64,000 bases of DNA from Sphingomonas cavernae. GTDB taxonomy: Bacteria; Pseudomonadota; Alphaproteobacteria; Sphingomonadales; Sphingomonadaceae. The position numbers and the translations under genes were made by a program. Every line of letters starts with the position of its first letter. Within the stretch, counting starts at the first letter, position 1. The stretch spans positions 1,178,001 through 1,242,000 of the forward strand of contig NZ_QYUM01000002.1 in NCBI RefSeq assembly GCF_003590775.1, written 5' to 3'. The notes under the pieces are model-generated. The model was not told the origin of the DNA, did no database searches, and saw only the letters and a program-made list of their open reading frames with translations. Below, one piece after another: positions 1-64,000 of this stretch.

Positions 1-16
1 GCACGGGGGACGGCGC

Positions 17-1081
17 ATGAAGCCCCTCCTCCTGCTCGCCGGAGGATCGCTCCTCGCCCTCGCCGCACCCGCCGCGGCCCAGGCCAGCCAGCAGGCGCAA
101 ACGGACTGTCCGCCTGAGCACGCCGCCATGGGGCATTGCAAACCTGCTCCCGCGCAAAAGACTCCTCCCTCACAGACCAAGGGCAGCCCGGCCGCCGATC
201 CCCATGCCGGACACGCAATGCCCAATACCGGCGAGCAAGTGCCTCAGGCGAGCAACTCCCATGCCGGACATGACATGTCCGACATGGAACGGACTGGCGA
301 GAAAATGCCGGGGCACGACGCGGGCGGCACCGCGCTTCCTGCCGGCGATGCCCCCGCACCCACGGCCCCCGAGCCCGATTACGCCGATACGGTCTGGGGT
401 GAGGAGGCTATGTCCGGCTCGCGTCGGCAACTCCGCAAGGAACATGGCGGCGGAACCTTCGCGCAGGTGATGCTCAATCTTGCCGAGTATCGGGTTCACA
501 AGGGTCGTGACGGATTTCTATGGGATGCAGAGGGCTGGTTCGGCGGCGATATCAACCGGCTGGTGGTGAAGACCGAAGGCTCGGGCGCTTTTGGCGACGG
601 CGTCGAGGATGCCGAAATCCAGGCACTCTATGCGCGTGCGATCGGCCCCTATTTCAATCTGCAGGCGGGTGTTCGCTACGACATCAGCCCCGACCCCTCG
701 CGCACCTATGCGACCATCGGCTTCGAGGGGCTTGCACCCTATTGGTTCGAGGTCGAGGGCGCGTTGTTTCTATCGGACAAGGGCGACGTGCTTGGCCGGC
801 TGGAAGGCTATTATGACCAGCGCATCACGCAGCGCTGGATTCTTCAGCCGCGCGCCGAACTCAATTTTGCCGCACAGGATGTGCCCGAAACGGGCATCGG
901 CTCAGGGCTGAGCGACGTCGAACTGGGACTGCGCCTGCGCTATGAGATCGCCCGCGAATTTGCGCCCTATATCGGTGTTTCCTGGGACCGAAGGATCGGC
1001 GACACCGCACGCTTCGCGCGGGCCGCAGGCGACGATGTGGAGGCGACCAGCTTCGTCATGGGCGTGCGCGCCTGGTTCTGA
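17..1081 (+). CDS. copB: Copper resistance protein B, outer-membrane porin
   Basis: This is a 354-residue protein. An N-terminal signal peptide ends near the AAPAAAQA segment. A long linker of about residues 25-125 is rich in His and Met (repeated HAGHAM, HAGHDM and MPGHD motifs) and would bind copper. The remaining part, from about residue 130, is a predicted outer-membrane beta-barrel with alternating aromatic strands, ending in a C-terminal WF as expected for barrel insertion. CopB proteins take part in periplasmic copper sequestration or export and usually follow the multicopper oxidase copA; the window opens only 16 bases upstream, so copA is probably just outside. The gene ends five bases from the convergent LysR gene. 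Confidence 0.9.
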   Translation: MKPLLLLAGGSLLALAAPAAAQASQQAQTDCPPEHAAMGHCKPAPAQKTPPSQTKGSPAADPHAGHAMPNTGEQVPQASNSHAGHDMSDMERTGEKMPGHDAGGTALPAGDAPAPTAPEPDYADTVWGEEAMSGSRRQLRKEHGGGTFAQVMLNLAEYRVHKGRDGFLWDAEGWFGGDINRLVVKTEGSGAFGDGVEDAEIQALYARAIGPYFNLQAGVRYDISPDPSRTYATIGFEGLAPYWFEVEGALFLSDKGDVLGRLEGYYDQRITQRWILQPRAELNFAAQDVPETGIGSGLSDVELGLRLRYEIAREFAPYIGVSWDRRIGDTARFARAAGDDVEATSFVMGVRAWF

Positions 1082-1086
1082 ATACT

Positions 1087-1980
1087 TTAAGGCATCGCTG
1101 CGATAAGGCTCGCCATGAAGGCGTCGACGATCGGCGGATTGGGCGCACGTACGCGCGTCGCGACGATCAACGGGCGCGTCCAGGGTCCTGCATCGACGTC
1201 GATCCGCACGAGCCGCCCCATCTCCAAATCGCGTGCGACCAGCATCTCGGGCAGGATCGCAAGGTGCATGCCCGCATCGAGCATCGCCAGCGTGAAGATC
1301 ACCGAAGTCGTCTCAATCTCGGGTCGGGGGCGCGGCACGCGTGCAGCGCGAAAGCTCGCCTCGATTGCCTGTTCGACCGCACCGATATTGGCGCCAACCA
1401 GCCAGCGCGCGCTCTTCAGATCGCCAAGCGTCAGGCGGCCACGCCCCGCAAGCGGGTGGTTCGCGCCAGCCAGCACGACATAGCGGATGTCGCCGAGCGT
1501 TTCTTCACGGATCAGCGGATCGTTCCGGTCGACCTGACGCACCGCCACGACAACGTCGAGCTTGCCGAGCAGGAGGTCGTTCACCATCATCTCATAAATG
1601 CCGGCGAGCGCACTCAACCGCACATTGGGGCGTTCGGCGACAAGCGCCTTCACCGCGCTTGCCACCACATCGGCGGCAGCACTCGGCCCGACGCCAATCC
1701 GCAAGCGCCCCTGTCTTCCGCCGAGCATATCGCCCAGATCGGCGCGGAAGCGATCGGTCTCCGCCGCGATCGTGCGCGCGTGCGGCAGGAACAGTTCGGC
1801 ATAGGCGGTTGGGCGGACGCGGCGCCCGTCGCGTTCGAACAGGCGTACGCCCAGTTGCGACTCGAGACGGAGGATGCTCTTGCTCACTGCCTGCTGGCTG
1901 AGCCCCAGCCTTTCGGCGGCGGCGGCGAATGTGCCGGTGTCGTACGCGGCCAGAAAATGGCGAACCTGACGTGATTCCAT
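1087..1980 (-). CDS. LysR family transcriptional regulator
   Basis: This 297-residue protein has the typical LysR layout: an N-terminal winged helix-turn-helix (FLAAYDTGTFAAAAERLGLS, then QQAVSKSILRLE) followed by a substrate-binding domain from about residue 90. I place the start at the ATG at 1980 (MESRQVRHF); an upstream in-frame ATG would add six residues of no family character. It is divergent from the operon starting at 2083, separated by about 100 bases, the classic arrangement for a LysR regulator acting on its neighbour. The ligand is unknown. Confidence 0.9.
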   Translation of the reverse strand: MESRQVRHFLAAYDTGTFAAAAERLGLSQQAVSKSILRLESQLGVRLFERDGRRVRPTAYAELFLPHARTIAAETDRFRADLGDMLGGRQGRLRIGVGPSAAADVVASAVKALVAERPNVRLSALAGIYEMMVNDLLLGKLDVVVAVRQVDRNDPLIREETLGDIRYVVLAGANHPLAGRGRLTLGDLKSARWLVGANIGAVEQAIEASFRAARVPRPRPEIETTSVIFTLAMLDAGMHLAILPEMLVARDLEMGRLVRIDVDAGPWTRPLIVATRVRAPNPPIVDAFMASLIAAMP

Positions 1981-2082
1981 AGACTTCCGAATACACAATC
2001 ATCAGTTGTTCAAAAAGACAATTAGTTGTTGGTCCATAAGCCCGCCGCTGCGCAATGATCGGTGCAGCAAGAGCGAGGGCAC
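1981..2082. promoter_or_regulatory. Divergent control region between LysR gene and the 2083 operon
   Basis: This short intergenic stretch is more AT-rich than its surroundings. It holds TTGT and ACAA half-sites separated by eight bases (TTGTTCAAAAAGACAA) and a further TTGTTGG. Partial dyads of this kind fit LysR boxes (T-N11-A). A purine-rich ribosome site (GAGCGAGGG) precedes the ATG at 2083. The position and half-sites are seen; regulation by the adjacent LysR protein is inferred. Confidence 0.5.
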
Positions 2083-2607
2083 ATGCAGATCATTACCGAA
2101 AAACAGCCGATCGTCGCAGACCAGGCGGGTGTATGGGAGGGCGAATATGTCCATCTCGACGCCGATCACAACATCATCGACCGCCACAAATCGCGGCTCG
2201 TCTGCCGTTTGACCGACGGGCCCGATGGTGTTGCGAAGCTGAGCCAGACCAATATCTACACCTGGGCCGACGGCACCCAGGAAATCCGCTATTTCGACGG
2301 CATTTTTCAGGGCGATCGCGTGTGGATCAGGAACGAACTGATCGACGGTTTCGTCGGCGCGCTCAACTATGACGAGACCAACCGGACGATCATGGTCGGC
2401 TGGACGCGGACGCACGAACCCGACTTCCGCTATTACGAGATGATCACCGTCACCGAGGATGGCGAGGCCAAGAACCGCACTTGGCACTGGTATCGTAAGG
2501 GCCGCCTCTTCCAGCGTACCGTGATCAACGAGAACCGGATCTCGCGCGACTGGCAGGCGTACGATGATCCCAGCTATTACAGCTACCGCCCCAGGGCGGC
2601 GCTATGA
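2083..2607 (+). CDS. DUF3598-like (calycin-type) protein of unknown function
   Basis: The product has 174 residues, is soluble, lacks a signal peptide and is rich in Trp and Tyr. Short alternating beta segments suggest a calycin/lipocalin-like barrel. Recognisable pieces are RHKSRLVCRL, YTWADGT, RNELIDG, RTWHWYRKG and a C-terminal ISRDW. The same pieces in the same order occur in the protein at 44397-44897, so the two are paralogues. It opens a seven-gene operon and overlaps the next gene by four bases, which indicates translational coupling. The ATG at 2083 is chosen over one at 2062 because a purine-rich ribosome site precedes it. The DUF3598 assignment is from pattern memory and uncertain; the function is unknown. 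Confidence 0.7.
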   Translation: MQIITEKQPIVADQAGVWEGEYVHLDADHNIIDRHKSRLVCRLTDGPDGVAKLSQTNIYTWADGTQEIRYFDGIFQGDRVWIRNELIDGFVGALNYDETNRTIMVGWTRTHEPDFRYYEMITVTEDGEAKNRTWHWYRKGRLFQRTVINENRISRDWQAYDDPSYYSYRPRAAL

Positions 2608-3746
2608 CCGAGGCGGCGCTTTCACGCAGGTCGCTATTGGGTGCGGCGGGAGGCATTGGCCTTACCGCCGCGCTCGGCGTTTCGGGCGAGACCGCTGCAG
2701 CGTCTGAGCACTCCAAGGCCGACGTCCGCATCAACCCCGATGGCCGCTACCCCGTCGTGCCGCTGGTGAAGGAAAGCTGGACGCTGGGCGTGGCGCAGGC
2801 ACGCTCGATGCCCGTCGACCTCGCGCGCGTCGAAGCGAGCCGGCGCGAGAATCTCAATCACATGATTGGCCTGATCGACGCCGCCTTCGCGTTCGGCGCA
2901 GGTCCCGACCTCATATTCTTCCACGAATTCCCGATCACCGGCTTCGGCGCGGGCTGGACGCGCAAGGACGTGCTCAAGGTCGCGATCGAGATCCCGGGCG
3001 TCGAGACCGAGGAGATCGCGAAAAAGGCCAAGCAATACGGCATCTATGTCGTGTTCGGATCCTATGCGCGCGATCCCGACTGGCCGGGCCATGCTCTGTC
3101 GATCACCACGGTGATCGGCCCAGACGGCAGCATCCTCGCGCGCGACTGGAAGGCACGCAACATTAAGGGCGTGTTCGGCGGCGAGATCGAGCTGTTCACG
3201 ACGACGATCTACGACGTGCTCGACCGTTTCGTCGAAATGTACGGGCGCGACGCGATCCTGCCCGTGATCCGGACCCCGATCGGCAACGTCGCGACCAGTT
3301 CGGTCCAGCGCGAACCCGAACTGTTCCGCGCGCTGGCGATCAAGGGTGCAGAGGTGATCCTGCGCACCGCGACGGGGGGCTTCGTCCCCACCGACATCGC
3401 CGCGACCTCGCTCTACAATGGCGTCTACACCGCGGTCGCCAACAACGCGATCTCGCCGGGCTCGCCCTTTTTCGAGGACACCAATGCCGGTGGCTCCGCG
3501 ATCTATGGTCCCGATGGCGAGGCGATGGCGATCGCCAAATCGCCCAACGAGACGCTGGTGATGGCGCGCATCCCGATCGGTGTCTTCCGTGCGCGGCACC
3601 GCCAGCCGACGATCCATCCGCAACTCTATATGGACGTGCTGAACGGCTATAATCCGCGCTTCCCGCCCAATCTTTTCGACAATTATCTGCCAGGCGACCT
3701 CAAGGACGCCGGGCGCTATCTGCGTGACAAGGGTGTCTGGAAATGA
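2604..3746 (+). CDS. Nitrilase-fold protein with Tat signal, catalytic Cys replaced by Ser
   Basis: This 380-residue protein of the carbon-nitrogen hydrolase superfamily begins with a twin-arginine signal (SRRSLLGAAGG, residues 7-17), so it should be exported folded to the periplasm. The superfamily triad is Glu-Lys-Cys. Glu108 (FFHEFP) and Lys183 (RDWKARN) are present, but the expected Cys, six residues before the conserved Pro of the PE motif, is Ser232 (NVATSSVQREPELFR). The downstream KGAEVILRTATGG matches the amidase pattern. Either a serine nucleophile is used or the protein is a non-hydrolytic binder. It overlaps both neighbours by four bases. A second such protein lies at 34330. The family call is solid, the activity is not. 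Confidence 0.8.
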   Translation: MTEAALSRRSLLGAAGGIGLTAALGVSGETAAASEHSKADVRINPDGRYPVVPLVKESWTLGVAQARSMPVDLARVEASRRENLNHMIGLIDAAFAFGAGPDLIFFHEFPITGFGAGWTRKDVLKVAIEIPGVETEEIAKKAKQYGIYVVFGSYARDPDWPGHALSITTVIGPDGSILARDWKARNIKGVFGGEIELFTTTIYDVLDRFVEMYGRDAILPVIRTPIGNVATSSVQREPELFRALAIKGAEVILRTATGGFVPTDIAATSLYNGVYTAVANNAISPGSPFFEDTNAGGSAIYGPDGEAMAIAKSPNETLVMARIPIGVFRARHRQPTIHPQLYMDVLNGYNPRFPPNLFDNYLPGDLKDAGRYLRDKGVWK

Positions 3747-4474
3747 GTGGCGTAACCCGCAGCGTAACCGGCACGATCCTCTATACCAGCACCATGCCCG
3801 AACGCATGGGCCAGGGGCGCGGCCGCGAGCATTTCCGCATGGACTTCCATACCGATGGCTGCCGGACAATCGCGGCGCATGGCGAGATCGACGATGCTCC
3901 CGCGGTGGTGCGCGATGTCAACCTGCGCCTCGGTGCCGATGGCCGTCCACAGGAAAGCTTCGTGCGGATCGCGGTGGGCGGCGAGTTCCGCGGTTCGGGC
4001 TGGTTCCGCTTTTCGGACACGATCGCCGAATGTGAGGCGATGACCACGGTCGAGGGGCGCGTCTCGCAGCGCATGGAGCTCAAGGCGCCGCTTGTCGCCT
4101 TCGGCAATCATGCGATGGTCAATGACGGCTTCCTGTTGAGCCTCTACGACCTGTCGCATGGGCCGGGCGTGCAGGTGTTCTGCAATATCCTGCTCTCCTC
4201 GCCCGACCATCGCGGGGCGACTGGCCCGATGCTCTTCCCGATCGACCTCGCCATCGAGTTCGTCGGGCGCGAGACGCTGAAGGTGGCGGCGGGCAAGTTC
4301 GACGCGCTTCATTTCCGCTTCACCGATATTCCGGGGCTGCTGCTCGAACATCCGCCCTATGACCTGTGGTGCACCGATGACGGCGACTATGTGCTGCTGA
4401 AGGCGGCGGTCGGCGGCTATATGCAGACCGCCTATGAACTGACCGCCTATGACCGGATGGGGGCCATCGCATGA
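3743..4474 (+). CDS. Conserved protein of unknown function, beta-rich, paralogue of 36943 gene
   Basis: I do not recognise a named family with certainty; parts resemble DUF3108/DUF6134-type beta-rich proteins. The 243-residue product has no signal peptide or membrane segment. The signature SSPDHRGAT (about residue 151), a following VGRETLKVAAGKF with HFRF, then PPYDLW and GGYMQTAYEL near the C-terminus are shared with the protein at 36943-37674 in identical order. Both copies lie in modules with a nitrilase-fold protein and an FAD oxidase. Four-base overlaps with the genes on either side show it belongs to the operon. Confidence 0.75.
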   Translation: MSGVTRSVTGTILYTSTMPERMGQGRGREHFRMDFHTDGCRTIAAHGEIDDAPAVVRDVNLRLGADGRPQESFVRIAVGGEFRGSGWFRFSDTIAECEAMTTVEGRVSQRMELKAPLVAFGNHAMVNDGFLLSLYDLSHGPGVQVFCNILLSSPDHRGATGPMLFPIDLAIEFVGRETLKVAAGKFDALHFRFTDIPGLLLEHPPYDLWCTDDGDYVLLKAAVGGYMQTAYELTAYDRMGAIA

Positions 4475-5133
4475 TCGCGCCCTGGCTGCTCGCCGCGCAT
4501 ATTGCGGTGCTGGGCTACTGGCTCGGCTCCGAATTCGTGATCAACAGCACCTATCGCTATGTCTCCTACAGCGACCACATGCCCTTTGAAGAGCGGTCGC
4601 GGCTGATGGAGCATGTGATGCATGTCGATCAGCATGTCCGCTATGCGCTCGTTCTGCAGGCAAGCCTCGGCCCCGCCATCGCTGCACTCTACGGCTATAT
4701 CCCCGGCGGCGAGTCTACCGCGATCGGATTCGGCGTTTTCGGCGCACTTTGGTTCGGCTTTGTCGAGCTGGTGCATCGGCTGCGTCACAGCGGCATCGGC
4801 AAGACGCTTGGCGCGATCGATCGCGGCTCGCGCTATGTGCTGATGGCTGCGCTGGTGGGAACCGCCATGGGTTTGATCGGCGGCGCATGGCCGATGCCCG
4901 AATGGCTGCGCTGGAAGCTCGCGCTGTTCGCCTGCGTGATGATGTGCGGGGTGGGGATCAGGCTGGCGCTTATCGCGCACTTCCGCACCTGGGCGGTAAT
5001 GGCGCGTGAAGGGCCGACGGACGAGACAAACGCGATCATCAAGCGCACCTATGTCCGCGCGACCTCGGTGCTGTTGCTGCTCTGGGTGTTCATCGCGGCG
5101 ATCACGGTGATCAGCATCTGGAAGCCTGCATGA
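4471..5133 (+). CDS. Multi-helix inner-membrane protein, paralogue of 28103 gene
   Basis: This 220-residue protein has about six hydrophobic helices (near residues 4-25, 58-82, 84-102, 124-143, 153-175 and 197-217). Helix 1 holds a His followed by a WLGSEF motif, and the loop before the last helix has DET followed by basic residues (EGPTDETNAIIKRTYVR). The same two motifs occur in the membrane protein at 28103-28783. CopD-like or cytochrome b-like membrane proteins look similar, with conserved His residues, but I cannot show haem binding. Next to an FAD oxidase and a cytochrome c, a membrane electron-transfer or anchoring role is plausible. It overlaps both neighbours by four bases. Confidence 0.75.
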   Translation: MIAPWLLAAHIAVLGYWLGSEFVINSTYRYVSYSDHMPFEERSRLMEHVMHVDQHVRYALVLQASLGPAIAALYGYIPGGESTAIGFGVFGALWFGFVELVHRLRHSGIGKTLGAIDRGSRYVLMAALVGTAMGLIGGAWPMPEWLRWKLALFACVMMCGVGIRLALIAHFRTWAVMAREGPTDETNAIIKRTYVRATSVLLLLWVFIAAITVISIWKPA

Positions 5134-6698
5134 GCCACCGCGATGTGATCGAGGCGCTTGTCGCGGCGCTCGGTGCGGATGCCGTCCGTACCGACGATGC
5201 CGCGCTGGCGCTGGCATCGCATGACATCCACGTGACCGGCGAACGGCCCGCAGCCATTGTCTGCCCGCGCGATGCGGCGGGCGTGGCTTCGGCGGTCTCG
5301 GTCGCCACTGCGCTTGGCTATGCCGTCATCCCGCGCGGCGGCGGGCTGAGCTACACGGGCGGCTATGCGTCGCCCACGCCGCGCGCTATCGCAATTGATA
5401 TGCGCGGGCTCGACCGCATCCTCGACATCGCCGAGGAGGACATGACGATCACCGTCCAGGCGGGCGTCACCTGGAAGCAGATCAACGATGCGTTGAAGCC
5501 CAAGGGGCTGCGCCTCCCCTTTATCGGCACCTTCTCGGGCGCCGGAGCCACCGTCGGCGGCGGGCTCGGCCAGGGCGCGCTGTTCTTCGGGTCAGCGCGC
5601 TACGGCTCGGCGGCCGAGATCGTGCTGGGGCTCGAGGTTGCGCTCGCCGACGGCAGCTTGCTGCGCACTGGCCAAGGCGCACTTGCCGTGCCCAGCAAGC
5701 CCATCCTCCGCGGCTTCGGCCCCGATCTCACCGGCCTTTTTACGCATGACGGCGGCATGTTCGGCATCAAGACCGAAGCGAGCTTACGCTTGATCCGCAT
5801 GCCCGCCGAGCAGGGCTATGCGAGCTTCGCCTTCGCGACGCTCGAAGCCGCCGCAGACGCGCTGTGTGAGATCGCGCGCGTTGATCTGGCAGAAGAAGTC
5901 TATATCCTCGATCCCAGCGCCGCGGGCGCCGTGCATGCCGATGCCACGACGATCGCGAAGACCGCAGTGTCGGTCGCGCGCGAGGCGGGCGGCGCATTGA
6001 AGGCGGTGAAGGCCCTCGCCGCGCTCGCCAAGGGCGGCACCGATTTCATACCCGAAGGCTATTATTCGTTGCACCTGACCGCTGCGGGCCGCTGCGCCGC
6101 CGCGGTCGAGGCCGATCTGGATGAGGTGCATCGCATCGCCGCGCGCTGGGGCGGCAGCGCTGTTGCGCCCACCATTCCGCGCGTCGCGCGCGCCGAACTT
6201 TTCGCCAATCTGAATGGCGTTCTCGGCCCCACGGGCGGACGCTGGGCTGCGCTCAACGGCAAGGTCGCGCATTCGGAGGCGCGCAGGCTGATCGCCGCCT
6301 TCGACGCCATGATCGCGCCACATGCCGAAGAAATGGGCGCGCATGGCGTGACCTGCACACGGCTGGTGTCCGCGCTCGCCAATCACTGTTTCAGCTTCGA
6401 GCCTGTTTTTCACTGGCAGGATAGCTGGCATCCGCTCCATCGTGCAGCGCCCGAGCCCGCGCATCTGGCGGTCTTGGAAGAGCCGGCGCCCAACCTGCCG
6501 GCGCGCGCGCTCGTCGATCGCCTGCGCGACGAGACGGTGGCGTTGTTCCGCAGCCTGGGCGCAGCATCCAACCAGATCGGCCGCACCTATCCTTTCCGCG
6601 CGGCGCTCTCGCCCGCGCCCGAGGCGTTGCTCGCCACTATCAAGCAGGCGCTCGATCCCAGGGGGTTGATGAACCCCGGTGTGCTCGGCTTCGCCTGA
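5130..6698 (+). CDS. FAD-linked oxidase (VAO/PCMH-type), copy 1
   Basis: This is a 522-residue flavoprotein with an FAD-binding type 4 domain (PRGGGLSYTGG at about 68-78; GAGATVGGGLGQGALFFGSARYG further on) and a C-terminal FAD-oxidase domain ending in the usual LDPRGLMNPGVLG. The family includes vanillyl-alcohol oxidase, p-cresol methylhydroxylase and D-lactate dehydrogenases. Because the cytochrome c gene follows within 25 bases, a flavocytochrome of the p-cresol methylhydroxylase kind is a reasonable model, with the cytochrome taking electrons from the flavin. No signal peptide is visible. A second copy lies at 32766. The family call is firm; the substrate is unknown. Confidence 0.85.
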   Translation: MSHRDVIEALVAALGADAVRTDDAALALASHDIHVTGERPAAIVCPRDAAGVASAVSVATALGYAVIPRGGGLSYTGGYASPTPRAIAIDMRGLDRILDIAEEDMTITVQAGVTWKQINDALKPKGLRLPFIGTFSGAGATVGGGLGQGALFFGSARYGSAAEIVLGLEVALADGSLLRTGQGALAVPSKPILRGFGPDLTGLFTHDGGMFGIKTEASLRLIRMPAEQGYASFAFATLEAAADALCEIARVDLAEEVYILDPSAAGAVHADATTIAKTAVSVAREAGGALKAVKALAALAKGGTDFIPEGYYSLHLTAAGRCAAAVEADLDEVHRIAARWGGSAVAPTIPRVARAELFANLNGVLGPTGGRWAALNGKVAHSEARRLIAAFDAMIAPHAEEMGAHGVTCTRLVSALANHCFSFEPVFHWQDSWHPLHRAAPEPAHLAVLEEPAPNLPARALVDRLRDETVALFRSLGAASNQIGRTYPFRAALSPAPEALLATIKQALDPRGLMNPGVLGFA

Positions 6699-6721
6699 GA
6701 TTTTTCCCAAGGACCGTTCCC

Positions 6722-7096
6722 ATGAAAATCATCCCCGTCTCCACGGTCGCGCTCGCAGCGCTCACGCTCGCCGGTTGCGGTGGCGAAAAGGCCACCGGTC
6801 CCGTAGACGCCGTCGCGCGCTGCGCCGCCTGCCATACCTTCGACAAGGGTGGCGCGAAGCGAGCAGGTCCCAATCTGCACGACGTCATCGGCAAGACCGC
6901 GGGCCGCCAGGCGGGCTTCTCCTATTCCAGTGCGATGAAGGGCAGCGGCATCACCTGGACTCCCGATACGCTCGATGCCTTCATCGCCACCCCCAACAAG
7001 ATCGTCCCGGGCAACCGCATGGGTTTTGCCGGAGAGTCCGACGCCGCGAAGCGCAAGGCCATCATCGCCCATATGCAGGGTAAAGAGGCCAAATAG
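6722..7096 (+). CDS. Class I cytochrome c, lipoprotein
   Basis: This 124-residue protein starts with a signal peptide ending in a lipobox (TLAGC, Cys19), so it should be lipid-anchored on the periplasmic side. CAACH at residues 34-38 is the haem c attachment site, and Met100 in PGNRMGF is the likely distal ligand; the size fits monohaem class I cytochromes. It follows the FAD oxidase by 23 bases and is probably its electron acceptor, as in flavocytochrome dehydrogenases. An exported cytochrome with an oxidase lacking a visible signal is a puzzle; the flavoprotein may be exported together with a partner. Confidence 0.9.
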   Translation: MKIIPVSTVALAALTLAGCGGEKATGPVDAVARCAACHTFDKGGAKRAGPNLHDVIGKTAGRQAGFSYSSAMKGSGITWTPDTLDAFIATPNKIVPGNRMGFAGESDAAKRKAIIAHMQGKEAK

Positions 7097-7105
7097 GTAA
7101 AGCCA

Positions 7106-7261
7106 ATGCCCGACGAGATCGCGGTGAACTATCCCGCATACACCCAGGCGCCGCCCGCGGGCGATGCCCGCCCCAACGAGACGACCTGGACGGTGTTCAT
7201 GAAATGGGCGGACGAACGCCGCAAGACCGCTCCGCCCGAGGCGCCCAGGCGCGGGCATTGA
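7106..7261 (+). CDS. Small hypothetical protein, 51 residues
   Basis: An ATG nine bases after the cytochrome c stop opens a 51-codon frame ending in TGA (MPDEIAVNYPAY at the start, then DARPNETTWTVFMKWADERR, ending PRRGH). It has no membrane helix. The central WTVFMKWADERR could form an amphipathic helix. The position at the operon end, a GGTAAAG ribosome site and codon use like the neighbours support it as real. I recognise no family. Confidence 0.45.
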   Translation: MPDEIAVNYPAYTQAPPAGDARPNETTWTVFMKWADERRKTAPPEAPRRGH

Positions 7262-7502
7262 GGCGGCGCATGCGCTGCAAACGCCAACATCGGATCGCGC
7301 GGGTTACGCGCCATATATTTTGGCGCCAATTCTTTGCAGATGATTGTGCGTGATTTATACAACACGTTCCCATGATTTCGAATGAAATTGCTATATTTGT
7401 CCGGACATATTATCAATATTTGTCTGGACAAATATTTTTAACCTTCCAAAGTCGCCGCCACCTTGCGGCTGCGGCCGCGCCTGAGGGGAGGGACAATCCG
7501 AA
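7262..7502 (+). promoter_or_regulatory. AT-rich control region of the TonB receptor operon with two operator-like palindromes
   Basis: GC content drops sharply between about 7300 and 7445. Two dyads of the same design lie 23 bases apart centre to centre. Site 1 has the perfect core TGTCCGGACA (7398-7407). Site 2 (7415-7436) is a 22-base palindrome around TTTGTCTGGACAAA with one central mismatch. Site 2 ends 66 bases before the ATG at 7503, and GGGGAGGG serves as ribosome site. Spacing of about two helical turns suggests cooperative binding of a dimeric repressor on one face of the DNA. The palindromes are seen; the repressor (GntR at 22452) is inferred. Confidence 0.75.
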
Positions 7503-9896
7503 ATGCGACGTTCACGGTTCTCGACATATAGCTTCGCCTGGCTGCTTTCCGGAGCGGCACTGACACTTGCGGGCGCGCCCGCCCTGGCGCAGTCGGCACC
7601 CGACGATGTCACTGAAGAGGTCGATAGCGGCGACGCCATCGTCGTGACGGCGCGCAAGCGCGCCGAAACGCTGCTCGACGTGCCGATCGCGGTCAGCGCA
7701 TTCAACGGCGCCTCGATCCAGGACAAGATGGCGCAGGACATCACCGACCTCGCCGATTTCACCCCCGGCTTCCAGATCCAGGAAGCCTTTGGTCGCGACG
7801 GTGACCGCCCCGTGATGCGCGGCGCGTCCAATATCCTGTTCAGCGAAGGCAAGGTCGGGATTTTCCTCGATGGCGCGCCCTATCTCGGCGATTTCTCATC
7901 GCTCGACCTCGCGAATATCGAGCGCGTCGAGGTCATCAAGGGGCCGCAGTCGGCGGTGTTCGGCCGCGGCACGCTGAGCGGCGCGATCAACGTTGTGCTC
8001 AAACGCCCGACCGACGAGTTCGAGGGCCGCGTTTCGGGCACGATCGGCAATTTCGATCGCCGCGAACTGAGCGCCGCACTCTCGGGTCCGATCATCGACG
8101 GCATCGGCTTTCAGGCCGGCGTCAAATTCTTCGATATCGACGGCCAGTGGCGCAACACGGCGGTGCCGGGCGAACGCCTTGGCGATCAGAACACCAGACA
8201 ATACACCGCCGGCCTGTTCTTCGATCCGACTGCGGACATCAGCGCCTCGGTGCGCTGGCTGCATCAGGAGGATGATGACAGCCATTTCGCGATCGGCCTT
8301 CAGCGGTCGAGCGCGAACAACTGCTTCCTCACCACCCGCCCCTATTATTGCGGCGTCGTCCAGCCCATGGACAGCTTCGGCATCAATACCGATCGCCTTG
8401 TCCGGCCGGGCCTTTATCGCAACGCCGACCGCTTTATCGGCGACATCTCGTGGGATATCGCGGGTTCGGGCTACGAAGCGTCGCTCCAGGCGGGGTATAG
8501 CGACCTGACCGAGGTCAACGGCGTCGACCAGACCTATGACGATCGCGGATTCTATTTCCTGCCGCAGGCATCGTGCGGCAGGCCGCCCTTCTTCGCGCTG
8601 CCCAACCAGGATTGCCGCAAGTCCAGCTTCGAGGCGACGACGGGCATTCGGCGCAAGACGCAGACCTATGAAGGCCGTCTGACTTCACCCGGCGACGACC
8701 GCTTCCGTTGGCGCCTTGGCGCTTTCTACAGCGAAGACAAACAGCGCGGCATGACTGAATATCTCGAGCTGAACGAGGTCGGCCCCGAGCTGCTCGACGA
8801 TACCAAGCGCGTGAAGAACACCGCCTTCTTCGGGGGCATCGATTTCGACGTCAGCAGCACGGTGACGATCGGCGCCGAGCTTCGCCACCAGATCGACAAG
8901 GTATACAGTGACACGCCGTCCTACCGCGTCGGCGATGTGTTCGACGCCGCCTATCTGGCGACGGTGACGAGGCCCAATCCGAACCAGATCGTTGGCGTCG
9001 AAGGCACGCGCAAGGCGACCTTCAAGGCGACGCTGCCGCGTATCACCGTCAACTGGAAGCCGCAGAACGACCTGTCCTTCTATGCGCAATATTCGCAGGG
9101 CAACTCGCCGGGCGGCTTCAACAAGGCGAGCGCGCCTGACCCGACCTATGACGAGGAAGAGCTGATCAACTACGAGATTGGCATGAAGACGTCGAAGTTC
9201 GGCTTCGATTACCTGAACTTCGCCGCCTTCTGGCAGGACTATAAGAACCAGGTGCTCACCAACACCTATATCGCGGGCAATATCGTCGACTCGTACAGCG
9301 TGAATATCGGCCGGACGCGCATCCGCGGCATCGAGATCGACGGCCAGCTTCCGCTCGTCGGCGACATATTGAAGCTCCAGTTCAACTACAGCTTCCTCGA
9401 TGCCGAGATCCGCGAGGGCGTGGAGGCCGAAAAGGCGCTCCAACTGATGGGGCGCTCGTGCAAGACGGGCACTGCGGTCAATCTCGACCTGCCCGGCTGC
9501 CGCGAGGCCGCGTCGATCGCGGGCAATCGTCCGCCGCTGGTCTCCAAGCACACGGGTACGCTCGGCGTGCGCTTCCAGCACGATGTCGGCAACGACTGGA
9601 CGTTCTTCGCGGGCTCGGACGTGATCTATCGCAGCAGCTATTATGCGCAGGTGCTCAACCTTGCCGAAAGCGGCAACTCGACCAAGCTCAACCTGCAGTT
9701 CGGCGTGCATGACGATCAGGGGATGCGCGTTACCGTCTATGGCAAGAATGTGCTGGGCGACGAGACCCCGATCGGCATCCTGCGCTATCTCGACTTCCCC
9801 GCGCCACGTACGCCGACGGGAGACTATGCCCGTGCCTTTGGCATCACCCCCGCGCGCAAGGCGGAGTTCGGGATCACCGTCAGCAAGTCCTTCTGA
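7503..9896 (+). CDS. TonB-dependent outer-membrane receptor, copy 1
   Basis: The product has 797 residues. A signal peptide ends at PALAQS, and a TonB-box-like segment (DAIVVTARKR) leads into the plug domain (VPIAVSAFNGASI, VMRGASN, VEVIKGPQSAVFGRGTLSGAINVV, about residues 45-165). The 22-strand barrel follows, ending in a C-terminal Phe (VSKSF) recognised by BAM. It imports a substrate too large or scarce for porins, energised by TonB-ExbBD. In sphingomonads such receptors often accompany catabolic clusters rather than siderophore genes. Two operator-like palindromes lie upstream and a terminator-like hairpin downstream. The cargo is presumably the substrate of this island. Confidence 0.93.
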   Translation: MRRSRFSTYSFAWLLSGAALTLAGAPALAQSAPDDVTEEVDSGDAIVVTARKRAETLLDVPIAVSAFNGASIQDKMAQDITDLADFTPGFQIQEAFGRDGDRPVMRGASNILFSEGKVGIFLDGAPYLGDFSSLDLANIERVEVIKGPQSAVFGRGTLSGAINVVLKRPTDEFEGRVSGTIGNFDRRELSAALSGPIIDGIGFQAGVKFFDIDGQWRNTAVPGERLGDQNTRQYTAGLFFDPTADISASVRWLHQEDDDSHFAIGLQRSSANNCFLTTRPYYCGVVQPMDSFGINTDRLVRPGLYRNADRFIGDISWDIAGSGYEASLQAGYSDLTEVNGVDQTYDDRGFYFLPQASCGRPPFFALPNQDCRKSSFEATTGIRRKTQTYEGRLTSPGDDRFRWRLGAFYSEDKQRGMTEYLELNEVGPELLDDTKRVKNTAFFGGIDFDVSSTVTIGAELRHQIDKVYSDTPSYRVGDVFDAAYLATVTRPNPNQIVGVEGTRKATFKATLPRITVNWKPQNDLSFYAQYSQGNSPGGFNKASAPDPTYDEEELINYEIGMKTSKFGFDYLNFAAFWQDYKNQVLTNTYIAGNIVDSYSVNIGRTRIRGIEIDGQLPLVGDILKLQFNYSFLDAEIREGVEAEKALQLMGRSCKTGTAVNLDLPGCREAASIAGNRPPLVSKHTGTLGVRFQHDVGNDWTFFAGSDVIYRSSYYAQVLNLAESGNSTKLNLQFGVHDDQGMRVTVYGKNVLGDETPIGILRYLDFPAPRTPTGDYARAFGITPARKAEFGITVSKSF

Positions 9897-9918
9897 GGGC
9901 CGCTGACGTGAATTGGGA

Positions 9919-9963
9919 GGGAACGGGATGCGCCATCAACCGCGCGGCCCGTTCCTCTTTTCG
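9919..9963 (+). terminator. Stem-loop with T-rich tail after TonB receptor
   Basis: GGAACGGG (9920-9927) pairs with CCCGTTCC (9948-9955) across a 20-base loop that can itself pair partly. The tail is TCTTTTCG. The site lies 23 bases past the receptor stop and 30 bases before the next gene, so it may set receptor transcripts above the downstream genes rather than stop all transcription. Confidence 0.55.
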
Positions 9964-9992
9964 TCTCCACACCGCATAACTCCGGAGCCTCA

Positions 9993-10298
9993 ATGCCCGC
10001 CTATCTGATCGTCACCGCCACCATTTCCGATCGCGAAACCTTCCTTGCGGGCTACGCGCCAAAGGCGGCCGCGCTGCTCGAGCAATTTGGCGGAAAGTAC
10101 CGGATGCGCGCGCCGGGAGCGCAGCTTCTCGAGGGCAATTTCGGTGACGGCGGTTCGGTGGTCATCTCGGAATGGCCCAGCAAGGAGGCCGCGCTCGCCT
10201 TCTGGAACTCTCCCGAATATAGCGAGGCACGCACGCTGCGTGAGGGCATCTGCGAATGTCAGGTCGTCCTGATCGAAGCGCCCGCCATCACCGCCTGA
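9993..10298 (+). CDS. DUF1330 family protein
   Basis: This 101-residue protein has the ferredoxin-like dimeric alpha/beta-barrel pattern of DUF1330 (AYLIVTATISD, then PKAAALLEQFGGKYRMRAPG, VVISEWPSKEAALAFWNSPEYSEARTLR). No enzymatic role is established for the family; members often sit in catabolic clusters beside other small dimeric barrels. Here it lies between the TonB receptor and a YciI-like gene, 32 bases apart, probably as one operon. Confidence 0.85.
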   Translation: MPAYLIVTATISDRETFLAGYAPKAAALLEQFGGKYRMRAPGAQLLEGNFGDGGSVVISEWPSKEAALAFWNSPEYSEARTLREGICECQVVLIEAPAITA

Positions 10299-10330
10299 CC
10301 CCTTTTTCATCCACGATCGAGGAACCCCAC

Positions 10331-10636
10331 ATGTCCAAACTCTATGCCATCATTACCCGCGACAAGCCCGGCGCCACGGCCACACGCATCGAAAAACTGA
10401 AGGAGCATCTCGCGCATATCGAGGCGGGTCTCGACCGTCTTGCGGTCGCCGGTCCGTTGCGCGACGCGGATGGCAATTTCACGGGTTCGCTGCTCGTGGT
10501 GAAGGCGGAGAGCGAAGCGGAGGCACGCGCGCTGCTGGAAGCCGATCCCTATTTCAAGGCCGACATCTGGTCGGATATCGAAGTCCGCGCGTTCAACGCG
10601 GCAGCCGGCGACTGGGTCGGTGGCAAGACCTGGTAA
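10331..10636 (+). CDS. YciI-like protein
   Basis: The product is a 101-residue small alpha/beta protein with the YciI pattern: KLYAIITRDKPG, a helix with HLAHIEAGLDRLAVAGPLRD, then GSLLVVKAESEAEARALLEADPY. The His in HLAHIE and the Asp in DPY correspond to the putative active-site pair of the family. YciI proteins share the dimeric barrel fold with muconolactone isomerases, and some act on halogenated or cyclic intermediates. The ATG at 10331 is chosen over an upstream frame opening because a GAGGAA ribosome site precedes it. It is followed by qor after 12 bases. Confidence 0.85.
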   Translation: MSKLYAIITRDKPGATATRIEKLKEHLAHIEAGLDRLAVAGPLRDADGNFTGSLLVVKAESEAEARALLEADPYFKADIWSDIEVRAFNAAAGDWVGGKTW

Positions 10637-10648
10637 GGAGGGCTGACA

Positions 10649-11623
10649 ATGGCACGCATTGCGAGAATCGAGACCACGGGCGGCCCCGAGGTCATCGCCT
10701 TTCATGACGTCGACCTCCCCGCCCCGCGCGCGGGCGAGGTGCGCATCCGGCACACCGTGCTGGGGCTGAACTTCATCGACACCTATCACCGCCGTGGCAT
10801 CTACCCCGTCGAACTGCCCGCCGAGCTGGGCGTCGAGGGTGTCGGCGTGGTCGAGGCGGTGGGCGAAGGCGTCACCGATTTCGCCCCCGGCCAGCGCGTC
10901 GGTTATTTCGGGCCCGAGCGCGGCGCCTATGCGAGCGAACGCAACATCGCCGCAGCCTCGCTCTTCCACATTCCCGACGATATCGACGATGAAACCGCCG
11001 CCGCCGCGCTGTTGAAGGGTTGCACTGTCGAATTCCTTGTCGAACGCTGCGCGAAGGTGCAGCCGGGCTGGCCCGTGCTCGTCCATGCCGCGGCGGGCGG
11101 CGTCGGCCTGATCCTCGTCCAGTGGCTGAAGGCCATCGGCGCGACGGTGATCGGCACCGTCAGCACCGAAGAGAAAGCCGCCGAGGCGCGCGCTGCGGGC
11201 GCCGATCATATCGTCTTCTATCAGAGCGAGGACACCGCCAGGCGCGTCCGCGAACTGACCGGCGACAAGGGCGTGCGCGTCGTGTTCGACGGCGTCGGCA
11301 TGTCGACCTGGGAATCCTCGCTCGACAGTTGCGGGATTCGCGGCCTGATCGTGAACTATGGCAATGCCGACGCGCCCGTGGGCGGCGTCAATCTGGGCGT
11401 GCTCGCTATGAAGGGCTCGCTCTACAATTCGCGCCCCATGCTCTACCACTATTACGCCGAGCCAGCCGAACGCGCGGCGGGCGTCGCGCGGCTGTGGGAG
11501 ATGCTGCGCACGGGCAAGGTGAAGGTCACCATCGGCCAGCGCTATGCGCTTGAGGATGTGGCGCAGGCGCATATCGATCTCGAGGGCCGCAAGACCACGG
11601 GCTCGACGGTCCTGCTGCCCTGA
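10649..11623 (+). CDS. NADPH:quinone oxidoreductase, zinc-free MDR family
   Basis: This 324-residue protein of the medium-chain dehydrogenase/reductase superfamily has an N-terminal GroES-like half (GLNFIDTYHRRGIYP, typical of quinone oxidoreductase) and a nucleotide-binding Rossmann half (HAAAGGVGLILVQW, about residue 150). The structural and catalytic zinc ligands of alcohol dehydrogenases are absent, which fits quinone or enone reduction with NADPH. It closes the operon led by the TonB receptor and faces the convergent transpeptidase gene across a strong hairpin. It could reduce an unsaturated intermediate of the pathway. Confidence 0.88.
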   Translation: MARIARIETTGGPEVIAFHDVDLPAPRAGEVRIRHTVLGLNFIDTYHRRGIYPVELPAELGVEGVGVVEAVGEGVTDFAPGQRVGYFGPERGAYASERNIAAASLFHIPDDIDDETAAAALLKGCTVEFLVERCAKVQPGWPVLVHAAAGGVGLILVQWLKAIGATVIGTVSTEEKAAEARAAGADHIVFYQSEDTARRVRELTGDKGVRVVFDGVGMSTWESSLDSCGIRGLIVNYGNADAPVGGVNLGVLAMKGSLYNSRPMLYHYYAEPAERAAGVARLWEMLRTGKVKVTIGQRYALEDVAQAHIDLEGRKTTGSTVLLP

Positions 11624-11631
11624 GGCGCGAC

Positions 11632-11654
11632 GGTGCCGGCCTGAAGCCGGCACC
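11632..11654. terminator. Bidirectional hairpin between convergent genes
   Basis: GGTGCCGGC (11632-11640) pairs perfectly with GCCGGCACC (11646-11654) across a five-base loop. It lies between the convergent stop codons of the quinone oxidoreductase and transpeptidase genes. It has no long T tail, so it may act as a bidirectional or factor-assisted terminator. Confidence 0.6.
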
Positions 11655-11660
11655 ATTCGC

Positions 11661-12350
11661 CTATACCCGGTCGGTCATTTTGGCGGCATAGATCAGCCGC
11701 CCCTGTCCCAGATGGTCGAAAACCTGCCGCAACTGGTTGTCGCCGACCGCGAAGCAGCCCTGGCTCCGGCCGAGCTTGCCCGTCCTGCCAATCATTGTCG
11801 GCTCAGCATACCAGGCGCCGTGCACCACGATGGCGCGCGCCAGCGCGTTGTCGTTGCTCCGATCGAGCCCGATCAGCCGCTGCGACCGGCCATGTTTACC
11901 AACATAATAGTCGCCGGTGAGATACGCGCCTTCGCTCGACGCGTTGGAACCGGGCACGTTGGAAAAACGCTCCAGCCAGCCGCTGTGGCCGGGATCGGAT
12001 CCGCTGCCATGCGAGACGAGCAACGTGGTTGTCGCACCGCTCCCCAGATCGACGAGATGAAAGCGCGGCTGTGACGACGGCGATGCGAAATCGACGATGC
12101 CGATGCGATCGCGCTGGACGCGGCCGACATGCCGGTCGAGCGCGCCCTTGGCGGCGGCGAAAAGGTTCGGATGCACGCCCCTGGGCGCCAACGCGCCGTT
12201 CACCGGCGGTACGGGCGGCAATGGCGGGGTCACCGGTTCCTGCAGCAAAGTCTCCGCCGTCGCCGAGGCCGATGAGGAAACGAGCAGGGCTGAGCCCGCA
12301 GCCGCGATTGACGAGAGCAGAAAACTGCGGCGATCATAGTCCATAGGCAT
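11661..12350 (-). CDS. Murein L,D-transpeptidase catalytic-domain protein with Tat-like signal
   Basis: This 229-residue protein begins with MPMDYDRRSFLLSSIAAAGS, a twin-arginine export signal. The catalytic core has HGAWY (about residue 180) and SQGCFAV (about 200), the His and Cys of the YkuD-related L,D-transpeptidase family; in this subgroup the sequence is RSQGC instead of SHGC. Such enzymes make 3-3 crosslinks in peptidoglycan or attach ligands to it. The start at 12350 is chosen over the longer frame because the Tat motif then begins the protein. It is not obviously linked to the surrounding catabolic genes. Confidence 0.82.
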   Translation of the reverse strand: MPMDYDRRSFLLSSIAAAGSALLVSSSASATAETLLQEPVTPPLPPVPPVNGALAPRGVHPNLFAAAKGALDRHVGRVQRDRIGIVDFASPSSQPRFHLVDLGSGATTTLLVSHGSGSDPGHSGWLERFSNVPGSNASSEGAYLTGDYYVGKHGRSQRLIGLDRSNDNALARAIVVHGAWYAEPTMIGRTGKLGRSQGCFAVGDNQLRQVFDHLGQGRLIYAAKMTDRV

Positions 12351-12600
12351 TGCGTATCCGTGTTGCGCCGATGAGCGGGCCAACTCATCCGTCAGCGGCC
12401 AATCCGGATATCGCGGCCGCACGGCGCATCGCCGCGCGACAAGAAATCAGGTTCATCCCGGCCCGGCTCTTGTCCGGCTTTCCATCTAGGAAGCCGATTG
12501 CGTAAGGTCTTGGCCGCGGCGTGCCGCAAAAGCACATAGTGTTGCGCGCCATGCGCGTGACGGGCATTGTCCTTAAGTCGCCGGTCCTTCGGAGTGCCTT

Positions 12601-13185
12601 ATGCCCACGCCCGCCGCATCACGGCTTACCAACGAGGAATATCGCGAGGCGGTGGCGACCGTCGTCCGGCGCATCCAGCAACAACATGGCCTGAGCGATG
12701 GCGCATTTGCTGATCGGATCGGCTGTTCCGCGGGAACGATCAGGAATGCGCGCAACCGTACGACCAATCTCGACGGGGTGACGCTCGCCAACATCGAACG
12801 CATCTTCGGTCCCGGCGCGATCGACCCCTTCCTTGCGCTGGCTGGGGCGCGCGCTACGCCACTCGCGACGTCACCCGAAGCGGGCAATCCCACGCTGGAC
12901 ATCGTGGACGCGCTGCACCGGATCATCGAGACGCAGGATCCCCAAAGCGAGGGCGGCACACGCACCACCCCGCGCGAACTGCTGGCGATCCTCCAGCAGT
13001 TGCGCGATGCGCGCGGCGCCTTCGACGCGCTTATCCTGATTGCCGATCCCCCGCCGCTCAGCGACGAGCCGCCCTTCCGCCTGAAGCCGTACAAGCGAAT
13101 GGCAATCGTCCGCACACAGGGCGGGCAGGTCACGCACAGCACGCTGCTGGAGGCCAGGACGGACGACACGACCCGGCCATCCTGA
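12601..13185 (+). CDS. Hypothetical protein with XRE-like helix-turn-helix N-terminus
   Basis: This is a 194-residue protein. Residues 12-60 look like a Cro/CI-type helix-turn-helix (GLSDGAFADRIGCSAGTIRNARNR), followed by TLANIERIFG. The rest is a less conserved helical region, with PRELLAILQQLRDARGAFDALILIAD about residues 120-150. A phage-type or domesticated regulator is possible. It has no partner toxin gene and no adjacent phage genes. It stands alone between the transpeptidase (divergent) and the VOC gene (convergent). Confidence 0.6.
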   Translation: MPTPAASRLTNEEYREAVATVVRRIQQQHGLSDGAFADRIGCSAGTIRNARNRTTNLDGVTLANIERIFGPGAIDPFLALAGARATPLATSPEAGNPTLDIVDALHRIIETQDPQSEGGTRTTPRELLAILQQLRDARGAFDALILIADPPPLSDEPPFRLKPYKRMAIVRTQGGQVTHSTLLEARTDDTTRPS

Positions 13186-13218
13186 ACTATCGGCGAAACG
13201 GCTGGGGCGTGCCGGGAT

Positions 13219-14124
13219 TCAGCCTCCGATCTCGATCAACTCGATCAGTTCGTCCGCAAGCCCGCGCACGGTGGCCGTACGGCGCCCGCCATAGACCGGT
13301 CCCTCGCGGCGCACGGGCGGCGTGATGAAACTCACGTCGAGCGCATCGAGATTGTCGACCGCGAGCGTGATCATCGCGTTGCCCGGCGGCAGCATCTCGG
13401 GGTCGCCTTGGCGTACGGTCGCCTCGTCGGGATAATCGTCGACCTCGATGATCGGGAGACGCCCTTTCTGCACCATCGTGAGCGTCGTGCGATAGTCGCT
13501 GCCCAGCCCGAAGGCGTTGTTGATCATCGAATAGGCGAGCGTGTAGCTCGACGAGATGTCGAGCTTGAGCGCCTGTTCGAACCATTTCAGGCTCGCCTCG
13601 CGATCGGGGGTGGCCAGGATCACGATGAAGATGTGATCGGTGAGCGATCCCGCCTTGGGCAGGTCCGAGGTCGGCGTGTTCTCCGCCACCTCATTCAGAT
13701 AGATCATTTCGCGCCCGCGCCCCGTCACCTGCATTGGGATGAAGTAGGGGAGTCCTTCCAACGCCTTGGGCGGGCCGACAATGTCGAAGCCGCTGCCCTG
13801 AAGTCGGTCGGGCCAGCCGAATACGTCCTTGACGGTCAGCTCATAGGCCGCCCAGCCATAGGTGCGCGTCGGCTTGAAGTCGTCGGGCAGCGGTGCCTCG
13901 ACCAGCCGGATGAAGCAATGCGCACCGCTTTCAGGCTCCAGCGTCGCGAAGCGCGCGCCGGCACTTTTGGGGCACCCCCAGCTTGCGGCCAGATCGGCGT
14001 CGAGCGTCCCCTGTTCGACCAGCTTCAGGCTGAGACAGCCGTGATAATCGGCCAACGCCGCGTCGAGATCGGGGGTCGAGATCACCCCGCCCGCGATCCG
14101 GCCATGCGTCAGATAGTCAGTCAT
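13219..14124 (-). CDS. VOC (glyoxalase/bleomycin-resistance) superfamily protein
   Basis: This 301-residue protein holds two vicinal-oxygen-chelate half-modules: one begins at GGVISTPDLDAALADYHGCLSLKLVEQG (about 11-40) and the second at LTDHIFIVILATPDREASLKWFEQAL (about 160). The superfamily includes glyoxalases, extradiol dioxygenases and methylmalonyl-CoA epimerases. The metal ligands do not follow the extradiol pattern clearly, so I do not assign a reaction. The start at 14124 (MTDYLTHGRIAG) has GGAGG eight bases upstream. It is the last gene of the minus operon, separated from the crotonase gene by a palindromic repeat. Confidence 0.8.
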   Translation of the reverse strand: MTDYLTHGRIAGGVISTPDLDAALADYHGCLSLKLVEQGTLDADLAASWGCPKSAGARFATLEPESGAHCFIRLVEAPLPDDFKPTRTYGWAAYELTVKDVFGWPDRLQGSGFDIVGPPKALEGLPYFIPMQVTGRGREMIYLNEVAENTPTSDLPKAGSLTDHIFIVILATPDREASLKWFEQALKLDISSSYTLAYSMINNAFGLGSDYRTTLTMVQKGRLPIIEVDDYPDEATVRQGDPEMLPPGNAMITLAVDNLDALDVSFITPPVRREGPVYGGRRTATVRGLADELIELIEIGG

Positions 14125-14150
14125 TTGTGCCTCCAACACCATCAAACCAC

Positions 14151-14265
14151 CCGCTCATCCTGAGGAGAGGCTGAGCTTGACGAAGCCTCCTCTCGAAGGA
14201 TCAAGCACCGTGCGTCCTTCGAGATGCCGTTTCGACTTCGCTCAACGGCTCCTCAGGATGAGCGG
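14151..14265. repeat. Palindromic repeat pair (REPIN-like), about 115 bases
   Basis: Perfect 17-base outer inverted repeats start with CCGCTCATCCTGAGGAG (14151-14167) and end with its complement (14249-14265). An inner pair, TCTCGAAGGA (14191-14200) and TCCTTCGAGA (14215-14224), surrounds a short loop, and TTCGACTTCGCTC lies in the right half. It fills the gap between the VOC and crotonase genes of one operon and would fold into a long hairpin in RNA. It shares TCGACTTCGCTC with the element at 46277. Confidence 0.85.
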
Positions 14266-14276
14266 AGGATGCTGCC

Positions 14277-15041
14277 CTAACGAAACTCAGCCTTGCGCTT
14301 TTCGAGGAACGCCGAGACGCCCTCCTTGAAATCCTCGCCGGTGAAAGCCGACGCGAACAGCGCGTGCGTCTCGGCATTGTCATCAGCCTGACCGTCGAGG
14401 ATGCGGCGGACGATCTTTTTGGTGTTGCGCACACTGTGCGACGAGGCGGTCGCGATCGTGCCCGCCAATGCTGTGGCGGCGGTAACTGGATCCTCGTCGA
14501 GTATCTCGATCAGCCCGATGCGCTGCGCCTCCTCGGCGGGCAGGAGTTGCGCGGTGAACAAAATGCGCTTGGCCTGTGCCGGGCCCACAAGATCGACGAG
14601 CAGCTTGGTGTCGTGCAGCGAATAGACGAGGCCGAGCTTCGCCGGCGTGATGCCGAAGCGCGCGCGCGGGGACGCGACGCGCAGGTCGCATGCAATCGAA
14701 AGCCCGCAGCCGCCGCCAACGCAATCGCCGTCGATCGCCGCGATCACCGGCTTTTCGGCGCGCGCCAGCTCGTGCTGCGCGCGGCGGATCGCATCCTGAT
14801 TCTTCGCGCGCCATTCGGGGTCGAGCGCGCCTTCGCCGAACTCGGCAATGTCCGCGCCAGCGCAGAAGGTGCCTGCCTCGGCCGAGCGCAGGATCACGAC
14901 CTTGATCGCATCATCCGCCATCGCATCGGCGAGCAGCTCGGGCAGCGCCTCCCACATCGCCTGCGTAAAGGCGTTGCGCTTGGCCGCGCGATCGATCAGC
15001 AAATGCGCGATCGCACCCTGTTTTTCGAGGCGGACGCTCAT
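14277..15041 (-). CDS. Crotonase-fold (enoyl-CoA hydratase/isomerase family) protein lacking both hydratase Glu residues
   Basis: This 254-residue crotonase superfamily protein has the oxyanion-hole segments AGTFCAGADIAEF and DGDCVGGGCGLSIACD. True hydratases carry Glu in GGGCE and in the QPE motif; here these positions are Gly (GGGCGL) and Ala (GITPAKLGLVYS). The enzyme is therefore unlikely to be a simple hydratase and could be a decarboxylase, thioesterase or C-C hydrolase-type member. The ATG at 15041 overlaps the upstream stop by four bases, so the protein is co-translated with the PuuE-like hydrolase. Confidence 0.82.
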   Translation of the reverse strand: MSVRLEKQGAIAHLLIDRAAKRNAFTQAMWEALPELLADAMADDAIKVVILRSAEAGTFCAGADIAEFGEGALDPEWRAKNQDAIRRAQHELARAEKPVIAAIDGDCVGGGCGLSIACDLRVASPRARFGITPAKLGLVYSLHDTKLLVDLVGPAQAKRILFTAQLLPAEEAQRIGLIEILDEDPVTAATALAGTIATASSHSVRNTKKIVRRILDGQADDNAETHALFASAFTGEDFKEGVSAFLEKRKAEFR

Positions 15042-15904
15042 GCCGGATCGACCTTGGCGAGGTGCTGCGCGATCTGGTGGCGCGTAGTGATCCACACATC
15101 CTTCTTCGCGGTCACATGGCGGAAGAATTCCTCGAGCGCCCAGATACGGCCCGGGCGGCCAATGATGCGGAGGTGAAGGCCCAGCGACATCATCTTCGGA
15201 TTGCCCGCCTCGCCCTCGCGATAAAGCTGGTCGAAGCAGTTCTTCGCATATTCCAGCCACTGCGTCGGCGTCATCGCAGGGTCGGTCCACATCTTCATGT
15301 CGTTGGAATCGAGCTGATAGGGCACGATCGCGATCGGCTTTCCGGGCACCGTCTGCTTATCCCAGAAAGGCACGTCGCCCGAATAATCGTCCATATGATA
15401 GGCGAAACCCTCCTCGATCAGCAGGCGCCGCGTATTGTCCGTATGGAAATAGCGGCTCAGCCAGCCATAGGGGCGCACGCCGACGGTCTTCTCGATCGAG
15501 GTCACCGCCTTGCGGATGAATTCGCGCTCCTGCGCCTCGTCCATCTTGAACTGGTGCACCCAGCGCCAGCCATGGCTGACGGGCTCATGCCCCAGCTCGG
15601 CGATGGCGGCGGCGATTTCGGGATGGTTTTCGAGGCTCAGCGCGGCAACGGTCCAGCTCGCCATGATGTTGTAATCACGGAGCAGCTTCACAACGCGCGG
15701 CGCGCCCGCCTTGATGCCATAGAGATAGTTGGACTCATTGCCGTAATTGCGGATCGGCGACTTGATATGGATGCCGAGCTCGTCAACGGGTTCCATGCCG
15801 CGGTCGCCTCGCGCCACGGTCATTTCCGACCCTTCCTCGACATTGACGACGACCGACAGCGCGAGCTTCGCGTCGTTGGGCCAGTCGATCCGTTCTTCCT
15901 GCAT
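15038..15904 (-). CDS. PuuE-type cyclic amide hydrolase (polysaccharide deacetylase superfamily), copy 1
   Basis: This 288-residue protein of the NodB-fold family resembles PuuE allantoinase rather than sugar deacetylases: VVVNVEEGSE, NESNYLYGIKAGAPRVVKLL, GHEPVSHGWRWVHQF and GWLSRYFHTDNTRRLL match the PuuE pattern. PuuE enzymes and related cyclic imidases open hydantoin or imide rings. No signal peptide is present, so it is cytoplasmic, again unlike polysaccharide deacetylases. The start is the ATG at 15904; the longer frame would run through a repeat. Two divergent relatives lie at 40257 and 41161. Confidence 0.85.
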   Translation of the reverse strand: MQEERIDWPNDAKLALSVVVNVEEGSEMTVARGDRGMEPVDELGIHIKSPIRNYGNESNYLYGIKAGAPRVVKLLRDYNIMASWTVAALSLENHPEIAAAIAELGHEPVSHGWRWVHQFKMDEAQEREFIRKAVTSIEKTVGVRPYGWLSRYFHTDNTRRLLIEEGFAYHMDDYSGDVPFWDKQTVPGKPIAIVPYQLDSNDMKMWTDPAMTPTQWLEYAKNCFDQLYREGEAGNPKMMSLGLHLRIIGRPGRIWALEEFFRHVTAKKDVWITTRHQIAQHLAKVDPA

Positions 15905-15924
15905 GTTCGCCAAATTCCTCATTC

Positions 15925-16012
15925 TGTCATTCCCGCGAAAGCGGGAATCCAGTTGCGCCGCTGTCGCCCGAAAATTCCGTGTCCATGGATCCCCGCTTTC
16001 GTGGGGATGACA
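15925..16012. repeat. Palindromic repeat pair (REPIN-like), CGCGAAAGCGGG type
   Basis: Two 27-base hairpin units face each other: 15925-15951, with core TCCCGCGAAAGCGGGA, and 15986-16012, with core CCCCGCTTTCGTGGGG. They match at about 24 of 27 positions as inverted copies. The 34 bases between are unrelated. This unit type is frequent in many proteobacterial genomes. Here it fills the operon gap between the SDR and PuuE-like genes. Confidence 0.88.
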
Positions 16013-16022
16013 TGGAAGGGGC

Positions 16023-16856
16023 TCAGTGCATCTCCTCACCGCCCGAGACGTTCAGCGCCTCGCCGGTCACGTAAACTGCGTCGTCGGACGCCAGCCATGC
16101 GCAGGCGGCCGCGGTGTCGCTGCCAAGACCCGGGCGCCCCATCGGGTTCTTGCGCTTCAAGTTTTCGATGTATGCCTCGACACTGTCGAACCCGAGCAGC
16201 TTCGAGAAATATTCGTTCTGCTTCGCGCCGAGCCCGGTGGTGACATGGTTGGGGCAGACCGCGTTGACGGTGATGCCATATTGCCCCAGCTCGATCGCGT
16301 TGGAGCGCGTGAGGCCGACCATGCCGTGCTTGGAGCTGGTATAGGGTGCCATGTGCGGAAAGCCCGACTTGGCCGCCTGGCTCGCGATATTGATGATGCG
16401 TCCCCCCTTGCCGGCGGCGATCATCGCCTTCGCGGCCGCCTTGGTGCCGTAAAAGGCGCCCGACAGGTTGACGCCGATCACCGCTTCCCATTCGCTCGAC
16501 GTCGTCTCCAGCAGCGGCTTCATGATATAGCCGATGCCCGCATTGTTGACCCAGATATCGAGCGATCCGAATGCCTCTATCGTCCTGGCGACCAAGGCTT
16601 CGCAGCTTTCCTCCGAACGCACGTCGCACGGGATCACCGCCACCTTCGCGCCGCGCTGGCGCAGCTCCGCGGCCACCGCCTCCATCTCGTCGGTGGTGCC
16701 GATGTCGCTCGCGCCCATATGCTCTGCAGGCTTGCCGAGATCGGAGACGACGCAATTCGCGCCCTCGTCGGCAAAGCGTTGCAGGATCGCCTGCCCCAAC
16801 CCCTTGTCGCGGCCCGATCCGGTGACGACGATCGTCTTGCCTTGGAAGCGGCGCAT
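16023..16856 (-). CDS. Short-chain dehydrogenase/reductase
   Basis: This 277-residue classical SDR has a glycine-rich cofactor site TGSGRDKGLG (about 12-21), NNAG (about 105), catalytic Ser in NIASQAA, and the YxxxK motif YTSSK. An unusually long insert after the second strand (LGKPAEHMGASDIGTTDE) may shape cofactor choice. It would oxidise a hydroxy intermediate or reduce a keto one. The ATG at 16856 overlaps the HapK-like stop codon by one base (TGATG). Confidence 0.9.
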   Translation of the reverse strand: MRRFQGKTIVVTGSGRDKGLGQAILQRFADEGANCVVSDLGKPAEHMGASDIGTTDEMEAVAAELRQRGAKVAVIPCDVRSEESCEALVARTIEAFGSLDIWVNNAGIGYIMKPLLETTSSEWEAVIGVNLSGAFYGTKAAAKAMIAAGKGGRIINIASQAAKSGFPHMAPYTSSKHGMVGLTRSNAIELGQYGITVNAVCPNHVTTGLGAKQNEYFSKLLGFDSVEAYIENLKRKNPMGRPGLGSDTAAACAWLASDDAVYVTGEALNVSGGEEMH

Positions 16857-17161
16857 CACAGCGTCTCGGTCAGGATGAACTGCGGATTGTCCGCGAACTG
16901 CTGGAATTCGGCGGCAACCTTCTGCACCGCTTCGCTCGACGCGTCGGCTCCGAAGGCCGCCATGTCGATGATGTCGATCACCTCGAAATAGGCATAGGGC
17001 GACGCCGCGTCGCTGCCGAGCACACCGGTTGCGCGGTGGACCTGGAAATCCTTGACCGAGGAAAGCGCGTTGACGCCGGGAATGTCGGTCGTCCGCGCCC
17101 AGTTTTCATAGGCCGCGGGATCGGCGTCGGGCTTCAGGTTGAACAGGACGATGATCCGCAT
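16856..17161 (-). CDS. HapK-like small dimeric-barrel protein
   Basis: This 101-residue protein starts MRIIVLFNLKPDADPAAYE, with WARTTDIPGVNALSSVKDFQVHRATG and YFEVIDIIDMAAF further on. This is the pattern annotated as REDY-like protein HapK, named from a prodigiosin-type cluster; the fold is a dimeric alpha/beta barrel like DUF1330 and YciI. The function is unproven. The ATG at 17161 is preceded by AGGAG. Confidence 0.7.
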   Translation of the reverse strand: MRIIVLFNLKPDADPAAYENWARTTDIPGVNALSSVKDFQVHRATGVLGSDAASPYAYFEVIDIIDMAAFGADASSEAVQKVAAEFQQFADNPQFILTETL

Positions 17162-17181
17162 TGGGCTCTCCTTATCTTCAT

Positions 17182-18498
17182 TCACATCAAGGGGGACGGC
17201 ACGAAACCGGCAAGGCCGGCGTCGAGCTTCTTGGCCAGCGCAATCAGCGCGGCCTCGCTATGGGGTGCGCCGACAAGCTGCACCGCGACGGGCAAATCGT
17301 CGTCGTCGAGCCCCGCCGGAATGCTGATCGCGGGCAGGCCGGCGATATTGGCGAAGGCCGTGAAGGCCGACTGGTTGGCGGGCGGTCGCGTGCTGTGCCG
17401 GAATGCCGCTTGCGGCGCAGTCGGCATCAGCAGCACGCCGTCGCTGCCCATGGCATCGCGTACGCGCGTCCGCGTCCGATCAATGATCGTCTCGGCACGC
17501 GCAACGTCCGCGTCGGAACGGCTGTCTGCATAGTCGAGCATGAATCGAAGTTCGTCTGACAGGCGATCGGCTGTTTCCGTGCGCGTGGCACCGAGATGGG
17601 TGATCAGTTCGCGCGCCGCGACGACGAAGCCTGCAAAGCGTACGTCCGCAGCAGTGTCATGTAGCGTGAGCGCCGTCCTGGGCATGTCCTCGAGCAACGC
17701 CAGCGCACGCCGATACGCATCGAGCACGGCGGGTTCGCAGTCGAGATCGTCGAAGCTGTCGAGCAACACCAGCCGGGTCAGCATCGATGTCGCCGGGGCG
17801 GGCTCCGCCAGAACCGCGAGCACGACTTCCAGATCGTCGATCGACCTTGCGATCGGACCGATGCTGTCGAGCCATTCGCTCAAGGGTACCAGACCCGCAT
17901 CGGGGATCGTGCCATGCGTCGGCTTGATGCCGTAGACGCCGTTATAGGCCGCAGGAATGCGGACCGAGCCCATCGTGTCGGTGCCGAGCGACGCGACGCA
18001 CAGCCCCGCGGACACCGCAGCCCCGCTGCCACCCGAAGAACCGCCGGGCGTATAGCCCTCGCGATGCGGATTGATCGTGCGCCCGAACCAGGCATTGTCG
18101 GTGGTCGCGCCCAGCGCGGCCTCATGCATGTTGAGCGTGCCGAGGATGATTGCGCCCGCTGCGCGCAGCCGCCTTACCGCCTCCGCATCTTCGGCCGCGG
18201 TGATCCCGCGCCGCGCTTCCATGCCCGCATTCCAGTCGAGCCCGCTAACCGCGATGTTCGCCTTCACCGCAACGGGCACGCCTTCGAGCGGCCGTGCAGT
18301 GCCGTCGGCTATCCGCCGGCCGCTTTCCTCGGCGGCCGCGCGCGCGCCGTCGCGATCGACCTCGACATAGGCATGGATCGCGGCGTCATGCGCGTCGATC
18401 CGCGCCAGATAATGTTCGACCACCGCAGCGGGCGTCGTCTCGCCCGCCGCATAGGCTGCACGCAGCCCGGATATGTCGAGCCGGTGCAATGGGATCAC
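17182..18498 (-). CDS. Amidase signature family hydrolase
   Basis: This 438-residue protein has an intact Ser-cisSer-Lys triad: Lys in VPVAVKANIA (about 79), Ser in GGSSGGSGAA (about 155) and the nucleophile in TDTMGSVRIPA (about 179). The family hydrolyses amide bonds such as those of half-amides, ureas and arylamides. The GTG start at 18498 overlaps the ligase stop by four bases (GTGA). Within this island it could remove ammonia after opening of a cyclic amide. Confidence 0.9.
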   Translation of the reverse strand: MIPLHRLDISGLRAAYAAGETTPAAVVEHYLARIDAHDAAIHAYVEVDRDGARAAAEESGRRIADGTARPLEGVPVAVKANIAVSGLDWNAGMEARRGITAAEDAEAVRRLRAAGAIILGTLNMHEAALGATTDNAWFGRTINPHREGYTPGGSSGGSGAAVSAGLCVASLGTDTMGSVRIPAAYNGVYGIKPTHGTIPDAGLVPLSEWLDSIGPIARSIDDLEVVLAVLAEPAPATSMLTRLVLLDSFDDLDCEPAVLDAYRRALALLEDMPRTALTLHDTAADVRFAGFVVAARELITHLGATRTETADRLSDELRFMLDYADSRSDADVARAETIIDRTRTRVRDAMGSDGVLLMPTAPQAAFRHSTRPPANQSAFTAFANIAGLPAISIPAGLDDDDLPVAVQLVGAPHSEAALIALAKKLDAGLAGFVPSPLM

Positions 18499-19865
18499 AG
18501 CTTGCGCTCGTCGATCAGCCGGATCGGCTTCTGGCGCACGTCGATCTGCGTCGCCGACGCGGTCTCGCCCACGCCCACGATCGCGATCGAGACTTCCACG
18601 CCCAGCCCCTGACGCAGCATCGCCGCGACCTGTGCCTCGTCGGTGCCGCCACGGCTTTCCAGCGTGACGCGCATATCGTCACGCCCCGCCGCGTCGCGCG
18701 ACAGGTGGCAGACATATTCGCCCGTCAGGTCCGCGCGGTTCTCGATCAGCGCGCCGATCGCGTGCGGGAAGACGTTGATGCCGCGCAGCTTGACCATATT
18801 GTCGCTGCGGCCCTTGAAGCCCGCGATGCGCTTGAAGACCATGCCCGTCTGGTTGGCGCCGGTCAGTTCATGCGTGATGTCGTGCGTGTTGAAGCGGATG
18901 CAGGGCGCGATATCGTCCTTGAACAGGCAGGTGACGACCATGTCGCCCGTCTCGCCCGCGCCAACCGCAGCGCCGGTATCGACGTCAAGCAATTCGAGAT
19001 ACTGCGCGTCTTCCCAGACATAGAGGCCGTCGCGTTCAGGGCCTTCGCCCGCGATCGATCCGGTATCGCCCACGCCGTACCAGTCATAGGCCCTGGCCCC
19101 GCCCCATGCTTTTTCGACGCTGGCGCGATCCTCGGTGCCCAGATGGCCGCAGATCATCTTGATGTTGATCTTTTCCAGCAGCCCTTCGGCCTCGGCGACC
19201 TCGGCGAGCTTGCGGATATAGTCGATGAAACCGACCAGCACCGAGACGTTGAAATCCGCCATCAGCCCGACCTGGTTGATCGAGCGCGTCTCGATCCCCG
19301 TGCCCGCCGACAGGAAGATCGAGTTGGTGAAGTGCGTCACCGCCTCGCGGATATAGTGGCCGCCATTGATCATGCCGTGGCCATAGACCGACTGCACCAC
19401 ATCCGACGGGCTGACGCCCTGCCAGCGATACATGCGCCCGACGAGCAAATTGGTGATCTCGCGCCCCCTGGGGCCGAACAGCAACGCCTGCGGGCGACCG
19501 GTGGTGCCCGATGTGGTGTGGAAGATCGTCGGCGCGCGGTCCGCGCCGCCCAGTCCGCCGAAATCGCCATAGGGCGGATGATCGGCGATCGAGGCCATCA
19601 GGTCGGTCTTGTCGTAGACGGGGAGTTTTGTGATGTCCTCAAGCCCGCGAATATCGCCCGCCTCGATGCCCTTCGCACCCCAGAGCCGCTGGTAGAAGGG
19701 GATCTCCCAGCCGCGCTTCATCAGCTTCAGGAAGCGTTCGTTCTGGAGCGCGTGGAGTTCGTCGCGGCTCATCGCGGTGTAGCGCGCGGTGAACGCATCG
19801 CCCACCGGATAGTCCTGGAGCATCTGCTTGGCGTCAAAGGCTTCGAAATAGGTCGGGAAGGTCAT
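18495..19865 (-). CDS. PaaK-like acid:CoA ligase (AMP-forming)
   Basis: This is a 456-residue adenylate-forming enzyme of the phenylacetate-CoA ligase type. The ATP loop TTSGTTGRPQ is at about residue 117; DWYGVGDTGSIAGE and GRSDNMVKLRGINVFP mark the second core region, and a C-terminal QKPIRLIDER is close to the family ending. It would activate a carboxylic acid intermediate to its CoA thioester with ATP cleavage to AMP. Start and stop each overlap a neighbour by four bases. Confidence 0.88.
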   Translation of the reverse strand: MTFPTYFEAFDAKQMLQDYPVGDAFTARYTAMSRDELHALQNERFLKLMKRGWEIPFYQRLWGAKGIEAGDIRGLEDITKLPVYDKTDLMASIADHPPYGDFGGLGGADRAPTIFHTTSGTTGRPQALLFGPRGREITNLLVGRMYRWQGVSPSDVVQSVYGHGMINGGHYIREAVTHFTNSIFLSAGTGIETRSINQVGLMADFNVSVLVGFIDYIRKLAEVAEAEGLLEKINIKMICGHLGTEDRASVEKAWGGARAYDWYGVGDTGSIAGEGPERDGLYVWEDAQYLELLDVDTGAAVGAGETGDMVVTCLFKDDIAPCIRFNTHDITHELTGANQTGMVFKRIAGFKGRSDNMVKLRGINVFPHAIGALIENRADLTGEYVCHLSRDAAGRDDMRVTLESRGGTDEAQVAAMLRQGLGVEVSIAIVGVGETASATQIDVRQKPIRLIDERKL

Positions 19866-21169
19866 GCTGGCTCCGGACGTGTGAAATAGGAAAGCGGATC
19901 TGAAAACAGGCGCGGATCGGGCTCGCTCGCGGCAAGTTCGCGCGCGAGGCTGCGTTTGGTGTCGGTCTGTGCGGGGCTCATCGCCGCCTGCGGATGGCCG
20001 AGCGTATTGGGGATGACGCGTTCGACGACCGAACCGTCAGTGCGCGTCACCACCAGCCTCTGCGGCGACAGCGCGTTGAGGTCGCCATTGCCGTCGAGCG
20101 TGATCGATAGCTTCGCCGCCAACGCGCCGATCGCGGGATCGGCGAAGGTGGCGGGCGTGAAGCGGCGCGGATCGATGCGGCGGTCAGTGAGCATCAGCGC
20201 GACGAGCAGCGGCAGGCACAGCCGCGCATAGGCGGGCGTCATGTCCGGTTTGAGCGGTCGCCCCACGAGCCGCTGGATCAGCGGGGGCACGAAAGCCTCG
20301 ATCTTCGAAACCGACGTGGCATCGACCGCGCCTTCGCGCAGCAGCGTGTCGAGCGTCGCCAGCACCGCATGGCTCGCACGGCCCGACGGGAAGGGCTTGA
20401 TACTAACCTCGGCGATCCGCCACACGCTGCCGAGCGCGTCGGCATAGACCGCAGGATCGCCCTCGTCGAACAGGCTGAAATAGCCGAAAGGCCCTTCGAG
20501 CGCATCGTGCGGGCCGGTCAGCCCCGCCTTCACGAGGTCGACCGCCGCGATCGCCGCACGCGCAGCGCCCGCGATCTGCAACGGCAGTGCGATCGAGCCC
20601 TCGACATGCGCCTGCATCGTCCCCGCGCATTGCGAATAAGCGAGCCCCAGCACGTCCTCGAAATTCTCGACCCGGTCGATCCGCGCCACCGCGAGCGCCG
20701 ATCCGATGCAGCCGGCGGTTGCGGGGCGGAAGAAGCTAAGCGGCGTCGTCGCCGAAATGCCGAGGCCGCTTGCGATATCGACGCCCACCGCCAGCGCTGC
20801 GAGCGCCTCGTCAGGATCGCAGCCGCCGCGCCGGTCGATCGCCGCCATCACCGACGCGGTGACGGTCGAGAGCGCATGCACCACCGCGGGCTCGTGCACC
20901 GCGTCCCATTCGAGACAATGGATCTGGAAGGCGTTGACGAAGGCCGCGCCCGCTGCGGGCAGGCGGACATCGCGCGCGATTATGCGCGCATCATTCCCCT
21001 GCCCCCACCCCTGCGCGGCGGTCAGGACAGCATCGGCACCCGGCGCGGTTGATCCCGCAGCGCCCGTGGCCAGTGTATCGCCAAGCAGATGGATCGCTGC
21101 ATCGCGCACCTCGGGCAGAAGTCGGTGTTCCGCGCGCGCGAAGTCGAGGATACGCCCTGTCGCGCTCAC
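19862..21169 (-). CDS. MmgE/PrpD family protein, copy 1
   Basis: This 435-residue protein of the MmgE/PrpD fold (2-methylcitrate dehydratase, cis-aconitate decarboxylase, iminodisuccinate epimerase) shows GDTLATGAAG, LECDAVHEPAVVHALSTVTA and IKPFPSGRASHAVLATLD, the last matching the conserved KPYPCCR-type segment. The GTG start at 21169 overlaps the preceding stop by four bases; upstream frame is not protein-like. Such proteins act on branched tri- or dicarboxylates, in line with a pathway ending in diacids. It is only distantly similar to copy 2. Confidence 0.85.
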   Translation of the reverse strand: MSATGRILDFARAEHRLLPEVRDAAIHLLGDTLATGAAGSTAPGADAVLTAAQGWGQGNDARIIARDVRLPAAGAAFVNAFQIHCLEWDAVHEPAVVHALSTVTASVMAAIDRRGGCDPDEALAALAVGVDIASGLGISATTPLSFFRPATAGCIGSALAVARIDRVENFEDVLGLAYSQCAGTMQAHVEGSIALPLQIAGAARAAIAAVDLVKAGLTGPHDALEGPFGYFSLFDEGDPAVYADALGSVWRIAEVSIKPFPSGRASHAVLATLDTLLREGAVDATSVSKIEAFVPPLIQRLVGRPLKPDMTPAYARLCLPLLVALMLTDRRIDPRRFTPATFADPAIGALAAKLSITLDGNGDLNALSPQRLVVTRTDGSVVERVIPNTLGHPQAAMSPAQTDTKRSLARELAASEPDPRLFSDPLSYFTRPEPA

Positions 21170-22407
21170 AGCCAGTCCTCCAAAAGCGCGGTGATGTCGG
21201 ACACACGATCGCCTTCGAGCGTGATCCGGATCGCGTCCTCCATCGCGGCAGCGTCGACTCCGCCCCATGCCATGAGCGCGCGCGCCTTTTCGATCACGCC
21301 TTGTTCGGAAAGGGGGCGCTCAGGATCGCCAAGCGCATCAGCAAGCACGACCGCGCCCAGATCGGTCGAGACGCCCGCTCCGAAATGCACGGGATAGACG
21401 TTCGTGAATTGCTCGTCCTCGATGACGCTCACCAGCGCGCGCGTCTCGGCCAACGCCGCAATCGCTTCGGGCTCGAAGTCGGCGAGTTGCGGCACGCCGC
21501 GCTCCATCACGATCGCGATCGCATGCTGGAGAGAGAATTTCGCCTCGATCACGTTCGCCGGATCGGCCCGGTCGCAAAAGACCAGTGCGTCACGGTAGGT
21601 CGAAACCGTAACCGGCCCCTCAAGCGCGCCCTTCGCCTTCAGTTCAAGCGCGGCGTCGATCGCCGGATGCGCATGGCGGCATGCGCCCCAGGGCTTGAAG
21701 CTCACCTCGCCGATCCGCCATTCTTCGGGCAGGTCCAGTGGTTTGGGCGCGTCGCAGGTTGCGGCGAATAGCCCCTGCGGTCCCTCGAAGATGAGCCGCG
21801 GTCCGGTGACGCCCGCCACCGCCTGCCGCGCTGCCGCGCTGCCTGTCGTCATCGCATGCGCCAGATGCCATTGTTTGGCCATCACCGGCTCATGTCGCAT
21901 CTGCCAGAAGCCGCCCGTTACCGACCCGGCCAGCCCAAGCGCCGAGACGAGTTGCGTCTCGCTCGCGCCGAGCCTGAATGCCGCCGCAGTCGCAGCGCCA
22001 AAGCCGCCGGCCGTCGCCGTGTTGTGCCAATAGGCATAGTGCCGGCCGTCGAGCATCGAACCGATCGCGATCATTGCGTCATAACCACGCACGCCCGCAT
22101 CGAGCGCTTCGTCGAGCGAGTCTGTTCCGACGCCGAGTACGGTAGGCCAGATGACCGGCCCGGGGTGCAGGATGGCGGCACGGTGGACATCGTCCATTTC
22201 AAGCACGTTGCCAAGCCACGCGGCCTTGCCTGCCGCGTCCCCGCTCAATCGCCCCTGAATTCGGGCAATTTCCGAACGTCTTGCGCCCGCGACACAGCCA
22301 AGCCAGTCAAGCAGATGCAACCGCGATCTTGTCCGTACAATATTTTCTATCGGACGTTGCAGATGCTGTGCAAGCCGTTCGGTTACGCTATGATTGACCG
22401 CGCTCAT
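21166..22407 (-). CDS. MmgE/PrpD family protein, copy 2
   Basis: This 413-residue protein begins MSAVNHSVTERLAQHLQ and carries HLLDWLGCVAGARRS, AILHPGPVIWPTVLGVG and SFKPWGACRHAHPAIDA, conserved in the family. It is the first gene of a nine-gene minus operon and divergent from the GntR regulator with only 44 bases between starts. The ATG at 22407 has GGAG upstream. Two family members in tandem may form a heteromer or act on sequential intermediates; no reaction can be assigned from sequence. Confidence 0.85.
   Translation of the reverse strand: MSAVNHSVTERLAQHLQRPIENIVRTRSRLHLLDWLGCVAGARRSEIARIQGRLSGDAAGKAAWLGNVLEMDDVHRAAILHPGPVIWPTVLGVGTDSLDEALDAGVRGYDAMIAIGSMLDGRHYAYWHNTATAGGFGAATAAAFRLGASETQLVSALGLAGSVTGGFWQMRHEPVMAKQWHLAHAMTTGSAAARQAVAGVTGPRLIFEGPQGLFAATCDAPKPLDLPEEWRIGEVSFKPWGACRHAHPAIDAALELKAKGALEGPVTVSTYRDALVFCDRADPANVIEAKFSLQHAIAIVMERGVPQLADFEPEAIAALAETRALVSVIEDEQFTNVYPVHFGAGVSTDLGAVVLADALGDPERPLSEQGVIEKARALMAWGGVDAAAMEDAIRITLEGDRVSDITALLEDWL
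22329..22340. promoter_or_regulatory. Candidate operator, one-mismatch copy of the island palindrome
   Basis: TTGTCCGTACAA differs by one base from the TTGTCCGGACAA core found at 28050, 28841 and 42807. It lies inside the first codons of the MmgE/PrpD gene, 67 bases from its ATG, and 112 bases upstream of the GntR start. It could serve autoregulation of the regulator or repression of the divergent operon, but may be chance in coding sequence. Confidence 0.4.
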
Positions 22408-22451
22408 CGGAAGAACTCCGAAGCGTAACGACTTGACAGGGGAGCGTAATT

Positions 22452-23213
22452 TTGTCGGCTGCAGTTCAGAAGGCCACGAGAAATGGCGGCAAGAAGCCGC
22501 GCTATCAGGAACTTGCCGAAGATTTGCGCGCGGGAATATTGCGCGGCGACTATCCCGATCCCGCGCACTTCCCCACCGAAAGCGTGTTGTGCGCACGCTA
22601 CGGCGTCAGCCGCTTCACCGTCCGCGAGGCGCTGCGCTCGCTGCAGACCGAAGGCCTGATCCAGCGCAAACGCGGCTCGGGCACCGTGATCCAGCCTGCC
22701 TCGGCGCGCGGCGGCGCGCTGCACCAGCCGCTGTCCAACGTCGGCGAGATCCTTCAATATGCGCGCGACACGAAATATCTGTTCACCGCGCAGGGCACGA
22801 CGCTGCTGCCCAGGAAGATGGCGGCGCACATAGCCGAACCTGTGAGTGGTCGCTGGTACCATTTCCGCGGCCTCAGAACGCGTCAGGGCCAGGCCGAGCC
22901 GATCGCGCTGACCGATGCCTATATCCACCCCGATCTCGAAACCGCTGCGCGCGAGATTCGTCCCAATGAGGACACGATCTTCCGTCAGCTCGAACGCCTC
23001 TCCGGCGTCAAGATCGCGCGTGTGACGCAGGACATACAGGCCGTTCCCGCCAGCGGCCCCGTCGCCGCCGAGCTGGGCGTTCCGCGCCGCAGCCCGTGCC
23101 TCCGGATCCTGCGCTGCTATCTCGACGCCACCGGGCGCATCATCGAGATTTCGGCGAGCCATCACCCCGGCGACCGCTTCGCCTACACCATGCATATCGA
23201 GGTCGATAACTGA
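22452..23213 (+). CDS. GntR family regulator, HutC/UTRA subfamily
   Basis: This 253-residue protein has an N-terminal winged helix (PRYQELAEDLRAGI, then FPTESVLCARYGVSRFTVREALRSLQTEGLIQRKRGSGTVI, about 15-78) and a C-terminal UTRA effector domain. The start is TTG at 22452 with GGGGAG upstream. UTRA regulators bind palindromes with GT-N4-AC design; HutC sites resemble TTGTATATACAA. The island palindrome TTGTCCGGACAA has the same length and ends, so this protein is the best candidate for its repressor, with a pathway intermediate as inducer. It sits between two catabolic minus-strand operons. Confidence 0.9.
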   Translation: MSAAVQKATRNGGKKPRYQELAEDLRAGILRGDYPDPAHFPTESVLCARYGVSRFTVREALRSLQTEGLIQRKRGSGTVIQPASARGGALHQPLSNVGEILQYARDTKYLFTAQGTTLLPRKMAAHIAEPVSGRWYHFRGLRTRQGQAEPIALTDAYIHPDLETAAREIRPNEDTIFRQLERLSGVKIARVTQDIQAVPASGPVAAELGVPRRSPCLRILRCYLDATGRIIEISASHHPGDRFAYTMHIEVDN

Positions 23214-23217
23214 GGCG

Positions 23218-24306
23218 TCAGCCATCGGCGCCGAGCTCCGGCGCCGCTTTGGGCTCCCATTGCCTATCGCTCGCAAAGCGGATCGGCGGCGCGATATGGT
23301 GCGCGCCGCCGACCTCAACCACGAGCCCCCGCTCGGCAATATGCGGCTCGGAAAATGCCTCGCGAAAATCGAGAACCGGCGAAAAGGCGACATCCTTGTC
23401 GGCGAACCATTCAACCCATTGATCGCGCGTCCGCCCGGCGAAGGTTTCGCGCAGGAACGCGATCAGCGGCGCCTGGGCTTCGCCCGGCGCTTCGCTGCCC
23501 AGCGGGATAAGGTCGGGCCGTTCGAGCGCGCCCAGCAGGTTGGCGACGAACTTCAGCTCGCGCCCGCCGAGCACGACATGCCGCGCGTCGGCGGTTTCAT
23601 AGACATTGTAGAAGGCGGCACCACCCAGCGAACGCTGGCTGGCCGAGCGCGGTGGCTCACCACCGCCGATCGCTGCACCCGCGATGTGCGCGCACCAGGG
23701 GAGCATCGAATCGAACATGGCGATATCGACATAATCGCCCTTGCCGCTTTTTTCCCGGCCGATCAGCGCCATCAGCACCGCCGACAGAGCAGTCAGCCCA
23801 GCAGCCATGTCGGCTGAGGGCGCGCCCGGAACCACGGGCATGCCGTCGACACCGTCATTGACCGACAGAAAGCCCGCCACCGCCTGCACCGCCATGTCGT
23901 GGGCGGGATGATGCGCCAGCGCGCCGGTCTGCCCGAAGGCGGAGATCGAGCAATAGATGATGCGCGGGTTGCGCGCAGCGACGGCCTCATAGCCGAAGCC
24001 GAGTCGCGCGGTGACGCCGGGTCGAAAGCCCTCGACGAAGACATCGGCCTCGTCGATCAGCGCCCAGAGCGCCTCTCGCCCGGGATCGCTTTTGAGATCG
24101 AGCACGACGCTTTTCTTGCCGCGATTGAGATTGCGGAACCAGATCGACTGGCCCGCCTCGAAGGGCGCCTGATCGCGCGCGGGATCGCCCGCGGCAGGTT
24201 CCACCTTGATCACCGCGGCGCCCTGATCGGCCATCATGACCGAGAGCATCGGTCCCGGCAGGAACTGCGAGAGGTCGACGACCTTTATGCCCGAAAGCTT
24301 CCCCAT
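23218..24306 (-). CDS. CaiB/BaiF family CoA-transferase (class III), copy 1
   Basis: This 362-residue type III CoA-transferase has VVDLSQFLPGPMLSVMMADQGAAVIKVE at the N-terminus, GKKSVVLDLKS and the catalytic Asp in HHPAHDMAVQAVAG (about 149). These enzymes move CoA from a donor thioester to a carboxylate such as succinate, itaconate or mesaconate. It is the last gene of the CitE operon; its ATG at 24306 lies four bases after the preceding stop. It ends four bases from the convergent GntR gene. Confidence 0.92.
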   Translation of the reverse strand: MGKLSGIKVVDLSQFLPGPMLSVMMADQGAAVIKVEPAAGDPARDQAPFEAGQSIWFRNLNRGKKSVVLDLKSDPGREALWALIDEADVFVEGFRPGVTARLGFGYEAVAARNPRIIYCSISAFGQTGALAHHPAHDMAVQAVAGFLSVNDGVDGMPVVPGAPSADMAAGLTALSAVLMALIGREKSGKGDYVDIAMFDSMLPWCAHIAGAAIGGGEPPRSASQRSLGGAAFYNVYETADARHVVLGGRELKFVANLLGALERPDLIPLGSEAPGEAQAPLIAFLRETFAGRTRDQWVEWFADKDVAFSPVLDFREAFSEPHIAERGLVVEVGGAHHIAPPIRFASDRQWEPKAAPELGADG

Positions 24307-24310
24307 CGGA

Positions 24311-25504
24311 TCAGACGACGCCCTTTTCCCTGAATGCGGCGATTTCGTCCGCACCGAAACCGGCCTCGGCGAGCACCGCGTCGGTGTCAGCGCCAAGCAG
24401 CGGCGCCGCACGGTTGGGCAGCCGCTCGCCGTCCAGCCGGATCGGATTGGCGAGCACGCGCAACTGCTCGCGATCGGGATGCGATACGGTGTCGATCATG
24501 CCCGTCGTCTGCAGATACGGATTGTCGAGCGCCTGATCGAGCCCATAGACCGGCGAGACGGGCATGTGTCCGGCAAGCAGTTCGATCCAGTGCGCAACGG
24601 GCTGCTGGCTGAAGATGCCGTCGAGCACGTCGGTCAGCGCGCCCCGATTGGACAGCCTGTCGGCGGGCGTCACGAAGCGAGGATCGCCCGCCAGCTCGGG
24701 ATGGCCGATCCGGCTGACGAGCACGTCCCAGAATTTGGGGAGCTGCGCCATCACGAACACCCAACCATCGGCCGCGCGGAACATCTGGCTCGGCGTGACC
24801 GAGGGATGCGCGGATCGCGGCACACGGGCGGTGACGTCCCCCTCGTTCATGTACCAGATCGCGGGATAGCTCATCTGGTGTACCGCCGCCGAAAGCAGGT
24901 CGACGTCGATGTCGCGGCCGATGCCCGAACGCTGCGCATCGACAAGTGCGCCGAGCAGCCCGATCGTCATGATCGTGCCCGTCATGAAGTCGACCAGCGA
25001 CAGCCCCGCCCGCGTCGGCGGCGCATCGGGCTCGCCCGTCAGTGCCAGCCAGCCGGCCTCGGCCTGCATCAGATAGTCATAGCCCGGCCAGCGCGCGCGC
25101 TCATTATCGCGGCCATAGGCGGACAGATGCGCGCAGATGATCGCGGGATTGACGCCCTTCAATTGCGAATAGGTCAGCCCGATCCGGTCGGGCAGGTCGC
25201 CGCGCAGGTTGTTGACCATCGCATGGCTCGACGCCGCCAGCCGGTGCAGGATCTCCTTACCCGCGGGCGTGTTGAGATCGAGCGTCAGCGATCGCTTGTT
25301 GAGGTTGAAGCTCTGGAAATACAGGCTTTCGCCCTTGCGCAGATAGTGCGGGCCGACCGCGCGCGCGGTGTCGCCCGTCTTGGGCGGCTCGATCTTGATG
25401 ACCTCGGCGCCCATCTGCGCAAGAAACATGGTGCCGTACGGGCCGGCACCATATTGTTCCGCAGAGAGTATCCGGAAACCGGCCAGTGGGAGCTGTGCCG
25501 TCAC
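24311..25504 (-). CDS. CaiB/BaiF family CoA-transferase (class III), copy 2
   Basis: This 397-residue family member carries ILSAEQYGAGPYGTMFLAQMGAEVIKIE, NKRSLTLDLNTPAG and the catalytic Asp in WPGYDYLMQAEAG. I choose the GTG at 25504, which overlaps the acyl-CoA dehydrogenase stop as GTGA, a junction also used at 18498 and 21169; an ATG at 25525 is possible. Copies 1 and 2 are divergent from each other, so they likely accept different acids or form a heterodimer. Confidence 0.9.
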   Translation of the reverse strand: MTAQLPLAGFRILSAEQYGAGPYGTMFLAQMGAEVIKIEPPKTGDTARAVGPHYLRKGESLYFQSFNLNKRSLTLDLNTPAGKEILHRLAASSHAMVNNLRGDLPDRIGLTYSQLKGVNPAIICAHLSAYGRDNERARWPGYDYLMQAEAGWLALTGEPDAPPTRAGLSLVDFMTGTIMTIGLLGALVDAQRSGIGRDIDVDLLSAAVHQMSYPAIWYMNEGDVTARVPRSAHPSVTPSQMFRAADGWVFVMAQLPKFWDVLVSRIGHPELAGDPRFVTPADRLSNRGALTDVLDGIFSQQPVAHWIELLAGHMPVSPVYGLDQALDNPYLQTTGMIDTVSHPDREQLRVLANPIRLDGERLPNRAAPLLGADTDAVLAEAGFGADEIAAFREKGVV

Positions 25505-26670
25505 ACCGGGTTCCTCTTGAGCCACTGCTTGGCGATGATCATCCGCTGCATCTCGTTGGTGCCCTCACCGATGCACATCAGCAATGCGTCGCGATAATAG
25601 CGTTCGATCTCATATTCCTTGGAGTAGCTGTAGCCGCCGAAGATGCGCATCGCCTCTTCGGAATTGCGGACCGCCGCCTCGGACGCGAAGAACTTGGCCA
25701 TGCCCGCTTCCATGTCGCAGCGTTCGCCGCGGTCATAGGCCTGCGCCGCCTGCGAGACGAGCAGCCGCGATGCTTCCGCGCGCGTCACCATCTCGCCCAG
25801 CTTGAGCTGGATCGCCTGATGCTGCGCAATGGGCTTGCCCATCGTCTTGCGAATCTGCGCATATTCGGTCGCGAGGCGCAGCGAACCTTCGGCCAGGCCG
25901 ACACCGCGCGCGGCGACGTTGATGCGGCCGAGCTCGAGCCCGCCGGTCGCCTGGAAAAAGCCCTCACCCTCGACCTCGCCGATCAGGTTTTCGGCGGGGA
26001 TGCGGTAATTGTCGAAGATCAGCTCAGCGCTGTCGATGCCCTTGTAACCGAGCTTGTCGAACTTCTTGCCGACGGTGAAGCCGGGACCCTTGGGCGCGAT
26101 GAAGAAGCTCATGCCCTTGTAGCGCGGCTCGGCCTTGGTGTCGGTCTTCACCAGCAGCGCGAAGCAGCTCCCCTGGATGCCGTTGGAGATCCAGGTCTTG
26201 GTGCCGTTGATGACATAGTCGTCACCATCGCGCACGGCCGTCGTCCGGACCGCCTGAAGGTCGGTGCCCGCATCGGGTTCGGTCAGCGCAAGCCCGCCGC
26301 GGATCTCGCCGCTGGCGAACTTGGGCAGCCATGTCTGCTTCTGCGCCTCGGTGCCGAAACGCTCGACCGCGGCCGCCATGATCAGGTGCGAATTGACGAT
26401 GCCCGTGATCGCCATCCAGTAGGACGAGACGCGCGTGATGATCTTGGCATAGGTCGTGGCAGGCAATCCCAGCCCGCCATATTCCTGGCCGATGGTGGCG
26501 CCGAAGAGCCCCATTTCCTTCATCTGCTCGACGAGTTCGGCGGGCCAGATGTCGTTATGGTCGTGGTGCATGACGACGGGGCGCACGTCGCGATCGATCC
26601 AGCGATCGATCGAGTCGAGCAGCGCGGCCTCGTCATCGGGCTCGATGTGCCGTTGAACGTGTTCGGACAT
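25501..26670 (-). CDS. Acyl-CoA dehydrogenase
   Basis: This 389-residue flavoprotein has the family blocks LTEPDAGTDLQAV (about 128), TKTWISNGIQG (about 155), GGYSYSKEYEIERYYRDAL and GEGTNEMQR near the C-terminus; the Glu of GEGT is the expected catalytic base. It introduces a trans-2,3 double bond in an acyl-CoA. Between CaiB transferases and a MaoC hydratase, a substrate such as a methylsuccinyl-type CoA is plausible, but the exact acyl group cannot be read from sequence. The ATG at 26670 is used. Confidence 0.93.
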   Translation of the reverse strand: MSEHVQRHIEPDDEAALLDSIDRWIDRDVRPVVMHHDHNDIWPAELVEQMKEMGLFGATIGQEYGGLGLPATTYAKIITRVSSYWMAITGIVNSHLIMAAAVERFGTEAQKQTWLPKFASGEIRGGLALTEPDAGTDLQAVRTTAVRDGDDYVINGTKTWISNGIQGSCFALLVKTDTKAEPRYKGMSFFIAPKGPGFTVGKKFDKLGYKGIDSAELIFDNYRIPAENLIGEVEGEGFFQATGGLELGRINVAARGVGLAEGSLRLATEYAQIRKTMGKPIAQHQAIQLKLGEMVTRAEASRLLVSQAAQAYDRGERCDMEAGMAKFFASEAAVRNSEEAMRIFGGYSYSKEYEIERYYRDALLMCIGEGTNEMQRMIIAKQWLKRNPV

Positions 26671-26684
26671 GTCGGTTCTTTTCC

Positions 26685-27194
26685 TTAATCGTCCGCGGGA
26701 CCGAAGCCACGCTTCCAGATGAGCATGGTTCGGTTGAAGGTGCACACGATATCGCCGTGCTGGTTCTTGCCGATCGTCTTGACGGTGACGATGCCCTGTT
26801 CGGGCCGCGAGCTCGACTCGCGCTTTTCGAGCACCTCGCTTTCGGCATAGAGCGTGTCGCCGGGGAACATCGGCTTGGTCATCTTGATGTTGTCCCAGCC
26901 GAGATTGGCGACCGCCTTCTGGCTGAGGTCGGACACGCTCATGCCTACCATCAGCGCCACCGTGAGCGGCGAGCAGATCAGCGGCTTTTCAAACTCGGTC
27001 TTCTTGGCGAATTCATAGTCGAAATGCGCCGGGTGCGTGTTCATCGTCAGCAGCGTGAACCACACATTGTCGGTGTCGGTGATGGTGCGGCCGGGGCGAT
27101 GCTCATAGATGTGGCCCACCACGAAATCCTCGTAATAGCGCCCGAAAGATTCACGGAAGCGTCCGGGGCTGACTTCGATCACACCGTCACGCAT
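26685..27194 (-). CDS. MaoC-like hydratase (mesaconyl/itaconyl-CoA hydratase type)
   Basis: This 169-residue hot-dog fold protein carries YYEDFVVGHIYEHRPGRTITDTDN, MNTHPAHFDYEFAKKTEFEKPL and a C-terminal FNRTMLIWKR. The motif with HPAHFD and EF resembles the mesaconyl-CoA and itaconyl-CoA hydratase branch. It would hydrate an enoyl-CoA diacid to a malyl- or citramalyl-type CoA, the substrate of the CitE-like lyase encoded just upstream. The ATG at 27194 overlaps the CitE gene by eight bases. Confidence 0.88.
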   Translation of the reverse strand: MRDGVIEVSPGRFRESFGRYYEDFVVGHIYEHRPGRTITDTDNVWFTLLTMNTHPAHFDYEFAKKTEFEKPLICSPLTVALMVGMSVSDLSQKAVANLGWDNIKMTKPMFPGDTLYAESEVLEKRESSSRPEQGIVTVKTIGKNQHGDIVCTFNRTMLIWKRGFGPADD

Positions 27195-28017
27195 CTTGCT
27201 TGCTCCGCATTGCCAATATCCTTTGATAACGCCGCATGATCGGTGCTTCGAGCATGCGGCCATTGAAACGAACCGCGGCCCCACCGGCCGCGTCGAAAAC
27301 CCTTTGTGCCTCTTCCGCCTCGGCGATCTGCTCGGCCGTCGGACGGAATGTCGCGTTGATCGTGTCCACCTGCGCGGGGTGGATCGCCGCCTTGCCCGTG
27401 AATCCCAGCGCCTTGGCGGCCTCCGTTTCGGAACGCAGCCCTTCGGCATCGTCGAGCGCGATGAAGGGCACGTCGATCGCGGGAATCCCCGCGCCTGCAC
27501 ATGCCATCACGAAGGCGCCGCGCGCCGATCGCAACGGCTCCCAGGCCAGCGCCACGCCGAGTTCGGCGGCAAAATCGCCACCGCCGAACATCATCGCAGC
27601 AACGCAGGGCGCCCCCGCGATCTCGTGTGCGGCCCTGAGCCCCTTCACCGTTTCGATCAGTGGCACGACGCCCGGCGTTCGTTCGCCAAGCACCGATGCG
27701 ATGATCGCGATCTGCGCCGCACTCTCGACCATCGGAACGAAGATCAGCGCGGGGAGCACCGCGGCATCGGCGAGCGCGAGCAGATCCTCGAGGCCCGCGC
27801 GCGTCGTCATGCCGTTGATGCGGAGGATGAGCCGCGGATCGCCTTCTGCGATCGCTGCGATCGCCGCGGTGCGCGCATCGGCCTTGCCCGATTCGGGAAC
27901 CGAATCCTCAAGGTCGATGCACACCATATCGGCGCTCGTGGCGAGCGCCTTGCCGTAGCGTTCGGGCTTAGAGCCCGGCACAAACAACATCGATGAAAGG
28001 CCAATGGCCGCGTTCAC
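27187..28017 (-). CDS. HpcH/HpaI-CitE family CoA lyase
   Basis: This 276-residue protein resembles the CitE beta-subunit and malyl-/citramalyl-CoA lyases: FVPGSKPERYGKA (about 12), CIDLEDSVP (about 33-41, acidic residues for Mg), ILRINGM (Arg for the carboxylate), VPLIETVKG and FGGGDFAAELG (metal ligands), KAAIHPAQ. It cleaves a hydroxy-acyl-CoA into acetyl- or propionyl-CoA and a keto acid. I choose GTG at 28017, seven bases after GGGAGG; a TTG at 28023 is too close to that ribosome site. It is the first gene of its operon, 33 bases from an operator palindrome. Confidence 0.9.
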   Translation of the reverse strand: MNAAIGLSSMLFVPGSKPERYGKALATSADMVCIDLEDSVPESGKADARTAAIAAIAEGDPRLILRINGMTTRAGLEDLLALADAAVLPALIFVPMVESAAQIAIIASVLGERTPGVVPLIETVKGLRAAHEIAGAPCVAAMMFGGGDFAAELGVALAWEPLRSARGAFVMACAGAGIPAIDVPFIALDDAEGLRSETEAAKALGFTGKAAIHPAQVDTINATFRPTAEQIAEAEEAQRVFDAAGGAAVRFNGRMLEAPIMRRYQRILAMRSKQDA

Positions 28018-28049
28018 TTGCAAACCTCCCTGTTTACGCCCTAAAGAAT

Positions 28050-28061
28050 TTGTCCGGACAA
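28050..28061. promoter_or_regulatory. Operator palindrome upstream of the CitE operon
   Basis: TTGTCCGGACAA is a perfect 12-base palindrome. On the minus strand it begins six bases after a TTGACT that fits a -35 element, so it lies in the spacer between -35 and a weak AT-rich -10, the place where a repressor blocks polymerase. It is 33 bases upstream of the CitE start. The dyad is seen; promoter placement is inferred. Confidence 0.75.
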
Positions 28062-28102
28062 CTTATAAGTCAAGCGCAAAAGCGCTGATCCGTGTTTTTC
28101 CG

Positions 28103-28783
28103 TCAGAAAGGCTTCACCGCGCCGAGGTAGGAGGTGACAATCAGCAGGCCATAAACGATGAAAACCCAGATGCGGGTGCGGTCCATGGTCCGGCGAAGTG
28201 GCACCTCGGTCTCGTCGCTCGACCCTTCCTTGAGCAGCCGTGCGAGCTGCGGGCCCACGGGCTTGAAGGCGACGTCGATCATGATCGCGGCTACGAAGAT
28301 CAGGCCGAACAGCAGCGCCTTGGCGGCGAGCCACTTCTCGGCGAGCGGCGCGCCGGTGGCGAGCGAAACTGCGCCCAGCCCGAGATAGCCGAGCGTGATC
28401 GCGTTCTTCAGCCAGAACTCGATTCGCCGGTTGCGCGCGGCGCGCGGCGTCATGTCGTGAAAATGCGCATCCCAGACCAGCCAGAGCCAGATCAACCCTG
28501 CCGCCCAGGCGCCCGCAAGCACGAGTCCCGGCACCGCCCAGAAACCGCCCAGCGTCACCACCGAAAGCGACACGGGAACCATCAGCGCCCAAGCCGTCCG
28601 CGGCGTCATGTCGATCAGCACGAGCAGCTTCAGCAGCGCGATTCGCTGGTCAAGCGTATAGAGATGGCGCTTGCGGAAATGTTGCCCGGCAAGGAATACG
28701 CCAACATCGCCGCCCAGCCACAACACAAACAGAAACAAGTGAAAATAGACGAGGCTTGGATAGGCCAGATCGCTCAATGTCAT
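28103..28783 (-). CDS. Multi-helix inner-membrane protein, paralogue of 4471 gene
   Basis: This 226-residue protein has about five to six transmembrane helices. Helix 1 carries YFHLFLFVLWLGGDVGVF, with His and WLGG like the 4471 protein, and before the last helix EGSSDETEVPLRRT matches EGPTDETNAIIKRT of that paralogue. A His-containing loop (WDAHFHDMTPR) lies near the middle. Function is unknown. The ATG at 28783 has GGGAGA upstream. It is divergent from the second TonB receptor, with the operator palindrome at 28839 between them, and is followed by the CitE operon on the same strand. Confidence 0.75.
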   Translation of the reverse strand: MTLSDLAYPSLVYFHLFLFVLWLGGDVGVFLAGQHFRKRHLYTLDQRIALLKLLVLIDMTPRTAWALMVPVSLSVVTLGGFWAVPGLVLAGAWAAGLIWLWLVWDAHFHDMTPRAARNRRIEFWLKNAITLGYLGLGAVSLATGAPLAEKWLAAKALLFGLIFVAAIMIDVAFKPVGPQLARLLKEGSSDETEVPLRRTMDRTRIWVFIVYGLLIVTSYLGAVKPF

Positions 28784-28813
28784 CGCAAATTTCTCCCGTG
28801 GGCCCGAGGCCGC

Positions 28814-28854
28814 TTGACAGTGTGACAGTTACATGAAAATTTGTCCGGACAAAT
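28814..28854. promoter_or_regulatory. Operator palindrome in divergent membrane protein / TonB receptor promoter
   Basis: ATTTGTCCGGACAAAT (28839-28854) is a perfect 16-base palindrome, 56 bases from either gene start. A TTGACA at 28814 could be the -35 of the receptor promoter, and the -10 region would then overlap the palindrome. Binding here could control both directions at once. Confidence 0.78.
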
Positions 28855-28910
28855 CACAAAAAACGTCCGCAGGCAGAACAGCCAAATCCGGAACCCCGAG
28901 GGAGAATTAC

Positions 28911-31412
28911 ATGAAACGCCTTCTGCTTGTCGCGACCACCGCGCTGTCGGCGAGCCTTGCGGTTGCACCGCTCCACGCCCAGACTGCCGACGCCGAAACG
29001 CCCGCCGCGGAAGCGGAAGAATCGACGGGCGGCATCGAGGATATCGTCGTCACGGCGCAGCGGCGCTCGGAAAGCCTTCAGGACGTGCCGATCGCGGTTT
29101 CGGCGTTCTCGGCGGATCAGCTCCGCAGCCAGGGCGTGTCCAACACGCTCGAGCTCGGCCGCTTCGTCCCCAACCTCGTCTCGATGAACAACACGGGCAT
29201 CGGTTCGGCAAACGCCTTCTACCTGCGCGGCCTCGGCAATACCGAGACGATCCCGACCTTCGACCCGCCCGTCGGCACCTATGTCGACGACATCTATCTC
29301 AGCCGCCAGAACGCCAACAACATCAACCTGTTCGACGTCGAGCGCGTCGAGGTGCTGCGCGGTCCGCAGGGCACGTTGTTCGGCCGCAACACCACGGGCG
29401 GCGCAGTCAACGTCATCCTGAAGGAACCCGGCAAGGAATTCGGCGGCTTCGCCGAAATCGGCTATGGCCGCTACGACAAGAAGATCGCGCGCGGCTCGGT
29501 CGACATTCCGCTCGCGGAGAGCTTCGCGATCAAAGTCAGCGGCTATTGGCAGGATGACGACGGCTATGTGAAGAACGTCACCACCGGCCAGCGCCTCAAC
29601 GACGATGACGGCTGGGGCGCGCGCCTCGGCATTCGCGGCGAGTTGAGCCCCTCGGTCCGCTGGAACGGCTCCTATGCGCACATTGTCGCCAATGGCGAGA
29701 ACATCCTGAACTTCCAGTGCAACCCGGCGGATCCCACCGATTGCAAGGGCCGTTTTGCCACCACCGGCATTCCCTCGGGCAAAAGCGCGGCGGATTCGCC
29801 CTTCGCAACACTCCCGATCAGCGGTCGCAAGAAGACCTTCCTGATGGGCAACTATACGACCACCGATCTGGTCACCTCGAACCTCGAACTCGACGTCGCC
29901 GAGAACACCTCGGTCAGCCTGATCACCGGCTTCATCAGCCAGGATCAGCAATATGCGATCGACTTCTTTGACGGCCGCAGCGGCCCCTCGCTCGCCAACC
30001 CGACGCCGCCCGTCCGGGGCTTTGCGCGCGGCGGCTTCTCGATCCTCAACGACAGCCAGCATGAGCAGTTCAGCCAGGAAATCAAAGTCAACGGCAGCCT
30101 GGGCGACGGCCTGATCGATTATGTCGCGGGCGCCTATTATCTGGTCGAGGAAAACCGCACCGACTTCGCGGATACCTTCACGCTCTCGCCCGCGACGACG
30201 CTGGTCCTCGCCGACCGCATCCTGCGCAACAAGACCGAGGCGCTGGCCGGCTATGCGCAGGTCGACGTCAATGTCACCGAGCAGCTCAAGCTGACCGCCG
30301 GCGTGCGCTACACCGACGAAACCAAGACGGTGAGCGTCAACGACAACCGCGCGAGCTGCAACGACGGCACGCTCGAGCCCACCTGCATGGACACCGTCAA
30401 TCTGATCGGACCTTCGGGTCTCAGGGTGCCCGACAAGCTCAAGGCCAAGCTGTGGACGCCGCGTTTCGCGGTCAACTACAAGGCGACCGACGACATTCTG
30501 CTCTTCGCCTCGGCGACGCGCGGCTTCAAGTCGGGCGGCTGGAACGCGCGCGCCACCGCGGCCAATGCCTTCCTGCCCTTCGGTCCCGAAAAGGTCTGGA
30601 GCTACGAGACGGGGATCAAGTCGGACTGGTTGGACCGCCGCGTGCGCGCCAACCTGACCTTCTTCTACACCGATGTCAGCGATGTCCAGACTCCGTCGGC
30701 GCTGGTTTCGCCCAGTGGCGCGGCCACCTTCATCACGCGCAACTTCGCCGACATGACCAACAAGGGCGTCGAGGCCGAACTTACCTTCGTGCCCGTCGAT
30801 GGGCTCAATCTCTATGTCAATGCGGGCTATCAGGACGCCAAGTTCAAGATCGACCGCGACGCGCCCGATCTCGATGAATATGGCATCATGTCTGTCGCGG
30901 CACAGCAGCGCGCGTGCCAGGCGCTGCTCGCTGTGGGCAATATCCCCGGCGGCACCGGCACAACCGCGTCCTGCGGCGCGGGCATCGTGACGCCTGAGGG
31001 AGAGATCGCTGATCCGACGCGTACGCCCAAATGGACCATCGCGTTCGGTGGCAGCTACGAGCTCGAACTGGGCAGCAGCGGCATGTCGCTGGTGCCGTCG
31101 ATCAACGCGAGCTATCGTAGCAAGCAGGAAACCAACGCGGCCAACTACACCATCTATTCGGGTTCGATCACGGGCACCAACGGCACTTTTCCCGCGAACC
31201 CCTTTGATGGTGACATCATCACGGGTTCGTTCTCGCCGGCCGCCTGGTTCGTCAACGCCAACCTGGCGCTGAACGGGGCAGACAAGAAATGGCAGCTCTC
31301 GATTGCCTGCACCAACTGCTTCAACGAGACCGCCGCCAACACCTCGCTGGTGAACACGCGCTATATCGACCAGCCCATGACGTGGATGGCGCGCGCGCGG
31401 TACAGCTTCTAG
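28911..31412 (+). CDS. TonB-dependent outer-membrane receptor, copy 2
   Basis: The product has 833 residues. The signal peptide ends at APLHAQ. The segment GIEDIVVTAQRRSESLQDVP is the TonB-box region leading into the plug (VEVLRGPQGTLFGRNTTGGAVNVI). The barrel ends in a C-terminal Phe (RARYSF). The style matches sphingomonad OAR-like receptors used for aromatic or polymer-derived compounds. It differs well from copy 1, so the two may take up different forms of the substrate. The ATG at 28911 has GAGGGAG upstream. Confidence 0.93.
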   Translation: MKRLLLVATTALSASLAVAPLHAQTADAETPAAEAEESTGGIEDIVVTAQRRSESLQDVPIAVSAFSADQLRSQGVSNTLELGRFVPNLVSMNNTGIGSANAFYLRGLGNTETIPTFDPPVGTYVDDIYLSRQNANNINLFDVERVEVLRGPQGTLFGRNTTGGAVNVILKEPGKEFGGFAEIGYGRYDKKIARGSVDIPLAESFAIKVSGYWQDDDGYVKNVTTGQRLNDDDGWGARLGIRGELSPSVRWNGSYAHIVANGENILNFQCNPADPTDCKGRFATTGIPSGKSAADSPFATLPISGRKKTFLMGNYTTTDLVTSNLELDVAENTSVSLITGFISQDQQYAIDFFDGRSGPSLANPTPPVRGFARGGFSILNDSQHEQFSQEIKVNGSLGDGLIDYVAGAYYLVEENRTDFADTFTLSPATTLVLADRILRNKTEALAGYAQVDVNVTEQLKLTAGVRYTDETKTVSVNDNRASCNDGTLEPTCMDTVNLIGPSGLRVPDKLKAKLWTPRFAVNYKATDDILLFASATRGFKSGGWNARATAANAFLPFGPEKVWSYETGIKSDWLDRRVRANLTFFYTDVSDVQTPSALVSPSGAATFITRNFADMTNKGVEAELTFVPVDGLNLYVNAGYQDAKFKIDRDAPDLDEYGIMSVAAQQRACQALLAVGNIPGGTGTTASCGAGIVTPEGEIADPTRTPKWTIAFGGSYELELGSSGMSLVPSINASYRSKQETNAANYTIYSGSITGTNGTFPANPFDGDIITGSFSPAAWFVNANLALNGADKKWQLSIACTNCFNETAANTSLVNTRYIDQPMTWMARARYSF

Positions 31413-31425
31413 AAACCTGATCACA

Positions 31426-31452
31426 GGGGTTGTGGCAGGGTGCCGCAACCCC
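31426..31452 (+). terminator. Stem-loop between TonB receptor and MFS gene
   Basis: GGGGTTGTGGC (31426-31436) pairs with GCCGCAACCCC (31442-31452) with one mismatch and a five-base loop. It lies 14 bases after the receptor stop and 22 before the MFS start. There is no T run, so it may be a partial terminator or an mRNA-stabilising hairpin. Confidence 0.5.
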
Positions 31453-31474
31453 CTCTGACCATCAGGATCATATT

Positions 31475-32764
31475 ATGTCGCGTACTGGCACCGTATCACA
31501 AGGAAACCCCCTGCGCATGACGATGGCAACGGGCGCGCGCTCTGAATTCAAGCTGGGCGCGAAGCCGCTGGCGGCGGCGTTGATCGGTGTGGCGTGCGGC
31601 GCATCGCCGCTGCCCTTTAATGTGCTGCCGCTCGTCATGGGACCCATCAGTTCCGAATTCGGTTGGGATTTCGCTGCGGTCAGCGCGGGCGTTACCGTTT
31701 TCGGCATCATCGCCGCACTGCTCGCGCCCGTTTATGGCGCGCTGTCGGATCGCTTCGGTGTCCGCCCCGTCGTGCTCTGGTCGCTCTTCCTTTTCGGGCT
31801 CGTCTTCGGGTCCTTCTATTTCCTCCCCACCTCCAAGACGGGCTATCTGTTCTTCTGGGCGGTGCTTGGCGCGATCGGCATCGGTTCGACCCCGGTCACC
31901 TGGAGCCGCGCGATCAGCATGTGGTTCAACAAGCATCGCGGGCTTGCGCTCGGCATCATGCTGCTCGGCACCAGCCTCGCCGCGATGGTCGTGCCGCAGA
32001 TCGCGCAAAAGGCGATCTCCGCGGGCGGCTGGCGAATGGCCTTCCCCGTCGTCGCGCTGCTCCCGCTCATTGTCGCCATTCCGCTCGCTTTTCTCTGGTT
32101 CCGCGAGCCGCGGCCCGAGGAATGTCCCGAAGGCGTCGCCGACGCCAGCGGTGCGATCTTCGGCATTACGCTCAGGGAAGCGGTCAGAGGCTATCGTTTC
32201 TGGGTACTTCTCACCTCGATCCTGCTGACCGCCTTCGCCTATGGCGGCGCGCATATCCATATCGCGCAGATCGTCGGCCTGCACGGCTTCTCGGCCGAGG
32301 TCGCTGCCAGCGTACTCGGCGTCGTCGCGATCGGTATCCTAACCGGACGCCTGCTCGTCGGCTTCCTGTTCGATCGCTTCTGGGCGCCCGGCGTCGCCTT
32401 CCCCGCGCTGCTGCTACCTGCCATCGCGTGCTGGCTGCTGATGGGCACCGACGCCACGCTCAGCCATGTCATCATCGGCGGCTTCCTGCTCGGCTTCGCC
32501 GCGGGCACCGAGTCCGACGTCATCGCCTATCTCGCCGCCAAATATTTCGGCATGGCGCATTATGGCCGCATCTACGGCGTGCTCTACATGCCCTTCGCGA
32601 TCGGCTCGGCCATCTCGCCCATCATGTACGGCATCGTGCGCGATCGCACCGGCAGCTATGATCTTATCCTGGTCGTCGCGATGGGCATGTTCGCGGTCGG
32701 CGGCGCGCTGCTGCTCGCGCTGGGCCGTTATCCCGATCCCAAGGCACTTCCTTCAGGACATTGA
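31475..32764 (+). CDS. MFS transporter (OFA/monocarboxylate-like)
   Basis: This 429-residue inner-membrane permease has about 12 helices, with the family motif after helix 2 as GALSDRFGVRPV and a matching GRLLVGFLFDRFW in the second half. It resembles oxalate/formate and monocarboxylate carriers of the MFS. Placed after a TonB receptor, it would complete import across the inner membrane of a carboxylated substrate. The ATG at 31475 with AGGA upstream is preferred over an upstream opening and an inner ATG. Confidence 0.9.
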   Translation: MSRTGTVSQGNPLRMTMATGARSEFKLGAKPLAAALIGVACGASPLPFNVLPLVMGPISSEFGWDFAAVSAGVTVFGIIAALLAPVYGALSDRFGVRPVVLWSLFLFGLVFGSFYFLPTSKTGYLFFWAVLGAIGIGSTPVTWSRAISMWFNKHRGLALGIMLLGTSLAAMVVPQIAQKAISAGGWRMAFPVVALLPLIVAIPLAFLWFREPRPEECPEGVADASGAIFGITLREAVRGYRFWVLLTSILLTAFAYGGAHIHIAQIVGLHGFSAEVAASVLGVVAIGILTGRLLVGFLFDRFWAPGVAFPALLLPAIACWLLMGTDATLSHVIIGGFLLGFAAGTESDVIAYLAAKYFGMAHYGRIYGVLYMPFAIGSAISPIMYGIVRDRTGSYDLILVVAMGMFAVGGALLLALGRYPDPKALPSGH

Positions 32765-32765
32765 C

Positions 32766-34325
32766 ATGGCAACGCTTGCCCCCACCAACGACACCGCGCT
32801 TGCCGTGATAGGCGCCGCGGTCGGCGCTGAGGCGCTGATCACCGACGCCGCTGAACTACGTTATTACTCGCAGGACGTGTTCAGCAACGGCCCCGTCGCG
32901 CTCGCAGTCTTCCGCCCGACCGATACGCAAATGCTCGCACGCGGCGTCGCGGCTGCGACCGCGCAGGGTATCGCCATCGTCCCGCGCGGCGGCGGCATGA
33001 GCTATACCAGCGGCTATCTTCCCGACGAAGCGGGCGCGCTACTGGTCGATACGGGTTCGATGAACCGCATCCTCGACATCAATGAAGAGGACATGACGGT
33101 CACCGTCGAGTCCGGCTGCACCTGGGACAAGCTCCAGAAGACGCTCAAGCCCAAGGGGCTGCGCGCGCTTGCCTGGGGCACGCTTTCGGGGATCAACGCC
33201 ACCGTCGGCGGCGGCATGAGCCAGAACGGCGTATTCTGGGGCGCTTCTGGCGGCACCGTGGTTGACGCTGCATTGAGCTTCGAGGTTGTTCTGGCGGACG
33301 GCAGCATCGTCTCGACGGGCAGCAATTTCTTCCGTCCCTTCGGCCCCGACATCACCGGGCTGTTCGCGGCCGATTGCGGCGCGCTCGGCGTCAAGGCGAC
33401 GATCACGCTCAAGCTCGTGCGCGAAGGCACCGCCTTTGCCTATGGCTCCTTCTCCTTCCCCGACCCCGCCGCCTTTTTTGGCGCGATGAGCGAAGTCGCG
33501 CGCGAAGGGCTCGCCTCGGAAAGCTTCGGCTTCGACCCCTACCTCCAGTCGCAGCGCATGAAGCGCGACAGCCTGACCAAGGACGCCAAATCGCTCGTCA
33601 ACATGATGAAGGCGCAGGGCTCGGTGCTGAAGGCGCTGAAGGAGGGCGCGAAGGTGGTGGCCGCCGGCCGCTCGTTCCTCGACGACGTCCCCTTCTCGCT
33701 CCATCTGATCGCCGAAGGGCGCTACCAGAGCGCGGTCGACGCCGACATGAAAGCGATCGAGTCGATCGCGCTGAAGCATGGCGGCAAGGCGATCGAGAAC
33801 ACCATCCCCAAAATCCTGCGCGCCAATCCCTTTCCGCCGGTCAACTCGATGGTCGGTCCCGAAGGCGAGCGCTGGGTGCCCGTCCACGGCTTTCTGCCGC
33901 ACAGCCGGCTGGTCGAAGGCTGGAACCGCATCCAGGCGCTGTTCGACGGCAACAAGGCAGAAATGGAGGCGCATGGCGTCGCCGCGGGCGCGATGCTCGC
34001 CGCGGTCAGCCGTTCGACCTGCCTGATCGAGCCGGTCTTCTTCTGGCCCGACGCGCTTGAGGGTATTCACTGCCGCTCGCTCGAGGCGGACCACCTCGCC
34101 AAACTCAACCGCTTCCCGCCCAACGCGGAATCGCGCGCGGTGGTCGATCGCCTCCGCGCCGAAATCGTCCGCATCTTCCGCGAACTGGAGGCGACGCATC
34201 TCCAGGTCGCGCGCACCTACCCCCTCGAAGAAGCGAGCAATCCGCACGCCTGGGCGATGCTGAAGGCCGTGAAGCAGACCGTCGATCCCCGGGGGCTGAT
34301 GAACCCCGGCAGCTTGGGGCTTTGA
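32766..34325 (+). CDS. FAD-linked oxidase (VAO/PCMH-type), copy 2
   Basis: This 519-residue protein is a homologue of the oxidase at 5130: FAD site VPRGGGMSYTSGY (about 72-84), ILDINEEDMTVTVESGCTW, GTLSGINATVGGGMSQNG, and the C-terminal DPRGLMNPGSLG. Similarity continues across the substrate domain, so the pair arose by duplication, though identity looks moderate. This copy has no adjacent cytochrome c; it may share the one at 6722 or use oxygen. It starts one base after the MFS stop. Confidence 0.85.
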   Translation: MATLAPTNDTALAVIGAAVGAEALITDAAELRYYSQDVFSNGPVALAVFRPTDTQMLARGVAAATAQGIAIVPRGGGMSYTSGYLPDEAGALLVDTGSMNRILDINEEDMTVTVESGCTWDKLQKTLKPKGLRALAWGTLSGINATVGGGMSQNGVFWGASGGTVVDAALSFEVVLADGSIVSTGSNFFRPFGPDITGLFAADCGALGVKATITLKLVREGTAFAYGSFSFPDPAAFFGAMSEVAREGLASESFGFDPYLQSQRMKRDSLTKDAKSLVNMMKAQGSVLKALKEGAKVVAAGRSFLDDVPFSLHLIAEGRYQSAVDADMKAIESIALKHGGKAIENTIPKILRANPFPPVNSMVGPEGERWVPVHGFLPHSRLVEGWNRIQALFDGNKAEMEAHGVAAGAMLAAVSRSTCLIEPVFFWPDALEGIHCRSLEADHLAKLNRFPPNAESRAVVDRLRAEIVRIFRELEATHLQVARTYPLEEASNPHAWAMLKAVKQTVDPRGLMNPGSLGL

Positions 34326-34329
34326 GGCG

Positions 34330-35385
34330 ATGACCGCAATCAAGCCCTACGCCGCGCTCGCGCTCCAGATCGCTGCACGCTCGGTCGAGCGCCTGCCCGA
34401 TCGCGCCGCCGCGAGCGCGCAGATGATCGCGATGATCGAGGAGATCGGCGTCAAGCTCCGCGCGTCCGCGATCTTCATCCAGCAATATGGCGGCAGCCCC
34501 GTGCGCCTTGCGGTGCTGCCCGAATATTTCCTGACGAGCTATCCGGGCCGCATCTCGATCCCCGACTTCGCGGAAAAGGCGGCGCTCGACATTGACGGGC
34601 CCGAATATGCGGCGCTAGGCAAGGTTGCCTCGGCGCAGAACCTCTTCCTTGCGGGCAACGCCTATGAGCGCGATCCGCATTTCCCGGGCATCTATTTCCA
34701 GACGAGCTTCGTCGTCGCACCCTCGGGTGAGGTTGTGCTGCGTTACCGCCGTCTCAATTCGATGTTCGCGCCTACGCCGCACGACGTCTGGTCCAAATAT
34801 CTCGACATTTACGGCCTCGACGGCGTGTTCCCCGTGGCAAAGACTGAAATCGGCAACCTCGCCGCGATCGCGTCCGAGGAAATCCTCTATCCCGAGATCG
34901 CACGCGCGCACGCGCTGCGCGGCGCCGAGATCTTCGTGCATTCATCGTCCGAGATCGGCTCGCCGCTCGCTACCCCCAAGCAGATCGCCAAGCGCGCGCG
35001 CGCCTTCGAGAACATCGCCTATGTTGTCTCCGCCAACACTGCCGGGATCGAGGGCACCGCGATGCCGATGGCTTCGGCCGACGGCAACTCGATCGTCATC
35101 GACTACAAGGGCAATCCGCTCGCGGAATCGAGCCCCGGAGAGACCTTCACCGCCTTTGCCGATCTCGACCTCAATGCGCTGCGCACCCAGCGCCGCAAGC
35201 CGGGCATGACCAACTTCCTCGCGCGTCAGCGGCTCGAGCTTTTCGCGCCCGTCTATGGCGGCGAAGCGCCCCAGCCGGCGAACAGCCTGATCGAGGACGG
35301 GGTGGTAAAGATCCCCGACCGTGACCATTTCCTGAGAGTGCAGGAACAGGTGATAGACCGTCTTTCCAAGGAGGGACTGATATGA
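34330..35385 (+). CDS. Nitrilase-fold protein lacking catalytic Lys and Cys
   Basis: This 351-residue carbon-nitrogen hydrolase-fold protein has no signal peptide. Glu65 (VLPEYFLTSYPG) is in place, but the Lys position in the YRK motif is Arg141 (LRYRRLN) and the Cys position is Ser182 (NLAAIASEEILYPEIAR). The remaining scaffold (RGAEIFVHSSSE, ENIAYVVSANTAG) is typical. With two triad residues changed, classical hydrolysis is improbable; a binding or structural role, or new chemistry, must be considered. It overlaps the methyltransferase start by four bases. Confidence 0.8.
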   Translation: MTAIKPYAALALQIAARSVERLPDRAAASAQMIAMIEEIGVKLRASAIFIQQYGGSPVRLAVLPEYFLTSYPGRISIPDFAEKAALDIDGPEYAALGKVASAQNLFLAGNAYERDPHFPGIYFQTSFVVAPSGEVVLRYRRLNSMFAPTPHDVWSKYLDIYGLDGVFPVAKTEIGNLAAIASEEILYPEIARAHALRGAEIFVHSSSEIGSPLATPKQIAKRARAFENIAYVVSANTAGIEGTAMPMASADGNSIVIDYKGNPLAESSPGETFTAFADLDLNALRTQRRKPGMTNFLARQRLELFAPVYGGEAPQPANSLIEDGVVKIPDRDHFLRVQEQVIDRLSKEGLI

Positions 35386-36581
35386 AGCAGGATGTGCCCC
35401 CGCCCTATACCGCCGTCGCGCGCCACGCGGTCTTCCCGACGCCGACCCATGACGAGGCCGCGCGCTACAACTTCCTGACTGCGCTCAACAAATATCTGTC
35501 GGGCTCGATCGGCGCGGGCAACAAGATCGCGTACGACACGCGCGTCCTTCCCGCCTTTCAGGCCGAACATGGCCGCGATCCCAGGGACCGTTTCGAGATT
35601 CGCGACGCGATGAACCAGGATCCCTGGCACCGCTACTGGTCCGCGCTCAAGCGCAACTCGATGGAGATGCGCCAGCAGAACGGCCGCTCGATCACACTGC
35701 GCCAACTCGACGAGCTTTCGGCGAAGGTGCGCCAGTTCAACGAGGGCCGCGACACGCTCCAGCTCGATCCCGATCTGCCGCTCCCGCACTACATGAACGC
35801 CGCCGACATCCACTGCATGCCCGGCAGCTATCATGGCGAGGAGCGCCCCGGCGACATGTCAGCGGGCGCCAATTATGACAGCGGCCTTTTCGCCACCACG
35901 GGCGGCGGACTCGGCGCGCTCTCGGACGGCGGTGGTCAGGCGCTGGTCGAGTGGATCCGCAAGGAACGCCCCGACTGGAAGCCGCGGCGCATCCTCGATC
36001 TGGGCTGCACCGTCGGCCACAATATCGTGCCGCTCGCGCTCGCCTTCCCCGAAGCCGAGGTCATCGCGATCGACACCGCCGCGGCTGTGCTGCGCTATGC
36101 GCATGCCCGCGCGCAGGCGCTTGGCGCCAGGAACATCACCTTCATCCAGATGAATGCCGAGGATATGAGCCGTTTCCCCGACGGCCATTTCGACTGGGTG
36201 CAGACGACGATGTACCTGCACGAGCTGTCGGGCAAGGCGCTGCCGCGGATCATCCGGGAAAGCGAGCGTGTCCTCGCGCCCGGCGGCCTGATGTTCCACC
36301 TCGAACAGCCGCAATATAGCGACGACATGCCGCTCTACGAGCAGTTCATCCGCGACTGGGACGCGTTCAACAACAACGAGCCCTATTGGTCGGCGATGCA
36401 CGCGCTCGACCTCAAGCAGGTGATGGAAGAAGCGGGCCTGCCGCGCGACCGCCAGTTTACCGCGCGCGTGCTCGCCGTCGTCGATCGCAGCATCTTCCCG
36501 CAGGCGGCCGAGGGCGCAGAGGAAGATCACGGCCGCGCGGCCGCGTGGAATGCCTATGGAGCGTGGAAACCCGAAGCATGA
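35382..36581 (+). CDS. Class I SAM-dependent methyltransferase with long N-terminal extension
   Basis: This is a 399-residue protein. SAM motif I is ILDLGCTVGHN at about 204-214, followed by an acidic ribose contact (VIAIDTAAAVL) and YLHELSGKALPRIIRESERVLAPGG, a Methyltransf_11/25 core. About 200 residues precede the core, much longer than usual, with no family I recognise; this part has HYMNAADIHCMPGSYHG. It might be a substrate-binding domain. A methyltransferase in a degradative cluster is unusual; it could demethylate, protect or mark an intermediate. It is coupled to genes on both sides by overlaps. Confidence 0.85.
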   Translation: MKQDVPPPYTAVARHAVFPTPTHDEAARYNFLTALNKYLSGSIGAGNKIAYDTRVLPAFQAEHGRDPRDRFEIRDAMNQDPWHRYWSALKRNSMEMRQQNGRSITLRQLDELSAKVRQFNEGRDTLQLDPDLPLPHYMNAADIHCMPGSYHGEERPGDMSAGANYDSGLFATTGGGLGALSDGGGQALVEWIRKERPDWKPRRILDLGCTVGHNIVPLALAFPEAEVIAIDTAAAVLRYAHARAQALGARNITFIQMNAEDMSRFPDGHFDWVQTTMYLHELSGKALPRIIRESERVLAPGGLMFHLEQPQYSDDMPLYEQFIRDWDAFNNNEPYWSAMHALDLKQVMEEAGLPRDRQFTARVLAVVDRSIFPQAAEGAEEDHGRAAAWNAYGAWKPEA

Positions 36582-36943
36582 GTGACGATAGCGTAGACTG
36601 GATCGCCCGCGCGGGCGCACGGGCCAAGGGCAAGCGGCCGAACACGCTCCATGATTTCAATGCCGAGCGCACGCTTTCGATCGTGATGGCGCTCGCCGCC
36701 GAGGTCGCGGTGGTGAAGGAACGGCTCGACACCGTAGAGCGGCTGCTCGACGAGAAGGGCACGATCAGCCGCGCCGATATCGACGCCTGGCAGGCGACGG
36801 GCGAGGCGGCCTATGAGCGCGCGCTGATGACCAAGGAATATGTCGCGCGGATCATGCGTGGCATGCAGCAGGAAATGGAAGCGATGCAGGCCGCGCCCGA
36901 GCGCCCCATGTCCGAACTCAGCGCCGAATTGAGGGATAGCTGA
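36578..36943 (+). CDS. Small helical protein of unknown function
   Basis: This 121-residue hydrophilic protein is mostly alpha-helical, with a heptad-like stretch (TLSIVMALAAEVAVVKERLDTVERLLDEKG, about 30-59) that suggests a coiled coil, then a second helix with EAAYERALMTKEYVARIMRGMQQEMEAM. It starts MSDDSVDWIARAG, overlapping the methyltransferase stop, and ends on the start of the next gene (TGATG). I recognise no family. It could be an assembly partner of the methyltransferase or oxidase. Confidence 0.6.
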   Translation: MSDDSVDWIARAGARAKGKRPNTLHDFNAERTLSIVMALAAEVAVVKERLDTVERLLDEKGTISRADIDAWQATGEAAYERALMTKEYVARIMRGMQQEMEAMQAAPERPMSELSAELRDS

Positions 36944-37674
36944 TGCAGCACCGCACGATCAGCGGCCGCATCCGCTACACCTCCAAAAAGCCCGAAATGC
37001 TCGATCAGGAGCGCGGTCGCGAATGGTTCAGCTTCACGCATCATGGCGACGGCAGCACGATCTTCCGCGCGCGCTGCGAGATCGAGGAGCCCGCGCCCAC
37101 GGTGCTGCGCGACATCGTCTATGTGCTCGACGGCAAGGGGCGGCCGCAGGACCTGCACGTTCACCTGACCGTGGGCGACGCCTATATGGGCTCGGGCTGG
37201 CTGCACCACACGCCGGGCGACAATGGCGGGCTGATCGAATGCGAAAGCTTCGGCCCCTCGATCGGCCGCCTTTCGCAGAAAATGCCCTATGCGGGCACGA
37301 TCGACGGCTTCGGCACGCACCCGATTGCGGGCGACGGCTATACGACGCGTTGCATGGATCTGTCCAAAGGCCCGCACCGCCGCAAGATCCGCGTCTTCCT
37401 CCCTTCGCCCGACCACCGCGGCGCTACTCCGCCCGTGATCGCCGAGGTCGAGATCGGCCTCGAATATGTGGGCGATGAGACCGTCACCGTCGCTGCGGGC
37501 ACCTTCCACTGCCGTCATTTCCGCTTCGTCGACGACGAGGGCCCCGGCATGGGCGGCGTGCAGCACCCGCATTACGACGTCTGGGTCACCGCGGACGACG
37601 ACGCGATCTTCGTCCAGGGCGGCGTCGGCGGCTATATGCAGACTTGGTACGAGCTGGTGGAACTGACGCGCTGA
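36943..37674 (+). CDS. Conserved protein of unknown function, paralogue of 3743 gene
   Basis: The product has 243 residues, the same length as its paralogue at 3743. Shared blocks are the start with GRIRYTSKKPEMLDQERGREWF, LPSPDHRGAT (about 148), VGDETVTVAAGTFHCRHFRF and GGYMQTWYEL. It contains repeated His and Asp residues (HPHYDVW) that could bind a ligand or metal, but this is not proven. It is the last gene of the oxidase/nitrilase-like/methyltransferase operon. Confidence 0.75.
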   Translation: MQHRTISGRIRYTSKKPEMLDQERGREWFSFTHHGDGSTIFRARCEIEEPAPTVLRDIVYVLDGKGRPQDLHVHLTVGDAYMGSGWLHHTPGDNGGLIECESFGPSIGRLSQKMPYAGTIDGFGTHPIAGDGYTTRCMDLSKGPHRRKIRVFLPSPDHRGATPPVIAEVEIGLEYVGDETVTVAAGTFHCRHFRFVDDEGPGMGGVQHPHYDVWVTADDDAIFVQGGVGGYMQTWYELVELTR

Positions 37675-37990
37675 GGCGCGCTTGTCGCGTGCCTTGCGCG
37701 AGCGGCGCCGATCCGGTCATGGCGCATTTGCCGAAGACGGCCCATTACGGACGCCAGTTCCTCCCCGGTACGGGGAGGTGGCAGCCCATAGGGCTGACGG
37801 AGGGGCTGCGCTAAATTATCAGGTTTCGCGCCAGCCCCTCCACCACGCTTCGCGTGGTCCCCCTCCCCGTACCGGGGAGGAACTGAACTGTAGAAAACGA
37901 CGACAACTTGGACCTCCTCGCCTAAAGTTGCGAATTCCAATAACGTCTGTTTATCTGCTAGTTGAGCGATCCCGCCGTATGGGAGCAAAT
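37675..37990. other. Intergenic region (316 bases) holding a palindromic repeat
   Basis: Apart from the repeat element at 37755-37885 I see no gene here. The last 100 bases before the DUF4375-like gene are AT-richer and may hold its promoter. The repeat marks the end of the operon that stops at 37674. Confidence 0.6.
37755..37885. repeat. Palindromic repeat pair (REPIN-like), CTCCCCGGTACGGGGAG type
   Basis: Perfect 24-base inverted ends (37755-37778 and 37862-37885) each contain a self-complementary CTCCCCGGTACGGGGAG-type core. Inside are AGGGGCTG and CAGCCCCT as a second inverted pair and a small hairpin CCACGCTTCGCGTGG near the right end. The whole unit can fold into one long stem. It is distinct in sequence from the other repeats in the window. 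Confidence 0.88.
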
Positions 37991-38713
37991 GTGACCGACA
38001 CCCGCCCCGCTATGACCGATGCCGAATTCGAGCAATCGGCAGCCTATGTGGATAATGGATGGTGGATGACGGGCGAAGGCCTGATCCACATCCCGTCAGT
38101 GATGAACATCGAAGGCTGGAACCGCTACGGTCATTCCGGCCACATGCTGCTGACGCCGGCGCAACGCATGCTGATGATGTGGTCCGATATCGTTGGGCAG
38201 GTGAGCAATGGCGGCTTCACGCAGTTCTGCGACAACTATGCTAGCGACCTTGCCTTGAGCATCGCCGCGGTCGACGCACTGGGATGGCCCGAACTGAGCG
38301 AGCGTTTCAAGCGGGCAATGACAGAACAGGCCAGCGATGCGGCTGAGCCTCGACGGCTGCAGCCGGTCCCCCTAACCGACGATCCCGAGAAATGGGTCGC
38401 GAGCCGCAAGCGACTGATCCGGCACCTTGCCCGCCGCGGTAAACGTTGGTGGCAGCCGACCACCGCCCGCGACCTCGCCTATGTCGAGGCGCGGCATGAG
38501 GAGTGGCAGTTGGAACTACATTATCAAACGGCCGTCCTGTCCGGTGAACTCTCGTCGGGTGGCGAGCGCCTGTTCGATTTTGTCGAGCCGCCTAGCGACG
38601 AAGCGAATGCGTTCGACGACTGGTTTTACACCTCTGAAACCAAGGCGGCATCCGCGCATTATGTCCAAAACTTTATCATGCGGCATCGCGACCAGCTTTA
38701 CCAACCGATTTGA
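37991..38713 (+). CDS. DUF4375 (DMP19-like) domain protein
   Basis: This 240-residue soluble protein contains LTPAQRMLMMWSDIVGQVSNGGFTQFCDNYASDLALSIAAVDALG (about 48-92), the NGGFxQF signature of DUF4375. I choose the GTG at 37991 because GGGAG lies five bases upstream; ATGs at 37979 and 38012 are alternatives. Codon use is less GC-biased than in the flanking operons. Function is unknown; some relatives are immunity-like or DNA-mimic proteins. It is isolated between two operons and may be unrelated to the pathway. Confidence 0.65.
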   Translation: MTDTRPAMTDAEFEQSAAYVDNGWWMTGEGLIHIPSVMNIEGWNRYGHSGHMLLTPAQRMLMMWSDIVGQVSNGGFTQFCDNYASDLALSIAAVDALGWPELSERFKRAMTEQASDAAEPRRLQPVPLTDDPEKWVASRKRLIRHLARRGKRWWQPTTARDLAYVEARHEEWQLELHYQTAVLSGELSSGGERLFDFVEPPSDEANAFDDWFYTSETKAASAHYVQNFIMRHRDQLYQPI

Positions 38714-38826
38714 CAAGAAAGGGTCTGTGCGCGCGAACTGATGGATGCCAATCCGATTATCTAAGTGGATAGCTTCTTGGCCGCTCTCTACGAATCTGCC
38801 AGACATTCGATTTTCGACAGGCGCCA

Positions 38827-40260
38827 TCAGACCCTCATCGTTTCCTCCGAATAGGCCGCGAGCGGCAGCGCGATCCCCGATTGCCGGATGATCGCCTGCC
38901 GGCGGAAGAAGCGCAGCAGGCCGCTCTCACCCATGCGCGACGGGCCGAGCCCGCTCTTGCCGAAGCTCGATTTCTCGGCCTCCCAGACGAGCCCGGTCAG
39001 CGATCCGTCGTTGATCGAGACGCCGCCCGCGTTGAGGCGCACCGCGACCGCCTCGGCCTCTTCGGTGCTGCCCGCGAGCACCGCCGCAGAAAGCCCGAAG
39101 ATGCCGCTATTGGCATGCGCCACCGCCTCGTCGACCGTATCGAACACCGTCACGGGAATGACGGGGCCGAAGGTCTCCTCCTCCATGATCGCCATGTCTG
39201 GGGTCACGTCGACCACAACCGTCGGGCGCAGATATTTCCCGCCGCCGAGCGTCTCGACCTGGCCGCCCGCAAGCACCCGCGCCCCTTTCGCCACGGCGTC
39301 GTCGATCTGGGACTGCACGATCTCCGCCTGCCGCGCGAAGATGAAGGGGCCGATGTCGCCCTGATGGACGTCGGGATAATTGAGTCGCGTCGCCTGCGCC
39401 TTTTCAACGAGCGCCGCGAGGAAGGGCCCGGCGATGTCGCGCGCGACATAGACGCGCTCGATCGACTGGCACGCCTGCCCCGTGTTGAGCACCGAGGCGC
39501 GCAGCGCGGTTTCCGCAGCCTTCACCGGATCGGCGCTGGCGAGCACCAGCATCGGATCCTTGCCGCCAAGCTCGAGGCTTGCGGGGATGAAGGCGCGTGC
39601 CGCCGCCTCGCCTACCTTGCGGCCGGTCGCGACCGAGCCTGTAAAGGCGATGAAATCGACATGTTCGACCAGCGCTGCGCCCGTCGCGCCGTCGCCCTCG
39701 ATCAGGGTCAGTACCGACGCGACCTCAGGCACCTCGGCGATCGCCGCCATCAGCGGGCGGATGAAGCGGGGGGTGATTTCGGAGGGCTTGATGATGACCG
39801 CGCAGCCAGCCGCAAGCGCAGGGATCGCATCGATCAGCGCCAGCGTCAGCGGGAAGTTCCACGGGCTGATCACGCCGATGAGTTGATAGGGCACCAGCCG
39901 CGTCGTGGTGGTAATCGTGGGAATGCCCGTCTGCCGGTCCCGCACCTCGGCCGCCGCGATGATCGTGGGCGCACTCTCCGCCCAGCGGATGAAGGTTTTG
40001 GTCATCGCATCGACCTCGATCACCGAGATCGCCGCGCGCCCGGTATCGGCGGTCAGCGCGGCGATCAGCGCGTCGCGGTGCCGGCCCATCGCTTCGGCAA
40101 GCTTGCGCAGCGCGGCGCCTCGCGCCGCGGGCGTCCGCGCCGCCCAGCCGGGTTGCGCCTTCCGCAAGTTCGCGGTCAGCGCCGCGATTGCAGCGCCGTC
40201 GACCGGCTCTATGCTGTAATCCGCCTCGCCCGTACGCGGATTGATGACGGCAAGGCTCAT
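38827..40260 (-). CDS. NAD(P)-dependent aldehyde dehydrogenase
   Basis: This 477-residue protein has the full family set: PWNFPLTLALID (Asn for the oxyanion hole), FTGSVATGRKVGEAAA for cofactor, the base Glu in LELGGKDP, and the nucleophile in NTGQACQSIERV. It oxidises an aldehyde to a carboxylate, or a semialdehyde from the lyase or amidase steps. The C-terminal part runs on to YSEETMRV. It is the last gene of the minus operon headed by the isochorismatase-like gene, with a four-base start overlap. Confidence 0.93.
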   Translation of the reverse strand: MSLAVINPRTGEADYSIEPVDGAAIAALTANLRKAQPGWAARTPAARGAALRKLAEAMGRHRDALIAALTADTGRAAISVIEVDAMTKTFIRWAESAPTIIAAAEVRDRQTGIPTITTTTRLVPYQLIGVISPWNFPLTLALIDAIPALAAGCAVIIKPSEITPRFIRPLMAAIAEVPEVASVLTLIEGDGATGAALVEHVDFIAFTGSVATGRKVGEAAARAFIPASLELGGKDPMLVLASADPVKAAETALRASVLNTGQACQSIERVYVARDIAGPFLAALVEKAQATRLNYPDVHQGDIGPFIFARQAEIVQSQIDDAVAKGARVLAGGQVETLGGGKYLRPTVVVDVTPDMAIMEEETFGPVIPVTVFDTVDEAVAHANSGIFGLSAAVLAGSTEEAEAVAVRLNAGGVSINDGSLTGLVWEAEKSSFGKSGLGPSRMGESGLLRFFRRQAIIRQSGIALPLAAYSEETMRV

Positions 40261-41171
40261 TGCTGCGACTCCCAGCTTGAAACGATCTCCTCGCCCGTTG
40301 CGAACCATGCTTCGGGACGTTCGGCAAGCTTCCGGAGCAATGCTTCAAAGGCCGCGATGCGATAGGGCAGCGCCATTATGTAAGGCGTGATGTGGAGCGG
40401 CAGCACGCGGCCGCCATGGGTTTTCGCCTCGCTCGCCAGCCAGTCGAACGCATCTTCCATCTGCTGCGCATAGCTGTCGGCCGATTGCTGCTGCACCGTG
40501 ACGATCTGGCGGTCGGACAGTTCATGGTTGAGCGGCAGGTTGATCAGCCCGTTGGTGAAGCGCCAGGGCAGTTCATCATTCACCCAGTCGCATGTGTATT
40601 TCAGCCCCGCTTCCTTGAGCAGATCGGGCGTGCGCCAGCTTTCCGAGCGCGCGATCGACAGCCAGCCCGTGGGGCGCTTGCCCGACGCTGCCTCGAGCGA
40701 CGCGATTGACTGTGCGATCAGCGCGCGTTCGTCGTCCTCGGGCAAGGTGCTCGCGATCGTGCCGTTCATATCGGTCGAATGCGCGATAATCTCATGCCCG
40801 TCGGCGACGATGTCCGCGATGATCTGCGGATAGCGGTCAGCGATCGCGCCATTGGTCGCGACCGAGGCCTTTACCCCCGCCTTTTTGAATGCGTCGAGCA
40901 GGCGGTAGAAGCCGATCCGCGTACCATATTCGCGCGCGGTATAGTGGCGATAATCGGGATAGCTCGTCTGCATGTGCCCCGGCGCGCGGAAGGGCGTGTC
41001 GGAAGGCGTCATCGGAAACCATTCGAGACTGACGCACACCCAGACCGCGACCAATTTGCCCGCGGGCCACGGCACGGGTTTGCGATCGAAGATCGACGAC
41101 CATGGATAGAGGTCGTGGTCATAGCCTTCGCGGCGCTTCGGATATTCGAGATAGGCGGGATCAAGCGCCAT
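40257..41171 (-). CDS. PuuE-like cyclic amide hydrolase (NodB-fold), copy 2
   Basis: This 304-residue polysaccharide deacetylase superfamily protein has no signal peptide. It starts MALDPAYLEYPKRREGYDH. Segments VAVWVCVSLEWFP, ASVATNGAIADRYP, GHEIIAHSTDMNG and GWLSIARSESWRTPDLLKEAG follow the NodB order with the His-rich metal site in altered form, closer to cyclic imidases and PuuE than to sugar deacetylases. It overlaps the next upstream gene by 11 bases. Its pairing with copy 3 suggests two subunits or two ring-opening steps. Confidence 0.8.
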   Translation of the reverse strand: MALDPAYLEYPKRREGYDHDLYPWSSIFDRKPVPWPAGKLVAVWVCVSLEWFPMTPSDTPFRAPGHMQTSYPDYRHYTAREYGTRIGFYRLLDAFKKAGVKASVATNGAIADRYPQIIADIVADGHEIIAHSTDMNGTIASTLPEDDERALIAQSIASLEAASGKRPTGWLSIARSESWRTPDLLKEAGLKYTCDWVNDELPWRFTNGLINLPLNHELSDRQIVTVQQQSADSYAQQMEDAFDWLASEAKTHGGRVLPLHITPYIMALPYRIAAFEALLRKLAERPEAWFATGEEIVSSWESQQ

Positions 41172-42063
41172 GGGCGGCCTCCGCATAATGATGTTCGTAA
41201 TAATGGTCGGCGATCTCGCCCGCGCACGCGATCCAGGCGCGGCCATCCTCGGCGATGTGGCGCAGTACCTCGGCAAAGGGGCCGATGCGGTGCGGCTGGC
41301 CGATCAGATAGGCGTGCAAGGGGATGCACATCACGGTGCCCGATTCCTCGCCTTCCTCGGCAAGGCGCTCATATTGGCGGATTAGCGTGTCGGCATAATC
41401 GCGCGGGGACATGTTGTAGACGAAGAAGCCGTAATGGTCGTTGACTTCGAGGCTGTAGGGGATCGAGACTAGGCGCCCCTGCTTCACCTTCACTGGCTGG
41501 GGCTGGTCGTCGTGATAGAGGTCGCAGGTGTAATCCAGCCCATATTCGGCGATCAGATCGAGCGTGCGCGGCGTGTGCGTCAGCGCGGGCGCCAGCCAGC
41601 CGCGGATCGTCTGCCCCGTCGCCTCGCGCACCGTGCGGATCGAATCCTCGATGATCGCGCGTTCCTGGGCCTCGTCCATGCCGTAGGTGTAGCGCGTGTT
41701 GTAGATGCCGTGGCTGAAGAACTCCCAGCCGCGCTCATTGGCGTCCTTCACTATTTCCGGGTGATGCTGGCACAGCGCGACCGAGAGCGAAACCGAGCCC
41801 GGAAAGCCGTATTTCGACATCGCCTCGGCCATGCGCCAGTGCGACACGCGGTTGCTGTGATCGCGATGCGCGAAGCCCACGACATCGGGATGCGGTTTCG
41901 TCCAGCTTTTGCGATTGGGGTTCGCGGGCGGATCGATCTCGTAATATTCGAGATTGGGCGCGACCCACACCGCGACCTTCTTGCCGCCTGGCCACGTGAT
42001 CTTCGGCCGACCGCGCCAGGGCACGAAATCGTATAGCCCGGGATCGGCTTCACCTTCGCGCAT
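41161..42063 (-). CDS. PuuE-like cyclic amide hydrolase (NodB-fold), copy 3
   Basis: The product has 300 residues: VAVWVAPNLEYYEIDPP, VVGFAHRDHSNRVSHWRMAEAMSKYG, GWEFFSHGIYNTRYTYGMDEAQERAII and GWLAPALTHTPRTLDLIAEYGLDYTCD. The SHGIYNT motif parallels SHGWRWVH of copy 1. It is cytoplasmic and, with the isochorismatase-like amidase encoded just upstream (one-base overlap), fits opening of a cyclic imide to a half-amide. Copies 2 and 3 are similar to each other but clearly separate proteins. Confidence 0.82.
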   Translation of the reverse strand: MREGEADPGLYDFVPWRGRPKITWPGGKKVAVWVAPNLEYYEIDPPANPNRKSWTKPHPDVVGFAHRDHSNRVSHWRMAEAMSKYGFPGSVSLSVALCQHHPEIVKDANERGWEFFSHGIYNTRYTYGMDEAQERAIIEDSIRTVREATGQTIRGWLAPALTHTPRTLDLIAEYGLDYTCDLYHDDQPQPVKVKQGRLVSIPYSLEVNDHYGFFVYNMSPRDYADTLIRQYERLAEEGEESGTVMCIPLHAYLIGQPHRIGPFAEVLRHIAEDGRAWIACAGEIADHYYEHHYAEAAHGA

Positions 42064-42746
42064 CAGCGGGCCTCCAGCCAGTCGATCACCGCCTGAACCG
42101 GCTCGACATCGGCATATTTGAGCTGCAGGTCGGTGAGGTTGGCGAAGTGATAGCTCTCATGCTTGTCCGCGCAGGTCTCGATGGGGACGATCGTGCGAAA
42201 GCCATAGGACAGCGAATCCACCGCGGTCGCGCGAACGCAGCCCGAGGTGCTGCCGCCCGTCACCACCACCGTGTCGACCTTGTGCCAGCGCAGATAGCTC
42301 GCAAGCGGCGTCTCGAAAAAGGCTGAGGGCATGCGTTTGGTGTATTGCAGGTCGTTCGCGTCGATCTCGCAGCGCGGGTCGAATTCGTGACGCTCGCTGC
42401 CATATTTGATGTTCTGCAGCGAATCGGGGGTGTCGGTGCGCGTGCCCCAGACGCCCGCGTCGCCCGCATCGTCCTTATACCCCACCCGACTCCAGATCAC
42501 CGGCATGCCTTTTTCCCGCGCCAGCCGCGAAATGGTGTTGGCATGTTCGATCTGCAGCGGATCGGTCTCGTAAGCGGTTTTGAACATGTCGGTGCGCGTA
42601 TAGGCCTGCTGGAAATCGACGTTCACGATCGCCAGCTTTTCGCCGAATCCGAACTTGTTACGCGCCGGATTCGCGATGATTTCTTCGAAAATCTGGCGCG
42701 CAGTCCGCCCATCGCAGACCATCCGCGTACCGATCAACGTCATCAC
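42063..42746 (-). CDS. Isochorismatase-family amidohydrolase
   Basis: This 227-residue cysteine hydrolase has the expected triad: Asp in AIVNVDFQQAY (about 44), Lys in YTKRMPSAF (about 137) and Cys in GGSTSGCVRATAVDSL (about 169). The family includes N-carbamoylsarcosine amidase and maleamate amidase, which free ammonia from half-amides or carbamoyl groups. True isochorismatases lack the Cys, so an amidase is favoured. It is the first gene of a minus operon; the promoter region is shared with the divergent hydrolase and holds the palindrome at 42805. Confidence 0.88.
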   Translation of the reverse strand: MMTLIGTRMVCDGRTARQIFEEIIANPARNKFGFGEKLAIVNVDFQQAYTRTDMFKTAYETDPLQIEHANTISRLAREKGMPVIWSRVGYKDDAGDAGVWGTRTDTPDSLQNIKYGSERHEFDPRCEIDANDLQYTKRMPSAFFETPLASYLRWHKVDTVVVTGGSTSGCVRATAVDSLSYGFRTIVPIETCADKHESYHFANLTDLQLKYADVEPVQAVIDWLEAR

Positions 42747-42804
42747 AAAACTCCTGCAAAATCGTGATTCGTACAGTAGTTTGCGAAAAGGACTTGTCGA
42801 GAGG

Positions 42805-42822
42805 AATTTGTCCGGACAAATT
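42805..42822. promoter_or_regulatory. Operator palindrome in divergent isochorismatase / hydrolase promoter
   Basis: AATTTGTCCGGACAAATT is a perfect 18-base palindrome and the longest perfect member of the set. It begins 59 bases upstream of the isochorismatase ATG but ends only seven bases before the ATG at 42830, covering the place of the ribosome site for the plus-strand gene. Binding could block minus-strand transcription and, on the plus strand, early elongation. Confidence 0.78.
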
Positions 42823-42829
42823 AGGCACC

Positions 42830-44380
42830 ATGATCACCCGCCATTTCATCCAAGTCGGCAGCCGCCGCGTCCATTATCGCAAGGCTGGCTCGGGCCCGAC
42901 GCTGCTCATGGTCCACCAGAGCCCGCGCAGCTCCGCCGAATATGAACCGCTCATGGAAAAATGGGCGCAGCACTTCACCTGCATCGCGCCCGACACCCCC
43001 GGATTCGGCCAGTCCGATGCCCTGTGCGGCAATCCCGACATCGGCGATTTCTCGAGCGCGCTGGTCGAACTGCTCGACGCGCTCGGCATCGCCAAGACCG
43101 CTGCTTACGGTTTTCATTCGGGCGGCATCATCCTCGTGGGCGCGGTCAAGCGCCACCCCGAGCGCTTCACCGCGCTCGCGACGGGCGGCTATGCCGTCTG
43201 GACGCCTGAAGAAATGGCGATCTTCGACAAGGATTACCTGCCGCCCTTCCAGCCCAGCGCCTATGGCGAGCACCTGACCTGGCTGTGGAACCGCATCATC
43301 GAGCAGACCTGGTTCTTCCCCTGGTTCGACGTGCGCGATGGTGCGCGGATCAGCGTGGCGCATGACGATCCGGTCAAAACCGACGCCGTCATCCGCGACA
43401 TGCTCGATAGCGGCGACGCCTATCGCGCGGGCTATGGCGCAGTGCTCCGCGCGCCGCGTGACATTCCGGCGACCGATGCCGAGACCGTCCCCGTGCTGAT
43501 CGCGGCCTATAATGGCGATCCGCTGCAGGCGCATATCGCACGGCTTGGCGATATGCCGCCGAGCTGGCGTGCCGAGGCCGTCGCCACACCCGCCGATCTC
43601 GAGGACGCGTGCCTTGCGCATCTGCGCGCCGCGCCCGCGCGCTCCTGCCCTCAGATCGCCGAGAGCAAGGATGGCGGCTTCATCCGCGTTGCCGGCGCCG
43701 GCTTTGACGGGCTGATCCACTGGCAGGGCAATCCCGAGGCCGAGACCGTGCTGATCCACGCCCCCGGCCGCGCCGCAGGACTGTTCGACACCAGCGACGC
43801 GCTTGCTATCGACCTGCCGGGTCATGGCCTGTCGGACAACTGGCAGCAAGGCTACACCCCCGATCTCGACGGCTGGAGCGCGATCGCGGCCGCGGCGATC
43901 GCGGGCGTCAGCAAGGCGAAGACTCCCGTCATCATCGGCGAAGGCTTTTCGGCGCTGCTCGCCGCAGCGGTGGCGCGGCAGATCGGCGCACGCGGCTGGG
44001 GCGCGGTCGATGCGCATATCCCCGTCGCGGAGCACGCCGAAGACTGGACCGAGCGCGCCGTTCCCGATCAGACGCCCGACCGCCACGGTGCCTATCTCAA
44101 CGCGGCATGGAGCGCGGTGCGCGCGGGCCATTTCTTCTGGCCATGGTTCGAGGCAAGGGCGGCCAACGCCATTCCCTTCAATGCCGCCGACATCGTGCCC
44201 GAAGCGCTCGCCACGGAACATCGCAGCCTGATCCGCGCGCGCGCAGGTCGCGCTCTTCTCGGTGCGCTCGCTGCCGCCGATCGCAATGCGCTGGTCGCCG
44301 CCGCCCCCGCCGTGCTCACATGGGAAACAGCGGACTGGGCCAAGGCGCGCGTCGATATCTGGTCACCACAAGGTTTCTGA
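42830..44380 (+). CDS. Double alpha/beta hydrolase with degenerate second domain
   Basis: This 516-residue protein has an N-terminal alpha/beta hydrolase (about 1-270) with the nucleophile Ser97 in GFHSGG, an oxyanion-like HQSPRSS and a cap with WFFPWFDVRDGARI. The second half (about 300-516) repeats the fold: DLPGHGLSD parallels DTPGFGQSD, and HFFWPWFEARAANAI parallels the cap segment, but the nucleophile elbow reads IGEGFSAL with Gly at the Ser position. So one half is catalytic and the other is probably structural. I choose ATG 42830; an ATG at 42764 would translate through the operator palindrome. It heads the LeuC/LeuD operon. Confidence 0.85.
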   Translation: MITRHFIQVGSRRVHYRKAGSGPTLLMVHQSPRSSAEYEPLMEKWAQHFTCIAPDTPGFGQSDALCGNPDIGDFSSALVELLDALGIAKTAAYGFHSGGIILVGAVKRHPERFTALATGGYAVWTPEEMAIFDKDYLPPFQPSAYGEHLTWLWNRIIEQTWFFPWFDVRDGARISVAHDDPVKTDAVIRDMLDSGDAYRAGYGAVLRAPRDIPATDAETVPVLIAAYNGDPLQAHIARLGDMPPSWRAEAVATPADLEDACLAHLRAAPARSCPQIAESKDGGFIRVAGAGFDGLIHWQGNPEAETVLIHAPGRAAGLFDTSDALAIDLPGHGLSDNWQQGYTPDLDGWSAIAAAAIAGVSKAKTPVIIGEGFSALLAAAVARQIGARGWGAVDAHIPVAEHAEDWTERAVPDQTPDRHGAYLNAAWSAVRAGHFFWPWFEARAANAIPFNAADIVPEALATEHRSLIRARAGRALLGALAAADRNALVAAAPAVLTWETADWAKARVDIWSPQGF

Positions 44381-44396
44381 GAAGGAGAGAGTCAAA

Positions 44397-44897
44397 ATGG
44401 GTATTCGCGAGGACATGCCGCTGCTGGCGCGCCATGAAGGCGTGTGGGACGGCGTCTACACCTATTACAACGCCGCGGGTGAAAAGATCGACGAGCACAA
44501 ATCGCGCCTGTTCTGCCGCTTCAAGGAAGGCAGCGAGCATCCCTATCACCAGACCAACCATTACACCTGGGATGACGGCCGCACTGACATCCGAGAGTTC
44601 CCGGCAACCTATGCCGACAAGCGCGTCTGGTGGGACAATGAGCTGATCAAAGGCTGGGCTGCCGAAGTGGGCCTCGACGAGTATAATCGCACCGTCATGC
44701 TCTATTGGCAGCGCCAAGGCGATCCGAGCCTCTATCTCTACGAGATGATCCAGCTTTCGGACGACGGCCAGTCGCGCTGCCGCACCTGGCACTGGATCCG
44801 CAATGGCAATCTGGAAACGCGTACCGCGATCCAGGAAAAGCTGGTCAGCCGCGACTGGGCGGCGATCGAGAAGGAAATGGAGGCGCAGGCTGTCTGA
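44397..44897 (+). CDS. DUF3598-like protein of unknown function, paralogue of 2083 gene
   Basis: This 166-residue soluble protein has DEHKSRLFCRF, HYTWDDGRTDIREF, DNELIKGWAAEVGLDEYNRTVMLYW, RTWHWIRNGNLETRT and VSRDW, collinear with the protein at 2083. The strong ribosome site GAAGGAGAGAG precedes the ATG at 44397. Presence of one copy in each half of the island suggests a role common to both, for instance binding a pathway intermediate. It overlaps the LeuC-like gene by eight bases. Confidence 0.72.
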   Translation: MGIREDMPLLARHEGVWDGVYTYYNAAGEKIDEHKSRLFCRFKEGSEHPYHQTNHYTWDDGRTDIREFPATYADKRVWWDNELIKGWAAEVGLDEYNRTVMLYWQRQGDPSLYLYEMIQLSDDGQSRCRTWHWIRNGNLETRTAIQEKLVSRDWAAIEKEMEAQAV

Positions 44898-46356
44898 TCC
44901 GCAGACCCTGTTCGGAAAGATCTGGGACCGGCACGTCGTTGCCGGTCTTGGCGGCGGCGCAGAGCTGATCGCCATCGACCGGATCTTCCTGCACGAGCGT
45001 ACGGGCGCCGCTGCCCTCAACAGCCTGAAGGCAGCGGACCGCGCGGTCGCCGATCCCTCGCGCGTATTCTGCGTGATGGACCATATCGTCGACACGCGCC
45101 CCGGGCGTGGCGACCAGACATTGATGCCCGGCGGGCAGGCCTTCATCACCGAAACGCGCGCCGCCGCGACCGAGGCCGGCATCACGCTGTTCGACGTGAC
45201 CGATCCCGATCAGGGCATCGTCCATGTCGTCTCCCCCGAACTCGGCATCGTGCTGCCCGGCTGCACGCTGATCGCGCCCGACAGCCATACCTGCACGCAG
45301 GGCGCGTTCGGTGCGTTCGCCTGGGGCATCGGTTCGTCCGAGGCAGAACATGCGATGGCGACGGGCACGCTGCGCCTCACCCGTCCGAAGACGATGCGCG
45401 TCACCTTCACGGGCATGCTGGCGAAGGGCGTGACCCCCAAGGACATGATCCTGACGCTGATCGCGCGCCACGGCGCAGGCGGCGGCAAGGGATATGCGGT
45501 CGAATTCACGGGCGAGGCGGTCACCGCGCTCGACATGGAAGGGCGGATGACGCTCTGCAACATGGCGACCGAATTCGCCGCGATGACGGGAATGATCGCG
45601 CCAGACCCGAAAACTTTCGACTGGATCCGCGGGCGTCGTTATGCCCCCATGGGTGAGACGCTTGAGCGTGCCATCGCCGAATGGCAGACACTCGCCTCTG
45701 ACGAGGGCGCCCAATTCGACGTCGAAATCACGATCGACGCTTCCTCGATCGAACCGATGGTGAGCTGGGGCACCTCGCCCGAGCACAGCACGGGCATTTC
45801 GGGACAGGTTCCCGTCGATCCGCCCGAGCGCCCCGTCGCCTATATGGGCGTCGAACCGGGCCAAAGGCTTGCCGGCATACCAATCGACGCTGCCTTTATC
45901 GGAAGCTGCACTAATGGTCGCCTTTCCGACCTGCGCCGAGCCGCCGCGTTGCTCAAGGGGCATCATGTCGCCGAAGGCGTAAAGGCGCTGGTCGTCCCAG
46001 GCTCGATGGCGGTGCGCCGCGCCGCGGAGGCCGAGGGGCTCGACAGGATCTTTGTCGAGGCGGGCTTCGAATGGCGGATGAGCGGCTGCTCGATGTGCTT
46101 CTATGCGGGCGGCGAGAGTTTTCCCGCGGGCTCGCGCGTCATTTCGTCCACCAATCGCAATTTCGAGGGGCGGCAGGGGCCGGGGATCCGCACGCATATC
46201 GCGAGCCCCGAGACGGTGGTCGCCAGCGCCATCGCGGGATGCATCGCCGATCCGAGGGAGATCAACGAAGTCCGTCCGTCCCGAGCGCAGTCGAGGGACG
46301 CTGGCACCAGCGCCGAACGTGTCTCGACTTCGCTCGACACAAACGGGGAGGCCTGA
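44890..46356 (+). CDS. LeuC-like large subunit of an aconitase-family hydratase, CTG start
   Basis: This 488-residue protein has the [4Fe-4S] ligands Cys340 (IGSCTNGRLSD), Cys400 and Cys403 (SGCSMC), plus DSHTCTQGAFG (about 131-141). With the LeuD-like protein it should hydrate or isomerise a hydroxy-diacid, as in isopropylmalate isomerase, maleate or dimethylmaleate hydratase. No leuA or leuB lies nearby, and the following genes are lyase and CoA-transferase, so leucine synthesis is unlikely. No ATG, GTG or TTG fits the N-terminus; CTG at 44890, six bases after GGAGG, gives the usual start (SDPQTLFGKIWDRHVV). Residues about 463-484 come from a palindromic repeat. Confidence 0.88.
   Translation: MSDPQTLFGKIWDRHVVAGLGGGAELIAIDRIFLHERTGAAALNSLKAADRAVADPSRVFCVMDHIVDTRPGRGDQTLMPGGQAFITETRAAATEAGITLFDVTDPDQGIVHVVSPELGIVLPGCTLIAPDSHTCTQGAFGAFAWGIGSSEAEHAMATGTLRLTRPKTMRVTFTGMLAKGVTPKDMILTLIARHGAGGGKGYAVEFTGEAVTALDMEGRMTLCNMATEFAAMTGMIAPDPKTFDWIRGRRYAPMGETLERAIAEWQTLASDEGAQFDVEITIDASSIEPMVSWGTSPEHSTGISGQVPVDPPERPVAYMGVEPGQRLAGIPIDAAFIGSCTNGRLSDLRRAAALLKGHHVAEGVKALVVPGSMAVRRAAEAEGLDRIFVEAGFEWRMSGCSMCFYAGGESFPAGSRVISSTNRNFEGRQGPGIRTHIASPETVVASAIAGCIADPREINEVRPSRAQSRDAGTSAERVSTSLDTNGEA
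46277..46340. repeat. Palindromic repeat pair inside the 3' end of the LeuC-like gene
   Basis: Two hairpin units lie in inverted order: 46277-46300 (CGTCCC and GGGACG flanking) and 46319-46340 (GTGTC and GACAC flanking), with AGCGCAGTCGAG in one and CTCGACTTCGCT in the other. The pair is translated as the last about 22 residues before SLDTNGEA of the LeuC-like protein. It resembles the right half of the element at 14151. Confidence 0.75.
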
Positions 46357-46357
46357 G

Positions 46358-46978
46358 ATGGCCCATCCCTTCACCACGCTCACCGCGATCGCGGCGCCGC
46401 TGATCCGTGACAATATCGACACTGACGCGATCATCCCCTCGCGCGAGATGAAGAGCACGGGCAAGACCGGGCTTGCCGACGGGTTGTTCGCGCCATGGCG
46501 CTATCTGAAGCCGGGTGCGCGCGATCCAGACCCAGCATTCGTGCTCAACCAGCCAGCCTATGCGAACGCACAGATGATCCTCGGCGGCAGCAATTTCGGA
46601 TGCGGATCGAGCCGCGAGCATGCGGTTTGGGCGCTTGCCGAATATGGCATCCGCGCGGTGATCGCGCCGATCTTCGCGCCGATCTTCGCGGGCAATTGCA
46701 CGCGCAACGGCATCGTCCCCGTCGTCCTGCCCGCCGATGTCATTGCCGAGATTGCGGCGGATAGCCGACCCGTGACGGTCGACCTCGAGCAGCAGCGCGT
46801 GAGCCTCGCCGACGGACGCCGCTGGTCGTTCGAGATCGGCGCCGAAGCGCGCGCGATGCTCCTCGAAGGGCTCGACGCGATCGACCTCACCTTCAAGCAC
46901 AGGGCGGAAATCACCGCCTTTCAGGCCGCCGACCGCAAGGCGCGGCCGTGGATCTATCTCGGAGAATTGACCGCATGA
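46358..46978 (+). CDS. LeuD-like small subunit of an aconitase-family hydratase
   Basis: This 206-residue protein has the swivelling-domain motifs DNIDTDAIIPSREM (about 18-31) and LGGSNFGCGSSREHAVWAL (about 75-93), which contact substrate and partner. It starts two bases after the LeuC-like stop and overlaps the lyase start by four bases. The length is typical of LeuD. It acts only as a complex with the preceding gene product. Confidence 0.92.
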   Translation: MAHPFTTLTAIAAPLIRDNIDTDAIIPSREMKSTGKTGLADGLFAPWRYLKPGARDPDPAFVLNQPAYANAQMILGGSNFGCGSSREHAVWALAEYGIRAVIAPIFAPIFAGNCTRNGIVPVVLPADVIAEIAADSRPVTVDLEQQRVSLADGRRWSFEIGAEARAMLLEGLDAIDLTFKHRAEITAFQAADRKARPWIYLGELTA

Positions 46979-47904
46979 CGCGTATCCATATCAGCGAGGT
47001 CGGCCCGCGCGACGGGTTGCAGAGCATCGACCGGGTGATGCCGCTCGAAGCCAAGAAGGCGTGGATCGCAGCCGAAGCCGCAGCGGGCGTGCCCGAGATC
47101 GAGGTGGGCAGCTTCGTGCCTCCCTCGCTCCTCCCCCAGATGGCCGACACCGCCGAGCTGATTGCCTTTGCGAAAGGGATCGAGGGGCTTTCGGTTGCCG
47201 TGCTCATCCCCAATCTGAAGGGCGCCGAGCGCGCGATCGCGGCGGGCGCCGAAAAAATGTCGATCCCCTTTTCGATGTCCGAAACGCACAGCCTGAAGAA
47301 TGTCCGCAAGGATCATGCAGCGATGGTGGCGGAAATCCGCGCAATCGCCGAGCTGGTCGCGGCGCAGCCCGCCGAAACGCGCCCGCATTTCGAAGTCGGC
47401 CTCGCGACCGCATTCGGCTGTACTATCGAGGGACCGGTGAACGAGGACAATGTCGTCCGCCTTGCCGCCGCCGCGATCGAGGCGGGCGCGGTCGAGGTCG
47501 GCCTGTCCGACACCACGGGCTATGCCAATCCCGCGCAGGTCAAGCGTCTCGTCCGCCGCGTGAAGGCGGAGATCGGCGCGGACAAGCTCAACACGCTCCA
47601 CCTCCACAACACGCGCGGGGTCGGCCTCGCGAATGCGCTTGCGGGGCTTGAGGAAGGTATCACCACGCTCGACTCCTCGCTGGGCGGCCTTGGTGGCTGC
47701 CCCTTCGCGCCGGGCGCATCGGGCAATATCGTCACGGAGGATCTGGTCTTCATGCTCGAAGCCATGGGGTATGAAACGGGGATCGACCTCGAAAAGCTGC
47801 TGAAGGTCCGCAGCATCATCGCCGAGGCGCTGCCAGGCGAGCCGCTCTATGGCTTTACACCCGATGCGGGCCTGCCGCTCGGTTTCGCGCAGGTGGCGGC
47901 ATGA
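46975..47904 (+). CDS. HMG-CoA lyase-like protein
   Basis: This 309-residue TIM-barrel lyase begins MTRIHISEVGPRDGLQ (metal-binding Asp) with LHLHNTRGVGLANA (metal-binding His pair) and GGLGGCPFAPGASGN, which includes the reactive Cys of the HMG-CoA lyase signature. It cleaves a 3-hydroxy-3-alkyl-acyl-CoA to acetyl-CoA (or a homologue) and a keto acid. Coming after LeuCD-like subunits and before a CaiB transferase, its likely substrate is the CoA ester of the hydrated diacid rather than leucine-derived HMG-CoA. Confidence 0.92.
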   Translation: MTRIHISEVGPRDGLQSIDRVMPLEAKKAWIAAEAAAGVPEIEVGSFVPPSLLPQMADTAELIAFAKGIEGLSVAVLIPNLKGAERAIAAGAEKMSIPFSMSETHSLKNVRKDHAAMVAEIRAIAELVAAQPAETRPHFEVGLATAFGCTIEGPVNEDNVVRLAAAAIEAGAVEVGLSDTTGYANPAQVKRLVRRVKAEIGADKLNTLHLHNTRGVGLANALAGLEEGITTLDSSLGGLGGCPFAPGASGNIVTEDLVFMLEAMGYETGIDLEKLLKVRSIIAEALPGEPLYGFTPDAGLPLGFAQVAA

Positions 47905-49043
47905 GCGCGCCGCAGCCGCTCGCCGGCCTCAAGGTCGTCGAGTTCACGCATATGGTGATGGGCCCCGCTGCGGGCGCGATCCTCGCCGCGCTGGGCGCCG
48001 AAGTCGTCCGCGTCGAGCCTGTAGAGGGTGACAAGACCCGCACGTTGCTCGGATCGGGTGCGGGCTATTTCCCGATGTACAACCGCCACAAGAAGAGCGT
48101 CAGCCTCGACCTCAAATCGGACGACGGCCTTGCGACCGCCAAGGCGCTCGCGACGGACGCCGATATCCTGATCGAGAATTTCCGCCCCGGCGCGCTCGAC
48201 ACGCTCGGACTCGGCTATGCCGCGCTGTCCGAATCGAACCCGCGGCTGATCTATTGCTCGGCTAAGGGCTTCCTCCCCGGCCCCTATGAGAAGCGCACCG
48301 CGCTCGATGAGGTCGCACAGATGATGGGCGGGCTTGCCTATATGACCGGTCCTCCGGGTCGCCCCTTGCGGGCGGGATCGAGCGTGATCGACGTGACGGG
48401 CGGCATGTTCGGCGTGATCGGCGTACTCGCCGCGCTCGAGGAGCGTCACCGCACGGGCAAGGGCAAGCTCGTCCAGGCGTCGTTGTTCGAAACCACGGTC
48501 TATCTCGTCGGCCAGCACATGGCGCAGCTCGCGGTGACCGGAAAGCCCGCCAGCCCCATGCCCGCTCGCATCTCGGCCTGGGCGATCTACGACGTGTTCG
48601 AGACCAGGGACGATCCCGTCTTCATCGGCGTCGTCACCGATGCGCTATGGGAGAAGTTCTGCAAGCTCTTCAGTCTCGACGATCTCTGGGCCGACGAGGG
48701 CCTGCGCAAGAACAACGAACGCGTCCTCCAGCGCGACCGCATCCTGCCGCAGATCCGCGCGCTGATCGCCAATTTCACGCGCGCCGAGGTGATCGACCGC
48801 CTCGAAGGTACCGGCCTGCCTTTCGCGCCGATCGGTAAACCCGAGGACATGTTCGACGATCCGCACCTTAACGCCTCCGGTGCGCTCGAACCCGTCACGC
48901 TCCCCGACGGCCGCGAAACGCGCCTCCCCGCGCTCCCGATCGCGTTCGATGGGCAGTTGGCGGCCGCGGCATCGGTGCTGCCGCAGCCCGGGGCCGACAC
49001 CGATGCGATTCTGGCAGGTCTGAGGCACGGCATGGGGGGCTAG
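47901..49043 (+). CDS. CaiB/BaiF family CoA-transferase (class III), copy 3
   Basis: The product has 380 residues: VVEFTHMVMGPAAGAILAALGAEVVRVE, HKKSVSLDLKS and the catalytic Asp in RTALDEVAQMMGG (about 137). It is the last gene of the hydrolase-LeuCD-lyase operon, overlapping the lyase by four bases. It probably loads CoA on the diacid that the lyase then splits. It is a separate branch from the two copies at 23218 and 24311. Confidence 0.92.
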   Translation: MSAPQPLAGLKVVEFTHMVMGPAAGAILAALGAEVVRVEPVEGDKTRTLLGSGAGYFPMYNRHKKSVSLDLKSDDGLATAKALATDADILIENFRPGALDTLGLGYAALSESNPRLIYCSAKGFLPGPYEKRTALDEVAQMMGGLAYMTGPPGRPLRAGSSVIDVTGGMFGVIGVLAALEERHRTGKGKLVQASLFETTVYLVGQHMAQLAVTGKPASPMPARISAWAIYDVFETRDDPVFIGVVTDALWEKFCKLFSLDDLWADEGLRKNNERVLQRDRILPQIRALIANFTRAEVIDRLEGTGLPFAPIGKPEDMFDDPHLNASGALEPVTLPDGRETRLPALPIAFDGQLAAAASVLPQPGADTDAILAGLRHGMGG

Positions 49044-49240
49044 AGCCTTTCCCGGCAGGACGAAAATCGCCTTGCCCCATAAGAAAGCCGTGCCCTACAT
49101 CCGCAAAACATCGCGACGGCGCAGCCCATCGGGACAATCCTCCGCCAGGAGTCAGGGTGAACCCTGATTTCCAATCGCACGCTAACGGCTCACGCTGCCT
49201 CAGCGCCGTGAAACCTCGAATTCGCCCACGCGGATCAACA

Positions 49241-49252
49241 TCCTGATCAGGA
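49241..49252. promoter_or_regulatory. Perfect 12-base palindrome over the ribosome site of the 49260 gene
   Basis: TCCTGATCAGGA ends seven bases before the ATG at 49260, and its AGGA could be the ribosome site. It may be an operator or chance. The preceding 200 bases hold no gene; they include a small CAGGGTGAACCCTG hairpin. Confidence 0.3.
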
Positions 49253-49259
49253 CAAACCA

Positions 49260-49721
49260 ATGGCAGAAAAAATTCACGGTTTCCTGCCAGCTTCAGCGGA
49301 ATTGCCCTCCACAAGGCAACGATTATTCGCGCGATACTTTGTGGGAGTGTTGATAGACCTGGTTGTGTTGAACCTCTTTGATGAATATTCGGATAGAGTT
49401 TCGATAGATTCATTCACGCTGTCTCTATTCGCAGCCGTGCTGTTACAGGCCCTCCTCAAGCTAACCATTGCAGTCGAACATCAGGTCGGCGAGTTCTTCA
49501 AGAACAAGTCCGGTGGTTTGATGACCTTTTTGCGGTTCTTCTGCGCATGGCTCGTGCTGTTCGGGTCAAAATTTGTGATCCTCGAGGCATTATCACTGGC
49601 GTTCCAGGATAAGGTGCGCTTCGAAGGCGCCTTCCACGGACTTGTGGCGCTGATCATCGTAATCATAACGATGCTTATCGCCGAAGAGGCAGTGGTGCGG
49701 CTGTTTCGAAAGCTCGCCTAG
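49260..49721 (+). CDS. Small membrane protein of unknown function
   Basis: This 153-residue protein has three to four predicted helices (near 29-45, 53-70, 88-105 and 125-143). Composition is less GC-biased than the island before it, with more Phe, Leu and AT-ending codons, which suggests a different origin. It starts MAEKIHGFLPASAELP. I recognise no family; many bacteria have similar short orphan membrane proteins. Confidence 0.6.
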   Translation: MAEKIHGFLPASAELPSTRQRLFARYFVGVLIDLVVLNLFDEYSDRVSIDSFTLSLFAAVLLQALLKLTIAVEHQVGEFFKNKSGGLMTFLRFFCAWLVLFGSKFVILEALSLAFQDKVRFEGAFHGLVALIIVIITMLIAEEAVVRLFRKLA

Positions 49722-49762
49722 GCCTTACGGCCGACGCGTGCGGGACACTGGTCCACATCGGG

Positions 49763-50866
49763 TCATTTCCGGTCGCCGGGTTCGAGCGCCTGTGGCGGGT
49801 TTCTGACCCATTGCCAGAATAGCTCATATCCCACCGCAAGGATCACCGGACCGATGAACAGGCCGATGATTCCGCTGGTTGCCATGCCACCCAGCGCCCC
49901 GAGCAGCACCACGGGCATCGGCACGTCAACACCGCGCCCCAGCAGCAGCGGTTTGAGCACGTTGTCGACCAGACCGGCGATGAAGACGTAGATGGCGAAG
50001 ATGATGGTCGCTACGCTGGCGCCCTCGGTGACGAAAACAAAGACGATCACCGGGATCGTGATTAGCGTGGCCGGTAGCTGAATGATGCCCAGGAAAAGCA
50101 CCGCCAGCGCGAGCAAGCCAGCGCCCGGAACTCCCATCAACGCAAAGCCGACGCCGATCAGCAGCATCTGGATGAAGGCGATACCGACCACGCCCTGAGC
50201 CACTGCGCGAATGGTGGCGGTACACAGTGCGGTGATTTGCGGCCCCTTGCCGGGGCCGAAGATGCGCGATGCGATCTGCACCGCGCTGCGGCTGCCACTC
50301 TCGCCATAGGCCATGAAAATGCCGGCCAGGATCAGGGCGAGGACAAACATCAAAAGGCCCGCGCCAAGACCCGCGAGCGTACCGAGCACGGTGAGACCGA
50401 TAACCTTGAGCTGCGGTGCGAACTTCTGCGTCACGGGGGTCAGGTCTACGGCGGCTTGTTGCCAGAAACCGTGCAGCGGCTTGCCCACCAGCGGCCAGCC
50501 GGCGACCGAATCGGCTGGCGGCGGAATATGGAAACTACCGCTTCTGACCAGGGTCACGGCATCCTCCACCGAGGCTACCATCGAGGCGCCCAGAAGATAG
50601 ATCGGTACCAGGAGAATGGCGATGGCGATCAGCACGATCAGCGTTGCAGAGCGGCCTTCCTTGTCGCCCAGGCGGCGCTTCAGCCTGCCTTGCAGGGGGT
50701 AAAGTGTCACCGCCAGGGTCAGCGACCAAAGCATTAGGTTGATGAAGGGGTGGAGGACCCGGTAGCAGATGAGCAGCAGAATGGCGATCAGACCGGCACG
50801 GATCAGGACATCGAGCAGCCCCTGCGACAGTGGCTTTTCCGAAGCGGGCGTGGGCGTAGGTGCCAT
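49763..50866 (-). CDS. AI-2E family transporter
   Basis: This 367-residue inner-membrane protein of the AI-2E/PerM family has helices at both ends and a soluble loop in the middle (about 90-160). Conserved parts include VLHPFINLMLWSLTLAVTLYPL and a C-terminal block with FIAGLVDNVLKPLLLGRG and GGMATSGIIGLFIGPVILAVGYE, which is typical. Family roles include autoinducer export and sodium-proton exchange; the substrate is open. A good AGGAG site precedes the ATG at 50866. Confidence 0.9.
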   Translation of the reverse strand: MAPTPTPASEKPLSQGLLDVLIRAGLIAILLLICYRVLHPFINLMLWSLTLAVTLYPLQGRLKRRLGDKEGRSATLIVLIAIAILLVPIYLLGASMVASVEDAVTLVRSGSFHIPPPADSVAGWPLVGKPLHGFWQQAAVDLTPVTQKFAPQLKVIGLTVLGTLAGLGAGLLMFVLALILAGIFMAYGESGSRSAVQIASRIFGPGKGPQITALCTATIRAVAQGVVGIAFIQMLLIGVGFALMGVPGAGLLALAVLFLGIIQLPATLITIPVIVFVFVTEGASVATIIFAIYVFIAGLVDNVLKPLLLGRGVDVPMPVVLLGALGGMATSGIIGLFIGPVILAVGYELFWQWVRNPPQALEPGDRK

Positions 50867-51216
50867 CCACTATCTCCTTGCAGTTCACTGCCAGGGTATG
50901 AAATCGGCCCGCCACCACCTTACACAAACGGCCCCGGTTGCATCGCTCCCCAAAGACCGCCGAGGCCACCCTCGGTCGTACACTATCCGCGCGTCAATCT
51001 CCATCACGCTCGTCGGAGGTAAGTCGCCGGGATTCATAGGTTGTCGTTGGCATTCCCGTTTCCGCCAGCGCGTCATATGGTAAGAGGAAATCTGTCGTTA
51101 GCGTGAGGCCAGCGCCAGGAACGGAGCTGTTCGCAGTCATCGAAGCTGCGCTCGCTCTTGCCGGTATCTTGGCCTGGTTCCGTCACTGGCGGCGGGTGCC
51201 GCGAAAGAGGTCGACC
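50867..51216. other. Intergenic region without a convincing gene (350 bases)
   Basis: This is the divergent gap between the AI-2E gene and the channel gene. The last 114 bases could code an N-terminal extension of the channel from a GTG at 51103 (with a hydrophobic stretch LFAVIEAALALAGILAWF), but that GTG has no near ribosome site. No other structure is evident. Confidence 0.5.
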
Positions 51217-51684
51217 ATGCTGCTTCATCTCCTGATCGGGCTCGTGATGTTGGTGCTTTGTCTGTCATTGCAGGCCGTTTTCGTCACCGTGTGTCTCCGT
51301 CGATACGCACGTTTCAGGATCGCGTACCCAAGCCCGGGATCGCGACGGCTGGATTTCATGCTGCTGTCGATGGTGATGTTGCTGATGCTGCTTGGCAACT
51401 TCGTTCAGATTGCCATCTGGGCGGGCCTGTTCATGCTCCTTGGCGAGTTCGATGAATTTACTACCGCGCTCTATCATTCGGGGGTCAACTATGCCGGTCT
51501 GGGATATGGCGACATCGTCATGTCCGAACGATGGCGTCTGTTCGGACCGCTGGAAGCCGCCAACGGCATCATGATGTTCGGCCTGTCCACCGCGGTGATG
51601 ACGGCCGGCGTGATGGACGTGGTAAAATACAGCAACGCCCGACTGAAGGGGAGCGAGCCACCCGCGGGCGGCTATTCCGAATAG
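51217..51684 (+). CDS. Potassium-channel-like membrane protein
   Basis: This 155-residue protein has three hydrophobic helices and a pore loop with NYAGLGYGDIV, close to the TVGYGD selectivity filter of K+ channels, between the second and third. It fits the ion-channel two-helix core plus an extra N-terminal helix. I choose the ATG at 51217 with AAGAGG upstream; a longer GTG start at 51103 is possible. The last 13 bases overlap the convergent patatin gene. Confidence 0.75.
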   Translation: MLLHLLIGLVMLVLCLSLQAVFVTVCLRRYARFRIAYPSPGSRRLDFMLLSMVMLLMLLGNFVQIAIWAGLFMLLGEFDEFTTALYHSGVNYAGLGYGDIVMSERWRLFGPLEAANGIMMFGLSTAVMTAGVMDVVKYSNARLKGSEPPAGGYSE

Positions 51685-52886
51685 CCCGGCGGAAATTTTT
51701 GCCAGCGATAGCCAGCGACGGCCATCTGCCGGCCAGTGGCGAAGAGGTGCTGCATGTAGTTGGTATCGAATTCTTCGCGATGGGGCACGTTGAAGGTCGG
51801 TGGAATGAAGGCGAGATTATAGTCGATGCCGTCGCGCCGGGTTGTTGTGAAGATGCGGTAGAGATCGCCAATTCCCTGCGTCTGGGTGAGCGACGAGATC
51901 GCGCGCGCCGCGACGGGCAGAGTGCGTCGATCGACGCTTGCCCAATCCGGATCGAGCCGTGCGTTGCGGATGATATAGAGCAAGCGCTTGCGGCCCGCGG
52001 CTGGCCCCGATTGATCCATGTGAAGCGACGGCGGATAAAGGAAGACCTGCGCGATCGTGCCGCCGTCGACGTGCATTTCCTGATATCGCTGGCCGCCAAC
52101 GGTGACATCCAGCATCACCGGGGGAAAGACGCCCGGGATCGAGGCGGAGGCGACGAGGATTCGCCGGAACAGTTCGGGCGCGCGCGGATCCTTGCTCGCG
52201 GCGATCGCTGTCATGTTCCAGATGACCGGTTCAAGCGAGTCGAGTGCGGTGGTGCCGACGAGCAGCAGTCGCCCTTTTGCATATTCCGCCGCGATGGCGT
52301 CGAGCAGCGCCTGATCGGCATAGCGCGTGACCAGTTCATAGAGCGGCGTGGTGTCGGCCATCGCATCGCTGAAAAAGCCCCTGATCATGCCGCGAAGCCT
52401 GAAGATGTCGCGCTGCGACGTCCGGGTGTAGACCTCCTCGAGGACATGGTCGTATTTGGGGCCCAGAAAGGCGAAGGGTGCGATCAGCGCGCCCGTGCTG
52501 ATCCCCGTCACAGCCTTGAATTCGGGCCGCGTGCCCGACGCTGTCCAGCCATTGAGCAGGCCGGCCCCGAAGGCGCCGTTGTCGCCTCCGCCCGAAATCG
52601 CGAGGAAATACGCGGGCGGCAGCGGGCCGTGCTGGCCGACGCTGGCGCGATAGGCCAGTTCCCTGGCGAGCGACGCCTTCGCTTCGGTCTCGAAGCCGGA
52701 AACGTCGCGCCGAACGAAAAAGCGAACTGGCCCAAGCCCCGTTTCGGCCTGGACCGTCGCCGCTGTCGGTACTGCCGGAAGGCGCTCGGGTGTCGCGCAC
52801 CCGGTTACCATCACTTGCAGCAGGATGATCGCGATCAGCGCTTGCAGCCAAGGCGCAACGCGGGCGGGCAGCAGGGTCGGGCTCAA
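51672..52886 (-). CDS. Patatin-like phospholipase, lipoprotein
   Basis: This 404-residue protein has a signal peptide with lipobox (VMVTGC, about Cys29). The patatin dyad is complete: oxyanion segment SGGGDNGAFGAG (about 97-108), nucleophile in GISTG (about 127), and Asp in DGGTI (about 274). It would hydrolyse lipid acyl chains at the cell envelope. The start is TTG at 52886 behind GGGAGA; this keeps the signal peptide intact. Confidence 0.88.
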   Translation of the reverse strand: MSPTLLPARVAPWLQALIAIILLQVMVTGCATPERLPAVPTAATVQAETGLGPVRFFVRRDVSGFETEAKASLARELAYRASVGQHGPLPPAYFLAISGGGDNGAFGAGLLNGWTASGTRPEFKAVTGISTGALIAPFAFLGPKYDHVLEEVYTRTSQRDIFRLRGMIRGFFSDAMADTTPLYELVTRYADQALLDAIAAEYAKGRLLLVGTTALDSLEPVIWNMTAIAASKDPRAPELFRRILVASASIPGVFPPVMLDVTVGGQRYQEMHVDGGTIAQVFLYPPSLHMDQSGPAAGRKRLLYIIRNARLDPDWASVDRRTLPVAARAISSLTQTQGIGDLYRIFTTTRRDGIDYNLAFIPPTFNVPHREEFDTNYMQHLFATGRQMAVAGYRWQKFPPGYSE

Positions 52887-53163
52887 GCGCGGTCTCCCTC
52901 GAACGTCCTTGCTACCGAGGGCGACGGATGCAGTATATCAGGAAATACCCTGTGTCGGGCGCGGGATATTCTGGGAGCCGTGACCAGGCGGGATGTCGCA
53001 ACGCGCGCAATGCCCCTGCTATCAGAGGGCTGGCGAAATTTCTGCGACCTGTTCACTATGGCCCGGAACTGGGCCGAATTTTCGCGGTGCACGGTGCGGA
53101 AATGCAGGAGTCTTTACCACCGCTATCACAACGACCAGACCGGTGAAAAAGGGGAGATAGGCG

Positions 53164-54036
53164 ATGCTGGCAGCGTTCGGTAACTGGCTCGTGCAAGCAC
53201 CGTTATGGGTGGTTGGCCTCGCGATATTCGGCGGCATGCTGGCTGCATCTGTGATTGGCTGGGCGTTGCGATGGCGGCATGACCGCGGAATGGTGGCCGA
53301 GGTCGTTGCCGAGGACAAGGAGAGTAGCCAGCAAGGCTTCATGGTGTCCGCCGTGATGGGATTGCTCGCGTTGCTTGTCGGCTTCACCTTCTCGCTTGCG
53401 ATTGAGCGCTTTGACACGCGCCGGAGCAATGTGCTCAACGAAGCCAATGCGATCGGTACGACCTATCTGCGCGCACAGTTGCTGCAGGAACCCCATCGTG
53501 CGCGCATCAGCAAATTTCTGTCCGACTATACAGACACGCGGTTCGAACTGGCCACCACGCGCCCGGGGCCAGCGCAAAAGCCACTGCTCGAAACCAGCGA
53601 TCGGCTGGTCGTCGATATGTGGAGCGCGACCGTCGCCGCGTTCCCCACGATACGCCCCTATGATTTTTCGAGTTCATTTCTCGAAACGATGAACAATCTC
53701 ATCGACATGGACGCCGCGCGCAAGGCGGCGCGCCAGTCCCATGTCCCCGCGGAGGTCTTCCTTGTTCTCTTCCTCTATCAGTTCATCACCGCCGGGGTGA
53801 TCAGCTATGTTCTGGTTGGAAGGGGGAGCCGGCAGACGGCCTTGTTCCTGTTCCTGCTCTTCGGAATATCGCTGCTGCTCATCATCGACATCGACCGACC
53901 GACATCGGGGGGCATCACTGAATCCCAGGAACCGATGCGGCAGCTTCAGGCCTTTATAAGGGCGCAGCCGCCGGGCTCGTTCGATCGCTTCGGTTCGCCC
54001 GCGCCATCACGGCAAGAGCCCGGAACTGCGCCATAG
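53164..54036 (+). CDS. DUF4239 (bestrophin-like) membrane protein
   Basis: The product has 290 residues. Two helices lie near the start (about 13-33 and 62-80), with the block QQGFMVSAVMGLLALLVGFTFSLAIERFDTRR (about 57-88) characteristic of DUF4239, and NEANAIGTTYLRAQLL following. Two further helices are at about 198-220 and 226-243. The middle is cytoplasmic or periplasmic helical. Function is unknown. The ATG at 53164 has GGGGAGA upstream. Confidence 0.82.
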   Translation: MLAAFGNWLVQAPLWVVGLAIFGGMLAASVIGWALRWRHDRGMVAEVVAEDKESSQQGFMVSAVMGLLALLVGFTFSLAIERFDTRRSNVLNEANAIGTTYLRAQLLQEPHRARISKFLSDYTDTRFELATTRPGPAQKPLLETSDRLVVDMWSATVAAFPTIRPYDFSSSFLETMNNLIDMDAARKAARQSHVPAEVFLVLFLYQFITAGVISYVLVGRGSRQTALFLFLLFGISLLLIIDIDRPTSGGITESQEPMRQLQAFIRAQPPGSFDRFGSPAPSRQEPGTAP

Positions 54037-54055
54037 CACGACCGGATGTCAGGGC

Positions 54056-55453
54056 TCACGCACCGGCCTCGCGCTGCATGATCGCGTCATAGGTGGCGTA
54101 TTTGTACAGATCGCCCAGCGTCGGGTAATTGAAGCAGGCGCGGTTGAAGAGATCCGCATCGCCTTCGGCGAGCAGCGCGATAAGGCCGATATGAACCAGC
54201 TCCGTCGCCTGCTCGCCCATGACGTGGACGCCGAGCAACCTCAGGTCCTCGCGCCGGAAGATCAGTTTCAGGAAGCCTGCCTCGTCGCCGATAATGTCGC
54301 CGCGCGCGACGTCGGCATAGCGCGCGCGACCGACGATGACCTCCACGCCTTTTTCGCGCAGTGCCGCTTCTGTTTCCCCGGCCATACTCGCCTCGGGAAT
54401 CGTGTAGATCCCTGTCGGGAGGATCGTGGCGAGATCGCTCTTGCGCGTGGATTCGAACGCATGATGGACAGCGACACGTGCCTGCTCGATGCCCGTGGCA
54501 GCAAGAGCCGGTGCGCCGATGACGTCGCCAGCGGCATATATGTGTGGCGCCGCGCTTTGATAATGCTCGTTCACCGGGACGAGGCCGCGCTTGCCAGGGA
54601 TAATGCCCGCCGCATCAAGATCGAGATCGGCAGTGTTGCTCTGCCGTCCGGCACAGACGAGCACGCCGTCGCAGGTCAGCTTTGCACCCGATGAAAGCGA
54701 GAGGACGACATCCTCGGCCTGCGATGCATCGCAGGCAGTGACGCGTTCTTTCCAGTGGAACTGCACGCCGTTGGATGCCATTGCCTTCGCCAGGCCATGC
54801 GAGATTTCTGCGTCGAGAAAGGGCATCAGCGAATCCCGGCCATCGACCAGATGCACCTCGACGCCAAGCGCGGCGAAGGTGCCGGCATATTCGCTCCCGA
54901 TTACCCCGCCGCCAATGACGACGAGCTTCTTCGGCATGGTGGTGATCTCGAGGACTTCGTCGGAATCATGCACGCGATTATCGTCGAAGGGGAATTCGGT
55001 GGGGCGAAACGGAGCGGATCCGGTGGCGATCAGGATTTTCTCGCCGCGCAACACAATCTTCTTTTCATTTTCAAGGATTTCCACGGTGTGCGGGTCGATG
55101 AAGCGGCCAACGCCGCGAAACCGTGTCACACCGCGCGCATCGAGGTTCCTCCGCATGCGTTCACGTACCGCCGCCGTCACATTCTTCTCGTGCCGCATGA
55201 AATCGCTGATCGTTGCCTCGCGTCGAAGCGAGAGATCCACGCCGAACAGCTCCCGCGAACGCCAGCCCGAAAGTACCAGTGACGTCTCCCTCAGAGTCTT
55301 GCTCGGGATGGTGCCCGTGTTGATGCCTGCGCCTCCCAGCATCCCGGCCTTCTCGACCAGCGCAACGCGCTTGCCGAGAGCGCCCGCCGCCGCCGCGCCA
55401 CTTGCACCCGCCGGACCTCCTCCGAGAACGATGAGGTCGAATGCATCAGCCAT
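54056..55453 (-). CDS. sthA: Soluble NAD(P) transhydrogenase
   Basis: This 465-residue flavoprotein disulfide-reductase-fold protein has an FAD site VLGGGPAGASGAAAAGALGK (about 10-29) and an NAD site VIGGGVIGSEYAGTFAALG (about 178). The redox-active CxxxxC of lipoamide dehydrogenases is replaced by GINTGTIPSKTLRE, the mark of SthA-type enzymes that pass hydride between NADPH and NAD without a disulfide. The C-terminal dimer domain (GEQATELVHIGLIALL) is intact. It balances reducing equivalents. Confidence 0.9.
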   Translation of the reverse strand: MADAFDLIVLGGGPAGASGAAAAGALGKRVALVEKAGMLGGAGINTGTIPSKTLRETSLVLSGWRSRELFGVDLSLRREATISDFMRHEKNVTAAVRERMRRNLDARGVTRFRGVGRFIDPHTVEILENEKKIVLRGEKILIATGSAPFRPTEFPFDDNRVHDSDEVLEITTMPKKLVVIGGGVIGSEYAGTFAALGVEVHLVDGRDSLMPFLDAEISHGLAKAMASNGVQFHWKERVTACDASQAEDVVLSLSSGAKLTCDGVLVCAGRQSNTADLDLDAAGIIPGKRGLVPVNEHYQSAAPHIYAAGDVIGAPALAATGIEQARVAVHHAFESTRKSDLATILPTGIYTIPEASMAGETEAALREKGVEVIVGRARYADVARGDIIGDEAGFLKLIFRREDLRLLGVHVMGEQATELVHIGLIALLAEGDADLFNRACFNYPTLGDLYKYATYDAIMQREAGA

Positions 55454-55776
55454 AGATTTTCAGGTGGTAGGGGACGTACTTAAACGGAGCGGCTTCTTTT
55501 TCAGGCGAAGGGATGTAACGCACCTTCGAAGCATGAAAGCAATAGGTCATACGTCGATGGTATAGACGATGCACCTGGCTCTATATGCGTAATACTACGC
55601 AAGAGCCTCGGCCGCCGCAGAATCTTGCAAGTCTACATGTGCTTACAACTAGCTCGTACTTAAGCATAATTGACAACGGCCAACCGGGGGCGAATACCAA
55701 AGCCGTGATACGTCGTCGCACACGCGCGAGGCGGAATGGCGGCGTCATGGGCTCTGGGGCTCCAAAGGCGGTCAGA
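55454..55776. other. Divergent intergenic region before the efflux operon (323 bases)
   Basis: The region is AT-richer than the genes and contains the promoter noted at 55642-55670. An open frame continues upstream of the outer-membrane factor gene to 55585, but its codon use and lack of a signal peptide make it unconvincing. I see no RNA gene. Confidence 0.5.
55642..55670 (+). promoter_or_regulatory. Sigma-70-like promoter for the NodT/HlyD/FUSC operon
   Basis: CTTACA (55642-55647), a 17-base spacer and CATAAT (55665-55670) match -35 and -10 at four and five of six positions. A second weaker candidate begins with TTGACA at 55670. The promoter would give a leader of about 100 bases before the ATG at 55777. 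This is from consensus matching only. Confidence 0.45.
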
Positions 55777-57258
55777 ATGCGAGATTTGGGCAGGAGGTCC
55801 GATCACCAAAGGTCGACGGCACATACTGCCGTCGCAGCTTTCTGCATATGTGCCGTCGCGGGCTGTACGCAGGGTCCCGATTATCAGCGACCAACCGTGG
55901 CAGTGCCAGCCGCTTACCGGTCCGACGATACGATCCCTTCTTCGTCGGCGTCCGACACGTCGACCTGGTGGCACGCCTTTGGCGACGAGGTCCTCGACAG
56001 TCTCGTGCGCGAATGCATCGCCAACAACCGAGATCTGCGCATCGCCACCGCGCGCGTGGATGAATTCACAGCGATACTCGCCGGCACGCGATCGCAAGGC
56101 TTTCCGCAGGTCGGATATGGCGTCAGCGCCAGCCGCCAGCGCGCCAGCGAGCGAGGCTCGGTGTCCTTCCCGACCGGCGTTGATCCGGTCAGTTCGAGCT
56201 ACAGCACGGTGCTGTCTGCCAGTTGGGAAATCGATCTCTGGGGGCGCATCCGGCGCGAAACCGAAGCGGCGCGTGCCAACCTGCTGTCCACCGAGGAGGC
56301 CAGACGCGGCGTCGTACTGACGTTGGTGGCGTCAGTGGTCGCGGGCTATGTCACGCTGCTCGATCTCGACAGCCGCCTGCAGATCGCTGAGGCGACCGTT
56401 GCCGGCCGAAAACAATCGGTGTCGATCTTCCAGATGCGGCTCGAAGGCGGTTGGGTATCGGACTTCGAGATGTCGCAGGTACTTGCCGAGTACGAATCTG
56501 CGGTGGCGGCAATCCCCGAACTCGAGAAGTCGATCGCGCAACAGGAGCATGCCTTATCGACCCTGCTGGGACGCAATCCGGGCCCGATCGCGCGTGGGCA
56601 GGATCTGCGGGCACTGCAGGCACCAGTGGTCCCCGTGGGGCTCCCCGCAGAGCTGCTGACGCGGAGGCCCGACATCCTTCAGGCCGAGCAGCAGCTTGTG
56701 GCGAGCAACGCGCTTATCGGTGCTGCGCGAGCGCTGTATTTCCCCCGAATTTCACTCACCGGCCTCGGAGGCTTCGCCAGCGCGGCGCTGGAGAGTCTGT
56801 TTGCTGGCCCCGCGCGCACCTGGTCCTTTGCGGGCGATGTTGCGGGCCCCTTGTTTACGGGCGGCGGTGTCACAGCGGTGACGCATCAGGCCGAGGCCCG
56901 GCGCGAGCAGGCGCTGGCAGCCTATGAACTCACCGTCCAGAATGCGTTTCGCGAGGTCGAGGACTCGCTGACTGCAGTGCGGTCTTCGCGCAAGACAGAG
57001 GCATCGATCGCGCGCCGCGTCGAGACGCTGAGGCGGGGCGTTGCACTGGCCCATGAGCGCTACGACAACGGTTATTCCGACTATCTGGACGTGCTCGACA
57101 CCGAACGGAGTCTCTTTTCCGCGGAGCTCTCGCTCGCCGCCGCGCGCGGCGACAGTTACCGCGCACTGGTGAACCTGTACCGCGTGCTGGGCGGCGACTG
57201 GATCGACCAGGCGACGTCGGCGCGCAGCTCCGAAGGCGTCGCGGAGCAACATCCATGA
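55777..57258 (+). CDS. NodT-family outer-membrane efflux lipoprotein
   Basis: This 493-residue protein has a signal peptide with lipobox (AVAGC, about Cys29) and two repeats of the OEP/TolC domain: helices with WWHAFGDEVLDSLVRECIANNRDL (first) and ALARRPDILQAEQQL-type LLTRRPDILQAEQQLV (second). It forms the outer-membrane channel of a tripartite pump. I choose the ATG at 55777 because it opens directly into the signal peptide; upstream ATGs at 55747 and 55585 would give a long charged lead. It overlaps the next gene by four bases. Confidence 0.88.
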   Translation: MRDLGRRSDHQRSTAHTAVAAFCICAVAGCTQGPDYQRPTVAVPAAYRSDDTIPSSSASDTSTWWHAFGDEVLDSLVRECIANNRDLRIATARVDEFTAILAGTRSQGFPQVGYGVSASRQRASERGSVSFPTGVDPVSSSYSTVLSASWEIDLWGRIRRETEAARANLLSTEEARRGVVLTLVASVVAGYVTLLDLDSRLQIAEATVAGRKQSVSIFQMRLEGGWVSDFEMSQVLAEYESAVAAIPELEKSIAQQEHALSTLLGRNPGPIARGQDLRALQAPVVPVGLPAELLTRRPDILQAEQQLVASNALIGAARALYFPRISLTGLGGFASAALESLFAGPARTWSFAGDVAGPLFTGGGVTAVTHQAEARREQALAAYELTVQNAFREVEDSLTAVRSSRKTEASIARRVETLRRGVALAHERYDNGYSDYLDVLDTERSLFSAELSLAAARGDSYRALVNLYRVLGGDWIDQATSARSSEGVAEQHP

Positions 57259-58502
57259 CGGCGTCTCAGGACGTGCCGCGAGAGGAGTCGCCCGCCGCGA
57301 CGGATGACCCGGCCGCGCCTTCGCTGCCATCGTCAGGCGCGCGCGGAATCGGCAAAAGCCCCACCCCCATAACCCCCGAGGACAGTGCCGCCTCCTCTGC
57401 GCCGGACGACGATGTCCCGGCAGAGAAACCGGCCAACCCCGTACGCAAAATCATGTTGATCGCGCTGGCCACGCTGCTGGTGATGTTCGTCTATCACGTG
57501 GTCTCCGACAGGATCACGCCATACACGTCACAGGCGACGGTCGACACATTGCTCGTCCAGATCGCCCCGCAGGTCGCCGGGCAGGTGATGGATGTCGGCG
57601 TCACCGACAACGGCGCAGTCAAAAAGGGTCAAGTGCTGTTCCGGGTCGATCCGCGGCCGTTCGAGATCGCGCTGCGCTCGGCAGAAGCCAACCTCGCCGC
57701 TGTCCTGCAGGCGGCCGATGTCTCCTCGGTCGAGATCGGCGTCGCACAGGCCCAGCTTCACAAGCAACGCGTCGATCTGGCGGCAAGCCGGCAGCTCGGT
57801 AAGATCGTCACCGATCTCGTCGACAAGCGCGCGCTGGCGCAGACCAACGCGATCCGTGCGCGCGCCGACATCGCGAAGACGCAAGCCGAGGTGGTGCGCG
57901 CCGAGGCGGAAGTCGAACGTGCGCGGCGAAATCTGGGCGTGGTGGGCAACGGCAATCCGAAGGTACAGCAGGCGATGGCCGCGCTTCAACAGGCGCAACT
58001 CGATCTGAGCAACACGACCGTCACCGCGCCTGCGGACGGTGTGGTCACCAACCTCAGATTGTCGGCGGGGCAGTTCGTCAATCGCGGACAGCCCTTGCTC
58101 AGCTTCATTCAATATGGGCCGCGGTGGATCTCCGCGGCGATGCGCGAGAACCAGCTTGGCAATCTGGCGCCGGGCAACGAGGTTCTCGTCGCGCTCGACG
58201 ACAATCCGGGGCGGGTGTTCCCGGGGCGCGTGGAGAGCATCGGCTGGGGCATCGCGCAGGGCGGGGAGGCCCCGACCGGACAGTTGCCCGATGTTCAGCC
58301 CGCGAAGGGCTGGTTGCGCGAGCCGCAGCGCTTTCCGGTGCGGATCATGCTGACGCCAACGGATGACGGCAAGGCCGCGCTCGCCTTTGGCCGCAGTGGC
58401 GCTCAGGCCAATGTCATCGTGTTCACCGATTCCGGTTCGGTCCTCAATCCGATCGGCAGATTGTGGATCCGGCTGGTCGCGCTGATGAGCTATCTGCAAT
58501 AG
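57255..58502 (+). CDS. HlyD-family membrane fusion protein
   Basis: This 415-residue periplasmic adaptor has a long Pro/Ala-rich cytoplasmic lead, a single N-terminal helix (about 71-88, IMLIALATLLVMFVYHVV), a biotinyl-lipoyl half near VDTLLVQIAPQVAGQVMDVGVTDNGAVKKGQVLFRVD, a coiled-coil hairpin, and the second half at VTAPADGVVTNLRLSAGQFV. It resembles AaeA/EmrA adaptors. It would link the inner-membrane FUSC protein to the NodT channel. Confidence 0.9.
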   Translation: MTASQDVPREESPAATDDPAAPSLPSSGARGIGKSPTPITPEDSAASSAPDDDVPAEKPANPVRKIMLIALATLLVMFVYHVVSDRITPYTSQATVDTLLVQIAPQVAGQVMDVGVTDNGAVKKGQVLFRVDPRPFEIALRSAEANLAAVLQAADVSSVEIGVAQAQLHKQRVDLAASRQLGKIVTDLVDKRALAQTNAIRARADIAKTQAEVVRAEAEVERARRNLGVVGNGNPKVQQAMAALQQAQLDLSNTTVTAPADGVVTNLRLSAGQFVNRGQPLLSFIQYGPRWISAAMRENQLGNLAPGNEVLVALDDNPGRVFPGRVESIGWGIAQGGEAPTGQLPDVQPAKGWLREPQRFPVRIMLTPTDDGKAALAFGRSGAQANVIVFTDSGSVLNPIGRLWIRLVALMSYLQ

Positions 58503-58504
58503 TC

Positions 58505-59551
58505 ATGGCCCACGCCCACGCGCCGCATCACACGACAAGCGATCCGATCGCACCGGGGCGGCTGCACTGGGTGCTTCGCTTCGGCGCGGGCATTGCGGTG
58601 GCTTTTGTCCTCTCCGAAGCCATGGGATGGTATCCGACGTTTCTGGCGCCAGTGCTGGTGGCGACTTTGCTCGCCAACCTTCCCGGCTCACCGCCCTTCA
58701 AAGCGGGACTCTCGCTGGTCTTGGTGATGGCGGCGGCGGCGTTGGTGGCCTTCCTGTTGCCATCTCTGCTGCGCGGGGCGCCGCAGATCCTGTTCGGCGC
58801 GATTGCCCTCATCGTTTTTCTCGCCTTTGCCGCCATGGCGCAGGGACGCGCCCGATTGCCGGCGCTGTTGCTGCTGATGTGCGTCGCGACGGTTCCGGTC
58901 ATCGCCATGGTCCAGCCGCAGTTGGCGGGGTTCCTTCCGGTTGCCCTAGTCCGCGCCGCGGCCGTCGCGGTGCTCGTCGTCTGGGGCGCTTATGCTTTGT
59001 GGCCCCACGTTGCGCCCCGCGCCGCGGCCCCCGTCCCGGCGCCGATCGCATCCCCGGTAGCGACGGCGCTTATGGGTACGGCGATCGTGATGCCGCTGAT
59101 GCTGGTTTATCTGATGTTCGGCCTGACCGACGCATTACCCGTGCTGGTCACCACCGTTTTGCTGGTCGCCAATCTGGACCCGCAGCGCGGCGCGATGCAC
59201 GGGCTGGCGATGATGCTCGGCAACCTGATCGGCGGTCTGGTTGGCGTATTCGCCTATGCGCTGCTTCAGATCGCACCCTCCCTGATTACGCTCGCGCTCA
59301 TCACCTTCATCGTCGCCATGGCCTTTGGCGCACGTATAGAAAAAGGCGGGCCGAAGGCGGCGGTCGGCCTGATCACCTGCAATTCGTGCCTGATCATCCT
59401 CAGCTCTGCGATCCTGTCCGGTCCGTCGAACTCCGGAATCTGGATCGCGCGCCTTTCGCAGTTCGCGCTCGCCTGCACCTTTGCGATCGGCATGATGGGC
59501 CTCCTCTGGCGAAACAGCGCACGGGCGCGCGATCTCCAGTCTCCGGCCTGA
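58505..59551 (+). CDS. FUSC/DUF2955-like inner-membrane protein
   Basis: This 348-residue protein has about ten helices in two similar halves (about 20-170 and 195-340), as in DUF2955 and the fusaric-acid-resistance (FUSC) proteins, with FLAPVLVATLLANLPGSPPFKAG and LVTTVLLVANLDPQRGAMHG at equivalent places. Together with the adaptor and outer-membrane factor this makes an AaeAB-like pump for aromatic acids or similar. It starts two bases after the adaptor stop codon. Confidence 0.82.
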   Translation: MAHAHAPHHTTSDPIAPGRLHWVLRFGAGIAVAFVLSEAMGWYPTFLAPVLVATLLANLPGSPPFKAGLSLVLVMAAAALVAFLLPSLLRGAPQILFGAIALIVFLAFAAMAQGRARLPALLLLMCVATVPVIAMVQPQLAGFLPVALVRAAAVAVLVVWGAYALWPHVAPRAAAPVPAPIASPVATALMGTAIVMPLMLVYLMFGLTDALPVLVTTVLLVANLDPQRGAMHGLAMMLGNLIGGLVGVFAYALLQIAPSLITLALITFIVAMAFGARIEKGGPKAAVGLITCNSCLIILSSAILSGPSNSGIWIARLSQFALACTFAIGMMGLLWRNSARARDLQSPA

Positions 59552-59693
59552 GCAGGCCCCCTGGTGTAGCGCAGCTTGGGATCAGCTTCGGCCCATCGGC
59601 CTGCTCACGCGCATTGCCGCCCCCGAACGGATAGTCGTGATGCATACTGTGCTCGAGACGGTCGAGCACTTTATAAGATACTTCGTTCTATAC

Positions 59694-59768
59694 TGGCTGG
59701 GGCGGCAGGATTCGAACCTGCGAATGCCGGTACCAAAAACCGGTGCCTTACCACTTGGCGACGCCCCA
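59694..59768 (-). tRNA. tRNA-Gln (anticodon TTG)
   Basis: On the minus strand the cloverleaf is complete: acceptor TGGGGCG with CGCCCCA, anticodon stem CCGGT/ACCGG around the loop TTTTGGT (anticodon TTG), T-arm with GGTTCGAATCC, and a genomically encoded CCA at 59694-59696. It is 75 bases long. Confidence 0.95.
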
Positions 59769-59848
59769 GCAGGATGCGAGCCGCGCCTTATAGCGACGCG
59801 AACGCTCGTGGAAAGGGGGGACGGTGATTTGTCGCCGCCCCCGCGCAA

Positions 59849-60946
59849 TCACTGGATTTTTTCGACCCAGCCGTGCGGATCCGGCGCCTGTCCGCGCTGG
59901 ATGTCGACAAGGTTAGCACGCAAGCGTTGAGTCAGCGGACCCGCCGACTGGCCACCGATGCTAAAGCTGCCCTCGGCGCTCTTAACGCTGCCGATCGGGG
60001 TCACCACGGCCGCGGTGCCGCAGGCGAAAGCCTCCGTCAGGCGACCGCTCTCTGCGTCGGCCCGCCACTGCTCGATCGAATAGGGCTCCTCGCGCACCGT
60101 GAGGCCCTGATCGCGGGCCAGCGTCAGCAGCGAATCGCGCGTGATGCCGGGCAGGATCGTGCCAGTGAGCGGCGGCGTCACCAGCGTGCCATCGTCGAAC
60201 ACGAAGAAGATGTTCATGCCGCCCAGCTCCTCGACCCAGCGGCGCTCGACGGCGTCGAGAAACACGACCTGATCGCAGCCGTTGCGCGTGGCTTCGGCCT
60301 GCGCGATCAGGCTGGTGGCGTAGTTGCCACCGCACTTGGCGGCACCGGTGCCGCCGGGTGCTGCGCGCGTATATTCGCGTGTCACCCAAAGCGAGACGCT
60401 CGGCGCGCCGCCCTTGAAATAGGCGCCGACCGACGACGCGATGACCATGTAGAGATATTCGGCCGAAGGCTTCACGCCGAGGAAGACCTCGCTCGCGAAC
60501 ATGAAGGGGCGCAGATAGAGCGCGCCATCCTCGCTATCGGGAATCCAGTCCTTTTCGGTGCGGACGAGCGCGCGGATCGATTCGAGGAAGAGTTCCTCGG
60601 GGAGCGCGGGCATCGCCATGCGCCGCGCCGAATCGTTGAAGCGGCGCGCATTGGCCTCGGGGCGGAACAGCGCCGCGCCGCCGTTCGGGCGGTGATAGGC
60701 CTTCAGTCCCTCGAAAATCTCCTGCGCATAGTGGAGCACCGACGATGCTGGATCCATCGAGACCGCCTGGCGCGCGGTGATCTTCGCGTCGTGCCAGCCC
60801 TTGTCCTCGCTGTAACGGATCAGCGCCATGTGATCGGTGAACACGCGGCCGAAACCGGGGTTTACAAGGCGTTGCGCCCGCTCGTTCGCCGCGACCATCG
60901 CGGTGCTTGGTTCAAATGCGAAAGTCGGGGTGGCACCGGATGACAT
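59849..60946 (-). CDS. ilvE: Branched-chain amino acid aminotransferase
   Basis: This 365-residue fold-type IV PLP enzyme of the BCAT2-like group has the PLP Lys in GAAKCGGNYATS (about 203), VVFLDAVERRWVEELGGMN, PLTGTILPGITRDSLL and CGTAAVVTPIG, the phosphate-binding loop. It makes the last step of Leu, Ile and Val synthesis or the first of their breakdown. The ATG at 60946 is used; the longer frame is not conserved-looking. It is divergent from the MarR gene, 94 bases apart. Confidence 0.93.
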   Translation of the reverse strand: MSSGATPTFAFEPSTAMVAANERAQRLVNPGFGRVFTDHMALIRYSEDKGWHDAKITARQAVSMDPASSVLHYAQEIFEGLKAYHRPNGGAALFRPEANARRFNDSARRMAMPALPEELFLESIRALVRTEKDWIPDSEDGALYLRPFMFASEVFLGVKPSAEYLYMVIASSVGAYFKGGAPSVSLWVTREYTRAAPGGTGAAKCGGNYATSLIAQAEATRNGCDQVVFLDAVERRWVEELGGMNIFFVFDDGTLVTPPLTGTILPGITRDSLLTLARDQGLTVREEPYSIEQWRADAESGRLTEAFACGTAAVVTPIGSVKSAEGSFSIGGQSAGPLTQRLRANLVDIQRGQAPDPHGWVEKIQ

Positions 60947-61040
60947 CTGCTTCCTCTCGTCAAAGCGCCGCGTAGATCCGCCGGTCAGGGGGTGCGGAGC
61001 GGCTTGCGTCGGACTAGGGGCTGCGGCTAGATACGTCAAT

Positions 61041-61538
61041 ATGGCTGTCCAACCTGCAAGCGCCGCCTCGCCGCTTTTCCTGCGTGGCCCCGAAATCCGC
61101 CGCGGCGTCGAGCTGCTCTATTTCGGCTATAGTCACCTGACGCGCTCGATCGATGAACGGCTGGCGCAACAGGGACTCGGCCGCGCGCATCACCGCGCAC
61201 TGTATTTCATCGCGCGCCAGCCCGACCTGAGCGTCAGCGAACTGCTCCGCTTTCTCGCGATCACCAAACAGTCGCTGGGCCGTGTGCTCAACGAACTGAC
61301 CGCGCGCGGGCTGGTCGAACAACGCCCGGGGGTCAATGACCGGCGCCAGCGGCTGCTGCGGCTGACCGAAGAGGGCGCGGCGCTCGAAGCCAGGCTGTTC
61401 GAGGCGCTGCGCGAGAAACTGTCCGCCGCCTATGCGCAAGCAGGGCAGGGCGCGGTCGCGGGGTTCTGGCAGGTGCTCGAAGGACTGATCCCCCCGCGTG
61501 AGCGCGAACGCGTCGCCTCGCTCCACCGCGAGGGTTAG
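61041..61538 (+). CDS. MarR family transcriptional regulator
   Basis: The product has 165 residues. The winged helix (LSVSELLRFLAITKQSLGRVLNELTARGLVEQRPGVNDRRQRLLRLTEEG, about 70-120) has the family DxRxR-like wing NDRRQR. The N-terminal and C-terminal helices form the dimer. It is divergent from ilvE and may control it or itself. It overlaps the convergent proC by four bases. Confidence 0.9.
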   Translation: MAVQPASAASPLFLRGPEIRRGVELLYFGYSHLTRSIDERLAQQGLGRAHHRALYFIARQPDLSVSELLRFLAITKQSLGRVLNELTARGLVEQRPGVNDRRQRLLRLTEEGAALEARLFEALREKLSAAYAQAGQGAVAGFWQVLEGLIPPRERERVASLHREG

Positions 61539-62350
61539 GCCTTTCGCGCCTCGGCGGCGAGCTCGGCGGCCCGGTCCGCCGCAGCCTGCAAGGTGCGATG
61601 GACGAGGTCGAAGATCGCGGCATCGGCGTCGAGCACGTTGAGCCCCGCGCGCGTGGTGCCGCCCGGGCTCGCGACGCGGTCGGCAAGCACCGCGGGGCTT
61701 TCGTCCGCACGCGCGGCGAGCGCCGCCGCGCCCTCGACCGTCGCCAGCGCCAGCCGCTCGGCGTCTTCGGAGGCGAAGCCAAGCTTCTCGGCCCCCGTAG
61801 CCATCGCATCGATGAAGCGGTAGACAAATGCGGGTCCCGAACCCGAAACCGCGGTTCCTGCGTCGATCAGCGCTTCATCGTTGACCCAAAGCGCAAGCCC
61901 AAGCGGCGCAGCGAGCGCTTCGACTTGCAGACGTGCGGATTCGGGGCCGCACAGCAATGCCACGCCCTTTCCGAGAGCGACGGGAAGATTGGGCATCAGC
62001 CGCACGACTGCCTTCGCCCCCGCAAAGGCGCCCGTGAGCGTTTTGACATCCACGCCAGCCATGATCGAAACAACGGTCGTATTCGCGCCAACCGCGGCCG
62101 CGAGCTGCTGCGCGATCGCGGGAAAGGTCTGCGGCTTGACGCCGAGCAGCAGCATTGCGGGGGGAGCTTCATCTTCCGGCGCGGCAGCAAGCAGGCGAAC
62201 GCCCCCGGGCGCTTCGGCGCGGTTGGGATCGACGATCGTGACCGCGGCGGGATCGAGCCCGGTTTCAAGCCAGCGCGACAGCATCGCGCCCGCCATATTG
62301 CCGCAGCCGATCAGCCAGAGCGGTCGTGAAACGTCGAAAGAATAGGTCAT
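61535..62350 (-). CDS. proC: Pyrroline-5-carboxylate reductase
   Basis: This 271-residue protein has a Rossmann start (LWLIGCGNMAGAMLSRWL, about 11-28), MAGVDVKTL, RLMPNLPV, the substrate-site SGSGPAFVYRF (about 168) and the C-terminal ASPGGTTRAGL, all family marks. It makes L-proline from pyrroline-5-carboxylate with NAD(P)H. The length is normal. Confidence 0.95.
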   Translation of the reverse strand: MTYSFDVSRPLWLIGCGNMAGAMLSRWLETGLDPAAVTIVDPNRAEAPGGVRLLAAAPEDEAPPAMLLLGVKPQTFPAIAQQLAAAVGANTTVVSIMAGVDVKTLTGAFAGAKAVVRLMPNLPVALGKGVALLCGPESARLQVEALAAPLGLALWVNDEALIDAGTAVSGSGPAFVYRFIDAMATGAEKLGFASEDAERLALATVEGAAALAARADESPAVLADRVASPGGTTRAGLNVLDADAAIFDLVHRTLQAAADRAAELAAEARKA

Positions 62351-62396
62351 GCCCGGCGCTTAGGCCAAAATGAGCGGCCGCGCAAAAGGCGGTCGG

Positions 62397-63941
62397 TCAG
62401 CGCACGGCCTTGGCCAGCGCGCCGCCCATTGGTTGTGCGGCGGGCGGAGGCGCTGCCTTGGCGCCGAGCTTCACGTTCAGCAACTGCGCAAGCTTGGCGC
62501 GGAAGCGTCCGAGATCCGCACCCGCGAGCTGCGAGGTCTGGACGAAGGAGATCGACTTCGGGTTGATCGCGACGCCGTTCCGATAGACCTCGTAATGGAG
62601 GTGCGGCCCCGTCGACAGGCCGGTCGAGCCGACATAGCCGATCACCTGGCCCTGACGCACACGCGCGCCGCCCGGAACCGCGATACGGCTCATATGCGCG
62701 TAGCCCGTGCCGATGCCGCCGGCATGGTTCAGCCGCACATAATTGCCATAGCCACGGTTGCGTCCGGCAAAGGCGACGACGCCGTCGGTGGCCGCGTAGA
62801 TGGGCGCGCCATGCGGCGCGCCGAAATCCAGCCCCTTGTGAAGCCGTGAATAGCCGAGCAGCGGGTGACGCCGCATTCCGAAGCCCGATGTGAGCCGGCC
62901 GCTGACGGGCTGGGTCATAACCCCGCGTTTCTTGCCGACGCCCGCGGCATCGAACCATTCGGTGCGACCGTCGATCGTCCATTCGATCAGGCGCACCTGG
63001 CGGCGCCCCTGATCGAGCCCGGCATAGAGCAGCTTACCCGTTTTGGTTTCGCCGGTCTCGGCGCGCGCATGTTCGATGATGATGTCGAAGCGATCGTCGG
63101 GGCCGAGATCGTTGATCGAGATCTTGCCGCCGATCGCTTTCAGATATGCCTCGATGGCATGTGCAGGGACGCCCGCGGCGCGCGCTGAGGTGACGAAGCT
63201 CGCGCCGCGCCGGCCCTGTATGCGGAGCGGCGTATCATCGACCGCAATCGGAATCCGCTTGAGCACGAGTGCGCCGTTCGCGCGCTCGAGCTGGAGACGG
63301 AGGTCGAAGCGCGCGCGAAAAGCAAGAAAATCGAGCGGGCGGGCTACATTACGATTGGGGCGGCGGCCAAGCGTCACGTCCATGCGCGTGCCGGGCGCGA
63401 TGTCGCCGAGCGAAACCGCACCCGCAACAAGGCTCGCGACCTTTGCGGCCTCGCTATCGGCGACGCCCGCGCGCGTCAGCACCCGCGCAAAGCCATCGCC
63501 GCGGCCAAGTGTCGCCACCAGATCGATCGAGGGGCGCTCGGGCGTGTCGGCGAGCGGCGCGACCGCATCGGTCGCGGCCATGCGGCGGCCCGTATCGGCA
63601 CCGAGCGCGAGCGGCGCGATCGAGAGCACGCGCGCCTCGCTCCGCGCCTCTTCACCCATTGCGGGTGGGCTGGCGGCGATGATCGGGTCGAAACCCGGCG
63701 CGAGCGCCCATGCCGCGGAAATGAGCACCGCGCAGGTCGCGAGCCCGCGAAACCATTCGCGCGATCCGATGCGCGCGCCGAGGTCGGGGACCAGCTCGAC
63801 ATCGGCAAGCCGCGCCTCGATCCGCTGCCAGGCGCTGGGACGCACGATCCTGCGGCCGAAGCCGGCGGGCAGCGCCTGATCAAGCGACAGCGCGGCGGTG
63901 CCGCTGCCATTGCCGAATCCATGATCGCTGCGCTGATACAA
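62397..63941 (-). CDS. M23 family metallopeptidase
   Basis: This 514-residue protein has a single transmembrane segment (about 68-85) after a cytoplasmic lead, a middle region with LysM/OapA-like parts (APGTRMDVTLGRRPN), and a C-terminal M23 LytM domain with metal ligands His368 and Asp372 (HKGLDFG) and HLHYE (447-451). Family members split peptidoglycan cross-bridges; the long middle may regulate access. It starts 46 bases upstream of proC on the same strand. Confidence 0.92.
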   Translation of the reverse strand: MYQRSDHGFGNGSGTAALSLDQALPAGFGRRIVRPSAWQRIEARLADVELVPDLGARIGSREWFRGLATCAVLISAAWALAPGFDPIIAASPPAMGEEARSEARVLSIAPLALGADTGRRMAATDAVAPLADTPERPSIDLVATLGRGDGFARVLTRAGVADSEAAKVASLVAGAVSLGDIAPGTRMDVTLGRRPNRNVARPLDFLAFRARFDLRLQLERANGALVLKRIPIAVDDTPLRIQGRRGASFVTSARAAGVPAHAIEAYLKAIGGKISINDLGPDDRFDIIIEHARAETGETKTGKLLYAGLDQGRRQVRLIEWTIDGRTEWFDAAGVGKKRGVMTQPVSGRLTSGFGMRRHPLLGYSRLHKGLDFGAPHGAPIYAATDGVVAFAGRNRGYGNYVRLNHAGGIGTGYAHMSRIAVPGGARVRQGQVIGYVGSTGLSTGPHLHYEVYRNGVAINPKSISFVQTSQLAGADLGRFRAKLAQLLNVKLGAKAAPPPAAQPMGGALAKAVR

Positions 63942-64000
63942 GGCTGCGTGCCCCCGAAGCCGTGTTTACCCCGCGGTCCCGTTAGAACCGACCCGAGCGC

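Follow-up and report, generated by a model that had tools for sequence, protein, structure and literature searches.

A conserved palindrome in a sphingomonad catabolic island is very probably the operator of a HutC-type GntR regulator

Near-identical palindromes recur in the control regions of transport and catabolic operons of Sphingomonas cavernae, which raises the question of which protein reads them and to what effect. The window, the whole 64,000-nucleotide stretch of DNA analysed here, contains five dyads that match TTTGTCCGGACAAA with at most one mismatch, starting at 7397, 7420, 28050, 28841 and 42808, all in intergenic control regions. Operators 1a (TTGTCCGGACAT, 7397..7408, matrix score 31.3) and 1b (TTGTCTGGACAA, 7420..7431, matrix score 30.4) stand in tandem at 23 bp, 5′ of TonB receptor A (start 7503), with perfect symmetry over 10 bp at 7398-7407 and, at 7415-7436, symmetry over 22 bp broken by a single mismatch in the centre. 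The other three share the sequence TTGTCCGGACAA. Operator 2 (28050..28061, a perfect dyad of 12 bp) lies 33 bp 5′ of the citE start (GTG at 28017). Operator 3 (28841..28852) lies halfway between memB and TonB-B in a 16-bp perfect dyad (28839-28854), and operator 4 (42808..42819) lies between the isochorismatase start at 42743 and the alpha/beta-hydrolase start at 42830 in an 18-bp perfect dyad (42805-42822). A weak candidate operator, TTGTCCGTACAA (22329..22340, matrix score 13.7), precedes the gntR start by 123 bp and falls within the beginning of a PrpD-like gene on the minus strand, 67-78 bases in from its start at 22407. Four background sites elsewhere in this genome score higher on the weight matrix (16.8-21.7). 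The weak site remains plausible, since an identical 12-mer precedes the GntR gene of a paralogous cluster, also by 123 bp. The original prediction listed near-identical dyads in intergenic promoter regions at five of these places and a one-mismatch copy at the sixth, and all six are as described, save that the weak one is not intergenic; its set is real but incomplete, as a second cluster of the same genome carries more.

The sites are distributed over an island of uptake and breakdown genes, identified by Pfam unless noted. TonB-dependent receptor A (7503..9896, plus strand; PF00593 and PF07715) is followed at a distance by PrpD-like gene B (21166..22407, minus strand; MmgE/PrpD; start read as the ATG at 22407, longest ORF to 22596) and by a GntR/UTRA (HutC-type) regulator (22452..23213, plus strand), the proposed dyad-binding repressor. 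The citE operon (23218..28017, minus strand) encodes a CitE-like lyase, a MaoC hydratase, an acyl-CoA dehydrogenase and two family III CoA-transferases. Next come memB (28103..28783, minus strand), a membrane protein gene with no Pfam match, and, divergent from it, TonB-dependent receptor B (28911..31412, plus strand), followed up to about 37674 by genes for an MFS transporter, an FAD oxidase, a C-N hydrolase and a methyltransferase. The remaining genes encode an isochorismatase-family hydrolase, polysaccharide-deacetylase-like hydrolases and an aldehyde dehydrogenase (38827..42743, minus strand), and an alpha/beta hydrolase, LeuC-like and LeuD-like (Aconitase_C) subunits, an HMG-CoA-lyase-like protein and a CoA-transferase (42830..49043, plus strand).

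The motif is rare in this genome and clustered near GntR genes. With up to two mismatches, the 12-mer occurs six times in the window against 1.63 expected, a number reached in none of 100 shuffles; the 14-mer with up to three mismatches also occurs six times, matched by 1 of 100 shuffles. A weight matrix built from other genomes only gives the five strong sites scores of 30.4-35.8, and the maximum over fifteen 64-kb Markov sequences is 7.0. The original prediction would have been undermined by a motif common genome-wide, and the whole genome (4.24 Mb) contains 5 exact 12-mers. At up to one mismatch there are 20 sites (7 for the reversed-pattern control), of which 11 fall within two stretches of 35.4 and 27.5 kb (63 kb together), each holding or adjoining a GntR paralog. 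The second cluster carries five further dyads with at most one mismatch and one with two, and the paralogous C3 cluster has a tandem dyad pair 22 bp apart. The GntR paralog at the second cluster is 85% identical to that of the window, and two further TonB receptors are found there.

The motif also stands before orthologous genes in other sphingomonads. We scored the 13 named relatives whose stretches are long enough, leaving the five weakest loci (L056-L060) out of the site analysis. An exact copy is found upstream of memB in 13/13, upstream of TonB-B in all 12 whose stretch includes TonB-B, and 29-37 bp upstream of citE in 11/13. Two Steroidobacter-type relatives (L051 and L054) have no exact site before citE and carry both exact sites in the memB/TonB-B gap, and L048, a 4-kb locus outside the citE and TonB-B site scoring, has only a two-mismatch site before gntR. 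In the distant islands, exact copies are found 28-58 bp before citE (8/8) and at the isochorismatase/hydrolase junction (8/8), there at distances of 62-74 and 11-22 bp from the two flanking starts. The memB gene itself is present in 13/13 named relatives and 7/8 distant islands. Dyad sequence and distance to the gene start are kept while the surrounding promoters diverge.

Across 396 genomes of the order, the motif tracks the GntR gene. The exact 12-mer is present in 38 of 39 genomes with a close ortholog (GntR match at E<=1e-50; the window's own genome is one of the 39), in 8/16 with weaker matches and in 27/341 without a match; the genomes are related and thus not independent, so p-values for this association are too small. 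In the 14 of the 39 genomes with complete site lists, G105 aside, 49 of 68 exact sites lie within 60 kb of gntR. The ortholog-bearing genome without an exact site is G355 (ortholog 52%). Three others have none of their exact sites within 60 kb of gntR: G293 (0/1), where the island is reduced to remnants with no site there, G233 (0/4), where two one-mismatch copies adjoin gntR, and G386 (0/5), a draft of 70 contigs. Being rare, conserved and tied to the GntR gene, the motif supports the earlier proposal of one regulon over the two TonB receptor operons, the CitE operon and the isochorismatase operon, as far as sequence comparison can tell. The regulon looks wider than first proposed. It should also take in memB and the alpha/beta-hydrolase-LeuCD-lyase operon, as well as the two TonB receptors of the second cluster, and perhaps gntR/prpD.

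The regulator in the window has an N-terminal winged helix-turn-helix (PF00392, 63.9 bits, cut-off 27) and a C-terminal UTRA domain (PF07702, 66.6 bits, cut-off 23.8). The operator TTGTCCGGACAA can be parsed as TT-GT-CCGG-AC-AA, with four bases between GT and AC; GT-N4-AC spacing has been reported for most members of the HutC subfamily (PMC4494728). A FadR-type regulator was rejected, because in FadR operators GT and AC are separated by two or three bases and a FadR-type effector domain takes the place of UTRA. In NagR, Arg48 reads G-4 and Arg38 reads G-5 (PMC4333415). The equivalent of Arg48 is Arg54 in the window protein and is arginine in all 44 ortholog loci (41 distinct, three records being met twice), and the motif retains G-4. 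At the position of Arg38, which in the dre-site regulators NagR and DasR reads G-5 of the dre site, the window protein has Ser44 and the orthologs have Ser, Thr, Asn, Ala or Gly, never Arg, and the motif has T at -5. Motif spacing and the predicted DNA-facing residues thus fit a HutC-type protein, and the dyads are very probably docking sites of this one switch protein from the same stretch.

How the protein would act is suggested by the promoters. A conserved TTGAC box lies upstream of the dyad at citE and TonB-B; at citE, TTGACT is followed by six bases and the dyad. This arrangement agrees with the earlier placement of a dyad in a -35/-10 spacer, but a simple sigma-70 scan calls no promoter there. 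The scan calls none in three of the sites' regions, citE among them, so the steric argument draws on the conserved TTGAC boxes only. We consider it highly likely that the window GntR represses the island operons through the dyads until a pathway intermediate releases it. A GntR dimer would occupy each TTGTCCGGACAA and may block RNA polymerase, since at citE and TonB-B the dyads lie in or beside the interval where the promoter is likely to be, and at the alpha/beta hydrolase just 5′ of the start codon. Binding of the inducer to the UTRA domain would free the operators, so that uptake receptors and catabolic operons would be switched on together; this inducer is probably a dicarboxylate, or the CoA ester or amide of one. 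The weak site nearby suggests mild gntR autoregulation, and the paralog may do, or share, the same job at the second cluster. Binding, repression, inducer and paralog cross-talk are what we infer from these sequences.

We weighed whether the same operators could serve a GntR that is mainly an activator, or both activator and repressor. Site position varies: the dyad lies about 71 bp upstream of the start at TonB-A, 33 bp upstream at citE, 11 bp upstream at the alpha/beta hydrolase and 67 bp inside the gene at prpD-B. In four distant islands, moreover, tandem dyads spaced at 39-43 bp might allow looping. This possibility is unlikely, as the dyads at citE and TonB-B lie downstream of the conserved TTGAC box, where activators rarely sit, and NagR, a studied HutC-type protein, is described as a repressor (PMC4333415). 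It is less likely still, and very improbable, that the GntR gene is a mere neighbour and that the dyads are bound by another regulator, such as the LysR protein (1087-1998) or one whose gene lies elsewhere. Three genomes without an ortholog do carry several exact copies (G345 4, G168 2 and G385 2). GntR, on the other hand, is found in 15/15 cluster stretches searched, against 0/15 for the window's other helix-turn-helix gene and 2/15 (28-30% identity) for LysR, which we rejected as the shared regulator; its absence from the 20-kb named loci says little, because these stop short of the LysR position. The motif's company with GntR in nearly all ortholog-bearing genomes, and the fit of spacing and contact residues, also argue against another regulator.

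The palindrome could finally be a dispersed repeat or a chance word with no regulatory role. G105 contains 36 exact copies, only 3 of them within 60 kb of gntR, which shows that other causes can also multiply the word; under a simple ORF-calling rule, all 20 of the copies fetched lie inside ORFs. The window's genome, too, has two exact copies that fall outside all known cluster members and have no evident link to them. For the window's genome we rejected this explanation on rarity, clustering and matrix scores. Site sequence and distance persist in diverging promoters and few genomes without the regulator have the word, which leaves a repeat or chance word exceedingly improbable.

The island seems geared to breaking down some nitrogen-containing compound via branched dicarboxylates. 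A broader scenario, which we hold only tentatively and think rather improbable, is that one HutC-type repressor commands a widely inherited 50-kb island for a nitrogen-containing ring compound taken up by dedicated TonB receptors. Rings would be opened as cyclic imides or amides by PuuE/cyclic-imide-hydrolase-like and isochorismatase-like hydrolases and an amidase, and breakdown finished through substituted maleates by the LeuCD-like hydratase, lyases and CoA-transferases, with the paralogous regulator extending the signal to extra receptors. Natural substrates for such a pathway would be products of pyrrole or tetrapyrrole breakdown, substituted maleimides for example; this idea comes from the enzyme families and from the known reactions of cyclic imide hydrolases, maleamate amidases and dimethylmaleate hydratase. 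In the open-licence PMC literature we found no description of the island or its substrate, an absence that is weak evidence, no paper combining GTCCGGAC with GntR, and the motif only in an unrelated Drosophila paper. If repression by the window GntR is true, sphingomonads would switch the uptake and breakdown genes of the island, a large and conserved set, on and off together. The analysis supplies this conserved catabolic island with a precisely defined operator and a regulator, both open to testing, and the operator allows its genes to be listed by regulation. With a reporter fused to any one of these promoters, the search for the substrate would become an inducer screen.

Judged by its sequences, the regulon is a new one within a known type, that of HutC-type GntR regulators. 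It resembles the HutC subfamily (HutC, NagR/YvoA, DasR and PhnF) in the GntR winged helix and UTRA domain, in a putative palindromic operator with GT-N4-AC spacing and in the recognition arginine (NagR Arg48). The subfamily consensus GTMTAKAC has a TA centre, whereas the window operator has a CG centre, and the residue-to-base fit would add a CG-centred HutC-type operator to the known specificity rules. Against the equivalog models for HutC (TIGR02018, histidine-utilisation repressor), PhnF and TreR, the window protein falls far short of the cut-offs (92, 75 and 61 bits vs 220, 157 and 212). Among pathways, rip itaconate degradation (Ict-Ich-Ccl) shares the best NCBIfam matches of the MaoC and CitE proteins, RipB/Ich and RipC/Ccl, both below cut-off (238 vs 340 and 239 vs 375); the island goes beyond the rip genes in having amidases, a LeuCD-like hydratase, a pair of PrpD proteins and an acyl-CoA dehydrogenase. 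Plasmids of Azospirillum argentinense and Pseudosulfitobacter pseudonitzschiae encode a regulator of the same type (31-36% identical), whose genes stand beside the related dyads TTGTACGTACAA and ATGTCCGGACAA in gaps before maoC. These plasmids have no comparable island within the 29-33 kb shown and carry TRAP transporters where the window has TonB receptors, but they share the same core set of CoA-transferase, acyl-CoA dehydrogenase, MaoC, PrpD and CoA-ester-lyase.

A search of the window for the 14-mer TTTGTCCGGACAAA found exact copies at 28840 and 42807, single-mismatch copies at 7396, 7419 and 28049, and a copy with three mismatches at 22328. The dyad symmetries of the original prediction are correct to the base, and its intergenic placing holds for five dyads (12-mers at 7397, 7420, 28050, 28841 and 42808). 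The sixth, TTGTCCGTACAA at 22329, is instead located 67 bases inside a PrpD-like gene starting at 22407 (-), 111 bases before the divergent GntR gene (gntR, 22452..23213, +). With a weight matrix derived from 89 sites, all in other genomes, the five intergenic dyads score 30.4-35.8 and the copy at 22329 only 13.7. The matrix scan gave no further site scoring above 4 in the rest of the window, and the top score across fifteen Markov sequences of window length was 7.0.

The dyad is rare in the 4.24-Mb genome, in which the window is C2:1178001-1242000. There are five exact copies of the 12-mer, three of them inside the window, and 20 sites with at most one mismatch, compared with 7 for a reversed-word control. 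Six of these 20 sites are in the window and five in C3:508408-535875, and just past the last of the five sits a GntR paralog 85% identical to that of the window. The two paralogs are among four UTRA genes in the genome, and TTGTCCGTACAA is found 123 bp before the start of both. The C3 cluster contains two TonB receptors, each preceded by dyads. It also encodes a DUF1330 protein that shares 72% identity with its counterpart in the window, and a weaker dyad, TTGTCCATACAA, stands before the gene for this protein. The nine sites outside both clusters are about as many as the control predicts; their four highest scores, 16.8-21.7, are lower than those of the five strong window sites, exceed that of 22329 and partly exceed those of the weaker C3 sites. 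The second cluster spans loci L016 and L017 (C3:500000-539999), and at L016:8409 a further dyad precedes a small gene without Pfam match, after which comes a DUF1838 gene. Exact copies are also found at C2:690430 and C4:523107, both outside the two clusters. With genes named by eye from their translations, one copy separates a phosphomannomutase-like gene from its neighbour and the other is downstream of a flagellin-like gene.

Individual sites are conserved before orthologous genes. Among 19 loci in named genomes, 14 are close relatives, 13 of them long enough for citE (start 28017, -) and memB (28103..28783, -), with gene starts set by alignment of the window's proteins. The exact 12-mer lies 50-88 bp before memB in all 13, and this copy also precedes TonB-B (start 28911, +) in 12 of the 12 relatives whose stretch includes it. 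Another exact copy lies 29-37 bp before citE in 11 of the 13, the exceptions being Steroidobacter agaridevorans and Peristeroidobacter agariperforans, in which both exact copies are in the memB/TonB-B gap; the two Steroidobacter-type rows in the citE promoter alignment are not citE promoters. A TTGACA box begins 26-27 bases before the TonB-B dyad in 14/14 aligned rows. In the window and 11 relatives, a TTGAC box precedes the citE dyad with 6-8 bases from hexamer to dyad, so the dyad falls in the spacer.

Eight distant islands, with GntR proteins 55-64% identical to that of the window, all carry an exact copy 28-58 bp before citE, another 62-74 bp before the isochorismatase gene (window start 42743, -) and another 11-22 bp before the alpha/beta-hydrolase gene (42830, +; the G316 stretch holds only the start of this gene). 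Paired dyads 39-43 bp apart are found in four of the eight. In genome G293, gntR, prpD-B and one CoA-transferase remain over 60 kb, along with matches, weak or incomplete, to a further two genes, and the dyad is absent from those 60 kb. A site with at most two mismatches precedes gntR in 22/44 loci (20/42 minus two duplicate records; window and paralog counted), against a background of 0.05 per 250 bases elsewhere.

Regulator and motif also co-occur across 396 genomes of the order. GntR matches were found in 55 genomes at E ≤ 1e-20; in 39 of them, counting the one that holds the window, the match reaches E ≤ 1e-50. The exact 12-mer is present in 38 of these 39 (218 sites, 36 from genome G105), in 8/16 genomes with a weaker match and in 27/341 without a match (32 sites); the Fisher p of ~1e-33 is too low, as the genomes are related. 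The positions of all exact sites were compared for 15 of the 39 genomes, and in 14 of them, G105 apart, 49/68 sites are within 60 kb of gntR. The far sites are mostly from G246, G313, G233 and G386; G386 and G246 are drafts with stray sites on other contigs, and G233 has two one-mismatch copies near gntR. G355 has a GntR ortholog without the island, and the exact site is absent from its whole genome.

In G105 (same family; contigs C1 and C2), only 3/36 exact sites are within 60 kb of gntR. Here TTGTCCGGACAA has 36 exact copies, and 109 when one mismatch is allowed, against 0 for the control. All 20 copies fetched (L135-L154) are inside ORFs as called from composition in a simple way, although a few of these ORFs are short and doubtful; one copy is 30 kb from gntR. 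This word looks like a highly iterated palindrome sharing letters with an operator. G345 has 26 dyad copies with at most one mismatch, compared with 12 for the control, and 4 exact ones, with no ortholog of the window's GntR protein; a similar site may serve a different regulator there.

The reading of the dyads as a single regulon is supported, and widened beyond the set originally proposed. The site-bearing operons encode two TonB receptors (TonB-A from 7503, +) and an MFS transporter; an FAD oxidase, a C-N hydrolase and a methyltransferase; a CitE-MaoC-acyl-CoA-dehydrogenase-CoA-transferase set; an isochorismatase-type hydrolase, PuuE-like hydrolases and an aldehyde dehydrogenase; and LeuC/LeuD-like subunits with an HMG-CoA-lyase-like protein. 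This enzyme set suggests a pathway in which cyclic or open amides are hydrolysed and branched dicarboxylates are then cleaved to CoA esters and pyruvate; as a guess, the substrates would be cyclic imides derived from pyrroles. The catabolic island spans 2062-49043 (~47 kb), and its order and content are largely conserved in eight distant sphingomonad genomes and partly in Steroidobacter. Our literature search found no description of it. From the position of the sites and the protein family, we infer that GntR would act by repression.

In the two plasmid records examined out of 45 with a match, from Azospirillum argentinense and Pseudosulfitobacter pseudonitzschiae, GntR proteins 31-36% identical to that of the window are encoded among CoA-transferase, acyl-CoA dehydrogenase, MaoC, PrpD and CoA-ester-lyase genes, and the gaps preceding maoC contain the palindromes TTGTACGTACAA and ATGTCCGGACAA. 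The association of this type of regulator with such operators and enzymes may therefore be older than the sphingomonad island.

The palindrome observation is sound; judged from sequence, the predicted regulon is new and the kind of regulator already known. According to PMC4494728, most HutC-type operators have GT and AC separated by four bases, and the dyad has the same spacing. In the NagR-DNA structure (PMC4333415), G-4 is read by Arg48 and G-5 by Arg38, and the wing glycine 69 enters the minor groove. These residues align with Arg54, Ser44 and Gly75 of the window's GntR. Across 44 ortholog loci, representing 41 distinct records, Arg54 and Gly75 are conserved in all, and none has Arg at position 44. 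In line with the prediction from these residues, the motif has G-4, with T at -5. The centre of the dyad is CG, whereas that of the HutC subfamily is usually TA. PMC4494728 describes one protein position that correlates with the operator centre. In these GntR proteins the residue after Arg54 is Phe, Tyr or His rather than the common Met, and, if equated with that position, its link to the CG centre would be suggestive only.
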